64,000 bases of DNA from assembly GCA_902825775.1 (NCBI GenBank), contig CADECF010000003.1:281553-345552 (forward strand), written 5' to 3'. The notes below the pieces were generated by a model. It ran no database searches. It saw only the letters and a program-made list of their open reading frames with translations, and had not been told where the DNA came from. This document shows positions 1-64,000 of the stretch, one piece after another. This stretch comes from an uncultured Lysobacteraceae bacterium. Lineage in GTDB: Bacteria > Pseudomonadota > Gammaproteobacteria > Xanthomonadales > Xanthomonadaceae. The translations under genes were made by a program, and so were the position numbers. The stretch's first letter is position 1. Every line of letters starts with the position of its first letter.

Positions 1-457
1 GCGCGACGATCTGAGAACAACCGCCGGCGCGGCACTCTATCGCCGCTTCGGGCGCGGAAGCCGGCGCGTTGTCGACCATTTTCGCATCCTGCATGTCGCG
101 CACGCCGACCCGATAAGCCACGTTGAAGTCCGCTTGCGATTGCGTCTCCGCCAGGCGATAGCCTTTGGCCTGCAGTGCCTTATCGATCGCCGCCTTGATG
201 CGCGCCCTCAGCTGGATATCCTGCACACGGATATCGGTCTCGGCCGCCAGCCGTTGCGGCATCGCGATCCACGCATAACGCGGGCCGGGCAGGGACGAGG
301 CGGCTTTCGACACCGTGACCTGCGACGCCGGCGCCTGTGCGGCTGCGACGACCGAACATGCCATCGCCGCCAAGGCGAGGCAGAAGGTCCATAGCTGGCG
401 CCGGGCGCCGTCGAATGCATAGCGGCCCGCAGCCGTACCCGTTGCCATCGGAGCCAT
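1..457 (-). CDS. DUF4136-like exported protein, C-terminus cut by window edge
   Basis: This minus-strand frame stays open from an ATG at 457 to the first base of the window, giving about 152 codons without a stop. The N-terminus has a hydrophobic segment (LWTFCLALAAMACSVVAAAQA, split here only to mark its ends at about residues 22-42) that looks like a signal peptide. It is followed by RYAWIAMP, an R..IKAAIDKALQAKGY segment and ADFNVAYRVGV, the pattern of DUF4136 periplasmic proteins of unknown function. A GAGGTAAG sequence lies just upstream of the start, and a second in-frame ATG at 448 is possible. The family call rests on pattern recognition only. Confidence 0.6.
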   Translation of the reverse strand, partial: MAPMATGTAAGRYAFDGARRQLWTFCLALAAMACSVVAAAQAPASQVTVSKAASSLPGPRYAWIAMPQRLAAETDIRVQDIQLRARIKAAIDKALQAKGYRLAETQSQADFNVAYRVGVRDMQDAKMVDNAPASAPEAAIECRAGGCSQIVA

Positions 458-567
458 CGTTCTTACCTCGCCTGTCGACCATCCGCGCATTCGATCGATG
501 CCGGGTCCGTATCGGCCCGGCATCGCTTCGCTTCGGACTATGGACAAGCGGGCGCGCAGCGAACAGC

Positions 568-600
568 GTAGTTTTACGTCGCCGGCCTACGTAGAACTAC
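568..600. repeat. imperfect palindrome starting GTAG and ending CTAC
   Basis: GTAGTTTTACGT and ACGTAGAACTAC are complementary except for one mismatch and are separated by 9 nt. The element lies between two divergent genes, so it could be a hairpin or an operator. Only one copy was seen. Confidence 0.4.
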
Positions 601-702
601 CCATCGCCACGGTAGGCGAAACCCGGCGGCGCCACTGCAACCCGTGACGGCCATCCGGTAGACAATAGCCGGACGTCGAAAATGCGCACCCGAGGAGGAA
701 CG

Positions 703-1206
703 ATGGATTACCGCCTTCTGATCAAGAAACTCGATATGCCCGCCGACTTTTCCCCGCCGGTGCGCTTGGTTCACGATGGCATCGTCGCCACCGCGATCGC
801 ACGGGCCGATCTCGAGGACGATGTGCGCGGCATCAATCAAAGCCTCGATTTGATCCGCCGAACCCGAGGCGGCGGCTGGCCCACCGATCCCGTCGCCGAA
901 GAATTCAATTTCGTCGATCTGGTCTGGCACGAGCTCGAGTTCCGCGAGCGGGATTCCTTCACTTATGTCCTGAGGGATAGCGAGGGCGGCTATCTCGGCT
1001 GCTGCTACCTGTACCCGATGGGGCGGCGCACGCCGCTCACCGACAGCTTGCTGCGCTACGACGTCGATGTCAGCTGGTGGGTCACTCCGGCCGCTTACGA
1101 AGCGGGGTATTACGAAAATACGTACCGCGCGCTTCGTCACTGGCTCGCGACGGAATACCCGTTCTGGAACGGATACTTCTCGAATCGCGAGATCCCAACG
1201 GAATAG
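703..1206 (+). CDS. GNAT-like N-acetyltransferase family protein
   Basis: The product is a 167-aa protein. The ATG at 703 is chosen because GAGGAGGA lies 5-10 nt upstream; the longer frame from 682 has no such site. The centre holds SFTYVLRDSEGGYLGCCYLYP, which resembles the beta4-beta5 part of the GNAT fold (acetyl-CoA binding side), and VDVSWWVTP resembles the next strand. Substrate is unknown. The gene stands alone, divergent from the exported protein at the window edge and convergent with the UvrA paralogue. Confidence 0.6.
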   Translation: MDYRLLIKKLDMPADFSPPVRLVHDGIVATAIARADLEDDVRGINQSLDLIRRTRGGGWPTDPVAEEFNFVDLVWHELEFRERDSFTYVLRDSEGGYLGCCYLYPMGRRTPLTDSLLRYDVDVSWWVTPAAYEAGYYENTYRALRHWLATEYPFWNGYFSNREIPTE

Positions 1207-1254
1207 CGATAGTCGCCGGCCGTCCTGCAGTCGCGAAACAAGCGAGGACTCGGC

Positions 1255-3669
<2,415 letters not shown>

Positions 3670-3686
3670 CGTGTCTCCATCGGTGA

Positions 3687-3712
3687 GGCGAGGCCGCTTT
3701 CGCGGCCCCGCC
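3687..3712 (-). other. GC-rich hairpin between two minus-strand genes
   Basis: GGCGGGGCCGC and GCGGCCTCGCC (minus strand) can form a strong stem around a GAAA tetraloop. There is no U-tract, so a classic terminator is unlikely. It may separate transcription of the small membrane protein from the UvrA paralogue or stabilise an RNA end. Confidence 0.4.
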
Positions 3713-3726
3713 AGTTTCGAGCGCTG

Positions 3727-3954
3727 TTATTTCGCCTCGATGACTCTTCGCCCGCCGCGCCACTTGGCGACATACGGCAGAGCGAACAAGTACAGGCCGG
3801 TCGCCAGGAGCAATGCGAGCGGGAACAGCGGCACATAGGACACCCATACGATGGGATTCTCCTGCGCCAAAGCGATGAAAGTGACGATGACGGTCAACGT
3901 AAACGCTATGGCCACCCAGCGGTGGAACTGCCGAATCCACTTGTTCCAGTTCAT
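3727..3954 (-). CDS. small two-helix membrane protein, unknown function
   Basis: The product is 75 aa. AAAGGAG lies about 8 nt upstream of the ATG. The N-terminus MNWNKWIRQFHRWVAI resembles the start of PepSY-type membrane proteins. Two hydrophobic segments follow (about residues 13-30 and 38-60), and the C-terminus is basic. It sits just upstream of the UvrA paralogue on the same strand. I do not recognise a defined family. Confidence 0.55.
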   Translation of the reverse strand: MNWNKWIRQFHRWVAIAFTLTVIVTFIALAQENPIVWVSYVPLFPLALLLATGLYLFALPYVAKWRGGRRVIEAK

Positions 3955-4053
3955 GCAGCGCTCCTTTGGCGATAGATAACCTCGGTTCCCGGCGATCCGC
4001 CGGTGGGCACATTACAGCGGTTGCGGACATGCGTTGCGGCGATTGCGGACGGC

Positions 4054-4464
4054 TCAGCTCGCTTGATTGATGCGGATATGGTTGCCGGCAGGATCGCGGA
4101 AAGCGCAGTCGCGGATCCCGTACGGCTGATCGGTAGGCTCCTGGATCACTTCGGCGCCGGTGGCCTGCAGCTTGTCGAACACGCTTTCGAGATCGGCGGT
4201 CTCCAGGATGATCATGCCGTAGGTGCCCTTGGCCATCATCTCGAAGATCATGCGGCGCTCGTCGTCGGTGATGCCCGGGCTCGCGCCAGGCGGATGCAGG
4301 ACGATGGACGTGCTGGGCTGGCCGACGGGGCCGACCGTGATCCAGCGCATGTTGTTGTAGGCGACGTCCTTGCGGACTTCGAAGCCGAGCGTGTCGCGAT
4401 AGAAGGCCAGCGTCGCGTCGGCGTCGGTATGCGGCAGGAAGCTGGAGTGAATGGAGAGGTTCAT
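4054..4464 (-). CDS. VOC (glyoxalase/bleomycin-resistance fold) protein
   Basis: This 136-aa protein starts MNLSIHSSFLPH, and an in-frame ATG at 4473 would add three residues. The first beta-alpha-beta-beta-beta module has DADATLAFYRDTLGFEV, and the second ends DCAFRDPAGNHIRI, the usual metal-ligand strand of the vicinal-oxygen-chelate fold. The reaction is not predictable from sequence. The neighbouring AraC-type gene lies immediately upstream on the same strand, a common pairing that suggests the two are co-transcribed. Confidence 0.75.
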   Translation of the reverse strand: MNLSIHSSFLPHTDADATLAFYRDTLGFEVRKDVAYNNMRWITVGPVGQPSTSIVLHPPGASPGITDDERRMIFEMMAKGTYGMIILETADLESVFDKLQATGAEVIQEPTDQPYGIRDCAFRDPAGNHIRINQAS

Positions 4465-4492
4465 GGCAATCATCCGTGTGGTGGGTGAGTGG

Positions 4493-4948
4493 TCATGCTA
4501 GATCGGGCTTGGTGGCCGGCGCTTCTCGATTCCTGATCGGACGTGTGATTTGTTTGGCGACGCACGGCGGGATCCCCGCCGCCGCGTCGGCTTGCTGGCC
4601 CTGATAAGTGCTGGGCGGCATGCCGACCAATTCGGCGAAACGGGTGCTGAAAGTGCCCAGCGACGAGCAGCCGACTTCGAAGCAGACCGCGGTGACGCTG
4701 AGGTCGCCGCGCCGCAACAGCGCCATTGCGCGCTCGATGCGCCGCGTCATCAAATAGCTGTACGGCGATTCGCCGTAAGCGAGCTTGAACTGACGGCTCA
4801 GATGCCCGGCCGACAGGTTCACACCGCGCGCGAGCGCCTCGACATCCAGCGGCTGCGCGTATTCGCGGTCCATCCGGTCGCGGACGCGGCGCAGCAGCGC
4901 GAGTTCGCGAAGATGAGGCGTGTCGGCAGGTCCGCTGGTCATCTGCAT
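4493..4948 (-). CDS. AraC-family transcriptional regulator
   Basis: This 151-aa protein is essentially only the AraC double helix-turn-helix domain. The first HTH is LDVEALARGVNLSAGHLSRQFK and the second is SVTAVCFEVGCSSLGTFSTRF, ending with GMPPSTY. There is no N-terminal ligand domain, and a short unrelated tail follows. It lies 28 bp upstream of the VOC gene and probably regulates it. Confidence 0.8.
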   Translation of the reverse strand: MQMTSGPADTPHLRELALLRRVRDRMDREYAQPLDVEALARGVNLSAGHLSRQFKLAYGESPYSYLMTRRIERAMALLRRGDLSVTAVCFEVGCSSLGTFSTRFAELVGMPPSTYQGQQADAAAGIPPCVAKQITRPIRNREAPATKPDLA

Positions 4949-5004
4949 GATCGTGTCACGTCATACCGGAGCGCTCAAGAGACGCCGTGGCAACGTCACC
5001 TATA

Positions 5005-5049
5005 GAAAAAGGGCCGAAAACGCTAGCGATCGCTAGATTTCTCGGCCCC
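5005..5049 (-). terminator. rho-independent terminator of ssrA
   Basis: On the minus strand, GGGGCCGAGAAA and TTTTCGGCCC flank a CTAGCGATCGCTAG palindrome and are followed by TTTTTC. This gives a long stem plus a U-tract about 30 nt after the tmRNA 3' end. Confidence 0.8.
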
Positions 5050-5078
5050 TTCTGCCCGCAAAAAACGGACGTCTCTAT

Positions 5079-5432
5079 TGGTGGAGGTGGGGGGAATCGA
5101 ACCCCCGTCCGAAGGCACTCCATCCCCGGCACTACATGCTTAGCTCGCCGTTAGTTCTCGGATCTGGGCAACACAGCGCGCAAAGCACACCCAGACACAC
5201 ACCCGCTAAGGTTGAACCGCGGTTGGCGGGTCGCCGCCGCGATCGATTCCGTGATAATGACCCTACATCCACGAGCACGGACACAAGTGGGTTCGGGGCT
5301 TACGCCTTAAGCGGCGAGAGCGTAGTTGTCGTCGTTGGCAACTAGAGTTTTGCAGCTGGATTAACGAGGAAAGCTACCCCCTCGGCATGCGCCAAGCGAT
5401 TTTGCGACCCCCGTCGAAGCCAGTGCACCCCC
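5079..5432 (-). ncRNA. ssrA: transfer-messenger RNA (tmRNA)
   Basis: The 5' end reads GGGGGTGCACTGGCTTCGAC and the 3' end reads TTCGATTCCCCCCACCTCC plus ACCA, giving a 7-bp tRNA-like acceptor stem (with one G-U pair), a T-arm and an encoded CCA. The length is 354 nt. An internal reading frame encodes the tag ANDDNYALAA followed by TAA. With SmpB (2.5 kb away) it rescues stalled ribosomes and marks the nascent chain for proteolysis; the tag end LAA is the ClpXP/ClpAP signal. It is transcribed divergently from the histidine kinase gene. Confidence 0.97.
5307..5339 (-). other. tmRNA proteolysis-tag reading frame (ANDDNYALAA)
   Basis: The resume codon GCC (Ala) at 5339-5337 is followed by AAC GAC GAC AAC TAC GCT CTC GCC GCT, then TAA. 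The Ala-Asn-Asp start and Ala-Leu-Ala-Ala end match known SsrA tags. Confidence 0.93.
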
Positions 5433-5458
5433 GGGTTGTCGATGTCGCCGACAGGACC

Positions 5459-5486
5459 AGTATAGGGCGTGCCGGCCCCGTCTCAA
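5459..5486 (-). promoter_or_regulatory. sigma-70 promoter of ssrA
   Basis: On the minus strand, TTGAGA (5486-5481) is followed by a 16-nt spacer and TATACT (5464-5459). It lies 27 nt upstream of the mature tmRNA 5' end, leaving a short leader that RNase P would remove. Confidence 0.65.
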
Positions 5487-5534
5487 GGGTTGCCGTGCCG
5501 ATCCACAGGGCGCGTTCACGGGCGCCGGGGCGGC

Positions 5535-5540
5535 TATGCT
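5535..5540 (+). promoter_or_regulatory. -10-like TATGCT exactly 6 nt before start codon
   Basis: TATGCT is followed by 6 nt and then ATG at 5547. There is no Shine-Dalgarno sequence. A transcript from this element would begin at or next to the start codon. No good -35 was seen. Confidence 0.4.
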
Positions 5541-5546
5541 GGCGCA

Positions 5547-7766
5547 ATGAGCCCCCAAGCCCGCCCGCCCGCGTCGATGCCGCCGCCCGCCGAGTACGGC
5601 AAACACCTGCCGGTCACGCCGTTTCGCGGTTATCTGCTGGCGTTGGCGGTGCTGATCGGGTCGGTGGTGTCGGTGATCCTGTTCTGGCGCAATGCTTACG
5701 AACGCGAGATGCGGGCCGCCGAGGCGGATTTCGTCGCCGGCACGCAGCAGATCGCGGCGCTCATCCAGCAGCGGATGATCAATTACGAACTGGCGCTGGG
5801 CGGCGGCGCCGCGCTGTTCGGCAGCGTGCGGCCGACCCCTCAGCAATGGCAGTCCTTCGTCGAGGGGCTGGACACCCGCGAGCGGTTTCCCGGCCTGCTG
5901 GGCATGGGTTTCGCGCCTTATGTAACGCCGGCCGGGCTGCGCCAACTTCAGATCGAGAACTACGATGCCGGTTACGGCCTGTTCCGCGTTCGGCCGCCCG
6001 GCGTTCGCCCCTATTACGGACCGATCCTGTACCTGGCGCCGATGACGCTGGAAAACAGCAGCGTCGTCGGCTACGACATGTTCTCCCATCCCGTGCGGCA
6101 GGCGGCGATGATCGCCGCACGCGACAGCGGCAAGCCGCGCCTGTCCGGACCGGTCGACCTGCTGCAGGACAGAGTCGCCGGCGTGCGGCAAAGGGGGCTG
6201 CTGCTGTACGCGCCCATCTATCGCCTCGGCGACGTGCCCAACAACCTGCAGGCGCGGCGCCAATCGCTGCAAGGTTGGGTGTACATCCCGTTCCACATAC
6301 CTTCGTTCGTGCAGACGGCGCTACCGTTCCGCGATCGCTACGACGGCATCGAGCTGCAGATCTACGACGATACCGGTCCGCAAGCGGAATTATTGTATTC
6401 CGACGTGGCGTTCGGAAAATCGGAAGACGCCGCCTTCGCGCGCAGCGTGAAATCGCAGGCGTATGGACGGGATTGGCGCCTGGACTTCCGCTCCGGCCCT
6501 GCCGAAGCGATCAGTCCCGGCCTGGCCGGGTTGCGCACGATCCTGCTGATCGGTTTGCTGTCGTCATTGCTGCTGTTCTGGCTGGCCATGCTGCTGGCGC
6601 GGACCGAAAACCGCGCGCGGCAGATCGCCACGCAGCTGACCGAAGATTACCGGCGCAGCGAGCAACGGTTCCGGATGGCGATGGTGTATTCGGCGATCGG
6701 CAAGGCGCTGCTGGATCGCGAAGGCCGCGTGGTCGAGGCCAATCCTGCGCTGGGCGACATCGTCGGACGCGAGCCCGAACGGCTGACCGGTGCGGCATTC
6801 TCTTCCCTGTTCGACGACGCCACCGATCCGATCCGCACGACCGAGATGGAAACGGTCGCCGAGGGCGTGTACCGGACCACGCGCCATTTGCACCGCGACG
6901 GCGAGCTCCGCTATGTGCAGCTCACTTACGCGCCTATTCCAGGCAATGTGGGGCAAGACATCGCCCGCCTGGTGCAGGTCGAAGACGTCAGCGAACGGCT
7001 GCAAGCCGAGGCGCAGGTGCGTGCCCTGAACCGCACGCTGGAAAGCCGCGTCGCGCAACGCACGCGAGAGCTGACCGCCATCAACAACGAGCTGGAATCT
7101 TTCGCGTACAGCATCTCGCACGATCTGCGTACGCCGTTGCGCTCGATCGAAGGCTTCAGTCGATTGCTTTCCGAGCGCTACCAGCAGCAGCTCGACGAAG
7201 CCGGCCGCGACTATCTGACGCGCATCCGCAATGCCACCTCGCGGATGAGCGAGTTGATCGAGGCGTTGCTGAAGATGTCCCGCCTCAGCCGCGGCCAGCT
7301 CAACCCCTTGCCGCTGGACCTGAGCCAGCTAGCCGCCGAAGTCGTCGCCGAACTGCGCAGCGCCGAACCGGCGCGCGAAGTCGAAATAACCATCGCGCCG
7401 GACATGAAGGCCGTCGGCGATCCGCCGCTGGTGCGCAATTTGCTGACGAACCTGTTGGGCAATGCCTGGAAATTCACCCGTGGTTGCGCGCGGCCGCGGA
7501 TCGAATTCTTCCAGCAGACGCAGGGCGTTGCGGACGAACCGGTTTTCGTGGTGCGCGACAATGGCGCCGGTTTCGAAGCCGATTACGTCGGGAAATTGTT
7601 CCGCCCGTTCCAGCGGCTGCACAGCCAGGAGCAATTCAGCGGCCATGGCATCGGCTTGGCCTCGGTCAGGCGGATCGTCGAACGCCACGGCGGTACCATT
7701 CAAGCCGACGGCAAGCCGGACGAGGGCGCGACGTTCAAATTCACGCTGCCTGGCGAAAACGCCTAA
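5547..7766 (+). CDS. CHASE-PAS sensor histidine kinase
   Basis: The product is a 739-aa membrane kinase. The first transmembrane helix is at about residues 26-45 and the second at about 330-350. The periplasmic part between them has the CHASE pattern (ERFPGLLGMGFAPYV, APIYRLGDVPNN). A PAS domain follows (FRMAMVYSAIGKALLD), then a coiled coil, a HisKA domain with phospho-acceptor His in SISHDLRTPLRS, and an HATPase domain with NLLGNAWKFT, DNGAGF and GHGIGL. No receiver domain or adjacent response regulator is visible, so the partner must be elsewhere. CHASE ligands are small molecules. The start at 5547 is chosen because the longer frame from 5469 would run through the ssrA promoter area. Confidence 0.85.
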   Translation: MSPQARPPASMPPPAEYGKHLPVTPFRGYLLALAVLIGSVVSVILFWRNAYEREMRAAEADFVAGTQQIAALIQQRMINYELALGGGAALFGSVRPTPQQWQSFVEGLDTRERFPGLLGMGFAPYVTPAGLRQLQIENYDAGYGLFRVRPPGVRPYYGPILYLAPMTLENSSVVGYDMFSHPVRQAAMIAARDSGKPRLSGPVDLLQDRVAGVRQRGLLLYAPIYRLGDVPNNLQARRQSLQGWVYIPFHIPSFVQTALPFRDRYDGIELQIYDDTGPQAELLYSDVAFGKSEDAAFARSVKSQAYGRDWRLDFRSGPAEAISPGLAGLRTILLIGLLSSLLLFWLAMLLARTENRARQIATQLTEDYRRSEQRFRMAMVYSAIGKALLDREGRVVEANPALGDIVGREPERLTGAAFSSLFDDATDPIRTTEMETVAEGVYRTTRHLHRDGELRYVQLTYAPIPGNVGQDIARLVQVEDVSERLQAEAQVRALNRTLESRVAQRTRELTAINNELESFAYSISHDLRTPLRSIEGFSRLLSERYQQQLDEAGRDYLTRIRNATSRMSELIEALLKMSRLSRGQLNPLPLDLSQLAAEVVAELRSAEPAREVEITIAPDMKAVGDPPLVRNLLTNLLGNAWKFTRGCARPRIEFFQQTQGVADEPVFVVRDNGAGFEADYVGKLFRPFQRLHSQEQFSGHGIGLASVRRIVERHGGTIQADGKPDEGATFKFTLPGENA

Positions 7767-7800
7767 ATTTTGAAGCCTGCTTATTTTGCGGGAGCGGCTT

Positions 7801-7884
7801 TTCGTGGGAGCGGCTTCAGCCGCGAGCTCTTTCTCCAAGATCAGCGCTGGCCGAAGAGCTCGCGGCTGAAGCCGCTCCCACGAA
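7801..7884. repeat. REP-like inverted repeat, family A
   Basis: The left arm TTCGTGGGAGCGGCTTCAGC continues into CGCGAGCTCTT, and the right arm is its reverse complement, with 22 nt between them. Several near-identical copies occur in this window, always between genes. Confidence 0.85.
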
Positions 7885-7923
7885 AGTCACAAAAAGCCGT
7901 TCACGCAAAGGGAGAAGGGTGGC

Positions 7924-8430
7924 TCAGGCGTCTTTGTTGTGCCGGCGCATCAGGCGCTGCTTATCGCGGGCCCAGTCGCGTTCCTTGGCCGCTTCGCGCT
8001 TGTCGTGCGACTGCTTGCCCTTGGCCAGCGCCAACTCGGCTTTCACTTTGTTGCCTTTCCAGTACAGCGCGGTGGGCACCAGGGTGTAGCCGTCGCGTTG
8101 CACGCGGCCGATCAGTTCGTCGATCTCGCGCTTGTGCAGCAGCAGCTTGCGGGTGCGGTGGGCATCGGCCACGACATGGGTCGACGCCGAGATCAGCGGC
8201 GTCATCTGTGCGCCGATCAGGAACAGCTCGCCCTTGAGCACCATCGCGTAGGCCTCGACGATGTTCGCCCGGCCGGCGCGGATCGCCTTCAATTCCCAGC
8301 CCTGCAGGGCCAGGCCGGCTTCGAACCGCTGCTCCAGGTGGTAGTCGTGGCGCGCGCGCTTGTTGAGCGCGATCGTCCCGCCGCCGTTTGCCTTATCCTT
8401 GCCGGCCTTCTTGTTGGAAGTCTTGCTCAT
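7924..8430 (-). CDS. smpB: SsrA-binding protein SmpB
   Basis: This protein of about 168 aa has the SmpB core [62 protein letters not shown] and [16 protein letters not shown], and ends with the basic tail that enters the mRNA channel ([16 protein letters not shown]). It binds tmRNA and delivers it to stalled ribosomes. The MSKTSNKK start matches the family; an ATG 9 nt upstream (8439) is also possible. It lies 2.5 kb from ssrA on the same strand and is divergent from ratA. Confidence 0.95.
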
Positions 8431-8464
8431 CGTGTCCATTGTCCCCGATGGGGGCCTGGCGCGC

Positions 8465-8470
8465 TAATTT
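8465..8470 (+). promoter_or_regulatory. -10-like TAATTT exactly 6 nt before ratA
   Basis: TAATTT is followed by CCCGCC and then the ATG at 8477. No Shine-Dalgarno sequence is present. It is a candidate leaderless promoter; no -35 of note. Confidence 0.4.
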
Positions 8471-8476
8471 CCCGCC

Positions 8477-8902
8477 ATGCCCACCATCCGCCGCACCGCC
8501 CTGGTCGAACATTCCGCCGCCCGCATGTTCGCGCTAGTCAACGATATCGACGCCTATCCGCGCCGTTTCGACTGGTGCGAATCGGCGCAGGTGCAGGAGT
8601 CCGGCGAAGGCCGCGTCGTGGCTCGGCTGGATCTGAAGCTGGGCAGCTTCCGCACCTGGTTCGTCACCGAGAACACGCTGGCGCCACCGCACCATATCGA
8701 CATGAAGCTGCGCGATGGGCCGTTCAAGCAGCTCGGCGGGCGCTGGGAATTCCATGCGCTGGACGAATCGGCCTGTAAGGTGACGTTGACGCTGACTTTC
8801 GAGGCCGCTTCCAAGCTGTTGGCGCCCGCGGTGGCGCTGGGACTTCAGGGCTTGGCCGACCGTATGGTCGACGATTTCGTTCGCACCGCGGACCGCGCTT
8901 GA
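8477..8902 (+). CDS. ratA: RatA/PasT-type START-fold protein
   Basis: The 141-aa protein shows the COQ10/RatA pattern: RTALVEHSAARMFALVNDIDAYPRRFDWC near the N-terminus, DGPFKQLGGRWEF in the middle and a C-terminal amphipathic helix. E. coli RatA binds the 50S subunit and blocks subunit joining; the fold is that of a lipid-binding START domain, so the real role here may differ. The smpB/ratA/rnfH arrangement is the classical enterobacterial one. Confidence 0.85.
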   Translation: MPTIRRTALVEHSAARMFALVNDIDAYPRRFDWCESAQVQESGEGRVVARLDLKLGSFRTWFVTENTLAPPHHIDMKLRDGPFKQLGGRWEFHALDESACKVTLTLTFEAASKLLAPAVALGLQGLADRMVDDFVRTADRA

Positions 8903-8912
8903 GGCCGCAGGC

Positions 8913-9167
8913 ATGAAAATCGAAGTGGTGCTGGCTTGGCCGCGACACGCCGAATCGGCGACGCTGCAACTGCCCGCCGGCGCGCGCGTGGCCGATGCGG
9001 TCGCGGCTGCCGGTTGGAGCGACCTGCCGGGAATCGATGGCTATGCGATCTTCGGCCAGCGCGCCCAGGCCGATACGGTGCTGAGCGAAGGAGATAGGGT
9101 CGAGTTGCTGCGGCCTCTGCAGGCCGATCCCAAAGATGCGCGGCGACGCCGCGCGCGCAAGGCTTGA
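8913..9167 (+). CDS. rnfH: RnfH-family ubiquitin-like protein
   Basis: The 84-aa product begins MKIEVVLAWPRHAESATLQLP and contains GIDGYAIFGQRA and DRVELLRPLQADPKDARRRRA. These are the hallmarks of RnfH (RatB, PF03658), a beta-grasp protein of unclear function. It begins 10 nt after ratA and is almost certainly co-transcribed with it. Confidence 0.88.
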   Translation: MKIEVVLAWPRHAESATLQLPAGARVADAVAAAGWSDLPGIDGYAIFGQRAQADTVLSEGDRVELLRPLQADPKDARRRRARKA

Positions 9168-9180
9168 GCGAGTGCCGCGA

Positions 9181-9585
9181 TCAGCGGCCGCGCTTCTTCT
9201 TGTCGTCTCTCTTCAGGTTGTAGCCGAACTGCTTGGGCGCCAGCAGCGCCAGCTGTTCGTCCTGCTCGGGGAAGTATTCGCCTTCCCATTTGGTCAGGCT
9301 GTCGTTCTCGAAATGCAGGGTGAGATTCTTGATCTCTGTCTTGCCGACGCGGCCGATGCGCTGGGTGGTGGTGTAGTCCCAGCGGTCGTGGTGGAACGGG
9401 TCGGCGATCGACGGCGAACCGAGCAGCGCAGCGACCTGCTGCTTGCCCATGCCGGGCTGCAATTGGTCCACCGCGGTCTTTTCCAGCAGGTTGCCCTGGT
9501 AGATCGGCTGCCGGTACAGGATGCCGCAGCCAGCGGTCAGGGCGGCGAGGACGACGAGTAGGACGGCTTGGCTCGGCTTGCGCAT
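9181..9585 (-). CDS. bamE: outer-membrane assembly lipoprotein BamE (OmlA/SmpA)
   Basis: The 134-aa precursor has a signal peptide with lipobox LTAGC at about residues 16-20, then YRQPIYQGNLLEKTAVDQLQPGM, the conserved LGSPSIADPFHHDRWDY segment and a basic tail. BamE is a lipoprotein subunit of the BAM complex that inserts beta-barrels. It is divergent from fur, the arrangement described for omlA-fur in Xanthomonas. Confidence 0.95.
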   Translation of the reverse strand: MRKPSQAVLLVVLAALTAGCGILYRQPIYQGNLLEKTAVDQLQPGMGKQQVAALLGSPSIADPFHHDRWDYTTTQRIGRVGKTEIKNLTLHFENDSLTKWEGEYFPEQDEQLALLAPKQFGYNLKRDDKKKRGR

Positions 9586-9692
9586 TCAGGGTTCGCGGCA
9601 GGGGCGGAATGCGGCGATAATACACCGAAGCCACGCGGCCCCGCCCGCGCCCGCCAATGCGTTCATCCTTGGTTATCGCGCTCGGAGTGCAG

Positions 9693-10094
9693 ATGGAATC
9701 GCAAGATCTACGCAAGGTCGGCCTGAAGGTCACCCATCCCCGGATGCGGATCCTGGAGTTGCTGGAACAGACCAAGCCGCGGCACATGACCGCCGAAGAC
9801 ATCTACCGGCATCTGCTGGAAGAGGGCGAGGAAATCGGCCTGGCCACGGTCTACCGCGTGCTGACCCAGTTCGAAGCCGCCGGCCTGGTGCTCAAGCACA
9901 ACTTCGAGGGCGGGCATGCGGTCTATGAACTGGACCGCGGCGGTCATCACGACCATATGGTGGACGTCGATACCGGCAAGATCATCGAATTCGAAAGCGT
10001 CGAGATCGAGAAGCTTCAGCACGAGATCGCCGCCCGGCACGGTTACCTGCTGGAAGAACACTCGCTGGTGCTGTACGTCCGCAAGAAGCGTTGA
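9693..10094 (+). CDS. fur: ferric uptake regulator Fur
   Basis: The start is the ATG at 9693, with GGAG 5 nt before it. The 133-aa product contains KVTHPRMRILELL, the recognition helix region EEIGLATVYRVLTQFE and the metal site GGHHDHMVDV. The CxxC pair found at the structural zinc site of E. coli Fur is absent (DVDTGK stands where CLDCGK is usual). Fur represses iron-uptake genes when bound to Fe2+. The 35 aa predicted upstream in the longer frame have no Shine-Dalgarno sequence. Confidence 0.95.
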   Translation: MESQDLRKVGLKVTHPRMRILELLEQTKPRHMTAEDIYRHLLEEGEEIGLATVYRVLTQFEAAGLVLKHNFEGGHAVYELDRGGHHDHMVDVDTGKIIEFESVEIEKLQHEIAARHGYLLEEHSLVLYVRKKR

Positions 10095-10103
10095 GCCGCC
10101 TTT

Positions 10104-10185
10104 TGTAGAGCGGAGCTTGCTCCGCTGCTCTCGGTAGATGCGAAAGCCCAAAGATCAAGGGCAGCGGAGCAAGCTCCGCTCTACA
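10104..10185. repeat. REP-like inverted repeat, family B
   Basis: Left arm TGTAGAGCGGAGCTTGCTCC then GCTGC; right arm is its reverse complement ending CTCTACA. It fills the convergent gap between fur and recN. Confidence 0.85.
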
Positions 10186-10194
10186 GGAGCCGGA

Positions 10195-11877
10195 CTAGTC
10201 GACGTTGCTGAGAAGACGCTTGGCCGCGGCGCGCGCTTCCTTACTGACTTCGACACCGCCCAGCATCCGCGCCAATTCCTCTGCGCGCGCCTTTGCATCG
10301 AGTTTTTCGACTGCGCTCTGGGTCACGCCATCGCTGGCCGCCTTGCTGACGCGATAGTGCGCATGGCCTTGCGCCGCCACCTGCGGCAAGTGCGTCACGC
10401 ATAGCGCCTGGCGTTTTTCGCCGAGCGCGCGCAGCTTCTGGCCGACGATCTCCGCGACCGCGCCGCCGATGCCCGAATCGACTTCGTCGAACACCATCGT
10501 CGGCACCAGGTCGCCGCCCAATGCGGCCACTTCGATCGCCAGCGAGATGCGCGACAGCTCGCCGCCCGAGGCGACCTTGCGCAACGGCCGCGGCGGCTGG
10601 CCGGCATTGGCCGAAACCAGGAATTCGACGCGCTCGGCGCCGTTGGCGTCGGGCCGTTCGGCCGCATTGGGTTCGAGCGTGACTTCGAATTTGCCGCCGC
10701 CCATGCCCAGTTCGCCGATCAGGGCCGTGGTGGATTTGGACAGCGCTTTGGCCGTCTTGGTGCGGGCTTCGGTGAGTTTGCCGGCGGCGGATTGCCACTG
10801 CTTGCGGGCGGCGGCGATCTCGCCGTCGAGCGCCGTTACGCGTTGTCCCGCGCTGCGCAGCGAGTCCAACTCCGCAGCTACCGCATCGCGCTGCGTAGCG
10901 AGTTGCTCGGGCGCGACGCGGTGCTTGCGGGCAAGATCGTGGATGCGGCCCAGCCGACGTTCCATGTCCTCGAATTGCGCCGGATCCAGATCGAGATCTT
11001 CGCGAATCCGTTCGATCAGCGCGATCGCCTCGTCGAGCTGGATCGATGCCGCATCGAGCAGGGCATCGATGTCGGCCAGGCGCGGCTCGTGTTCGACCAC
11101 GCGCATCAACTCGCTGCGGGTCTGCTGCAGTTGCCGGGTCATCGACGGCGCATCTTCGCCGGCCAGGCGCGCGAATGCGCCGTCGCAGGCGGCGATCAGC
11201 GCCGCCGCATGCGCGTGCCGGCGATGGGTTGCGCCGAGCTCGGCGATAGCTTCGGGCTCCAGCGCTTCGCGTTGCAGTTCCGCGAATTGGTGTTCGAGAT
11301 AAGCGATGCGTTCGGACACGTCGCCCTGCTTGGACAAGGCTTCGCGCTCGCGCAGCAAAGCGTTCCAATGCGCAGCGGCGACCTCGACCGCGGTCAAAGC
11401 CGCCTCGTGGCCGCCGAAGCCATCGAGCAAAGCCAGTTGGCTGGCTTTGGACAGCAGCGCCTGATGCTCGTGCTGGCCGTGGATTTCGACCAGCAAACCG
11501 GCCAATTCGCCCAATTGCGCCAATGTCGCCGGGCGGCCGTTGATCCAGGCTCTGGAACCTCCGTCGGCGCGCAGGGTGCGGCGCAGTTGGCAGTCGTCGC
11601 CTTCGTCCCGGCCTTCATCCAGCATGTCCTGCTCGCGCAGCCAATCGCGGGCGGGTAAGGCGTCGGCCAGATCGAACTGCGCGCTGAGTTCGGCGCGTTC
11701 GGCGCCGTGCCGGACCATGCCGCTGTCGGCGCGCAACCCGGACAGGAAGCCCAGCGCATCGACGAGCAGCGATTTGCCGGCGCCGGTTTCGCCCGAAATC
11801 ACGGTCAGGCCCGCGCCGAATTCGAGTTCGGCGGCTCGGACGACGGCGAAGTCCTTGATGGTCAGTAGCGTCAGCAT
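10195..11877 (-). CDS. recN: DNA repair protein RecN
   Basis: This 560-aa SMC-like ATPase starts MLTLLTIKDFAVV. The upstream extension in the same frame (to 11946) lacks family similarity. Walker A is ISGETGAGKS, the signature is KVASGGELSRI and Walker B is PTMVFDEVDSGIGG. Between them lies a long coiled coil with many Ala, Glu and Arg residues. RecN helps hold DNA ends together during double-strand break repair. It is convergent with fur. Confidence 0.95.
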   Translation of the reverse strand: MLTLLTIKDFAVVRAAELEFGAGLTVISGETGAGKSLLVDALGFLSGLRADSGMVRHGAERAELSAQFDLADALPARDWLREQDMLDEGRDEGDDCQLRRTLRADGGSRAWINGRPATLAQLGELAGLLVEIHGQHEHQALLSKASQLALLDGFGGHEAALTAVEVAAAHWNALLREREALSKQGDVSERIAYLEHQFAELQREALEPEAIAELGATHRRHAHAAALIAACDGAFARLAGEDAPSMTRQLQQTRSELMRVVEHEPRLADIDALLDAASIQLDEAIALIERIREDLDLDPAQFEDMERRLGRIHDLARKHRVAPEQLATQRDAVAAELDSLRSAGQRVTALDGEIAAARKQWQSAAGKLTEARTKTAKALSKSTTALIGELGMGGGKFEVTLEPNAAERPDANGAERVEFLVSANAGQPPRPLRKVASGGELSRISLAIEVAALGGDLVPTMVFDEVDSGIGGAVAEIVGQKLRALGEKRQALCVTHLPQVAAQGHAHYRVSKAASDGVTQSAVEKLDAKARAEELARMLGGVEVSKEARAAAKRLLSNVD

Positions 11878-11930
11878 GGATGCAATTGTGCCGTGCGGCC
11901 CGCCAGCCTGCCATCGGCCGGTCGCGCCGC

Positions 11931-11959
11931 TTGCGACTGTCGTCATTCCTGCTTATACC
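11931..11959 (+). promoter_or_regulatory. promoter TTGCGA-17-TATACC, 6 nt before ATG
   Basis: TTGCGA (11931-11936), a 17-nt spacer and TATACC (11954-11959) are followed by 6 nt and the ATG of the ankyrin gene. The layout matches the one before hrcA almost base for base in its hexamers. A leaderless transcript is predicted. Confidence 0.55.
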
Positions 11960-11965
11960 GTCGAG

Positions 11966-12739
11966 ATGACCAGCGAATCGCCACCGACCGAGCACGCGCC
12001 GACCATCCTTGGCGACACCGACCCGATTGCCGTCCATGTCGTGGACGCGATTCGCAGCGGCGATAGGAAGGCGTTGCGGCGCTGGCTCGATGAGCATCCC
12101 GGCTGGGCCAACGTCCGCATCGCCGGCAGCGATGGCAACTGCGGAGTAGGGCAGCGTTCGCTCCTGCACATCGCGACGGATTGGCCCGGGCATTTTCCCG
12201 AGGTGGCAGGCACCATCGCCGATCTCGCCGCTGCGGGCGCGGACCCCAACGTCCGTTTTGCCGGCGGCTTCCATACCGAAACTCCGCTGCACTGGGCGGC
12301 CAGTTCGGACGATGTCGATGCCTTGGATGCCTTGCTCGATGCCGGTGCCGACATCGACGCGCCCGGCGCGGTGATCGGCGGCGGCACGCCCTTGGCCGAC
12401 GCGAGGGCGTTCAAGCAATGGCGGGCCGCGCAACGATTGGTAGCGCGCGGCGCCTACGTGAGCCTGGTCGATGCCGCGACGCTCGGCATGATCGATCGCG
12501 TGCGCGAATGCATGGCCGAAAAACCCGAGCCGGAAGCCGTGAACTGCGCATTTTGGGGCGCCTGCCACGGCGGCCGGCAGGACTGTGCGGAATATCTGTT
12601 GGAACGCGGCGCCGATTTGGATTGGATCGCGCTTTGGGAGCCGCTGACCCCGTTGGACGCGGCGGTGCGCAGCGACGCCGGCGAACTCGCCGCCTGGCTG
12701 CGCGGCCGCGGCGCGAAATCCGCCCGGGAACTCGGCTAG
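11966..12739 (+). CDS. ankyrin-repeat protein
   Basis: The 257-aa product starts at the ATG at 11966, which directly follows the predicted promoter; the frame is open further upstream but that part overlaps recN in antisense. Repeat units are RSLLHIATDWPGHFPEVAGTIADLAAAGADPN, ETPLHWAASSDDVDALDALLDAGADID and DCAEYLLERGADLDWI..LTPLDAA. There is no signal peptide, so a cytoplasmic protein-protein interaction role is likely, with unknown partner. The stop codon overlaps that of the convergent DUF2269-like gene by 4 bp. Confidence 0.8.
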   Translation: MTSESPPTEHAPTILGDTDPIAVHVVDAIRSGDRKALRRWLDEHPGWANVRIAGSDGNCGVGQRSLLHIATDWPGHFPEVAGTIADLAAAGADPNVRFAGGFHTETPLHWAASSDDVDALDALLDAGADIDAPGAVIGGGTPLADARAFKQWRAAQRLVARGAYVSLVDAATLGMIDRVRECMAEKPEPEAVNCAFWGACHGGRQDCAEYLLERGADLDWIALWEPLTPLDAAVRSDAGELAAWLRGRGAKSARELG

Positions 12740-13194
12740 GCGGGTATCTTCAGCACCATCAGTGCGAAGGCGATCCAGGCCGGAATCAGGCTGGCCGCAC
12801 CGAAGAGGTCCCAACGCCCGAGCATCGCCCGGCACGTGTCCCAATCGGCGTCCGGCTGCAGCGCGTAATCTCGGATGCGGCGTTGCAGCGGCGCAAGCCA
12901 CAGAAACATCAGCCCGGAAAACGCGAACAGCCCCAGACCCCACGCGATCCAGCCCACGCGCAGCACCGGCAAGCCGCCGAAGACCGCCGCCGAGAAGCCG
13001 CTGAGGATGATGAAAGCCACGGCGGGAATAGTGAACAGCCGGTCGCTGCCGATGATGCCGTCCATGGCATCGGCCAGCGCCGCGGGGCTGCGGCGGTGTT
13101 TGATCCGGTGGATCCAGAACAGGCCCGTGGTGATATTGCCCAGGAACAGCACCACCGCCGTCAGATGCAGCAATTTCAGCCATAAATAGATCAT
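12736..13194 (-). CDS. DUF2269-like integral membrane protein
   Basis: The 152-aa protein starts MIYLWLKLLHLTAVVLFLGN with GGACGGGG upstream, and has four hydrophobic helices. The pattern LKLLHLTAVVLFLGNITTGLFW and the WxxxGLGLF helix resemble DUF2269 and related putative inner-membrane proteins. Histidines in the first helix (LLH) could bind haem. Function unknown. Confidence 0.65.
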   Translation of the reverse strand: MIYLWLKLLHLTAVVLFLGNITTGLFWIHRIKHRRSPAALADAMDGIIGSDRLFTIPAVAFIILSGFSAAVFGGLPVLRVGWIAWGLGLFAFSGLMFLWLAPLQRRIRDYALQPDADWDTCRAMLGRWDLFGAASLIPAWIAFALMVLKIPA

Positions 13195-13315
13195 CGCGAT
13201 GCCCCGTCCTGCGTCCGATCGGCGCGCAGAAACGCTAGCACCGGCCGTTCCGCATTCCCGCTGACAGCTGTCAGACATCGCGGATGCGGTTTGCATATCG
13301 CCGGGCCGCTGCTGC

Positions 13316-13344
13316 TTGCGCGTATCGGCGCGCCGGCTTATACC
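13316..13344 (+). promoter_or_regulatory. promoter TTGCGC-17-TATACC, 6 nt before hrcA GTG
   Basis: TTGCGC (13316-13321), a 17-nt spacer, TATACC (13339-13344), then GCCAGG and GTG at 13351. It supports the GTG start and a leaderless hrcA message. Confidence 0.55.
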
Positions 13345-13350
13345 GCCAGG

Positions 13351-14406
13351 GTGGCCAGACCTTCCGACGACTCATCCCTCGACCCGCGCGCACGCCAGCT
13401 GCTGCGCACGCTGATCGCGCGCTACATCCGCGACGGCGAGCCGGTCGGCTCGCAGACCCTGGCGCGCCACGCCGGCCTGGACGTCAGCCCGGCCACGATC
13501 CGCAACATCCTGGCCGATCTGGAAGACACCGGCCTGCTCAGCGCACCGCACGCCTCGGCCGGGCGCATACCCACCGCGCAGGGCTACCGGGTGTTCGTCG
13601 ACAGCCTGCTGCAGGTCAAGCCGCTGGCCGAGGGCGAATTGTCGCGGCTGAGGAACGAATTGCCGGCGGGGGCGGGCACGCAGAACCTGCTCGGCAACGC
13701 GTCCGAACTGCTGTCGGCGATGACCCATTTCGTCGGTGTGGTCAGCGTGCCGCAGCGCGAACAGTTCGCGTTCAAGCACATCGACTTCGTGCCGCTCGAC
13801 GGCCTGCGCGTGCTGGCGATCCTCGTGTTCGCCGACAACGACGTGCAGAACCGCATCCTGCAGACGCGCCGGCTGTACGGCCCGACCGAGCTGGAACGCG
13901 TCGCCAATTACCTCAACACCCATTTCGCCGGGCGGCCGCTGGCCGACATCCGCGCCACGCTGCTGCACGAGATGCGCAGCGCCCGCAGCGAGATGGAGAA
14001 TCTACTGGCCCAGACGGTGGAATTGGCCGAGCAGGCCCTGGCGCCGGGCGCGGAGGACATGCTGCTGGCCGGGCAGACCCGCCTGATCGGCGTGCAGGAT
14101 CTGGCCGATCTGGACCGGCTGCGCGAACTGTTCGAAGCCTTCGCCCGCAAACGCGAGATCCTGCAACTGCTGGAGCGCACCGTGCACGCTCCCGGAGTGC
14201 GCATCTTCATCGGCGAAGAGACCGGCCTGGCGCCATTGGAAGGCGTGTCGCTGGTCACCGCGCCCTATGCCGCAGGCGGCCGGGTGCTGGGGGTATTGGG
14301 CGTGATCGGTCCGACCCGGATGGCCTACGACCGGATCATCCCGGTCGTGCAGGCCGCGGCCGATGCGCTGGGTTCCGCCTTGAATCCCGGGGCCAAGCCC
14401 TCATAG
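13351..14406 (+). CDS. hrcA: heat-inducible transcription repressor HrcA
   Basis: The 351-aa product contains LDPRARQLLRTLIARYIRDGEPVGSQTLA (winged helix), VSPATIRNILADLEDTGLL (recognition helix) and SAPHASAGRIPTAQGYRVFVD, all diagnostic of HrcA. The C-terminus carries the GAF-like dimer domain with FIGEETG and YAAGGRVLGVLGVIGPTRMAY. HrcA represses class I heat-shock genes at CIRCE sites; I saw no CIRCE element in this window. GTG at 13351 is preferred over the TTG at 13291 because family similarity starts near it. Confidence 0.93.
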   Translation: MARPSDDSSLDPRARQLLRTLIARYIRDGEPVGSQTLARHAGLDVSPATIRNILADLEDTGLLSAPHASAGRIPTAQGYRVFVDSLLQVKPLAEGELSRLRNELPAGAGTQNLLGNASELLSAMTHFVGVVSVPQREQFAFKHIDFVPLDGLRVLAILVFADNDVQNRILQTRRLYGPTELERVANYLNTHFAGRPLADIRATLLHEMRSARSEMENLLAQTVELAEQALAPGAEDMLLAGQTRLIGVQDLADLDRLRELFEAFARKREILQLLERTVHAPGVRIFIGEETGLAPLEGVSLVTAPYAAGGRVLGVLGVIGPTRMAYDRIIPVVQAAADALGSALNPGAKPS

Positions 14407-14448
14407 GTTGTCGGGTAGGGCGGCAGGACGACCGCCCGGAACCTGGAC

Positions 14449-14967
14449 ATGACCGCAACCGAACAACGACCCGACGATGCGGCCGCCGAAGCGGCCCTGG
14501 ACACCGACCATCCCCTGTACGGCCTGATCGAAACCCTGAAGAGCGACCTGGAACAACTCCGCGCCGAATCGCTGCGCGAACGCGCCGATCTGGACAACCA
14601 GCGCAAGCGCCTGGCGCGCGACGTGGACATGGCCCGCAAATTCGCCAACGAACGCTTGCTGGCCGAGCTGTTGCCGGTATTCGACAGCCTGGAAGCCGCG
14701 TTGCTCACCGCCCCGCAAAACGACCCGCTACGCGCCGGCGTGGAGCTGACGTTGCGCCAGTTGCACAAGGTGGCCGAAGCCAACGGCCTGATCGAAGTGG
14801 CGCCGATGCCCGGCGACAGTTTCGACCCCGAACGCCACCAGGCCGCCAGCGTCGTCGAGGCCGCAGGCATACCGCCGGGCGCCGTCGCCCAGGCTTTCCA
14901 GAAAGGTTATGTGTTGAACGACCGCTTGCTGAGGCCGGCCATGGTAGTGGTCGCCAAGCACGATTGA
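14449..14967 (+). CDS. grpE: nucleotide exchange factor GrpE
   Basis: The 172-aa protein has an acidic N-terminus, a long coiled coil ([25 protein letters not shown]) and the C-terminal beta domain with [46 protein letters not shown]. It releases ADP from DnaK. It follows hrcA by 42 nt. A weak sigma-32-like CTTGAA (14379-14384) and CCCTCATA (14398-14405) lie inside the end of hrcA. Confidence 0.96.
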
Positions 14968-14974
14968 CCGATTC

Positions 14975-15051
14975 GTAGCCCGGGTAAGCGAAGCGCACCC
15001 GGGGAACCGAGCCGCGGCGTCACCCGGGTGCGCTTCGCTTACCCGGGCTAC
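14975..15051. repeat. inverted repeat, family C (GTAGCCCGGGTAAGCG type)
   Basis: GTAGCCCGGGTAAGCGAAGC plus GCACCCGGG, then 19 nt, then the complementary arm ending GGGCTAC. It sits between grpE and the dnaK promoter. Confidence 0.85.
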
Positions 15052-15077
15052 AGCGAGTCAAAAAATGGGACTAACGG

Positions 15078-15105
15078 CTTGAAGTGCCTGCCGCCGGCCC
15101 CAGAT
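15078..15105 (+). promoter_or_regulatory. sigma-32 (heat-shock) promoter of dnaK
   Basis: CTTGAA (15078-15083), a 14-nt spacer and CCCCAGAT (15098-15105) match the RpoH consensus CTTGAA / CCCCATNT with one mismatch. It lies 60 nt before the dnaK ATG. Confidence 0.75.
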
Positions 15106-15165
15106 TACGCACATCGGCGGCATCGGCCGTCCCAAAAATTCAGATTTGAGAGAGGGAGCAACACC

Positions 15166-17088
15166 ATGGGCAAAATCATCGGCATCGATCTCGGCACGAC
15201 CAATTCGTGCGTGGCGATCATGGAGGGCGGCAAGGCCCGCGTCATCGAGAATTCCGAAGGCGACCGCACCACGCCTTCCATCGTCGCCTACAGCAAGGAC
15301 GGCGAGGTATTGGTCGGCGCCTCGGCCAAGCGGCAGGCCGTCACCAATCCCAAGAACACCTTCTACGCCGTGAAGCGCCTGATCGGCCGCAAGTTCAAGG
15401 ATGCCGAAGTGCAGAAGGACCGCGACCTGGTCCCGTATGCGATCGTCGAGCACGAAAACGGCGACGCCTGGGTCGCGACCAGCGACGGCAAGAAACTGTC
15501 CGCGCAGGAAGTCTCCGCGCGCATCCTCGAGAAGATGAAGAAGACCGCCGAAGCCTACCTGGGCGAGACGGTCACCGAAGCCGTGATCACGGTGCCGGCC
15601 TACTTCAACGACAGCCAGCGCCAGGCCACCAAGGACGCCGGCAAGATCGCGGGCCTGGACGTCAAGCGCATCATCAACGAACCGACCGCGGCCGCATTGG
15701 CCTATGGCCTGGACAAGGCCGGCGGCGACCGCAAGATCGTCGTCTACGATCTGGGCGGTGGCACGTTCGACGTGTCGATCATCGAAATCGCCAATGTCGA
15801 CGGCGAGAAGCAGTTCGAAGTGCTGGCCACCAACGGCGATACGTTCCTGGGCGGCGAAGATTTCGACAAGCGCGTCATCGATTACCTCGTCGACGAATTC
15901 CAGAAAGAGCAGGGCATCGACCTGCGCAAGGACCCGCTGGCGCTGCAACGCCTGAAGGACGCGGCCGAACGCGCCAAGATCGAACTGTCGTCCTCGCAGC
16001 AGACCGAAGTGAACCTGCCGTACGTGACGGCCGACGCTTCCGGTCCCAAGCACCTCAACCTGAAACTCACCCGCGCCAAGCTCGAAGCCCTGGTCGAAGA
16101 CCTGATCAAGAAAACCATCGAGCCGTGCAAGATCGCGCTGAACGACGCCGGCCTGCGCGCCAGCGAAATCAGCGAAGTGATCCTGGTCGGCGGCCAGACC
16201 CGCATGCCGAAAGTGCAGCAGGCCGTGGCCGATTTCTTCGGCAAGGAACCGCGCAAGGACGTCAACCCCGACGAAGCCGTAGCGCTGGGCGCCGCGATCC
16301 AGGGCGGCGTGCTGGCCGGCGACGTCAAGGACGTGCTGCTGCTCGACGTGACCCCGCTGAGCCTGGGCATCGAAACGCTGGGCGGCGTGTTCACCAAGAT
16401 CATCGAGAAGAACACCACCATCCCGACCAAGGCGTCGCAGACTTTTTCGACGGCCGAAGACAATCAGTCGGCAGTGACGGTGCATGTCCTGCAAGGCGAG
16501 CGCGATCAGGCCCGCTACAACAAATCGCTGGCCAAGTTCGACCTGTCCGGCATCGAGCCGTCGCCGCGCGGCATGCCGCAGGTGGAAGTGTCGTTCGACA
16601 TCGACGCCAACGGCATCCTGCACGTGCACGCCAAGGACAAGAAGACCGGCAAGGAGCAGAAGGTCGAGATCAAGGCCGGCTCGGGCCTGTCGGAAGAAGA
16701 GATCCAGCGCATGGTCAGCGATGCCGAAGCGCATCGCGAAGAAGACAAGAAATTCCACGAGCTGGTCAACGCCCGCAACCAGGCCGATGCGCTGATCCAC
16801 GCCACCCGCAGCGCCATCAAGGAACATGGCGACAAAGTCGGCGGCGAGATCATCGGCAAGACCGAAGCCGCATTGGCCGACCTCGAGACGGCGATGAAGG
16901 GCGACGACAAGGCCCAGATCGAAGCCAAGTCCAAGGCCTTGGAGGAAGCCGGCCAGTCGTTGTACGCCGCAGCGGCCGCCGCGCAGCAACCGGGCGCGGA
17001 AGGCGATGCCGGCGCGTCGTCGGCCTCGAAGAACGAAGACGTCGTCGACGCCGAGTTCACCGAGGTCAAGGACGACGAGAAGAAGTAA
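15166..17088 (+). CDS. dnaK: molecular chaperone DnaK (Hsp70)
   Basis: The 640-aa product starts [21 protein letters not shown] with AGGGAG 9 nt upstream. It has the ATPase motifs [14 protein letters not shown] and [16 protein letters not shown], the interdomain linker [16 protein letters not shown], the substrate-binding domain and the acidic end [16 protein letters not shown]. It binds exposed hydrophobic peptides with DnaJ and GrpE. The upstream part of the open frame overlaps the family C repeat and is not coding. Confidence 0.98.
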
Positions 17089-17110
17089 GCTCGGGATACA
17101 GAATGGAGAG

Positions 17111-17148
17111 ACGGGAGACGTGGTCCGCTGCGTGCTCCCGTTTCTTTT
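17111..17148 (+). terminator. terminator after dnaK
   Basis: ACGGGAG-ACG pairs with CGT-G-CTCCCGT (one bulged G) around TGGTCCGCTG and is followed by TTCTTTT. It would separate dnaK from the globin and dnaJ. Confidence 0.7.
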
Positions 17149-17184
17149 GAAGTTCGACCACCGGCAATGCGGACGGATCTCGCA

Positions 17185-17673
17185 ATGACTTCATCGATCT
17201 TGGAAACTCCGGCACCGCCAAGCCTGTACGAATGGGCCGGCGGCATGGCCGCGCTCGAAAAACTGACCGACGCCTTCTACGGCAAAGTCGAACTCGATCC
17301 GCTGCTGCAGCCGGTGTTCGCGAAGATGGACCCGGATCATCCGCGGCACGTCGCGCGTTTCCTCGCCGAAGTGTTCGGCGGCCCGAAGTCGTATTCGGAC
17401 GGCCACGGCGGCCATGCGGAGATGATCAGGCATCATCTGGGCCGCCATCTGCAGGAAGCGCAGCGCCGCCGTTGGGTGCAACTGCTGATCGACGCCGCCG
17501 ATGAGGTTGGCTTGCCGGACGATCCCGAATTCCGTTCCTCGTTCGTGGCGTATATCGAATGGGGTACCCGCCTGGCGGTGATCAACTCGCAGCCGGGCGC
17601 AGAAGTCGTCGAAGACCAGCCCATGCCGCAATGGGGTTGGGGCGAAGCCAAAGGGCCGTACGTCGCGCCATGA
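17185..17673 (+). CDS. group II truncated haemoglobin
   Basis: The 162-aa protein has SLYEWAGGMAALEKLTDAFYGKV, with the Phe-Tyr B9-B10 pair, and MIRHHLGRHLQEAQRRRWVQLL, with the proximal His region and the Trp G8 typical of group II (trHbO). The last part EWGTRLAVINSQPGA also fits. Such globins bind O2 and NO and are linked to oxidative or nitrosative stress. It lies between dnaK and dnaJ. ATG 17167 is an alternative start. Confidence 0.85.
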   Translation: MTSSILETPAPPSLYEWAGGMAALEKLTDAFYGKVELDPLLQPVFAKMDPDHPRHVARFLAEVFGGPKSYSDGHGGHAEMIRHHLGRHLQEAQRRRWVQLLIDAADEVGLPDDPEFRSSFVAYIEWGTRLAVINSQPGAEVVEDQPMPQWGWGEAKGPYVAP

Positions 17674-17713
17674 GCGACGCCGGCGAATTTTTGCAATCTA
17701 AGAAAACCAATAC

Positions 17714-18841
17714 ATGAGCAAGCGGGATTACTACGAAGTACTGGGTGTGGCGCGCACGGCGACCGATGAGGAGCTGAAAAAAGCCTATCGGCGTTGCGCG
17801 ATGAAATACCACCCGGACCGCAATCCCGGCGACAAGGAATCCGAAGCCTCGTTCAAGGAGTGCAAGGAAGCCTACGAAGTGCTGTCCGACGGCGGCAAAC
17901 GCCGCATGTACGACGCGCACGGCCATGCCGCGTTCGAGCACGGCATGGGCGGCGGCAACAGCGGACCGGCCGGTTTCGGCGACGTCGGCGATATCTTCGG
18001 CGACATCTTCGGCAACATTTTCGGCGGCGGCGCCTCGCGTGGCCCGCGCCGCGGCGCGGACATCGGTTACGTGATGGAGCTGGACCTGGAAGAGGCCGTC
18101 GCCGGCCTCGAAAAACGCATCGAAATCCCTACGCTCGCCGCCTGCGAGCATTGCAAGGGCAGCGGTTCGGAAGACGGCAAGCTGGAAACCTGCGACACCT
18201 GCCGCGGACACGGCCAGGTACGCATGCAGCGCGGCATTTTCTCGATGCAGCAACCGTGCCCGCATTGCCATGGCCGCGGCAAGATCATCAAGAACCCGTG
18301 CGCGCAATGCCACGGCAACGGACGCGTCGAGCAGGAGAAAGTGCTGTCGGTGAAGATCCCCGCCGGCGTCGACAACGGCGACCGCATCCGCCTGTCCGGC
18401 GAAGGCGAAGCCGGTCCTGCGGGCAGTCCGTCCGGCGATCTATACGTGGAGATCCGCGTCCGCGAGCACGAGATTTTCACCCGCGACGGCGACGATCTGC
18501 ATTGCGAAGTGCCGATCCGCATCTCGCAGGCCGCATTAGGCGACACCGTACGCGTGCCCACCCTCGATGGCGAAGCCGAGATACGCATCCCGGCGGAAAC
18601 CCAGACCGGCAAGGTGTTCCGCCTGCGCGACAAGGGCGTCAAATCGGTGCGCAGCCGTGCGCCCGGCGACCTCTACTGCCGCGCCGTGGTCGAGACGCCG
18701 GTCAACCTGACCGCCGAGCAGCGCACGTTGCTGGAACAGTTCGAAGAGACCTTCATCGGCGAAGGCGCGCGCCGCCATTCGCCGCGGTCCAGCACCTTCA
18801 TCGATGGCGTCAAGGGTTTCTGGGACCGCATGACCTCCTGA
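17714..18841 (+). CDS. dnaJ: co-chaperone DnaJ (Hsp40)
   Basis: The 375-aa protein has a J domain ([26 protein letters not shown] in KYHPDRNPG), a Gly/Phe-rich linker, four zinc-binding CxxCxGxG repeats ([32 protein letters not shown]) and the C-terminal substrate domain. It stimulates DnaK ATPase. Confidence 0.98.
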
Positions 18842-18861
18842 TCCGGTTTTCGTTTTCGACT

Positions 18862-18947
18862 TTGTAGGAGCGGCTTCAGCCGCGAGCTCTTCGGCTATGG
18901 AAAAGCTCGCGGCTGAATCCGCTCCTACAAAAAGCCGCTCCCACAAA
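18862..18947. repeat. family A inverted repeat with an extra half-copy
   Basis: TTGTAGGAGCGGCTTCAGCC and the complementary arm ending CTCCTACAA (to 18930) are followed directly by a third arm, AAAGCCGCTCCCACAAA. The arms have A/T variants relative to the consensus. Confidence 0.8.
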
Positions 18948-18991
18948 AAGCGGTGCGTGCTAGGCTCGCCGCGTTCGTCTGGGAGGGCGGC

Positions 18992-20296
18992 ATGGCGAAG
19001 GGCTGGTGGAAGAACCTTTATCTGCAGGTGTTGATCGCGATCGCGATCGGCGTGCTGCTGGGGCATTTCCGTCCCGAACTCGGCGCCCAGATGAAGCCGC
19101 TCGGCGACGGCTTCATCAAACTGGTCAAGATGATCATCGCCCCGGTGATCTTCCTCACCATCGTCGCCGGCATCGCAAAGATCGGCGATCTGCGCCATGT
19201 CGGCAAGATCGGGCTCAAGGCGCTGATCTATTTCGAAGTGCTGACCACGTTAGCGTTGGTGATCGGCCTGATCGTGGCCAATGCGCTCAAGCCCGGCGTC
19301 GGCATGAATATCGATCCGGCGCAGATCGATGCGTCCGGCATCGCCCAATACCAAAAAGCCGCGCACGAGCAAGGGACGGTGCCTTTCCTGCTCGACATCA
19401 TTCCGCACGATTTCCTCTCCGCGTTCACCGAAGGCAAGCTGCTGCAGGTGCTGCTGGTAGCCTTGCTCGCCGGCGTCGCGTTGACGCGGATGGGCGGGGC
19501 CGGGCGGCGCGTGCTCGATCTGTGCGAAGACTTGTCGCATGTGGTGTTCGGCATCGTCGGCATGATCATGCGGCTGGCGCCGATCGGCGCGTTCGGCGCG
19601 ATGGCGTTCACCATCGGCAAGTTCGGCCTGGGTTCGCTGGCCTCGCTCGGCTGGCTGCTGTTCGCGGTCTACATCACCTGTTTCGCATTCGTATTCGTCG
19701 TGCTCGGCGCGGTGGCGCGGTTCTCGGGCTTCTCGCTGTGGCAGTTCCTCAAATACATCCGCGGCGAACTGCTGCTGGTGCTCGGCACCTCGTCGTCGGA
19801 ATCGGCGCTGCCGCGTTTGCTCAATCGCCTGGAAGACGCAGGCTGCGATCGCGCGGTGGTCGGGTTGGTCGTGCCGACGGGCTATTCCTTCAATTTGGAC
19901 GGCACCTGCATCTATCTGACGATGGCCGCCGTGTTCATCGCCCAGGCGGTCGGCGTGGAGCTGAGCTTGGGCGAAGAGATCGCCCTGCTCGCGGTGCTGT
20001 TGCTGACCTCGAAAGGCGCGGCCGGCGTGACCGGTTCGGGCTTCGTGACATTGGCGGCCACGCTCGCCGCGCTCGGCGGCAAAGTGCCGGTGGAAGGCGT
20101 CGCGTTGATCCTGGGCGTGGACCGCTTCATGTCCGAGGCGCGGGCGATCACCAACTTCATCGGCAACGGCGTGGCCACGATGGTGATCGCCAAGTGGGAA
20201 GGCCTGCGCGACGACGGCAAGATGCGCGCGGCTTTCGCCACCGGGCCGTCGCCTGATGCCGCGCCCATCGCATCGGATCCCGACCAAGGCGATTGA
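18992..20296 (+). CDS. dctA: dicarboxylate:cation symporter (DctA/GltP family)
   Basis: The 434-aa inner-membrane protein starts [20 protein letters not shown], with GGGAGGG 6-8 nt upstream. It has the DAACS signatures [18 protein letters not shown] (hairpin 1, serine-rich), [18 protein letters not shown] and [26 protein letters not shown]. These are the substrate and Na+/H+ binding elements for C4-dicarboxylate or glutamate uptake. A monocistronic unit flanked by repeats. Confidence 0.92.
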
Positions 20297-20343
20297 CCCG
20301 CTTCGGTTTTGTAGAGCGCGGCTTGCCACCTGCTTTGCTATAA

Positions 20344-20530
20344 GCCGTCATTCCGGCGAAAGCCGGGATCCAGCGCCGTCGCCCTTGTTCTGTAGAGCGG
20401 AGCTTGCTCCGCTGCCCTTGCTTCTTCGCTCCTCCCAAACTGGAACCCCTAATCAAGAGCAGCGGAGCAAGCTCCGCTCTACAGAACCGAAGCAGAGTCG
20501 CTGGATTCCCGCCTTCGCGGGAATGACGGC
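20344..20530. repeat. family D inverted repeat, middle pair of the nest
   Basis: GCCGTCATTCCGGCGAAAGC plus CGGGATCCAGCG on the left; CGCTGGATTCCCGCCTTCGC plus GGGAATGACGGC on the right. Confidence 0.85.
20391..20483. repeat. family B inverted repeat, inner pair of the nest
   Basis: TGTAGAGCGGAGCTTGCTCC then GCTGC on the left; exact complement ending CTCTACA on the right, 43 nt apart. Confidence 0.85.
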
Positions 20531-20570
20531 TTAAAGCAGCGGAGCGAGCCCCGCTCTACAAGGCCGCGGC

Positions 20571-20599
20571 TTGTGGGAATGCCGTCTCGCGGCTAGCCT
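20571..20599 (+). promoter_or_regulatory. promoter TTGTGG-17-TAGCCT, 6 nt before dapB
   Basis: TTGTGG (20571-20576), a 17-nt spacer, TAGCCT (20594-20599), GAGCGC, then ATG. No Shine-Dalgarno sequence. Candidate leaderless promoter. Confidence 0.5.
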
Positions 20600-20605
20600 G
20601 AGCGC

Positions 20606-21313
20606 ATGACCGAACCCGTGAAATTATTGATCCACGGCGCCTCCGGCCGCATGGGCCAGGCCTTGCTGCGGCTGTGCGCGGAAGGCGGGAATTGCGCCGT
20701 CGTCGGCGCGGTATCGCGCAAGGTCGGACAGCGCGTGATCGATGGCGTGCCGCAATTCGCCAGTAGCGAGCTGTCGGGCGTGCCGGCCTTCGATGTGGCG
20801 ATCGATTTCAGCCTGGCCGAAGCCTTCGACCCGATCCTGGCGCTGTGCGCCGAGCGCGGTGCGGCGCTGGTGTCCGGCACGACCGGCTTGAGCGACGCCC
20901 AACGTGCCGCGGTCGCCGATGCCGCGAGCCGCATCCCGGTGCTGTGGGCGGCCAATTTCAGCCTGGGCGTGGCGGTATTGAGCGAACTGGTGGAGCGCGC
21001 CGCTGCGGCTCTGCCGGGCTGGGACTGCGACATTGTCGAAGCGCACCACGCCGGCAAGAAAGACGCGCCTTCGGGCACTGCGCTGGCGCTGGGCGAATCC
21101 GCGGGGCAGGGCGGCGCCCTGGCGCGTTATGCCAGCCTGCGCGCCGGCGACATCGTCGGCGAGCATCTGGTCCAGTTCGCCGGCATCGGCGAGCGGATCG
21201 AACTGATCCATCGCGCCACCAATCGCGACATCTTCGCCCGCGGCGCCTTGCATGCGGCTGAGCGTCTATCCGGGCGACCGCCCGGCACCTATCGCCTCCG
21301 CGACATGTTGTAG
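20606..21313 (+). CDS. dapB: 4-hydroxy-tetrahydrodipicolinate reductase
   Basis: The 235-aa product has the nucleotide-binding start LLIHGASGRMGQALL, SGTTGLSDAQ, ANFSLGVAVL, the catalytic EAHHAGKKDAPSGTAL and HRATNRDIFARGALHAAE. It makes tetrahydrodipicolinate with NAD(P)H in the lysine/diaminopimelate pathway. Its TAG stop lies inside the first GTAG of the following family C repeat. Confidence 0.96.
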   Translation: MTEPVKLLIHGASGRMGQALLRLCAEGGNCAVVGAVSRKVGQRVIDGVPQFASSELSGVPAFDVAIDFSLAEAFDPILALCAERGAALVSGTTGLSDAQRAAVADAASRIPVLWAANFSLGVAVLSELVERAAAALPGWDCDIVEAHHAGKKDAPSGTALALGESAGQGGALARYASLRAGDIVGEHLVQFAGIGERIELIHRATNRDIFARGALHAAERLSGRPPGTYRLRDML

Positions 21314-21379
21314 CCCGGGTAAGCGCAGCGCACCCGGGGCATGCAGCATTCCCGGGTGCGTTGCGCTTACCCGGGCTAC
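21310..21379. repeat. family C inverted repeat overlapping the dapB stop
   Basis: GTAGCCCGGGTAAGCGCAGC plus GCACCCGGG and the complementary arm ending CCGGGCTAC. Bases 21311-21313 are also the dapB TAG stop. Confidence 0.85.
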
Positions 21380-21508
21380 GTGTTCGCGAAAAATCGGCTG
21401 GCGCGTCGACGCCTATCCCGGTATCATTCTCGCTCGCCTGACACCCCTGCCTCCGGACCGGTTCTGACCGCTCCGGCGGTTTCTTGCAACCCGACGTAGG
21501 CGAAGCAC

Positions 21509-22633
21509 GTGACCCAGCCCGCAATCCTTGCGCTTGAAGACGGAACGGTCTTCGAGGGCGTTTCCGTAGGCGCGCCCGGCCTTTCGGTCGGCGAGGTGGT
21601 GTTCAACACCGCCATGACCGGCTACCAGGAAATCCTCACCGATCCGTCCTACGCCCGGCAGATCGTCACGCTCACCTATCCGCACATCGGCAACACCGGC
21701 TGTACCGACCAGGACGACGAAGCCGCGCAGGCCTGGGCCGCCGGTTTGATCGTGCGCGATGTGCCGCGCCGGCCCAGCAGTTGGCGCAGCCAGGTATCGC
21801 TGCCGGAATGGCTGCAGGCGCGCGGCATCGTCGCCATCGCCGATATCGATACCCGCAAACTGACCCGCCTGCTGCGCGACCGCGGCGCGCAGAATGGTGC
21901 GCTGATGGCGGGTGAGATCAATGTCGATAAAGCCGTCGAAGCCGCCCGCAAGTTCCCGGGCCTGAAGGGCATGGACCTGGCCAAAGAGGTCAGCGTCCGC
22001 GAAGCGTATTCGTGGCGCGACGGCCAGTTGGATCTGGACAGCGATCGATTCGCCAGCGCCGAACCCAAATTCAAGGTCGTGGCCTACGATTTCGGCGTGA
22101 AGCGCAACATCCTGCGCATGCTCGCCGAGCGCGGTTGCGATGTGACCGTCGTGCCCGCGCAGACTTCCGCGGCCGACGTGCTGGCGCTGAAACCCGATGG
22201 CGTGTTTTTGTCCAACGGTCCTGGCGACCCCGAGCCTTGCGACTATGCGATCGCCGCGATCCGCGAATTCGTCGCCAAGAAAATCCCGACCTACGGCATC
22301 TGCCTGGGCCATCAGCTGCTCGGCCTGGCCGTCGGCGCCAAGACGCTGAAGATGAAATTCGGCCATCACGGCGCCAACCATCCGGTCATCGATCTGGATA
22401 CCGGCCGGGTGATGATCACTTCTCAAAACCACGGCTTCGCGGTGGACGAATCGACGCTGCCGGCCAATGCGCGGGTCACGCATCGCTCGTTGTTCGACGG
22501 CAGCAACCAGGGCATCGCCTTGACCGATGCGCCGGCTTTCAGTTTCCAGGGGCATCCGGAAGCGTCGCCGGGTCCGCACGATGTCGCACCGCTGTTCGAT
22601 CGGTTCATTGCTTCGATGAGCGACCGCAAGTGA
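21509..22633 (+). CDS. carA: carbamoyl-phosphate synthase small subunit
   Basis: The 374-aa glutaminase subunit starts at GTG 21509. It has [39 protein letters not shown], the class I glutamine amidotransferase elbow [13 protein letters not shown] (nucleophile Cys) and the catalytic [10 protein letters not shown]. It supplies ammonia to CarB for pyrimidine and arginine synthesis. carA and carB are separated here by a repeat and a small gene. Confidence 0.97.
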
Positions 22634-22684
22634 AGCCGGAGCGCCGTCATTGGTTATCGAAAGCGGCGAAGCGCTTTGCTTTTA

Positions 22685-22787
22685 GCCGTCATTCCCGCGA
22701 AGGCGGGAATCCAGTGACTTTGCTCTCCGGACGCACCGCGGCGACTGCACGAAAGTCGCTGGATTCCCGCCTTCGCGGGAATGACGC
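22685..22787. repeat. family D inverted repeat between carA and the small gene
   Basis: GCCGTCATTCCCGCGAAGGC then GGGAATCCAG, and the complement ending GGGAATGACGC. This type of repeat is widespread in proteobacteria. Confidence 0.85.
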
Positions 22788-22788
22788 C

Positions 22789-23208
22789 GTGAGGAAACGG
22801 TGGTTTCGTCGACTTGCTGCCATCTGCGCACTGCTGGCGACTTACCCGGCGTTCGTCTTCGCCACCGTCTACGCGCACTGGTTCGCCGCCGATCTGCCCG
22901 GCGGCCGCAACGGCCCGGCCGACGCCTACCGCCATGCGTTGGCGAGCGCCACCGTCGCCTACACCGCAACGCCGCGCTGGGTCGATTGGGTCACCGCGAT
23001 CATGGAACGCGGCGGCGACGGCAATTCCAGCCGCGCGATGGATGCGCACAACAATCGGATCGGCGCGGCGATCGGTGCGCGCGCCGAAAGTTGGAACCAG
23101 ATGCAGGCCGCCGTGCTGACCGCGATACGCGACGGCCGCATAGACGCCGCCGAAAAAGACCGCATTACCTGGCTGCCGCCCGAGCGGTGGCAGAACCGCC
23201 TTTACTGA
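22789..23208 (+). CDS. DUF6973-like small exported or membrane protein
   Basis: GTG 22789 opens a 139-aa frame directly after the repeat; translation further upstream reads the repeat as SRHSREGGNP and is not a gene. An N-terminal hydrophobic helix (LAAICALLATYPAFVFATVYAHW, positions about 9-31) is followed by NGPADAYRHALASATVAY and later MDAHNNRIGAAIG. This RHA...MDxHNN pattern recalls DUF6973 proteins, possibly a metal-dependent fold. Function unknown. It sits between carA and carB. Confidence 0.6.
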   Translation: MRKRWFRRLAAICALLATYPAFVFATVYAHWFAADLPGGRNGPADAYRHALASATVAYTATPRWVDWVTAIMERGGDGNSSRAMDAHNNRIGAAIGARAESWNQMQAAVLTAIRDGRIDAAEKDRITWLPPERWQNRLY

Positions 23209-23230
23209 ATAAGTCGTACCGAGAGCCAAA

Positions 23231-26490
<3,260 letters not shown>

Positions 26491-26494
<4 letters not shown>

Positions 26495-26967
26495 GGGCGC
26501 CGCTGACCACCCAAGGCGCGCAACGCCTGCGCGCCGAGCTGGAAGAACTGAAGTCGGTCAAGCGGCCGGCGGTGATCGCTGCGATCGCGGAGGCGCGTGC
26601 GCACGGCGACCTGAAGGAGAACGCCGAGTACCACGCGGCGCGCGACCAGCAGAGCTTCATCGAAGGACGCATCAAACAACTGGAATCCGAGTTGTCGCAC
26701 GCGCAGGTGATCGACATCGCCACGCTCAATGCCGGTTCCAAGATCGTGTTCGGCGCCAGCGTGATGCTGGCCGACGTCGAAACCGACGAAGAACGCCGCT
26801 ACCAGATCGTCGGCGACCTCGAAGCGGACATCAAACACGGCCTGATCGCGATTTCTTCGCCGGTGGCCCGTGCGCTGATCGGCAAACACGAAGGCGACAG
26901 CGTCGTCATCGAAGCGCCTGGCGGCACGCGCGAGTACGAAATCGTGGGAGTGAGCTACCCGTCATGA
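26491..26967 (+). CDS. greA: transcription elongation factor GreA
   Basis: The 158-aa protein starts within the carB stop (ATGA). It has the N-terminal coiled coil [38 protein letters not shown] with the acidic tip, and the C-terminal FKBP-like part [28 protein letters not shown]. It restarts backtracked RNA polymerase by stimulating RNA cleavage. Overlap on both sides implies a carB-greA-hypothetical operon. Confidence 0.96.
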
Positions 26968-27548
26968 ACGCATCGCTACGCATACTGCTGTGTGCCCTGG
27001 CGCTCTGCTGCGCCGGCTCCGTCGCGGCGGCCGAGCGCGCCGATTGCGCCGCAATCGCCGCTGCGGCCGATGGCGAACCGGATTTCCGCCCGCCGTTGCA
27101 GGCCAAAGTCACGGGCGAGGGCAGGCTGCATTTCCACGACGCGCCGTCGGCGGCCTGCAAGCGGAAAATATTCGTCATTCCGGGCGATGCCCTCACCGTC
27201 TACAAGCCGTATCAGGGCTGGATGCAGGTGATGTACGTCAGCCGCGCCGGCAAGGATTTCACCGGCTGGGTCGAGGAGAAGCGGCTGGCGATCGACGGTG
27301 CCTACGGCCAGGATCCTTCTGCTGCGGATTTGCCGAAGGACGTAGCCGCTTTCATCGGCCGTCGCGACGAATGCGAGCATTTTCTGGGCGAAGAACCGTA
27401 CGACGCCGAACGCCGCGAATATCTGGCCAAGACCGTGCGCGAACTGTGCACCGGCAGCAACGAAGAACTGGCGGCCTTGCGCAGCAAGTATCGGGACAAC
27501 GAAGCCGTCATCCGAGCCTTGTCCGTCTACGAGCACATCGCCGAATGA
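26964..27548 (+). CDS. exported protein with SH3-like segment, unknown function
   Basis: The 194-aa product starts in an ATGA overlap with greA. A signal peptide ([19 protein letters not shown]) ends near residue 23. The segment [33 protein letters not shown] looks like a bacterial SH3 domain, and two later Cys (DECEHF, LCTG) may pair. It is followed closely by rpfE. I cannot assign a function. Confidence 0.65.
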
Positions 27549-27562
27549 GAATGGGCTGACGC

Positions 27563-28510
27563 ATGGCGCGGGCCACCTTCCTGTTGCCCGCTGCCGAACG
27601 TTTCGGCGGTCAGCGCCTGTCCGCCGCCGCGGCCGTCGCACTCGGACGCGCCGACCGCGCGGCCGCGACGGAAGTCGGCAGGCGCGAGCAACTGCGGCGG
27701 CATTTCAGCCTGCCGGCCGGCACCTGGCCCATCGCCGCGCTTTCCCGCCAGGCCGATGCAGGCGACGCCGGCACTGACGCCTGGTTGCGCGCCGATCCCG
27801 TCTACATGCGTCCGGACATCAACGGCGTGCGGCTGATGGCGCACGGCGCGACGATGGCGATGGCGCAAGCGGATAGCGATGCGTTGTTGCCTGCGTTGAA
27901 ACCGTTGTTCGGCGATGCGGGCTTCGCTTTGGACGCGCCGGAGCCGTCGCGCTGGTATCTGCGCTTGTCGCGCGAAACGAAAATTCCGGTCTTCGCCGAT
28001 CCTGGCGATGCGTTGGGCGACGATGTCTTCGAGCATGCCGACCTGGGTCCGGAAGGCCGCCGCTGGCGCGCCCTGCAGAGCGAAACCCAGGTGCTGCTGC
28101 ACAACCATCCGTGGAACGCCGCACGCGTTGCGCAGGGAAAACCGCCGGTGAATTCGCTGTGGTTTTGGGGCGGCGGCAGCTTGCCTGTTGCGCAAAGCCA
28201 GCAAGCCGCTCCGCATACGATCGCATTCGCCTCCGATCCTACCGTGCACGCATTGGCCGCGTCGACATCCGCCGCGCTGGCGCTGCCGCCCGCATATCCG
28301 AGTGCTTCGACCGACGCCTTGTTCGATCTCGTCGCGACGCGCGACCTGGCCGTGCTCGACGGCCGCTGGCTGCAGCCCGCACTCGATGCGTTGCGGCGCG
28401 GCGATATCGACCGACTGCAGTTGGATTGCGAGGACGGCCGTATTTTCGATTTCCGGCGCAACCAACGCTGGCGCTTCTGGCGTAAGCCGCTGCAGCGCTT
28501 GAGCGAATGA
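27563..28510 (+). CDS. rpfE: RpfE-like regulatory-locus protein
   Basis: This 315-aa cytoplasmic protein is identified by position and pattern: it lies between greA and recJ, where rpfE occurs in Xanthomonas, and contains ADPVYMRPDINGVRLMAHG, ETQVLLHNHPWN and SLWFWGGGSLP, typical of that family (sometimes annotated as phosphoglycerate-mutase-like). Its biochemical activity is unknown. It overlaps recJ by ATGA. Confidence 0.8.
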   Translation: MARATFLLPAAERFGGQRLSAAAAVALGRADRAAATEVGRREQLRRHFSLPAGTWPIAALSRQADAGDAGTDAWLRADPVYMRPDINGVRLMAHGATMAMAQADSDALLPALKPLFGDAGFALDAPEPSRWYLRLSRETKIPVFADPGDALGDDVFEHADLGPEGRRWRALQSETQVLLHNHPWNAARVAQGKPPVNSLWFWGGGSLPVAQSQQAAPHTIAFASDPTVHALAASTSAALALPPAYPSASTDALFDLVATRDLAVLDGRWLQPALDALRRGDIDRLQLDCEDGRIFDFRRNQRWRFWRKPLQRLSE

Positions 28511-30219
28511 TCCAGCGCACGATCCACCGCAGGGAATGCGAGATCGGCGAAGGCTGGCCCGACAGCGTGCCGCTGCTGCTGCGCCGCATCTACGCCGCGC
28601 GCGGCGCGCACGATCCGCAGCAAGCGCAGCCGCGCCTGGCGCACCTGTTGCCGCCGGACGCGCTGGGCGGCCTCGACCGGGCCACCAAGCTGCTGGCCGA
28701 AGCGATCGCGCATGGCCGCCATATCGTAGTGGTGGGCGATTTCGATTGCGACGGCGCCACCGCCTGCGCAGTCGGCGTGCGCGGCTTGCGCATGCTCGGC
28801 GCCGGACAAGTGTCGTACGCGGTTCCCAACCGGGTCGTGCATGGGTATGGCCTGTCGCCGGCGTTGGTCGATGAACTCGCGGCGTTACGGCCCGACTTGC
28901 TGGTCACCGTCGATCACGGCATCGCCTGCCACGCAGGCATCGCGGCGGCCAAGGCCCGCGGCTGGCAGGTATTGGTGACCGATCACCATCTTCCCGGCGA
29001 TCGGCTCCCGCCGGCGGATGCGATCGTCAATCCCAACCTGCGCGGCGACGCGTTTCCGAGCAAGATGCTGGCCGGCGTCGGCGTCGTTTTTTACGTGCTG
29101 CTCGCGCTCAGGCGCCATCTGCGCGAAACGGGCGCATTGGCGGGCGGCGAACCCGATCTCACCGTACTGCTCGATTTGGTCGCTGTCGGTACAGTCGCCG
29201 ATCTGGTGCCGTTGGATACCAACAATCGCGCCTTGGTGGCCGCCGGACTGCGGCGTTTGCGCGCAGGGCAAGGTTGCGCGGGCTTGCGCGCTTTGATCGA
29301 AGTGTCCGGCCGCCATGCGCCGCAGCTGACCGCCGCCGACATCGGTTATGCGCTGGCGCCGCGCATCAACGCAGCCGGTAGGCTCGAAGATATGGCGCTC
29401 GGCATCGAATGCCTGCTCACCGACGATGCGAAACAGGCGCGCGATCTCGCCGACATCCTGCAGGGCATCAACGCCGAACGCCGCGGCCTGCAGCAGCAGA
29501 TGGTGGACGATGCCGAAGCCTTGCTGGTCAAGGCCGGCATCGTCGATGCGGCATTGCCGCCGGCGCTGTGCCTGTTCGATGCGGAATGGCACCCGGGCGT
29601 GGTGGGCCTGGTCGCATCCAAACTGAAAGAACGCACGCATCGCCCGACGATCGCGTTCGCGCCGGCCGAGCCGGACAGCGATCTGCTGCGCGGTTCGGCA
29701 CGTTCCATTCCCGGCTTCCATATCCGCGATGCATTGGCGGCGGTGGATGTCGCGCATCCCGGCCTCATCGAAAAATTCGGCGGACATGCGATGGCTGCGG
29801 GCCTGGCGCTCTCGCGCGAGGCTTTGCCGGCGTTCTCGGCGGCGTTTCGCGCGCATGCCGAAGCCTCGCTCGATCCTTCGCTGCTGTTGTCGGTATTGCT
29901 GAGCGACGGCGCGCTCGACATGGCCGATTTCAACCGGGCCACCGCAGAGTCGCTGCGCGACGGCGGGCCCTGGGGGCAGGGCTATCCGGAACCGCTGTTC
30001 GACGGCGAATTCGAAGTGCTGTCCTGGCGCATCGTCGGCGAACGGCATTTGAAGCTCGAGCTCGGTTGCGGGCCGCTACGGCTCAATGCCATCCATTTCG
30101 GCGGCTGGAACGACGAACCGCCGCCGCCGCGGCTGCGTTTGGCTTACCGTCTCGCAACGGACGACTATCGCGGCGGCCAAGCCATCCAACTCATCGTCGA
30201 GCACCGCGAACCCTTGTAG
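28507..30219 (+). CDS. recJ: single-stranded-DNA exonuclease RecJ
   Basis: The 570-aa nuclease has DHH-family motifs: VVGDFDCDGATACAVG (motif I), TVDHGIACHAG, VTDHHLPGD (motif III), LLDLVAVGTVADLVPL (motif IV) and the DHHA1 segment with EKFGGHAMAAGLAL. It degrades ssDNA 5' to 3' in recombination and mismatch repair. The TAG stop is part of the following repeat. Confidence 0.96.
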   Translation: MIQRTIHRRECEIGEGWPDSVPLLLRRIYAARGAHDPQQAQPRLAHLLPPDALGGLDRATKLLAEAIAHGRHIVVVGDFDCDGATACAVGVRGLRMLGAGQVSYAVPNRVVHGYGLSPALVDELAALRPDLLVTVDHGIACHAGIAAAKARGWQVLVTDHHLPGDRLPPADAIVNPNLRGDAFPSKMLAGVGVVFYVLLALRRHLRETGALAGGEPDLTVLLDLVAVGTVADLVPLDTNNRALVAAGLRRLRAGQGCAGLRALIEVSGRHAPQLTAADIGYALAPRINAAGRLEDMALGIECLLTDDAKQARDLADILQGINAERRGLQQQMVDDAEALLVKAGIVDAALPPALCLFDAEWHPGVVGLVASKLKERTHRPTIAFAPAEPDSDLLRGSARSIPGFHIRDALAAVDVAHPGLIEKFGGHAMAAGLALSREALPAFSAAFRAHAEASLDPSLLLSVLLSDGALDMADFNRATAESLRDGGPWGQGYPEPLFDGEFEVLSWRIVGERHLKLELGCGPLRLNAIHFGGWNDEPPPPRLRLAYRLATDDYRGGQAIQLIVEHREPL

Positions 30220-30370
30220 AGCGGGGCTTGCCCCGCTGCTCTTGCATTTCGTGGGAGCGGCTTCAGCCGCGAGCTCTTGATGTCGCTTTTGCTGCGATTG
30301 GAAAAGCTCGCGGCTGAAGCCGCTCCCACAAGAGCCATTGCGAAAGCAGCGGAGCAAGCTCCGCTCTACA
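30215..30370. repeat. family B outer repeat enclosing a family A repeat
   Basis: TGTAGAGCGGGGCTTGCCCC then GCTGCTCTTG on the left and GCAGCGGAGCAAGCTCCGC then TCTACA on the right. Bases 30217-30219 are the recJ stop. Confidence 0.8.
30248..30331. repeat. family A inner inverted repeat
   Basis: TTCGTGGGAGCGGCTTCAGC plus CGCGAGCTCTT and the complement ending GCTCCCACAA, wholly inside the family B pair. Confidence 0.85.
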
Positions 30371-30382
30371 GAGCCGGCAACG

Positions 30383-31591
30383 CTAGGCGGCGGTTTGGAC
30401 GATGCCGTCGATCGCTGCCTTCCGGCCTGCGCGTTTCAGCCCGAACAAGGGCCGCAACACGCCGACGCGGCGGATCACGAACTCGTGCAGCAGCAGGCAA
30501 CCGGCGATCGTGCCGCCGAGCACCAGCAAAGGTTCGACGGCCGGACCCAAGCGCAGCGGAATCAGCACGAAGGCCAGCGGCACGATCAGGCTCTGGTGCA
30601 GGATGTACCAGGGATAGACCGCTTCGGTCGCATACGGCAGCCAGCGGAACGGACGGTTGAGCAGCGCATAACCCCAGCCGAAGATCGCCAGCAGCGCGGA
30701 CCAGGTGTACAGGGCGCGCGCAGCGCGTTCGATGCCGTACCACGGCACCAGCAGCGCCCAGTCGGCGATCTGCTTGCCTTCGAACAGGATCCCCAACGCA
30801 CGCAGCGACAACTCGACGCAGATCGACGCCGCAGCCACCGCCAGCAGCGGCCAACGCAGGCGCCGCAATGCATCCCAGATACCCTGGCTGCGCGCCATCA
30901 GATAGCCGAGCATGAAGACGGTGAAGAATTCCGCATGCAGATACCAATCGTCGAACAACGCATGCGTTTCCGGGAAGCGCGGCTTGAGCCACATCAAATA
31001 GGCGAACAGCGCCGCGGCGGGCAGCAGCAGTCGCCACAGGCGGTCGCGTGCGCCCAGCCAGGCCTGCAGGCGCTGCCCGGTGCGCGAAGCCAGCGCGGGC
31101 TGCAACGCGATCGCGATCATCGTGTAAATCCAGAGATAGGCCAGATACCACAGATGGTTCCAGGTGACGCCGAAGTCGGCGCCCGTCCAACCGCCTTCCG
31201 GCCACGGCCGCAGTTGCAGGTAGCGCGCCATGAAAGCGAAGTAGCCGGGTTCGATGGCGCCATTCGCCCGGGCCTCGCAATAGGCCTGCACGGACACCAC
31301 GAACAGCATCCCGAACGCCAGCGGCAGCAACAGCCGCCAGGTCCGCGTCAGCGCGAACCGCAGCGGCGCGCGCGCGGGCCGCCACAACGCGATCGCCATG
31401 CCCGAGATCATGAACAACAGCGGCATGCGCCAGCGGTTGAGCACGATCATCGGCCATTGCAGCCATTCGGCCTGGTAAGGGCTCTTGATGTGGAAGCCCC
31501 AGTCGTACACGTAGACCATGCCGACGTGGTAGAGGATCAGCAGCCCGAAAGCGATCACGCGCAAGGCGTCGAGGTCGTGGCGGCGGGTCAT
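30383..31591 (-). CDS. acyltransferase-3 family membrane protein
   Basis: The 402-aa integral membrane protein begins RRHDLDALRVIAFGLLILYHVGMVYV, the His-containing motif of acyltransferase family 3, followed by RWRMPLLFMISGMA and about ten hydrophobic helices. Near the C-terminus is ATEAVYPWYILHQSLIVPLAF. Relatives O-acylate glycans or periplasmic glucans; the substrate is not evident. It is convergent with recJ and interrupts the recJ-rpfD neighbourhood. Confidence 0.85.
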   Translation of the reverse strand: MTRRHDLDALRVIAFGLLILYHVGMVYVYDWGFHIKSPYQAEWLQWPMIVLNRWRMPLLFMISGMAIALWRPARAPLRFALTRTWRLLLPLAFGMLFVVSVQAYCEARANGAIEPGYFAFMARYLQLRPWPEGGWTGADFGVTWNHLWYLAYLWIYTMIAIALQPALASRTGQRLQAWLGARDRLWRLLLPAAALFAYLMWLKPRFPETHALFDDWYLHAEFFTVFMLGYLMARSQGIWDALRRLRWPLLAVAAASICVELSLRALGILFEGKQIADWALLVPWYGIERAARALYTWSALLAIFGWGYALLNRPFRWLPYATEAVYPWYILHQSLIVPLAFVLIPLRLGPAVEPLLVLGGTIAGCLLLHEFVIRRVGVLRPLFGLKRAGRKAAIDGIVQTAA

Positions 31592-31731
31592 GTGCGGTTC
31601 CGATCGTTTTGACGGATCGATTAGCGCATCCGATCCAAGCCATCGCCAGCGCCAAGGGATGCCGTTCCGGCCGGCAGGGACGAACGGCGGAGGGCAGGGA
31701 CGGGCAGCGACGGTCCCACGGCACGCTCGCC

Positions 31732-31737
31732 TAGAAT
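31732..31737 (+). promoter_or_regulatory. -10 TAGAAT exactly 6 nt before rpfD-like ATG
   Basis: TAGAAT, GCGCGG, ATG. There is no Shine-Dalgarno sequence. The identical TAGAAT-6 nt arrangement recurs at rarA. Confidence 0.45.
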
Positions 31738-31743
31738 GCGCGG

Positions 31744-32607
31744 ATGAACCATGCCTCCGGCTCCGCCCATCAGCGTTTCCTCCCGTGGCGCCGGACTTTC
31801 GAGGTCGGTTACTGGTTGGTGCTGACGCTGATCAACGCCGTCGCCAACAGCATTACCGTGCTGATGGATATCCGGCGCGAGGGCCTGGATTTCGCCACTT
31901 GGGAACCGGTGATCTGGGAAGCGTCCAGCGGCCTGATCTGGCTGGCGTTGGTGCTGCCGATCGTCTGGTTCACTAGACGCTATCCCTTGCACTGGGACAC
32001 CTGGCGCCGGCAATTGCCCTGGTATCTGCTGGCCAGCGTGGCGGTCTCGGCGGCCCACGTGGTGGGGATGGTGGGATTGCGGATCGTGGCCTACCGCATC
32101 CAAGGCAGCGAGTACGATTTCGGCGATTGGGGCCGTCAGTTCCTCTACGAATACCTGAAGGACGCGCGCACCTTCGCCGGCATGGTGCTGATGATCGAGA
32201 CGTATCGCTTCTTGCTGCGGCGCTGGCAGGGCGAGGCCAGCCTGCTCGCCGCACCCGATGAAGGCCCGCCGCTGGAATCCGTAGAGCGGCCCGAACGCTT
32301 CCTGGTGCGCAAACTGGGCCGGGAATTCCTCGTCGCGGCCAACGACATCGAATGGCTGCAGGCGGCCAGCAACTACGTCAACCTGCGCGTCCGCGGCCAC
32401 GATTATCCGTTGCGCAGCACGATCGCGGGCATCGAGGGCAAACTCGATCCGCGCCTATTCGCACGCATCCACCGCAGCTACATCGTCAACCTGGGCCAGG
32501 TCGCCTCGATCGAACCGCTGGACAGCGGCGACGCCCGCGTCCATCTGAAGGACGGCAGCCAGTTGCCGTGCAGCCGCAGGTACCGGGACGCCCTCAAGCC
32601 GCGATAA
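31744..32607 (+). CDS. rpfD: membrane-anchored LytTR-domain regulator (RpfD-like)
   Basis: The 287-aa protein has four predicted membrane helices in the first 160 residues (starting near 21, 58, 89 and 141). The C-terminal LytTR DNA-binding domain covers about residues 187-285: FLVAANDIEWLQAASNYVNLR, YPLRSTIAGIEGKL, FARIHRSYIVNLGQVASIEP and CSRRYRDALK. Its place before prfB and after recJ matches rpfD of Xanthomonas. It probably binds promoter direct repeats in response to a membrane signal. Confidence 0.8.
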   Translation: MNHASGSAHQRFLPWRRTFEVGYWLVLTLINAVANSITVLMDIRREGLDFATWEPVIWEASSGLIWLALVLPIVWFTRRYPLHWDTWRRQLPWYLLASVAVSAAHVVGMVGLRIVAYRIQGSEYDFGDWGRQFLYEYLKDARTFAGMVLMIETYRFLLRRWQGEASLLAAPDEGPPLESVERPERFLVRKLGREFLVAANDIEWLQAASNYVNLRVRGHDYPLRSTIAGIEGKLDPRLFARIHRSYIVNLGQVASIEPLDSGDARVHLKDGSQLPCSRRYRDALKPR

Positions 32608-32614
32608 GCGGCTT

Positions 32615-32696
32615 TTCGTGGGAGCGGCTTCAGCCGCGAGCTTTTGATCCATTGCGGCGTGGAGGAAGGGCTCGCGGCTGAAGCCGCTCCCACGAA
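32615..32696. repeat. family A inverted repeat before prfB
   Basis: TTCGTGGGAGCGGCTTCAGC and complement ending GCTCCCACGAA, between the LytTR gene and prfB. Confidence 0.85.
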
Positions 32697-32753
32697 AGCA
32701 AAAGCCGGGCTTCTGGGCTACAATTCGCGGCCTTTTCAAGCAGTTGCAGCCAG

Positions 32754-33882
32754 ATGATCGAACTCAATCCCATCCGCCAGCGCATCGCCGACCTCAGCGG
32801 CCGGCTGGATTCGCTTCGGGGGTACCTTTGACTACGACGCCAAGCGCGAGCGTCTGGAAGAAGTAAACCGCGAACTCGAAAGCCCCGACATCTGGAACCA
32901 GCCAGAACGCGCGCAGGCACTGGGCCGCGAGCGTTCGCTGCTCGACAAGACCGTCAACGGCATCCGCGAATTGAGCGAAGGCCTGGTCGGCGCCGGCGAA
33001 CTGCTGGATCTGGCTGAAGGCGAAGACGATGAGGACACCGCCAAAGCGGTCGTCGTCGATGTCGAGCGCTACGGCGACCGCGTCGACAAGCTCGAATTCC
33101 AACGCATGTTCTCCGGGCAGATGGACTCGGGCAACGCTTTCGTCGACATCCAGGCCGGCGCAGGCGGCACCGAGGCGCAGGACTGGGCCGAGATGCTGCT
33201 GCGCATGTATCTGCGCTGGGCCGAATCGCGCGGCTGGAAGACCGAACTGATGGAAGTCAGCGGCGGCGACGTCGCCGGCATCAAGTCGGCCACGTTCCGC
33301 GTCGAAGGCGATTACGCCTACGGCTGGCTGAAGACCGAGATCGGCGTGCACCGGCTGGTGCGCAAATCGCCGTTCGATTCGGACAACCGCCGCCACACCT
33401 CGTTCACCTCGGTGTTCGTGTCGCCGGAAGTGGACGACGATATCGAGATCGATATCAATCCGGCGGATCTGCGCACCGACGTGTACCGCTCATCGGGCGC
33501 GGGCGGCCAGCACGTCAACAAGACCGAGTCGGCGGTGCGCATCACGCATATACCGACCAATACCGTCGTGGCCTGCCAGACCGGGCGCAGCCAGCATCAG
33601 AACCGCGACACGGCGATGAAGATGCTCAAGGCCAAGCTCTATGAGCTGGAAGTGCAGAAGCGCAACGCCGAGAAGAATGCGTTGGAAGCGTCCAAGTCCG
33701 ACATCGGCTGGGGTAGCCAGATCCGCAATTACGTGCTCGACCAGAGTCGGATCAAGGACCTGCGCACCGGCATCGAGCGCACCGATACGCAGAAGGTGCT
33801 GGACGGGGATCTGGACGAATTCGTCGAGGCCAGCTTGAAATCGGGTCTGGAAGCCGGTTCCAAACGCTCCGACGCCGTGTAA
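32754..33882 (+). CDS. prfB: peptide chain release factor 2 (programmed +1 frameshift)
   Basis: The first 25 codons (from ATG 32754) end at CTT-TGA; after a +1 shift translation continues GAC TAC GAC in the frame that ends at 33882, for 375 aa in total. The product has the SPF anticodon-like motif ([14 protein letters not shown]) and the GGQ motif ([17 protein letters not shown]). RF2 reads UGA and UAA and autoregulates itself through the shift. The gene lies between rpfD and lysS. Confidence 0.97.
32817..32832 (+). promoter_or_regulatory. prfB programmed frameshift site
   Basis: CGGGGGT (internal Shine-Dalgarno-like), 2 nt, then CTT TGA C. TGA occupies 32829-32831. Arrangement and encoded RGYL-stop-DY match the E. 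coli prfB site. Confidence 0.95.
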
Positions 33883-33895
33883 TCTCCGTAATCCT

Positions 33896-33964
33896 TTGTG
33901 GGAGCGGCTTCAGCCGCGAGCTCTTCCCCTGCCGAAAAGCTCGCGGCTGAAGCCGCTCCCACAA
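33896..33964. repeat. family A inverted repeat between prfB and lysS
   Basis: TTGTGGGAGCGGCTTCAGCC and complement ending GCTCCCACAA with a short 13-nt centre; it would form a strong hairpin in any prfB-lysS transcript. Confidence 0.85.
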
Positions 33965-33988
33965 GAAACCTTCACAGCCATCGAATCC

Positions 33989-35506
<1,518 letters not shown>

Positions 35507-35633
35507 ACGACTCAGGCGGGCAACGGCCGCTGGCTGGGCGGTCCGACGTTGGTTTGTGATCGGGGGAGCCATTAGGCAGGCTTCACCTTAGGGGCTTGCC
35601 GCGGAACCCCATCAGGGTCAACATGTGGTGATT

Positions 35634-36737
35634 ATGAATGCTGCGCTAGGACGGCTGGCAGACGGGCCACAGGGGAGCTCCGTGAACATCGTCATCGTCG
35701 ACGACCAGACCTCAGCACGGACCATGCTGCGGCACATCATCGAAGACATTACGCCGCAACTGTCGGTGAGCGATTTCGGCGACGCCGAAGCCGCGTTGAG
35801 ATGGTGCGACCACAATCGGCCGGACCTGCTGCTTCTGGATTACCGCATGCCCGGCATGGACGGGCTCGAATTCGCGCGCCGGTTCCGCCGCGCGCCGTCG
35901 CACCGCGACGTGCCTATCGTGCTGGTCACCGTGGTCGGCGACGAGCCGGTCCGGCAGGCGGCGCTGGAGGCGGGCGTGATCGATTTCCTGGTCAAGCCGG
36001 TGCGCCCGCGCGAATTGCGCGCCCGCTGCAAGAACCTGTTGCAGCTGCGCCAGCAGACCGAGAACGTGAAGCAACGCGCGCTGTCGCTGGAGCAGCGGCT
36101 GCTATCGAGCATGCACGAGGTCGAGGAGCGCGAGCGCGAAACCTTGTCGCGGCTGGCCCGCGCCATCGAATACCGCGACGTCGGCACCAGCGCTTATCTC
36201 GAGCGCATGGCGCACGTGGCCGGGCTGGTGGCCGAACACCTGGGCATGTTCGAAGACGAAGTGCGCGTGCTGGAAATGGCCGCGCCGCTGCACGACATGG
36301 GCAAGATCGCCATCCCCGATGCGATCCTGCTCAAGCCCGGCCCGCTCACCGAAGACGAGACCACGGTGATGCGCACCCATCCGCGGATCGGCTACGAACT
36401 GCTCAACGACAGCCAGAACCGTTTCATCCAGATGGGCGCCACCATCGCGCTGCGCCATCACGAGCGCTACGACGGCAGCGGCTATCCGGACGGACTGGCC
36501 GGCGAGGCGATTCCGATCGAGGCGCGCATCGTGGCGGTGGCCGACGTGTTCGACGCGCTGATCTCGCCGCGCCCCTACAAGGATCCGTGGAGCATCGATG
36601 CGGCCCTGGCCTACCTGTATGCGCAACGCGGGCGACTGTTCGACCCGAACTGCGTCGACGCCCTGGTGCGCAACCGTTCGCGGCTGGAAGACATCTGCCA
36701 GCGGTTCTCGACCACCCGGAGAACCGGGCTGAACTGA
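35634..36737 (+). CDS. rpfG: response regulator RpfG (REC + HD-GYP)
   Basis: The product is about 367 aa. A receiver domain with phospho-acceptor Asp in [13 protein letters not shown] is followed by an HD-GYP domain ([25 protein letters not shown]), a c-di-GMP phosphodiesterase. In Xanthomonads RpfG is the partner of RpfC and lowers c-di-GMP when DSF is present. The ATG at 35634 is used, but GTG 35682 has a much stronger AGGGGAG site and would remove 16 residues. It ends 1 nt before the rpfC start. Confidence 0.95.
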
Positions 36738-36738
36738 G

Positions 36739-38937
36739 ATGATGGGCTCACTGGCCACCGTGAAGCAGCGATTGGGGAACCGCCCCGATAGCGAGCACAA
36801 GCAGGTGATCGTGCGCGCCGTGATCACGGCGCTGTTCTGTTTCTATCTCGGCTGGCGGGTGAGCCTGGGCGGCGCCTCGGGTTCGCTGATCTTCACCTGG
36901 CTGGTGCTGCTCGCCGAGTTCCTGGTGTCGTTCGGCCTGCTCGCGGCGATCCTGCGGCAGCCGGGCGTGTCGCACGTACGGCGCTGGATCGGCATGGTCT
37001 CGGACTATGCCGCGCTGGCGATGGTGATGTATTCGCTCGGCGAAGCCGGCAGCCCGCTCTACAGCGTGTATTTGTGGGTGACGATCGGCAACGGCTTGCG
37101 CTACGGCACGCGGTATCTCTATTCGGCGATCATCCTGGCCGGCATTTCCTATGCGGGCGTGATCGCATTCACGCCGTACTGGCACACCAATCCGTCGCTG
37201 GCCTGGGGCCTGCTGATCGGCCTGATCGCGATCCCGCTGTACTTCGCTTCGCTGCTCAAAGCATTGACCCGCGCCATCGAGGAGGCGCGCAAGGCCAACG
37301 ACGCCAAGAGCAAGTTCCTGGCCAATATGAGCCATGAGCTGCGCACGCCGCTCAACGGCATTCTCGGCATGTCCGAGCTACTGGCCACCAGCAAACTCAG
37401 CCCCGAACAGCGCGAATCCACCGGATTGATCCGCACCTCGGCGCAGACCCTGCTGATGCTGATCGAGGAGGTGCTGGACATCTCCGCGATCGAAGCGGGC
37501 AAGCTGAAGATAGAGCGCGCCGACTTCAACCTGCCCGAGCTGCTGGCGCGCGTGCGCAGCCTCTGCCTGCCGCAGGCGAGCGCCAAGAACCTCACCTTGC
37601 GGATGGACTACGACGTCGCGCTGCCCACCGTGCTGCTCGGAGACCAGGGCCATCTGATGCAGGTGCTGCTGAACCTGCTGCAGAACGCGATCAAGTTCAC
37701 CGACACCGGCGAAGTCTCGCTGCAGGTGAGGCTGGTTTCGCAGGAACCGAACGGCGGCCGGGTCATGTTCTCGGTACGCGATACCGGCATCGGCATCCCG
37801 CAGGAAGCGCGGAAGCGGATCTTCGAGCCGTTCGAGCAGGTCGACAACGGCCGCGCGCGCCGTTACGGCGGCAGCGGCTTGGGCACGACCATCTCCAAGA
37901 CCCTGGTCGAAGCGATGGACGGGCAGATCGGCCTGGAAAGCAATCCGGGCGGCGGCAGCCATTTCTGGTTCGAGTTGCCGTTCGGCTTCACCGTCGCGGA
38001 GCGGGCGCCGAAGGCGCCGTTGAGCGACACGCCGGTCACGGTGCCGGTGACTCCGGCCAACGTCATCTCGTTCGACGATCCTTTCGTCCGCCATCGCGCG
38101 CGCGTGCGTTCGATGCTGATCCTGGTCGCCGACGATCAATCCGCCAACCGGCTGGTGCTGCAGCGTCTGCTGGAACGCGCGGGCCATCGCCTGCTGTTCG
38201 CCGAAGACGGCGAGCGCGCGCTCGACCTGCTGGAGAGCACCGCGCCGGACCTGATGGTCATCGACCTGCACATGCCCGGCCTCAGCGGCCTGGACGTGAT
38301 CCGCCAGATGCGCTTCATGCAGGCGGGCGGGCCGCGCACGCCGATCGTGGTGCTGTCGGCCGATGCGACCGTGGAATCCCTGCGCGAGGCCGAACGCGCT
38401 GGCGCCTACGCTTACCTGACCAAACCGGTGGTAGTGACCCGCCTGCTGGATACGATCAGCAACATCGCCAGCGGCCAGGAAGCGCGCACCCAGGCCGAAC
38501 CCGCCGTACCGCAGGAAGCTACTATGGCTCCCACCAACGCCAATGCCGACGCCGCGCTGCCGAGCGTGCTGGAGGAACTGGCCGCGATGGATTCGGGCAA
38601 CGAATTCCTGAAAAGTTTCGTGGACCAGTGCCTGAGCGATATCGCGCGGCTAGTGCCCGACATCCAGAAAGCCGCACGCGAGCGCGACTGGAACGCGATG
38701 CGCGACATCGCTCACGCCATGCGCGGTGTCGCCGAAAACATCGGCGCCAACCGTTTGGTGGAGCGCAGCCGCAAGATCATGGATTCCAATAACGCCGATC
38801 TGGCCAAACACGGCGCGGCGTACACTCGCGACCTGGATGCCGTCCTCGAAGAGGGCGCGCTGAACGCGCGGCAGGTCCTGCTCAAGCTCGGTAAGCCCGA
38901 CTCGGGCAAATCCAACCCGAACCCGAAATCTTCCTGA
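36739..38937 (+). CDS. rpfC: hybrid sensor kinase RpfC (DSF receptor)
   Basis: The 732-aa protein has about five N-terminal membrane helices (residues 23-175), a HisKA domain with H199 (MSHELRTPL), an HATPase domain ([26 protein letters not shown]), a receiver domain with D509 ([11 protein letters not shown]) and a C-terminal Hpt domain with H659 ([13 protein letters not shown]). It senses DSF, phosphorylates RpfG and, in Xanthomonas, restrains RpfF by binding. The rpfH gene found between rpfG and rpfC in X. campestris is absent. Confidence 0.96.
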
Positions 38938-38974
38938 TTGGGCGGCACGGCGCGCGCCAACGCGCTGCGCCAGT

Positions 38975-38992
38975 AGACGGGCTGGCCCGTCT
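38975..38992 (+). terminator. candidate terminator hairpin after rpfC
   Basis: AGACGGG and CCCGTCT form a perfect stem, followed by TCTGAGTCTT, a weak T-rich stretch. It lies 38 nt after the rpfC stop. Confidence 0.35.
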
Positions 38993-39013
38993 TCTGAGTC
39001 TTCAAGGTGTGAG

Positions 39014-39144
39014 CCGCCGGATTCCTCGTCCCCTGTGGTACCGGCGGTTAGCTCCCCTTTGCGGAAGTCGTGCCTAGGGAGGGTCGTTCCCCCGTACGGA
39101 CATCCTCTACCGCCGGCTTCCGCGCCTCCCCGTGGCGCCGGCGG
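39014..39144 (+). other. two consecutive hairpins with C-rich loops (possible ncRNA)
   Basis: CCGCCGG (39014) pairs with CCGGCGG (39041-39047), and CCGCCGGC (39110-39117) pairs with GCCGGCGG (39137-39144). The second loop exposes CCTCCCC (39125-39131), an anti-Shine-Dalgarno-like motif, and CTCCCC and TTCCCCC lie between the hairpins. The 256-bp convergent gap between rpfC and rpfF otherwise has no gene. Confidence 0.3.
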
Positions 39145-39193
39145 ACCTCATCACAACCCCGGCCCCATGGCAGGGTCCCGCTCTCCTCGACGA

Positions 39194-40090
39194 TCAGTTG
39201 TAGGCGCCGGCTTCCTTGAGTTCGCCGTTGCGACGGTACTGGGCGCGCACCAGGCGTTCCATCGTACGCAGCGACTTCTCGCCCAGCTGCAGCGCGGTGT
39301 CCACCCACACTTCGGTGATGCTCATCATTTCTTCTAGCGTGACCGGCTGCGCCATATTGCGGACGCGGTGCATGGCGGCGCGCGCATGCGGAATGCGCTG
39401 GTTGTTGCGGATCACTTTCTCGACCGCCCGGGCGCCTTCGCCGCGCGGTACCAGCACGTCGACCAGGCCGATCTTGAACAGTTCGTCGCTGCTGTACACA
39501 TTGCCTTCGAGCATGATCTTTTCGGCGTGATGCGGGGCGATGCGCTTGCACAGGAAGGAGTACGCGCCCATGCCGGGGAACAGGTCGAACAGCACTTCGG
39601 GCAGGCCCATCTGCACGCCTTCTTCGGCGACGATCGTGTGGCAGCTCAATGCGGCTTCGAAACCGCCACCCAACGCGTCGCCTTGCACCAGGGCGATGGT
39701 GTGCGCGCCAACGCCGAGGCCGGCATGGAAGGCATGCACGCCGCGTACGCACTGGCGCGCGTAGCCGAGCAGGCTGTTGCGGTCGCCCTTGCGGATCAGC
39801 TGGCAGAACAGTTCCAGGTCGCCGCCCAGATTGAACACATCCGAATCCGAAGCGAGCACGACATGCTTGATGCGGTTGTCGCCCTTCTGCTGCTCGATGC
39901 GCAGCCGGTCGGCCAGCGACTGCTGGTACTGCAGGATCTCGTCGACCAAGGTGGTCCTGAAGCACGCGCGGCCGGGATTCTGGGCGAGGTCGGCGTGCAT
40001 GTTGCACTGGTAGACGTCGCCAGAGGCGTCTTCGGTGGCTCGGAGGGTGTTGTAGCGAGAAGCGATATGGAGCTTCTGGACGACGGACAT
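39194..40090 (-). CDS. rpfF: DSF synthase RpfF
   Basis: The 298-aa crotonase-fold enzyme starts MSVVQKLHIASRYNTL with GAGGT 7-11 nt upstream; the extension to 40261 is not conserved. The oxyanion hole segment is DVFNLGGDLELF. Catalytic glutamates are E145 (GDALGGGFEAALS) and E165 (GLPEVLFDLFPGMGA), equivalent to E141/E161 of X. campestris. It makes cis-2-unsaturated fatty acid signals from acyl-ACP. It is convergent with rpfC. Confidence 0.96.
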   Translation of the reverse strand: MSVVQKLHIASRYNTLRATEDASGDVYQCNMHADLAQNPGRACFRTTLVDEILQYQQSLADRLRIEQQKGDNRIKHVVLASDSDVFNLGGDLELFCQLIRKGDRNSLLGYARQCVRGVHAFHAGLGVGAHTIALVQGDALGGGFEAALSCHTIVAEEGVQMGLPEVLFDLFPGMGAYSFLCKRIAPHHAEKIMLEGNVYSSDELFKIGLVDVLVPRGEGARAVEKVIRNNQRIPHARAAMHRVRNMAQPVTLEEMMSITEVWVDTALQLGEKSLRTMERLVRAQYRRNGELKEAGAYN

Positions 40091-40391
40091 GGGTGTTACC
40101 TCATTTGAGGCCGTCCGGCCGGTCGCACAAACGGAACGGCGGATTGGATTAGCGGGGAGAATCGCGTCCGACGCGGCATCTTCAACCCGCCGTCTGGCCC
40201 ACTGCAAGTGTTTGCTGGCCGCGAGGTACGCGAGGCGGGGGAAGAGCCGGCCACGGCCCAATCGGTTTTCGTTCAGAGCCGGCCGCTCGCGGGCGTCTGC
40301 GCAGGCCGGGCAGGGCTCTAGATAGCGGGCTCAGGGCGCCGCCGGAGCCTTGGAAACGCCTCGGAGGAGGCGTCCAGAGCCCCGATTCCGC
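40091..40391 (-). other. 301-bp non-coding gap upstream of rpfF
   Basis: This gap holds the rpfF leader and must contain its promoter if rpfF is not read from the upstream gene. I see no convincing -35/-10 pair, no terminator with U-tract and no repeat copy. A GGCCGG-rich short hairpin lies about 30 nt before the rpfF start. Confidence 0.4.
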
Positions 40392-41258
40392 TCAATCCGG
40401 ATCGGCGGCGTTCAACGGACGGAGCACCGGGCCCTGCGGCGAGGAGTGGCGATCTATCGCCATCTGCGCAAGCGCTCTGTCGTCGAGCTGCCAGGGGTGG
40501 AAGCCTGGGCGGAGGTAGGCGAACACGTGGCGAAGGGTCTGCCGCGCCATATGGTGCTGCGAGAACAGATGCCGGGCCAGGGAAGACCAGGTGCGGCGCT
40601 GGAATAGCGATCCATCCTGGACCATGAGCCGCAAGGCGCCGAACGTGAGCAGGGTATAGAACAAAGGCATGACCAGGGCCGCGCCAAGCACCCGCATCGC
40701 ATAGCTGGGTGCGATCAGGCCCAGCATGTCGTAAGCGACATGCTTGTGTTCGATCTCTTCGGAGAAATGCCATTCGAACAAGGCCCGCAACTCCGGCTGC
40801 GCATCCTCGAGTATCCGCTGCGCCAGGAATTCGTGGCCCAGATAGGCATTGATGTGTTCGATGCAGGAGACCATCGACAGCCGCAGCTTGAACGGCGTCA
40901 GCGGTTCCAGGACTTTGTAGAGGAATCCATCCACGGTCGACTGGAAGCCGGCGATCCGGTAGCCCTGCGCCTCCAGCACCCGCCAGAACCGGCGATGGCC
41001 GATGCCGTGCTGGCCTTCCTGGCGCATGAACTGCTGCACCATCGCTCGCTTGCCCGCATCGTCGATGAGCGGCAGGCAGCGTTTGAGGGTGCGGATGAAG
41101 TAACCCTCGTTGCCGGGCACCAGCAACGTATAGGTATTGAGGACATGGGTGAGCGCTGCATCGCCGCCGCACCAATGGCGCGGGAACGCGCCATCGAAAT
41201 CCGGCAGGAACCTGCGCGCCAGGATGCCCGGAGTGCTGGTAGCGCCGGCGGATGTCAC
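40392..41258 (-). CDS. PF10118-type predicted metal-dependent hydrolase
   Basis: This 288-aa frame is chosen over a shadow frame (40318-41175) because it carries the family pattern: RFLPDFDGAFPRHWCGGDAAL, HVLNTYTLLVPGNEGYFIRTLK, QFMRQEGQHGIGHRRFW and FSEEIEHKHVAYD. The HWxGG, QEGxH..GH and EEIEHKxVAYD motifs supply likely metal ligands, as in ferritin-like or metal-hydrolase proteins. Activity is unknown. It lies between rpfB (42 bp) and rpfF on the same strand. The GTG start at 41258 lacks a Shine-Dalgarno sequence and is uncertain. Confidence 0.75.
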   Translation of the reverse strand: MTSAGATSTPGILARRFLPDFDGAFPRHWCGGDAALTHVLNTYTLLVPGNEGYFIRTLKRCLPLIDDAGKRAMVQQFMRQEGQHGIGHRRFWRVLEAQGYRIAGFQSTVDGFLYKVLEPLTPFKLRLSMVSCIEHINAYLGHEFLAQRILEDAQPELRALFEWHFSEEIEHKHVAYDMLGLIAPSYAMRVLGAALVMPLFYTLLTFGALRLMVQDGSLFQRRTWSSLARHLFSQHHMARQTLRHVFAYLRPGFHPWQLDDRALAQMAIDRHSSPQGPVLRPLNAADPD

Positions 41259-41299
41259 GGACGTGTCGGGCAGGGCACTGCGATTACGCCGCCGCCGGC

Positions 41300-43000
41300 T
41301 CAGCCGGCGGGCGGTGCGTCGCGCAATTCGCGGCGCAGGATCTTGCCGACGTTGGTCTTGGGCAGTTCGGTACGGAACTCTACGTAACGCGGCTGCTTGT
41401 AGCCGGTGAGGTTTTCGCGCGCGTGGGCTTTGACTTGTTCTGCGGTGAGCGACGGATCCTTCTTCACGATCACCACTTTCACGGCCTCGCCGGATTTCTC
41501 GTCCGGCACGCCGACCGCCGCCACTTCCAGCACGCCCGGCATCGACGCGATCACGTCCTCGACCTCGTTCGGGTACACATTGAAGCCCGAGACCAGGATC
41601 ATGTCCTTCTTGCGATCGACGATATAGAAGTAGCCCTTCTCGTCCATCTTGGCCATGTCGCCGGTGTGCAGCCAGCCGTCGGCGTCGATGACGTTGGCGG
41701 TTTCCTCGGGGCGCTGCCAATAGCCCTTCATCACCTGCGGGCCTTTGATGCAGAGCTCGCCGACCTGGCCCATCGGCAGACGGTTGCCGTCGTCGTCTTT
41801 CACGCAGGCGTCGGTGGATGAGATGGGCAGGCCGATCGCGCCGTTGTATTCGGCCAGATCGAGCGGGTTGATGCAGGCCGCGGGCGAAGTTTCGGTGAGG
41901 CCGTAAGCCTCCACCAGGGTCACGCCCGTGACTTTCTTCCAGCGGTCCGCGACCGCGCGCTGCACCGCCATCGCGCCGCCCAAAGTCAGCTTGAGGCCGG
42001 AGAAATCGACCTTGTCGAAACCCGGCGTATTGAGCAGCCCATTGAACAACGTGTTGACGCCGGTGATCGCGGTGAACCTGACTTTGCTCAGTTCCTTGAC
42101 GAAGCCGGGCATGTCGCGCGGATTGGTGATCAGGTAATTCATGCCCCCCAATTTCATGAACACAAGCCCGTTCGCCGTCAGCGCGAAGATGTGGTACAGC
42201 GGGATGGCGGTGATGATGACTTCCTTGCCTAACTCCAGATTCGTGCTGCTGATCCAGGCCGCGGCCTGCTGCATGTTGGCGACCAGGTTGCGATGCGTCA
42301 GGATCGCGCCCTTGGCCACGCCGGTGGTGCCGCCGGTGTATTGCAGGAAGGCGATATCGCCCGGTTCGATGGCGACCGGCGGCAGCGTGTGGCGCTGGCC
42401 CAGCGTCAACGCGTCCTGGAAACGGATCGCGTCGGGAATGCTGTAGTCGGGCACCATCTTCTTCACGTGCTTGAGCATGAAGTTGACGATCGCGCCCTTG
42501 GGGAAGCCGAGCATGTCGCCCAGGCCGGTGGTGACGACTTTGACGATGTCGGTATCGGCCAGCACTTCCTGCACGGTATGGCCGAAGTTGTCGAGCACCA
42601 CGATCGCCTTGGCGCCGGAATCCTTCAACTGGTGCCGGAGCTCGCGCGCGGTGTACAGCGGGTTGTGGTTGACCACCACCAAGCCGGCCCGCAGGATCCC
42701 GAACGTCGCGATCGGATACTGCAGGCAGTTGGGCATCATGATCGCGACGCGGTCGCCTTTCTTGAGCTTCAGTTCGCCCAGCAAGTAGGCGGCGAACTGG
42801 CGGCTCAGGCGGTCGACGTCGTCGTAGCTCAGGGTCTTGCCGAGATTGCTGAACGCCGGGCGGTCGCGGAACTGTTCGAACGAAGATTCGATGACCGAAA
42901 CGATCGACGGGAACTCATCCAGATCGATCTCCGCCGGCACATTGGCGGGATAGCTGGACAGCCACGGGCGTTGCTGGTTCACGGCGGTTTCCCCTGTCAT
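41300..43000 (-). CDS. rpfB: long-chain fatty acyl-CoA ligase RpfB
   Basis: The 566-aa adenylate-forming enzyme has the AMP-binding motif [18 protein letters not shown], the acyl-binding [40 protein letters not shown] and the C-terminal catalytic Lys region [14 protein letters not shown]. RpfB activates free fatty acids and is linked to DSF processing and turnover. It is close to E. coli FadD. AAGGGT lies upstream of the ATG. Confidence 0.95.
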
Positions 43001-43146
43001 TTGTCGACCCTTTTTCCTTCAACGATCCGTAATCGTCGTCCGGATTGGAGCATAGGCTCTAGGGGCTGGCAAGGCGGATCGCAGCAGCGCAGTCGGGCCT
43101 GCGCGCAGCGTGCTAGCTTGCTGTTTCCCGTAGCTCGCGACCCGCC

Positions 43147-43620
43147 ATGCCTGGATCCGCATCGCCCCATCGATCACCATTCCCGCAAGCCTGTTTTCGT
43201 ATGTTCGCTTGCGCCGCGGTCAGCGCGTGGCTGTTCGTCGGTTGCGCGAAAACGCCGCCGGAACAGGCTCTGCGGCAGACGTTGGCGGAATTGCAGCAGG
43301 GCATCGAAGCGCGCGATGCGGATGCGATCGAGGCAGCGTTGGCCGAGGATTTCGTCGGCCCCGACGGCCTGGACAAGACCGGCGCGCGGCGTCTGGCGGC
43401 GTTGATGCTGATGCGGCACGACGCGGTGGGCTTGGTGCTGGGACCGTTGGATGTAGAGGTGCGGGAACCGCATGCGACGGTTCGCTTCACCGCGGCAGCC
43501 GCCGGCGGCTCGGGGCGCTTGCTGCCCGATTCGGCGCAGGTCTACGAAGTCGAAACCGGATGGCGGATGGAAGGCGACGAGTGGCGCATGACCAGCGCCG
43601 ACTGGAAACCCAAGCTCTGA
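43147..43620 (+). CDS. small lipoprotein, NTF2/SnoaL-like
   Basis: The 157-aa precursor has a lipobox WLFVGC at residues 28-33 (or 10-15 if it starts at ATG 43201). The mature part ALRQTLAELQQGIEARDADAIEAALAEDFVG is the helix pattern of small SnoaL/NTF2-like domains, ending with WRMEGDEWRMTSADW. It is divergent from rpfB. Neither start has a clear Shine-Dalgarno sequence. Confidence 0.65.
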   Translation: MPGSASPHRSPFPQACFRMFACAAVSAWLFVGCAKTPPEQALRQTLAELQQGIEARDADAIEAALAEDFVGPDGLDKTGARRLAALMLMRHDAVGLVLGPLDVEVREPHATVRFTAAAAGGSGRLLPDSAQVYEVETGWRMEGDEWRMTSADWKPKL

Positions 43621-43657
43621 AGGCGAATGGCGGGATGCTTTATGTGCCGCCGATTCT

Positions 43658-43765
43658 TTGTGGGAGCGGCTTTAGCCGCGAACTCTTACCAACAGTCGGC
43701 AAGATCAAGAGCTCGCGGCTAAAGCCGCTCCCACAAGAGCAACTCACACAAAAGCCGCTCCCACG
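43658..43765. repeat. family A inverted repeat with an extra half-copy
   Basis: TTGTGGGAGCGGCTTTAGCC and complement ending GCTCCCACAA (to 43736), then a lone arm AAAAGCCGCTCCCACG. This copy has TTTAGCC instead of TTCAGCC on both arms, a compensated change. Confidence 0.85.
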
Positions 43766-43780
43766 ATAAAGCCGTCAACG

Positions 43781-43808
43781 AAAAAAGCGGCCCGAAGGCC
43801 GCTTTTTT
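43781..43808. terminator. bidirectional terminator, mainly for acnA
   Basis: AAAAAAGCGGCC-CGAA-GGCCGCTTTTTT: a perfect 12-bp stem, tetraloop, A/T tracts on both sides. It ends acnA on the minus strand and can end the lipoprotein gene on the plus strand. Confidence 0.9.
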
Positions 43809-43822
43809 GCGTTGCGAAGCGA

Positions 43823-46588
<2,766 letters not shown>

Positions 46589-46691
46589 GAAGGCTCCTGG
46601 CGATAGGCGGGGAGGGCGGGAGGAAAACACCGCGGTTAGCCGGCTTATTATGCCGTAAGCGGCGGCGGCGCGCAGCTTCCATGCGCTGGTT

Positions 46692-46775
46692 TTCGTGGGA
46701 GCGGCTTCAGCCGCGAGCCTTTCCAGCCGTGTCGAAACCGACAAAAAGAGCTCGCGGCTGAAGCCGCTCCCACAA
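46692..46775. repeat. family A inverted repeat upstream of acnA
   Basis: TTCGTGGGAGCGGCTTCAGC and complement ending GCTCCCACAA, between hflD and acnA. Confidence 0.85.
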
Positions 46776-46796
46776 AGCTAGCGAATCCGCAGGCGG

Positions 46797-47399
46797 TTAT
46801 CCGCCGGCCGCTTCCAGCATCTCCCGCCGGCGCAGGAAAACGTCCCAGAAACTCCCGCCCAACTGCCGCCACAACACCGCCGAGCGCAGCGCCGCGAGCA
46901 GGATCGAGCGGATTTCCGCGACTACGCCTGCCTGGCCGAGATAGTGCGGATTGCCTTGCACCATCACCCGCGGGCGCAGCTGGCTGATGGTCCCGGCATA
47001 CAGGCTACCCAGCCCGGCCAGGATGTCCGGATGCATGCTGCCCAGACGTTCTGCCGACGGCGCCAACGCCGCAATGCCGCGCTGGACCTGGTCCACCGCC
47101 TGCGCATCGCCGACGAAACTGCGTTCGATCTGCATCACCGCCAGCGCCAATTTGGGCAGCAACGGATCTTCGTTGTGGTTGGCCAGGTATTCGCGCACCA
47201 AGCGCAAGCCGGGCTGCAGCGCGGAAGCATCGCCGTAGACCGCCAGCGGCGATTCGGCATCGATCCGGAACACCGAATCGATGGCTGTAGCCACTATCGC
47301 CGCGTCGGACTGCCCGGTTTCGGCGATGCGCCGCACTTGTTGCAGCGCTTGCGCCATACCGGCCAAGGCGAGTATCCGTTCCTGCATCGCCGGGTTCAT
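46797..47399 (-). CDS. hflD: HflD-family protein (lysogenization regulator homologue)
   Basis: The 200-aa protein has [39 protein letters not shown] and [43 protein letters not shown], the conserved features of HflD (PF04356). In E. coli HflD is membrane-associated and influences lambda CII; its native role is unclear. The start overlaps the mnmA stop (ATGA), the standard mnmA-hflD pair. Confidence 0.93.
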
Positions 47400-48544
47400 G
47401 CGGCATAGTCCCTTTCGATAGTGGCGTGCAACCGCCGTTCCAGCGGCGCATCGGTAGCGGCGATCACGGCGCCGCCGAGGCAGGTATCGCCGTCGTACAG
47501 CACCAGCGACTGGCCGGGCGTGACGGCGCGCTGGTCGCGCACGAAGCGCACCTGCAACGTGCCGTCGTCGCGCACCTCGACTTCGCAGGCTTCCGCCGCC
47601 TGCCGGTAGCGCGTCTGCGCGAGGCAGCCGAAGCGTTGCGTGGGCGGGCTGCCGGCGATCCAGTGCGCGGCTTCGGACCACAGGCTGCGCGATTGCAGCC
47701 AAGCGTTGTCGATGCCCTGGTCGACGTACAGCACGTTGTTCTCCACGTCCTTGCCGACCACATACCACGGCGCCGCTTCGAAACCGCGCACGCCGCCGAT
47801 GTTCAGGCCCTCGCGCTGGCCGAGCGTGAAATAGAACACACCGGCATGCTTGCCGACGGCGCGGCCGTCCGGCGTGCGGATCTCGCCTTCGCGCGCGGGC
47901 AGGTAGCGCGAGAGGAATTCGCGGAAATCGCGTTCGCCGATGAAGCAGATGCCGGTCGAATCCTTCTTCTCGGCCGTGGGCAGCGCGGCTTGGGCGGCGC
48001 GGGCGCGCACATCGCGCTTGAGCATGCCGCCGAGCGGGAACGAGGTCGCCGAAAGCTGCTCTTGACCCAACTGGTGCAGGAAATAACTCTGGTCCTTGCC
48101 GCTGTCGGCCGCGCGCAGCAGCGCCCAATGGCCGTCGCGTTTTTCGACCCGCGCATAGTGGCCGGTGGCGATGCGTTCGGCGCCCAGTTCGCGGGCCGCA
48201 TCCAGGAAATACTTGAACTTGATTTCGCGATTGCACAGCACATCCGGATTGGGCGTGCGCCCGGCCGCGTACTCGGCCAGGAAATGGGCGAACACGCCGT
48301 CCCAGTACTCGCGCGAGAAATCGCGGAAGTGGATCGGCAAACCGAGCCGGCCGCAGACGGCCACGGCGTCTTTGCGATCGTCCTCGGCGCGGCAATCGCC
48401 GCTGCCGTCGTCGGCCCAGTTCTGCATGAAGAGGCCGGCGACGGCATCCTCAGGTTGTGCGAGGGCGCGATCGCGCAGCAGCAGCGCGGCCACCGACGAG
48501 TCCACGCCGCCGGAGACGCCGACGATGGTGCGGGGCGGGCTCAT
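47396..48544 (-). CDS. mnmA: tRNA-specific 2-thiouridylase MnmA
   Basis: The 382-aa enzyme starts [23 protein letters not shown] (PP-loop SGGVDSS). Catalytic Cys are in [12 protein letters not shown] and [13 protein letters not shown], and HxARVE is present ([11 protein letters not shown]). It thiolates U34 of tRNA-Lys, Glu and Gln. It overlaps both the Nudix gene upstream and hflD downstream by ATGA. Confidence 0.96.
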
Positions 48545-49005
48545 GCCAGATGCTGGGCCAGGGTCAGCGGATAGCGCCGCCCGGCCAGATAGTCGGCCAC
48601 CGCGCGCCAGACCAGCGGGCTGCGGTGGCGGGCCTGCTCGGCCTGCAACTCGGCCGGCGTGAACCACAGGGCGCGGACGATGCCCTCGTCGAGCGATCGT
48701 TGCGGATCGTGGAACACAGTGTCCGCCGCGAAGGCGAAACGCAGGTAATGGCGCTGGGTCTCGGGCGCCTTCCACTGATAGGCGCCGATGAAGGCGGTCA
48801 GGCGCACGTCCCAACCGGTTTCTTCGAGGGTCTCGCGCAGCGCGGCGTGCTCCAGACTTTCGTCGGGCTCCAGGTGACCGGCCGGCTGGTTGAGCACCAG
48901 GTTGCCGTTGACCCGTTCTTCCACGCACAGCAGGCGGCCATCGCGCACCACCACCGTGGCCACGGTCACGTCGGGCTGCCAGAAGCGGCCCTCGCGATAG
49001 CTCAT
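48541..49005 (-). CDS. Nudix hydrolase, NudJ-like
   Basis: The 154-aa protein has a canonical Nudix box, [23 protein letters not shown], preceded by [13 protein letters not shown] and followed by FIGAYQW. This and the position before mnmA match NudJ (HMP-PP / phosphatase type), but substrate is inferred only. It is the first gene of the nudix-mnmA-hflD operon. Confidence 0.88.
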
Positions 49006-49111
49006 GCGCGGCGTCCTGGATGGGTCTGGATGAGCTTGTCGATTCGCATCACGCCCCTATTTTCCTTTGTTCCGGGGTGCCGCGTCCACGTCGCGCCCGT
49101 TGACACGTTCG

Positions 49112-49117
49112 TATAAT
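49112..49117 (+). promoter_or_regulatory. consensus -10 TATAAT 7 nt before clpS
   Basis: A perfect TATAAT is followed by CGAGACC and the ATG. The expected transcription start would fall within 1-2 nt of the ATG. No proper -35 is present at 16-18 nt. Confidence 0.5.
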
Positions 49118-49124
49118 CGAGACC

Positions 49125-49445
49125 ATGGCGAAGAAAACCGACCAAGACCGCGACCACGGCACCATCGTAGAAACGGCCAAACCCGAGACCGCAAGGCCAC
49201 CGCTGTATTCCGTCCTGTTGCTGAACGACGACTACACGCCGATGGATTTCGTGGTCGAGGTGCTGGTCAGCTTCTTCTCGCTGAACCTGGATAAGGCCAC
49301 CCAGATCATGCTGCACGTGCATACCCGCGGCCGCGGCGTTTGCGGCGTCTACACCCGGGAGGTGGCAGAGTCCAAGGTGGCCCAAGTTAACGAGTTCTCC
49401 CGTATGCATCAGCATCCCCTCCTGTGCACGATGGAAAAGGCGTAG
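49125..49445 (+). CDS. clpS: ClpS adaptor protein
   Basis: The 106-aa adaptor has an acidic-polar N-terminal tail, then [23 protein letters not shown] (Asn-Asp and Met of the N-degron pocket), [28 protein letters not shown] (ClpA-binding His) and [11 protein letters not shown]. It delivers N-end rule substrates to ClpAP. No Shine-Dalgarno sequence precedes it. clpA follows after 45 nt. Confidence 0.96.
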
Positions 49446-49490
49446 GGTCGTCCCCAGATAGGCAGCAGTCGTAACGGAGGCATCCGCCCC

Positions 49491-51770
<2,280 letters not shown>

Positions 51771-51783
51771 GCAATCCTGTGCT

Positions 51784-51815
51784 AAAAAAAGCGCCGACTT
51801 AGTCGGCGCTTTTTT
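51784..51815. terminator. bidirectional terminator after clpA
   Basis: AAAAAAAGCGCCGAC-TTA-GTCGGCGCTTTTTT: perfect stem with A/T tracts on both sides. It ends clpA (plus) and can end the small secreted-protein locus (minus). Confidence 0.9.
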
Positions 51816-51847
51816 ATGCATCCAGGTGTCGGGTCGCTACGCAAGCG

Positions 51848-52009
51848 CTAGCCGGATACCGCTCGGTTCTGCTCCGATGCGTTGTTTTTTACGTCCGGAA
51901 GCCTGATTGGTCTATCGCAGCAATCGTTGCTCGAGCCGCATTGAAGGCATGAACCTTTGTTACAGCTTTTTTCGTAGCAAGTCACGTTCGACCTATCGCA
52001 CGCTTCCTG
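51848..52009 (-). other. seven-cysteine peptide segment, in frame after an amber stop
   Basis: Directly after the TAG that ends the 39-aa ORF, the same frame continues for 53 codons to a second TAG. It encodes QEACDRSNVTCYEK, SCNKGSCLQCGSSNDCC and DRPIRLPD. The cysteine spacing is C-x6-C-x4-C-x4-C-x2-C-x5-CC, like a small disulphide-rich secreted peptide. It could be the true C-terminus of a gene broken by one point mutation, a readthrough product, or a separate ORF from GTG 51985. Base composition is richer in A/T than neighbours. Confidence 0.45.
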
Positions 52010-52129
52010 CTACAGAAGCTCTTCGTTGACGCTCTCGATAAGCCGGTGTTCGTGCGCGCCAACCCCAAAAGCCATAAATAACGCTGAAAGCACCGCGACA
52101 CCACTTAGGAAGACGGCTGATTTGATCAT
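52010..52129 (-). CDS. 39-aa signal/anchor peptide, unknown
   Basis: This small ORF begins at ATG 52129, with AAGAGAG 6 nt upstream; an in-frame ATG at 52162 directly after the upstream gene's TAA would give 50 aa. The product is MIKSAVFLSGVAVLSALF then MAFGVGAHEHRLIESVNEELL. One hydrophobic helix is followed by a charged tail, so it is either a membrane peptide or a cleavable signal sequence. It is followed in frame by the cysteine-rich segment after a TAG. Confidence 0.5.
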   Translation of the reverse strand: MIKSAVFLSGVAVLSALFMAFGVGAHEHRLIESVNEELL

Positions 52130-52162
52130 TTGTTCTCTCTTGTTGTGTTTTGAGACCGCCAT

Positions 52163-52438
52163 TTATCGGGCAGCGTCATCGGAGCCCATTTCGAAAGATT
52201 CGATAATTGGTTGAAAAGAATCATCGGCCGGCAAGGCGCCGGGATAGGGTGGATAAGGGTAGGGGCTAGGCTTGGTGGGACCAGGGTGAGGCTTGCAATC
52301 CGACGGAACGGGACTTGCGTCGGCATCCAAAGGCGGGGCGGGTATAGCAATTGGACAAGGCTTAGGCTTCGTGACCGCTGATGCCTGACATGCAAACAAC
52401 ATCGCGAGAATTGCGAACAAGGGAGCTTTTTTTCTCAT
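52163..52438 (-). CDS. small Pro-rich secreted protein or lipoprotein
   Basis: The 91-aa precursor starts MRKKAPLFAILAMLFACQAS, a basic start and short hydrophobic core with possible signal-peptidase I (ASA) or lipobox (LFAC) processing. The mature part is Pro-rich (KPKPCPIAIPAPPLDAD, HPGPTKPSPYPYPPYPG) with two Cys. A TATAAC lies 18-23 nt upstream of the start. It is the first gene of a two-gene minus-strand unit with the 39-aa ORF. No family recognised. Confidence 0.55.
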   Translation of the reverse strand: MRKKAPLFAILAMLFACQASAVTKPKPCPIAIPAPPLDADASPVPSDCKPHPGPTKPSPYPYPPYPGALPADDSFQPIIESFEMGSDDAAR

Positions 52439-52509
52439 GAGTGTCTCTTTGATAGGTTATAAGACGCTGCCATGCCTATCCCCCAGCGCACCGACCTCGA
52501 AGGAGGTCT

Positions 52510-52821
52510 TCACCAAAATGGCATATTTTGGACAGCGAGAACAGGTGCGCGTTTTCTGCGAAGTAGTTGATGCGAAACAGGAGTAAGACGGATGCATTGC
52601 GAGGTCCGCTCGCAAGCAGATAGTCGCGATAACCAAGATCGCGGCTGAGGCCGATCCGCGAAAAAAAAGCAGCGCGGCAAGCTCCGTTCTACGAAGCGCA
52701 GTCCAACGGCCGCAAAGCAACTCGTTGCAGTTTCCGGCGGTGGGTCCACGGCGAGGGCAGGCTTCGCGGCGATCACGAGCTGAGCCAGCAGCGCCAACAA
52801 ACGCAGACTCGCCGAGATCAT
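52510..52821 (-). pseudogene. signal-peptide ORF apparently overwritten by repeat debris
   Basis: The frame starts MISASLRLLALLAQLVIAAK then PALAVDPPPETATS, a convincing signal peptide with GGAGAAC upstream. From about residue 38 it reads through degenerate family B and A repeat sequence (VERSLPRCFFFADRPQPRSW is repeat translation) and ends without a recognisable domain. It looks like the 5' remnant of an exported-protein gene. The 440-bp gap around it holds nothing else recognisable. Confidence 0.35.
52639..52696. repeat. degenerate family A and family B half-copies
   Basis: GATCGCGGCTGAGGCCGATCC resembles the right arm of family A with several changes, and AGCAGCGCGGCAAGCTCCG then TTCTAC resembles the right arm of family B. 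No matching left arms were seen. Confidence 0.55.
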
Positions 52822-52879
52822 TTATTTTGGTTCTCCGAGCTTGGCAATTTTGACTCACTGGTTTTACTGAGGCCGCACT

Positions 52880-53584
52880 ATGCTTAAAGCCGCTGTTCAA
52901 CACATCGGTATCGTCGCCTGCTCTGCGGAAGGCGCTGGGCTCTGCTATCGCACTATTTGTGCAGAAGGCTCGCAACTGCTGGGTCCGCATGCGCATCCCG
53001 AAATCACGATGCACACGCCGTCGCTGGCCGAATACGTCGAATGTCTGGACGGCGGCGATTGGCCTGGCGTGGGCGATCTGATGCTCGTTTCTGCAAAAAA
53101 GTTGGCCCAAGCCGGCGCGGATTTCCTGATCTGCCCCGACAACACCATCCACCAGGCGCTGCCGTACATCGTCGAGCGTTCGCTGTTGCCTTGGCTGCAT
53201 ATCGCCGACGCCGTCGCGGCGGACGCAGCGGCTCGTGGATTCCGCCGCATCGGCATCACCGGTACGCGTTGGCTGGTGGACAGCGAGACTTATCCGGAAA
53301 AATTCGCGGCACGTGGCCTCGAATACCTGCGCCCGAACGACGAAGAGCGCGACGAAACCAGCCGCATCATCATGGACGAGTTGGTTTATGGCGTCTTCAA
53401 ACCCGAATCCGTGGCGTATTTCCAGAAAGTCATCGAGCGCATGAAAGCCGAAGGCTGCGATGCGGTAGTGCTGGGCTGCACCGAGATCCCGCTGATCATC
53501 GACGACACGAACTCGGCGTTGCCCACGCTCGATTCCACGCGCCTGCTGGCCCGTGCAGCGCTGCGACGAGCGGTGCGATCTTGA
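52880..53584 (+). CDS. aspartate/glutamate racemase family protein
   Basis: The 234-aa protein has the two catalytic cysteines of the family, in FLICPDNTIHQ and VVLGCTEIPLII, plus RRIGITGTRWLVDS. GAGG lies 8-11 nt before the ATG. Family members interconvert D- and L-Asp or Glu (or other amino acids) without cofactor. It is located in the accessory stretch between clpA and infA. Confidence 0.88.
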   Translation: MLKAAVQHIGIVACSAEGAGLCYRTICAEGSQLLGPHAHPEITMHTPSLAEYVECLDGGDWPGVGDLMLVSAKKLAQAGADFLICPDNTIHQALPYIVERSLLPWLHIADAVAADAAARGFRRIGITGTRWLVDSETYPEKFAARGLEYLRPNDEERDETSRIIMDELVYGVFKPESVAYFQKVIERMKAEGCDAVVLGCTEIPLIIDDTNSALPTLDSTRLLARAALRRAVRS

Positions 53585-53588
53585 TCTT

Positions 53589-53676
53589 TGTAGAGCGGGG
53601 CTTGCCCCGCTGCTTTTCCTGCCGCCGCCATCGTTGTTGATCATGATCAAGAGCAGCGGAGCAAGCTCCGCTCTAC
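53589..53676. repeat. family B inverted repeat after the racemase gene
   Basis: TGTAGAGCGGGGCTTGCCCC then GCTGCT on the left; GCAGCGGAGCAAGCTCCGC then TCTACA on the right. Confidence 0.85.
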
Positions 53677-53696
53677 AAAGAAAATGCCCAGAGCCT

Positions 53697-53782
53697 GTAG
53701 CCGGGATCGAGGACGACGATAAAGATGGCGGAGTTTGGTCGGCCCGATTTCCCGGGTATCGCTGCGCTCTACCCGGGCTACG
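53697..53782. repeat. degenerate family C inverted repeat
   Basis: Left arm TGTAGCCGGGATCGAGG is diverged; right arm CCCGGGTATCGCTGCGCTC then TACCCGGGCTAC is well kept. Confidence 0.6.
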
Positions 53783-54325
53783 TCAGCGGCAGAGCGCTGC
53801 GATATTGCGTTTGAGTTCGGCCTTGGTCTGCGCCAGATCTTTCATTTCAGCGGCGGTCGGCTGCTTGGGGCCGGTCTGCTTCTCGGCCGTCTCGACTCGC
53901 TCCAAAGCGCGATACCACGTGGTGCATTGCTCCGCGTCGCGGATCGCGCGTTCCTTCTGCGTCTTGGCGTTGCGCTGGCTGCGCAAGTATTCGCGATTCT
54001 GTTCGAGCTGCTTCTGGATGTCGTCGACCGCCGGCTTGGGCTGCGGACCCACGGCAGGGGCGGGTTGCACGGCGATGGCCGGCGTCGGCGGCGACACGCG
54101 CGGCAACGTCCGCGGATCGCGCGGCGCGCCGGGTTCGGCCGGGGTGACGGTGGCCGCCTGCTTCGCCGACGTGGGCGGCGGCGAATCGGTGTAGTGGGTA
54201 TTGCCGCTGGCGTCTTTCCAGCGATAGACCGTCTGGGCTTGCGCCGTGCAGGTCAGGAATGCCGCGATCGTCAGCGCAGCCAGTGCTGCGATTTGTGCGA
54301 ACGGGGTTCGCACGCCGGACATCAT
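53783..54325 (-). CDS. DUF4124-containing exported protein
   Basis: The 180-aa precursor starts in an ATGA overlap with the infA stop. After a signal peptide ([19 protein letters not shown]) it has [21 protein letters not shown], the DUF4124 hallmark. A Pro-rich linker and a basic C-terminal coiled coil follow ([19 protein letters not shown]). Periplasmic; function unknown. Confidence 0.8.
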
Positions 54326-54540
54326 TTCATCCGGTAGGTGATGCGGCCCTTGGTCAGGTCGTAGGGAGTCATTTCGACCTTGACCTTGTCCCCGGTCAGG
54401 ATGCGGATGTAGTTCTTGCGCATCCGCCCGGAGATATGGGCGATGATCTCGTGCCCGTTCTCCAGCTTCACCCGGAACATGGTGTTCGGGAGGGTTTCGG
54501 AGATCGTGCCTTCGAATTCGATGACGTCGTCTTTCGCCAT
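54322..54540 (-). CDS. infA: translation initiation factor IF-1
   Basis: The 72-aa OB-fold protein reads [19 protein letters not shown] with [31 protein letters not shown] and [14 protein letters not shown], the full IF-1 sequence pattern. AAAGGA lies 4-9 nt upstream. It occupies the A site during initiation. The neighbours clpA and aat reproduce enterobacterial order. Confidence 0.98.
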
Positions 54541-54628
54541 GCGTCCTTTGCTGCCTGAGATTGCCCGGCGCGGAGCGCCTGGAAGCCGCGCATTCTGACA
54601 TGTGCGGCCATATCAAGCAAAGAAAGCG

Positions 54629-55372
54629 TTAAACGGCGCCGCAGGCCAGTTCGCTGGCGCGTAAACGTCCGAAGATCTCGGTCCAGGTGCCGGGCGGCTG
54701 CGGCATCGCCACCCATTCGGCGATGCGGGCGCTGAATTCCCGCCGCGGCCACGATTCGGCGCCCAGGCTGAGCAGGTGAGGACTCTCGACCTGAGCGTCG
54801 ATCAAAGGCCAACCCCAGCCATGCAGGCGGTGGGCCAGGGCGGCCAGCGCGGCTTTGGAGCCGCCGGATTGCGCGCTGAACATGCTCTCGCCGAAGAACA
54901 TGCGGCCCACGGCCACGCCGTAGATGCCGCCGACCAGGCGATCGCCATCGAATACTTCCACCGAATGCGCGTGGCCTTCGCGATGCAGCGCCAGATAAGC
55001 CGCCTGCATCGCATCGGTGATCCAGGTGCCGCGCTGGCCGGGGCGGGGCGTCTGTGCGCAAGCCGCGACCACGGCTCCGAAAGCGGTATCGGCGCGGATT
55101 TCCCAGGCCGACGATTTGATGGCACGGCGGAAACGCGACGACAACCGCACACCATCGCTGCGGAACACCGTACGCGGATCGGGGCTCCACCACAGAATCG
55201 GCTGGCCGCGCGAATACCAGGGGAAGATGCCGTGGCGGTAGGCGTTCAACAGCCGTTGGACGGACAGGTCGCCGCCCATGGCGAGCAGGCCGTCGGGTTC
55301 GCGCAGCGCGGCTTCGACCGGCGGGAACGGCGAGGCCGGGTCCGGGTCGAGTTGCGGAATGCGCAGAGTCAT
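54629..55372 (-). CDS. aat: leucyl/phenylalanyl-tRNA-protein transferase
   Basis: The 247-aa enzyme has FPPVEAALREPDGLLAMGGDLS, LLNAYRHGIFPWYSRGQPILWWSPDPR, GTWITDAMQAAYLALHREGHAHSVEV and GVAVGRMFFGESMFS, all diagnostic of Aat. It adds Leu or Phe to proteins with N-terminal Arg or Lys, making N-degrons for ClpS and ClpA, whose genes lie about 3-6 kb away. Confidence 0.97.
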   Translation of the reverse strand: MTLRIPQLDPDPASPFPPVEAALREPDGLLAMGGDLSVQRLLNAYRHGIFPWYSRGQPILWWSPDPRTVFRSDGVRLSSRFRRAIKSSAWEIRADTAFGAVVAACAQTPRPGQRGTWITDAMQAAYLALHREGHAHSVEVFDGDRLVGGIYGVAVGRMFFGESMFSAQSGGSKAALAALAHRLHGWGWPLIDAQVESPHLLSLGAESWPRREFSARIAEWVAMPQPPGTWTEIFGRLRASELACGAV

Positions 55373-55378
55373 GCGCGG

Positions 55379-55384
55379 ACGTTA
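55379..55384 (-). promoter_or_regulatory. -10-like TAACGT exactly 6 nt before aat
   Basis: On the minus strand TAACGT, CCGCGC, ATG. A weak TGCCCA sits 17 nt further upstream (55407-55402). No Shine-Dalgarno sequence. Confidence 0.35.
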
Positions 55385-55416
55385 AACCAGAAACTAGGGG
55401 CTGGGCATCCCTCAAC

Positions 55417-55484
55417 TGTCATCCCGAACGCAGCGAGGATCTGCTTTGGCCACAAGCAGATCCCTCACTGTGTTCGGGATGACA
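55417..55484. repeat. inverted repeat, family E (TGTCATCCCGAACG type)
   Basis: TGTCATCCCGAACGCAGCGA plus GGATCTGC, and complement GCAGATCCCTCACTGTGTTC plus GGGATGACA. Confidence 0.85.
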
Positions 55485-55488
55485 ATGC

Positions 55489-56633
55489 CTAGGGTGGGAT
55501 GGGGCCGGCGCGAAACGGCGAATGCCCCGCCAAGGTCGCCGCATACCGCCGCACCGACTGCGCTTCCTCCCCGCACCAATGCGCCAGCGCCTGGGCGAAA
55601 TCCGGGTCGGCGACCCAATGCCGGCTGCGCACGAAAGCAGGCAGGAAACCGCGCGCGATCTTGTGCTCGCCTTGCGCGCCGGGCTCGAACACGCGTAGGC
55701 CTTCGCGCAGGCAATAGTCGATGCCCTGGTAATAGCAAGTCTCGAAATGCAGCCCCGGCAAGGTACGCGTCGCGCCCCAATAGCGGCCGTACAACGTATC
55801 GCCGCCGCGCAGGCACAGTGCGCCGGCGATGGTTTCGCCTTCGTGATCGGCCAGGAACAGCACCAAATGGTCGGGCATGGCGCTGGCGAGGTGGCGCAGG
55901 AATTCCAGCGTCAGCGCCGGCGAATTGCCGTACTCGGCGAATGTCTGCAGATAGAAGCCGTACATCGCGGCCAGATCGTCGTCGCTCGCATCGCGTCCAT
56001 GCACGACGCGGAACGCGACGCCTGCGCGCTGGGTCTTGGCGCGTTCCTGGCGGATGTTCTTGCGATGCTTGTGATCCATCGCGGCGAGGAAATCGCCGAA
56101 GTCCCGCCAGCCGGCGTCGTTGCGCCAGTGGTATTGCACGTCGATGCGCGGCAGCCAGCCTTCGCCGAATGCGGCATCTTCGGCTTCGGTGTGGAAATTG
56201 ACGTGCGCCGACGAAAGCTGCTTGCCGTCGGCGATGTGCGCCATTGCGGCGAGCAATGCACGGCGACCGGCATCGTCGCGCGCCAGCAGACGCGGGCCGG
56301 TGACGGGCGAGTAGGGCACGGCGCAAAGATATTTGGGGAAGTAATCCTGCCCGTAGCGCGCATACGCATGCGCCCAGGCATGATCGAACACGAATTCGCC
56401 GTGGGAATTGTTTTTCACATAGCCTGGCGTCGCGGCGACCAGTGCGTCGCCTTCCCATAAAGTGAGGTGCTGCGGGGTCCAGCCCCAACTTTCGCGCAGG
56501 CAGCCGCATTGCTCGAGCCCGGCGAGAAAAGCATGCGATACGAAAGGATTGCGACCGTCGTGCAGCGCGTCCCATGCCTTCGCGTCCAGCCCGCTCAAAG
56601 CGGACACGATGCGAACAGTGCGGTCCGGACCGT

Positions 56634-56637
<4 letters not shown>
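55489..56637 (-). CDS. FemAB-like GNAT-superfamily protein (DUF482)
   Basis: The 382-aa protein has NPFVSHAFLAGLEQCGC near the start, GEFVFDHAWAHAYARYGQDYFPKYLCAVPYSPVTGPRLL, SSAHVNFHTEAE, HKHRKNIRQERAK and PGLHFETCYYQGIDYCLREGLRVFEPGAQGEHK. These match the COG3146/DUF482 family, sometimes called peptidoglycan biosynthesis-related. The reaction is unknown. It starts inside the stop of the PIN-like gene (ATGA). Confidence 0.85.
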
Positions 56638-58317
<1,680 letters not shown>

Positions 58318-58477
58318 TTATCAAGGCGTCAGACCACAACATTGTGTGCCGCGACGCATCGCGCCCTCGGCATATTGGGAATCCTTCGCCCGCGCAGCCA
58401 TGTGCGGGTTTTCAACATATAGCGCCTGCAAACCCAAACTGACGGGTACGGTTCGGCGTAATTGACGGAGATTTACG

Positions 58478-59545
58478 ATGCGTATCGGCGTACCCAAAGA
58501 AACCAAGACCCTCGAAGGCCGCGTGGCGCTGGTGCCGGCGGCGGCGGGCGATTTGATCAAGCGCGGCCACGAGGTGTGGCTGGAGAAGGGCGCGGGCATC
58601 AAGTCCGGTTTCAAGGACGCCGACTACACGTCGCTGGGCGTCAAGATCGCCCCCGATGCGGCTGCGCTGTACGACAAGGGCGAGCTGATCGTGAAGGTCA
58701 AGGAGCCGATCGAAGGCGATCTGAAGCTGCTGCGCAAAGACCATCTGCTGTTCTGTTATCTGCACCTGGCACCGCTGCCCGATCTGACCAAGCGCCTGCT
58801 CGACATCGGCCTGACCGGCGTCGCTTTCGAAACCGTCGAACTCGATAACGGCGACCTGCCGCTGTTGGCGCCGATGTCGATCATCGCCGGCAAGATCGGC
58901 GTGCAGGTCGGCACGCATCTGCTGCACCAGCCCATGGGCGGGAAGGGCAAGCTGCTGGGCGGCCTGCCGTCGACCGAGCGCGGCAAAGTCGTGGTATTCG
59001 GCGCCGGCCAGGCCGGCGGCAATTCGGCGGCGCTGGCTGCGGCCGGCGGCGCGAACGTCGTGGTGTTCGAAAAGCGCCAAGACCGCATGGACGAAATGAT
59101 GCGGCTGGGCAACAACGTCACCGCGCTGTATCCGTACGAAGATCTGGTGGCCCGCGAAGTGGCCTCGGCCGACCTGGTGATAGGCGCGGTGCTGGTCACC
59201 GGTGCCGTGGCGCCGCACGTGGTCACCCGCGAGATGATGAAGAACATGGAAGACGGCAGCGTTATGGTCGACATCTCCATCGACCAGGGCGGCTGTTTCG
59301 AAAGCTCCCGCGCGACCACCTGGAAAGAACCGACCTATGTGGAAGAGGGCGTGACCCACTTCTGCGTGACCAACATGCCCGGCGCCGTGCCGCAGACCTC
59401 GTCGCAGGCGATCTGCGCGGCGATCCTGCCGTGGGTCAACAAGCTGGCCTCGGGCAGCTGGCGCGACAATGCGGCGCTGGTGAAGGGCATCAATGTGGAA
59501 GGCGGCAAGTTGGTGCATCCTGCGTTGCAGGGGATGAAGCTCTAA
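58478..59545 (+). CDS. ald: alanine dehydrogenase
   Basis: The 355-aa enzyme starts MRIGVPKETKTLEGRVALVPA with GGAG 9 nt upstream. Substrate and catalytic residues are in KVKEPIEGDLKLL and LLFCYLHLAP (catalytic His); the NAD fold is VVVFGAGQAGGNSAALAAAGGA; VDISIDQGGCFES and FCVTNMPGAVPQTSS follow. It interconverts alanine and pyruvate plus ammonia. The 280-bp gap to trxB must carry both promoters; nothing definite was seen there. Confidence 0.95.
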   Translation: MRIGVPKETKTLEGRVALVPAAAGDLIKRGHEVWLEKGAGIKSGFKDADYTSLGVKIAPDAAALYDKGELIVKVKEPIEGDLKLLRKDHLLFCYLHLAPLPDLTKRLLDIGLTGVAFETVELDNGDLPLLAPMSIIAGKIGVQVGTHLLHQPMGGKGKLLGGLPSTERGKVVVFGAGQAGGNSAALAAAGGANVVVFEKRQDRMDEMMRLGNNVTALYPYEDLVAREVASADLVIGAVLVTGAVAPHVVTREMMKNMEDGSVMVDISIDQGGCFESSRATTWKEPTYVEEGVTHFCVTNMPGAVPQTSSQAICAAILPWVNKLASGSWRDNAALVKGINVEGGKLVHPALQGMKL

Positions 59546-59575
59546 CTTAGATAGGAAATGAAGCTCTAAAAATGC

Positions 59576-59657
59576 TGTCATCCCGAACGAAGTAGGGATC
59601 TGCTGGCCGAGCCACGCTATCGCCCGAAGTAGATCCCTCACTCCGTTCGGGATGACA
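59576..59657. repeat. family E inverted repeat between ald and ftsK
   Basis: TGTCATCCCGAACGAAGTAG plus GGATCTGC, and AGATCCCTCACTCCGTTC plus GGGATGACA. Confidence 0.85.
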
Positions 59658-59752
59658 GGCGGGGTTCGGGATGCAACGTAAATGCTAGTGTTAGATCAGT
59701 TTTGACAGTAAGATCAACCCATTAGGGGATTTTCTTCAGGTAATCACGCACG

Positions 59753-62116
59753 GTGGCACGCCCGCTCTCGGAACGTCAGAAGAAACAGCGCAATGCCGCT
59801 GCCGCCGCTCCGCCACCGGCGGCGCCGAATCCGCGTCGCCAGCGTTTGTTGCGCGATATCGCGCTGATCCTGATCGCGCCGGTGCTGCTGTACATGCTGG
59901 CCAGCCTCTTCACTTTTTCGCCCAACGATCCCAGCTGGTCGCATTCGGGCAGCGTGACCGCGCCGCTGCACAACATGGGCGGCCGCGTCGGTGCCTGGCT
60001 GGCCGACATGCTGATCTACATCTGCGGCTACGTGGCCTTCCTGCTGCCGATCATGCTCGGCATCGTGGCCTGGATCGCATTGTTCGGAATGGATACCGAC
60101 GGCGATGGCGATGCCGACCTCGGCCCCGCGTTGCGGCTGGTGGGCATCGTCGGCTTCCTGGTGTCGGCCGCGGGCCTGCTGTACCTGCGCATCGGCACGG
60201 TGGCCGATTTCACCGCAGGCGGGGGCGGCATCCTCGGGCAGCTGGTCGGCCGCTCGCTCGCACGTGGCTTCGGTGTGATGGGCAGCAACCTGTTCCTGAT
60301 CGCGCTGCTGCTGGTGTCGATCACGCTGGCGACCGGCCTGTCCTGGCTGGCGGTGATGGATCGCCTGGGCAAATGGGCGCTGGCGTTGCCGGGCCTGTTC
60401 CGCCGCGGCACGCAGCAGGCCGCCGAATGGCAGGAAGCGCGCGCTTTCCGCGAAGAACGCGAAGAATCCCGCAAGGTCGAAACCGAACTGCGCGCCAAGC
60501 GCGCGCCGGTGAAAATCGAACCGCCCGCGCCGGCTCAGGTGGAGAAGAGCGACCGCGCCAAACGCGAGCAGCAGATCCCGCTGTTCCACGTCGGCGACGG
60601 TTCCGGCATTCCGCCGCTGGCGCTGCTCGACGATCCCAAACCGCAGCAGAAAGGCTACAGCGAGGAAACGCTGGAGACGCTGTCGCGCCAGATCGAATTC
60701 AAGCTGCGCGATTTCCGCATCGAAGCTCAAGTCGTCGGTGCTTATCCGGGACCGGTGATCACGCGCTTCGAGCTGGAACCGGCGCCGGGCATCAAGGTCA
60801 GCCAGATCAGCTCGCTGGACAAGGACATCGCCCGCGGCCTGTCGGTGAAATCGGTACGCGTGGTCGACGTGATTCCCGGCAAATCGGTGGTCGGCCTGGA
60901 AACGCCGAATACGCATCGCGAGATGATCTATCTCAGCGAATTGCTGCGTTCGAAGGAATACGACAAATCCGGCAGCCACCTGACGTTGGCGCTGGGCAAG
61001 GACATCGCCGGCCGGCCGCTGGTCGCGGACCTGGCGCGCATGCCGCACCTGCTGGTGGCGGGTACCACCGGTTCGGGTAAATCCGTCGCGGTCAACGCGA
61101 TGGTGCTGAGCCTGCTGTACAAAGCCGGCCCGCAGGATCTGCGGATGCTGATGATCGACCCGAAGATGCTCGAATTGTCCGTGTATCAGGGCATTCCGCA
61201 TCTGCTGGCGCCGGTCGTCACCGACATGAAGGAAGCCGCCAACGGCCTGCGCTGGTGCGTGGCGGAAATGGAACGCCGCTACAAGCTGATGAGCATGGTC
61301 GGCGTGCGCAACCTGGCCGGTTTCAACAAAAAGGTGAAGGACGCGCAGGACGCGGGACAGCCGTTGATGGATCCGCTGTTTAAGCCGAACCCGGAACTGG
61401 GCGAAGCGCCGCGCCAGTTGGAAACGCTGCCGTTCATCGTCATCTTCATCGACGAATTCGCCGACATGATGATGATCGTCGGCAAGAAGGTCGAAGAGCT
61501 GATCGCACGGTTGGCGCAGAAGGCGCGCGCCGCCGGCATCCATCTAATTTTGGCGACGCAGCGGCCGTCGGTGGACGTCATCACCGGTTTGATCAAGGCG
61601 AATATTCCGACCCGCATCGCGTTCCAGGTGTCGAGCAAGATCGACTCGCGCACGATCCTGGATCAATCCGGCGCCGAGACTTTGCTCGGCCACGGCGACA
61701 TGCTTTACCTGCCGCCCGGCACGGCGATGCCCGAGCGCGTGCACGGCGCCTTCGTCAGCGACGAGGAAGTGCACCGGGTGGTCGAGCACCTCAAGCAGAG
61801 CAGCAGCGGCCCGGATTACATCGAAGGCGTGCTGGAAGAAGTGCAGTCGATGGGCGAGGGCCTGGTCGTCGGCGCCACCGGCCTGCCCGAAAGTACGGCA
61901 GGTGCAGGGGACGAGAGCGATCCGCTGTACGACGAAGCGGTGCGGATCGTCACCGAAACCCGCCGCGCCTCGATCTCCGGCGTCCAGCGCCGGCTGAAGA
62001 TCGGCTACAACCGCGCCGCCCGCCTGGTGGAGGCCATGGAGGCCGCCGGGGTAGTCACCCCGCCCGAACACAACGGCGACCGCAGCGTGCTGGCACCGCC
62101 GCCGCCGAAGGGCTAA
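59753..62116 (+). CDS. ftsK: DNA translocase FtsK
   Basis: The 787-aa protein begins at GTG 59753 and has four N-terminal membrane helices (about residues 35-210). A short charged linker leads to the RecA-like motor ([23 protein letters not shown] Walker [15 protein letters not shown] Walker B) and the gamma winged-helix ([27 protein letters not shown]) that reads KOPS. It couples chromosome dimer resolution to division. A TTGACA lies at 59702-59707. Confidence 0.96.
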
Positions 62117-62154
62117 GCTCGCGGCGGGGGAGTGTGCGGCACTGGGGAAAACTC

Positions 62155-62814
62155 ATGTACGGCAGTCGATGGCTACCAGCCGTTCTGGTCGCGCTCGCGA
62201 CCTCCGTTGTCATGCCCGATGCGCAGGCGCAGACCTGGCTGCGCTGGAGCAAGGCTACGCCGGTGAAGGATCCGGCCAAGGAATCCGCTGCCGCCAAACG
62301 CCAGGCGACGATCGTGCCCACCGTGGCTTCGATCGAAAGCCGACGTACGACGCCGATCGTCGCGCCTGCCGTCGAGCCGACACCCGAACCGAAGCAGGCG
62401 CCGGTGCGGCGTGGGCCGTCCATCACGATCATCGAAGAAAAGCGCGCCGAGGAAAAACGGGGCGAAGAAAAGCGGCCCGCTCCGCCAGTCGTGGCCAGCG
62501 TTACGCCGCCCGCACCGAGCCTGCCGCCGCCGGTTGCGCCGCCTACGCCGCCCAGTTCGCCGCCGGTGCCGGTATTCGAAGCGCAGCGCGAGCCGGCCGT
62601 CGCAACGCCCGCGGTGCTGGAGGACGTCGCCGTGCAATCCGCCCCGCTGGTGGCGGCATCTGAAACGGCCGCAGCGCCGCCCAAAACCTGCAGCGATTGC
62701 CCGAGCCGCGAAGAGCTGGGCGCCATTTCAGCCGCGCCTGCGGCCGGCGATGCCGCCCCCGAAGACCAGAAATTGCAATCCGAGCTAAAGCGCAGGCTGC
62801 TGCTGGGGCAGTGA
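62155..62814 (+). CDS. Pro/Ala-rich exported protein, unknown
   Basis: The 219-aa precursor starts at ATG 62155 with GGGGAAAA upstream. A signal peptide (LPAVLVALATSVVMPDAQAQ) is followed by low-complexity Pro, Ala and charged stretches (EEKRAEEKRGEEKRP, PSLPPPVAPPTPPSSPPVP) and a Cys pair (KTCSDCPS). It is likely periplasmic and partly disordered. It lies between ftsK and lolA. No family recognised. Confidence 0.65.
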   Translation: MYGSRWLPAVLVALATSVVMPDAQAQTWLRWSKATPVKDPAKESAAAKRQATIVPTVASIESRRTTPIVAPAVEPTPEPKQAPVRRGPSITIIEEKRAEEKRGEEKRPAPPVVASVTPPAPSLPPPVAPPTPPSSPPVPVFEAQREPAVATPAVLEDVAVQSAPLVAASETAAAPPKTCSDCPSREELGAISAAPAAGDAAPEDQKLQSELKRRLLLGQ

Positions 62815-62878
62815 GAAGGCGCTATTCAGCTGGACGCTTGCAGACTTCCGGCATCGTTTTTTCAGGAAGCGCTTACCC

Positions 62879-63502
62879 ATGAAACGCGTCCGGTTTTTCG
62901 CGGCCTTCGCCGCGGCCTTGTTTTCGCTCGCTGCGATGGCGGCTGCGCGCGACGATCTGACCGCCTTCACCCGCGGCCTGAAGGGCCTCGACGGCCAGTT
63001 CGTGCAGAAGGTGTACGACGCCAACGGCAAGCTGAAGGAATCCACCAGCGGTCGCGTGGCCATGTCGGCGCCGCGGCAATTCCGCTGGGAATACCTCAAG
63101 CCGCATCCGCAGCTGATCGTCGCCGACGGCAAAAAAGTCTGGGTCTACGATCCCGATCTGCAACAAGTCACGGTGCGTCCGCAGGGCGTCGAAGAGCAGA
63201 ACAGTCCGCTCGCCGCATTGATCGATACCAGCAAGCTCGACAAGGATTTCGCGATCAAGGAAGCCGGCAGCGAAGGCGGACTCGAATGGCTGCTGCTGAC
63301 GCCGCGCAACCGGGATCAGGCCAGTTTCGAATCGGCCAAGCTCGGCTTCGGGCCGGGCGGCCTCGCGCAGATGCAGGTGATCGACGCCGTCGGCCAACGC
63401 ACCGAAATCGCCTTCAGCGGCTGGAAGCGCAATCCTGGGTTCGCCAAGGATACGTTCGCCTATACGCCGCCGGCTGGCGTGGATGTGATCGGAGAGAACT
63501 GA
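62879..63502 (+). CDS. lolA: outer-membrane lipoprotein carrier protein LolA
   Basis: The 207-aa precursor has a signal peptide (FFAAFAAALFSLAAMAAA), then GLDGQFVQKVYDANGKLKESTSGRVAMSAPRQFRWEYLKPHPQLIVADGKKVWVYDPDLQQVTV, the LolA pattern. AGGAAG lies 9-14 nt before the ATG. It carries lipoproteins across the periplasm from LolCDE to LolB. The ftsK-lolA-rarA order is conserved in gammaproteobacteria. Confidence 0.96.
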   Translation: MKRVRFFAAFAAALFSLAAMAAARDDLTAFTRGLKGLDGQFVQKVYDANGKLKESTSGRVAMSAPRQFRWEYLKPHPQLIVADGKKVWVYDPDLQQVTVRPQGVEEQNSPLAALIDTSKLDKDFAIKEAGSEGGLEWLLLTPRNRDQASFESAKLGFGPGGLAQMQVIDAVGQRTEIAFSGWKRNPGFAKDTFAYTPPAGVDVIGEN

Positions 63503-63513
63503 GCCGTCTATTT

Positions 63514-63594
63514 TTGTGGGAGCGGCTTTAGCCGCGAGCTTTTTGCTGATCCCGTCATCTGCGAAGAGCTCGCGGCTAAAGCCGCTCCCACGAA
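63514..63594. repeat. family A inverted repeat between lolA and rarA
   Basis: TTGTGGGAGCGGCTTTAGCC and complement ending GCTCCCACGAA. It shares the TTTAGCC variant with the copy near 43.7 kb. Confidence 0.85.
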
Positions 63595-63613
63595 GAGCGA
63601 ACAGGGTCGGCGC

Positions 63614-63619
63614 TAGAAT
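63614..63619 (+). promoter_or_regulatory. -10 TAGAAT exactly 6 nt before rarA GTG
   Basis: TAGAAT, GCCCTC, GTG. There is no Shine-Dalgarno sequence. It matches the layout before the LytTR gene. Confidence 0.45.
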
Positions 63620-63625
63620 GCCCTC

Positions 63626-64000
63626 GTGGCCAAATCCAAACCCCGCCTGAGCGATTCCCCGGACCTGCTCAGCGTCGACCGCGACGCTCTGCGCCCGCTC
63701 GCCGAGCGCATGCGCCCGCAGACGCTGGACGAAATGGTCGGCCAACGACGTCTGCTCGCGCCGGGCTCGGCCTTGCGCAGTTCGATCGAATCGGGTCACG
63801 TCCACTCGATGGTGTTGTGGGGCCCGCCCGGCTGCGGCAAGACCACGCTCGCGCTGCTGCTGGCCAAATATTCCGACGCCGAATTCAAAGCGATTTCCGC
63901 CGTGCTGTCCGGCTTGCCGGAAGTGCGCCAAGTGCTGGCCGAGGCCGGGCATCGTTTCGACGAAGGCCGCCGCACGGTGTTGTTCGTCGACGAGGTGCAT
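63626..64000 (+). CDS. rarA: replication-associated recombination protein RarA (MgsA), N-terminal part
   Basis: GTG 63626 opens a frame that runs off the window; 125 codons are visible. The product reads PLAERMRPQTLDEMVGQRRLLAPGSALRSSI, Walker A LWGPPGCGKTTLALLLA, KAISAVLSGLPEVRQVL and Walker B TVLFVDEVH, as in RarA/WRNIP1 AAA+ ATPases that act at stalled replication forks. The out-of-frame ATG at 63618 is not used. Confidence 0.93.
   Translation, partial: MAKSKPRLSDSPDLLSVDRDALRPLAERMRPQTLDEMVGQRRLLAPGSALRSSIESGHVHSMVLWGPPGCGKTTLALLLAKYSDAEFKAISAVLSGLPEVRQVLAEAGHRFDEGRRTVLFVDEVH

Follow-up and report, generated by a model that had tools for sequence, protein, structure and literature searches.

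Genes that carry a -10 element six or seven nucleotides before the start codon, both in the window (the whole 64,000-nucleotide stretch of Lysobacteraceae DNA that was analysed) and in its host genome, very probably form a leaderless class, with leaderless and Shine-Dalgarno (SD) initiation operating side by side. The class appears to be a real, partly conserved second mode of starting translation. The spacing occurs genome-wide, the genes concerned are depleted in SD sequences and lie preferentially where a promoter could be accommodated, and the spacing is conserved among orthologues.

A -10 element positioned six or seven nucleotides before a start codon would direct transcription to begin on, or beside, the first base of that codon; the resulting mRNA would thus lack a leader and begin with AUG (or GUG), and ribosomes would bind the 5′ start codon directly. 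From the layout of these genes we infer that their transcription begins at the start codon and that their translation follows this leaderless route, whilst the SD route would run in parallel for genes with promoters further upstream.

Elements in the window

The elements are listed in Table 1. A sequence-only reading had proposed nine hexamers, and all nine were found as placed: each precedes an open frame starting with ATG or GTG, by 7 nt in clpS and by 6 nt in the other eight. SD sequences, scored in window genes as a 4-mer (GGAG, GAGG, AGGA, AAGG or GGGA) at -18 to -4, are absent from each (0/9), as had been claimed. The SD sites attributed to other genes of the window were recovered for fur, dnaK, clpA and the gene at 46588 (there called acnA); dctA could not be matched, and the gene at 58478, taken as its stand-in, has GGAG. 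The proposal of one class with a common -10 was borne out in part: seven of the nine have TANNNT, the exceptions being the ankyrin gene and hrcA, both with TATACC, which appear to use another promoter type. Among the 55 called genes of the window, six have TANNNT at 6 or 7, where the background predicts approximately 0.3.

Table 1. Candidate promoter elements adjoining start codons in the window
Element	Gene (coordinates)	Position	Strand	Remark
TATGCT-N6-ATG	CHASE/PAS histidine kinase gene (5547-7766)	5535..5549	+	Pfam domains
TAATTT-N6-ATG	ratA (8477-8902)	8465..8479	+	Weakest of the nine
CACAAT 7 nt before ATG	recN (11877-10195)	11885..11890	-	Absent from the sequence-only reading
CTTGC-N19-TATACC-N6-ATG	Ankyrin-repeat gene (11966-12739)	11930..11968	+	Within an insertion
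CTTGC-N19-TATACC-N6-GTG	hrcA (13351-14406)	13315..13353	+	
CTTGT...TAGCCT-N6-ATG	dapB (20606-21313)	20570..20608	+	
TAGAAT-N6-ATG	LytTR-domain gene (31744-32607)	31732..31746	+	Pfam; previously rpfD-like
TATAAT-N7-ATG	clpS (49125-49445)	49112..49127	+	
TAACGT-N6-ATG	aat (55372-54629)	55370..55384	-	
TAGAAT-N6-GTG	rarA (63626 to past window edge)	63614..63628	+	

Spacing of -10 elements in the host genome

Genes were called by a procedure blind to promoter and SD information in an 844 kb sample (741 genes; 22% of the genome). TANNNT lies 6 nt before the start in 31 of the 741 genes, where 1.94 per offset are expected by chance (Poisson P ~1.6e-26), so that the excess of -10 hexamers at one fixed position, and the genome-wide enrichment on which the sequence-only reading had staked itself, both emerge as a sharp peak at the predicted offset. 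This peak is only one to two bases wide, with seven genes at offset 7 and two each at 5 and 8. TANNNT is the strongest at offset 6 of the 64 hexamer classes with positions 1, 2 and 6 fixed; in 300 mononucleotide shuffles the count at this offset averaged 4.5 and peaked at 11, never reaching 31. The share of the class in the host genome is estimated at 4.6% (roughly 4-5%, about one gene in 20). A second, broad -10 peak 27-32 nt before starts implies leaders of 20-26 nt, in keeping with the claim that two initiation modes coexist.

Two further features set the offset-6/7 genes apart. An SD 4-mer is present in 2/38 of them vs 300/703 of the other genes (Fisher 6e-7), and they make up 35 of 566 promoter-capable genes vs 3 of 172 operon-internal genes, these categories being judged from neighbour strand and distance only. 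All 38 start with ATG, although both the gene caller and the choice of orthologue starts are biased towards this codon. RlmJ, RlmH, DarP and RNase R types are included among the class members of the sample.

The offset-6 TANNNT might be a signal of translation or composition, an AT-rich stretch keeping the initiation region unpaired, with the true promoter further up. SD-less genes in other groups of organisms do have AT-rich signals near their starts, according to the part of Zheng et al. (2011; PMC3160421) available to us. The signal here is, however, a specific TANNNT at one exact offset. The permuted AT-rich hexamers ATNNNT and TTNNNA show no offset-6 peak in the sample genes, and the TANNNT signal is less frequent at operon-internal genes; in clpS orthologues it takes the form of TATAAT or near variants, the sigma-70 consensus. 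We consider this explanation highly improbable.

We give equally little credence to mis-assigned start codons, by which the true starts would lie downstream and the -10 would serve an ordinary short leader. The choice of start is uncertain in a GC-rich genome, and residue 1 of the query aligned unshifted on the chosen start in only 16/30 aat, 10/30 rarA and 10/30 LytTR rows. Yet a caller blind to the -10 produced a peak only one to two bases wide, unshifted residue-1 alignment holds for 26/30 clpS rows and 78/78 recN rows, and SD sequences are missing at the called starts of the class.

Within the offset-6/7 class no enrichment of a -35 was detected (TTG[AC] in 1/38, control 1; CTTG in 3/38, control 1); leadered -10 sites are also poor in this element (TTG[AC] in 5/71, control 2). 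By sequence alone, most class members are therefore bare -10 matches and appear to have a housekeeping-like -10 with an undetectable -35.

Conservation among orthologues

Comparison with relatives, in which the window's own copy was left out of the counts at 6-7 nt, upheld the predicted spacing for several genes and failed to do so for ratA. TANNNT lies at 6 or 7 in all 29 other clpS orthologues, which have TATAAT or close forms, in 43/57 for dapB (36 at 6, seven at 7), in 19/29 for the LytTR gene and in 15/27 for the histidine kinase (13 at 6, two at 7); in these four genes, as in hrcA (below), most of the orthologues examined retain the spacing. The control genes smpB, fur, grpE, dnaK, dnaJ and carA have no orthologue with TANNNT at 6-7. 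For recN, the offset varies among orthologues from 6 to 8, with TANNNT at 6-7 in 27/78 and in 46/78 once offset 8 is counted; this gene, too, appears to belong to the leaderless class.

The remaining genes are less constant. TANNNT occurs at 6-7 in 11/29 other rarA orthologues (at 6 in 10/29, five of these with GTG), at 6 or 7 in 9/29 for aat, and in none of the 70 family orthologues of ratA. The last two counts raise the question of whether some of the nine elements, that of ratA and possibly that of aat, are chance occurrences, their TANNNT being either not a promoter or private to the genus. The ratA element is identical in a genome of the same genus (G003), but its whole surroundings are identical as well. 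With a background of 0.26% per gene and offset in the 741 genes, even one chance case among the 55 window genes is unlikely; we regard the chance reading, for these members, as rather unlikely.

In the 80 pooled hrcA loci, there are 18 cases at offset 6 and 10 at offset 7 vs 1.0, although these represent one syntenic region and are not independent.

A different promoter type at hrcA and the ankyrin gene

CTTGC-N19-TATACC has only two exact matches in the 3.76 Mb genome, at the ankyrin gene and hrcA. The pattern TTG(C/A)...TATNNN is found at 6-7 nt in 60/80 hrcA orthologues, and the -10 is TATCTA, TATACC or TATATC in 58 of 63 matching orthologues; the same search gave 0 at 6-7 nt for the grpE, dnaK, dnaJ, fur, smpB, carA, recN and dapB sets. 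The sigma-70 -10 consensus is TANNNT with a final T, which the hrcA/ankyrin element lacks. These two genes thus appear to use a promoter type other than TANNNT, at the same spacing to the start.

It is quite possible, though on balance doubtful, that RpoH (sigma-32) rather than sigma-70 reads these two genes. HrcA is a heat-shock regulator, and its element combines a -35 CTTG with a -10 TATMYM that lacks the terminal T seen in sigma-70 sites. The RpoH consensus is CTTGAA at -35 and CCnCATnT at -10, and the hrcA element, CTTGC-N19-TATMYM, departs from it in having CTTGC, in being one base longer and in having no CCnCAT. Using a strict pattern, the RpoH form, (C)TTGAA-N-CCn(n)ATnT, is present in 11/19 clpB upstream regions of the same family, but not in the window's genome, whilst groES upstream regions have the hrcA-type element in 1/26 and CIRCE-like repeats in 17/26. 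Comparison with the clpB and groES upstream regions did not confirm sigma-32 for hrcA.

Near and far promoters

Among 30 rarA orthologues, 15 have a near element and 12 a far element (26-40 nt upstream), and none has both, such that near and far promoters appear to be mutually exclusive at this gene. For hrcA, the characteristic element lies 25 nt upstream in 4/80 orthologues, and in the four Xanthomonas and Stenotrophomonas loci of the comparison hrcA appears to be leadered. In both rarA and hrcA, near and far promoters thus seem to be alternatives.

Distribution across genomes

The offset-6 peak recurs in three other genomes of the order (G016, 10 vs 0.76; G025, 7 vs 0.47; G039, 7 vs 0.76) and weakly in one from a different order (G158, 9 vs 3.4); a 300 kb E. 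coli K-12 sequence shows no offset-6 peak (0 vs 3.9). For whole genomes, the control was the same hexamer at N10 spacing, in place of backward patterns. Over 24 family genomes TAKAAT-N6-ATG occurs 358 times vs 49 at N10, with N6 higher in 24/24; the excess has p<0.01 in 18 of these and falls short of this level in six. In 16 other genomes of the order, there are 312 matches at N6 vs 205 at N10 (p<0.01 in 4/16), or 161 vs 73 when one genome with a very high background (G030) is omitted. Across 141 non-family genomes from the same taxonomic class, N6 and N10 are near parity (4366 vs 4198; p<0.01 in 5/141), and in the 43 low-background genomes of the class the counts are 382 vs 198, a ratio inflated by selection on N10. 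Taken together, these counts indicate that a strong N6 excess characterises the family and parts of the order.

Significance and relation to known systems

Gammaproteobacterial gene expression is mostly viewed via E. coli, whereas clpS, dapB and hrcA keep a predicted leaderless promoter layout across many family records. Such conserved layouts, together with the rarA/hrcA alternation, would provide a workable Gram-negative model in which to ask why leaders are kept or lost, and annotators can use a -10 at 6 nt as an aid in placing the start codons of SD-less genes. More speculatively, and in our judgement improbably, the leaderless state in Xanthomonadaceae may be a selected, gene-specific form of regulation acting on genes for stress, proteolysis and the upkeep of ribosomes (clpS, hrcA and recN, and the RlmJ, RlmH, DarP and RNase R types noted above), whose proteins would be made when SD-dependent initiation is limited, with rarA and hrcA switching state by a promoter shift of 20-25 nt.

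A -10 adjoining the start codon of SD-less genes is also said to characterise the leaderless transcriptome of Mycobacterium tuberculosis described by Cortes et al. in 2013, in which the leaderless share of genes is reportedly larger than here. For Xanthomonas campestris, which belongs to the same family, Schmidtke et al. reportedly published a dRNA-seq map in 2012. Among the matches listed in our literature search, no title describes these genes as leaderless in Xanthomonadaceae.

The closest precedent is computational. Zheng et al. (2011; BMC Genomics 12:361; PMC3160421) had already predicted leaderless (TA-led) genes in Xanthomonadales and, in the portion of that paper available to us, report such genes in 15/239 gammaproteobacterial genomes, at shares of 3.0-5.7%, and an average of 19.2% in Actinobacteria. 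The genes described here resemble these TA-led genes in having TANNNT approximately 12 bp upstream of the start, the same inference being drawn from it, and the host share lies within that gammaproteobacterial range. Whereas the accessible text of Zheng et al. deals in genome fractions, single genes are here traced through orthologues, and the present analysis goes beyond it in describing a second putative promoter type (hrcA) and an apparent near/far alternation for rarA and hrcA.

Hexamers of the nine genes and the spacing across the genome

The window (281553-345552 of its contig), with a G+C content of 64.6%, belongs to a genome of 3.76 Mb in 26 contigs. Within the named collection its best HrcA matches (84–85% identity) carry the names Lysobacter or Luteimonas, or belong to an unclassified proteobacterial bin, which points to Xanthomonadaceae (Lysobacteraceae) as the probable family. 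The sequence-only reading had placed a -10-like hexamer 6 nt (clpS, 7 nt) before the start codon of nine genes without a Shine-Dalgarno (SD) sequence. When each coordinate was verified singly, the hexamer stood at this spacing before an open frame in all nine, and none carries an SD 4-mer. Family searches bore out the gene names (CHASE/PAS histidine kinase, RatA-like, ankyrin, HrcA, DapB, LytTR-domain, ClpS and Aat), the RatA assignment scoring under the curated NCBIfam cut-off; rarA, with 124 residues inside the window, matches AAA/RuvB-like families, and its name agrees with the E. coli K-12 gene order clpS-clpA-infA-aat-rarA.

Starts in the window and a further 780 kb of the same genome (741 genes) were assigned by a purpose-written gene caller from codon usage and start-codon type alone, with no promoter or SD term. 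In 31 of the 741 genes the -10 pattern TANNNT ends exactly 6 nt ahead of the start, and in seven it ends 7 nt ahead, compared with 1 to 3 genes at each other offset from 0 to 20 (mean 1.94, leaving out 5–8); this is a sharp enrichment, in 22% of the genome, at the offset foreseen from the nine genes, and the excess at offsets 6 and 7 amounts to 4.6% of genes in the sample. Neither ATNNNT nor TTNNNA peaks at offset 6 in the same 741 genes, and TANNNT is by far the strongest of the 64 three-letter classes there, followed by two GG-type classes which probably reflect the SD sequence. A second, broad TANNNT rise at 27–32 nt (8 to 14 genes at each offset) is the mark of conventional genes whose leaders run to about 20–26 nt. 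The proposal that two initiation modes coexist is upheld by the presence of both the offset-6 peak and this separate rise in one gene set.

Properties of the offset-6/7 class

The sequences show that the class keeps a fixed spacing, is depleted in SD, lies mostly at promoter-capable positions and is conserved among orthologues of several members. An SD 4-mer precedes 2/38 class genes versus 300/703 other genes, and the class accounts for 35/566 promoter-capable genes versus 3/172 operon-internal ones. All 38 class genes start with ATG, compared with 598/703 others, a figure that is skewed because the caller favours ATG and GTG cases such as hrcA go uncounted. The sixth position downstream of the -10 holds C in 71% of the class, and no -35 element is prominent in the 38 genes. 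RNA polymerase would begin transcription on the start codon's own first base, and the ribosome would take this 5′ codon directly, a route that has been reviewed (PMC9031893).

Thirty-two of the 38 genes lie outside the window; the Pfam scan took in 30 of these, leaving out one that crosses a stretch border and one at L031:8687-8935 of the own-genome sample, and 27 of the 30 gave a match at E 1e-6. Several class genes in this sample encode rRNA or tRNA methylases, ribosome-maturation factors or RNases: RlmJ, an RlmH-type SPOUT methyltransferase, a methylase of the SpoU family, DarP and an RNase R-type RNB ribonuclease. An RNase_T exonuclease, DsbB and Ada/AlkA are also among the matches.

Occurrence in other genomes

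Comparison genomes were processed with the same gene caller and offset count. The peak at offset 6 recurs in a genome of the same family (G016; 10 genes versus a background of 0.76) and in two of the same order (G025, 7 versus 0.47; G039, 7 at offset 6 and 7 at offset 7 versus 0.76), and is weak in a genome from another order of the class (9 versus 3.4). For E. coli K-12 (300 kb, 248 genes) the counts are 0 at offset 6 and 2 at offset 7 versus 3.9, and there is therefore no peak. In whole-genome pattern counts, TAKAAT-N6-ATG exceeds the N10 spacing in 24/24 family genomes (summed, 358 versus 49; p<0.01 in 18/24), so that comparison with related Xanthomonadaceae also favours the original claim; over 141 genomes of the bacterial class outside the family, the two sums are almost equal.

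Conservation before individual genes

The hrcA loci comprised the best 80 of 372 HrcA relatives, with flanks of up to 10 kb and without the own genome; the clpS, aat, rarA and LytTR sets each held 30 loci, the best of 60 genomes searched, own copy included. Orthologue starts were set by alignment with a slight ATG preference, not by motif, and rows failing identity, coverage or start filters were removed before counting.

Conservation of TANNNT 6–7 nt before the start, confidence in predicted leaderless use, and coordinates of features in the window (own copy excluded)
Feature	Position (strand)	Orthologues with TANNNT at 6–7 nt	Confidence
clpS		29/29	high
dapB		43/57	high
LytTR gene		19/29	high
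hrcA			high
kinase		15/27	moderate to high
recN	11877 (-)	27/78; 46/78 counting offset 8	moderate to high
rarA		11/29	moderate to high
ankyrin gene			moderate to high
aat		9/29	moderate
ratA		0/70	low
another gene	18992	single orthologue (n=1), at 7 nt
reverse ORF	13194-12736 (-)
recN-hrcA insertion	11878-13350

TANNNT at 6 or 7 nt was found in none of smpB, fur, grpE, dnaK, dnaJ, carA and two neighbour genes at the same loci. The gene recN, unnamed in the sequence-only reading, has a TANNNT -10 that lies 6, 7 or 8 nt before ATG in 46/78 orthologues at the hrcA loci (L040–L119), so that its leader there would be 0–2 nt.

The genes recN and hrcA are divergent neighbours 56–313 bp apart at 76/79 family loci. 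Here the gap is 1474 bp, its intergenic region being split by an insertion of about 1.35 kb that carries the ankyrin gene together with an ORF in reverse orientation; in a genome of the same genus (G003) the insert is absent and the gap is 119 bp. A relative of the reverse ORF occupies the same place at three hrcA loci (L063, L100 and L109), and a search of the 80 loci at E 1e-3 yielded no ankyrin relative.

Predicted near and far promoters of rarA

Of the genes followed, rarA is the most instructive. A near TANNNT (5–8 nt) precedes 15/30 rarA orthologues (L180–L209), own copy included, and a far element, TTG(C/G)TATC(G/T)T, lies 26–40 nt upstream in 12/30; three have neither. As no orthologue has both, the two look like alternatives. 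Five of the ten other orthologues with the pattern at offset 6 start with GTG. The far element of the leadered rows resembles an extended -10.

A distinct promoter type before hrcA

For hrcA the claimed spacing stands, whereas its hexamer (TATACC) does not belong with TANNNT, which occurs at offset 6 in 1/80 orthologues. Instead, TTG(C/A)-N16-22-TAT(A/C/T)NN ends 3–10 nt before the start in 63/80 (6 nt in 51, 7 nt in 9); in 57 TTGC is followed by a spacer of 19, and the -10 reads TATCTA in 25, TATACC in 18 and TATATC in 15. This pattern is absent at 6–7 nt from eight other gene sets. Across the whole genome the exact form CTTGC-N19-TATAYC-N6-RTG has two occurrences, one ahead of hrcA and the other ahead of the ankyrin gene. 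A search at any offset placed the less strict pattern at 25 nt in four rows. These are presumably L093, L095, L102 and L107, loci from Xanthomonas and Stenotrophomonas where TATCTA lies about 25 nt before the ATG, not 6–7, and hrcA looks leadered. Seven other loci, mostly Luteimonas (L040, L043, L050, L084, L105, L111 and L112), have TCTAATC or TTTAATC close to the hrcA start.

The sigma-32 promoter form used for comparison was the consensus; by strict pattern it precedes 11/19 clpB genes of the family, the own genome being without it. The hrcA element has neither this form nor the final T of sigma-70 sites, and an element of its type lies upstream of groES in 1/26 loci. Seventeen of the 26 readable groES loci, including that of the own genome, carry CIRCE-like repeats, GGCA(C/G)TC...GA(C/G)TGCTAA.

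Relation to known leaderless genes

What is added here is conservation at the level of single genes, the alternation seen for rarA and hrcA, and the hrcA promoter type, of which a limited literature search found no earlier mention. The leaderless class itself is already known by prediction, since passages of Zheng et al. 2011 (PMC3160421) name the Xanthomonadales as one of two gammaproteobacterial groups to which leaderless genes are mostly confined, and employ the same signal for such genes.
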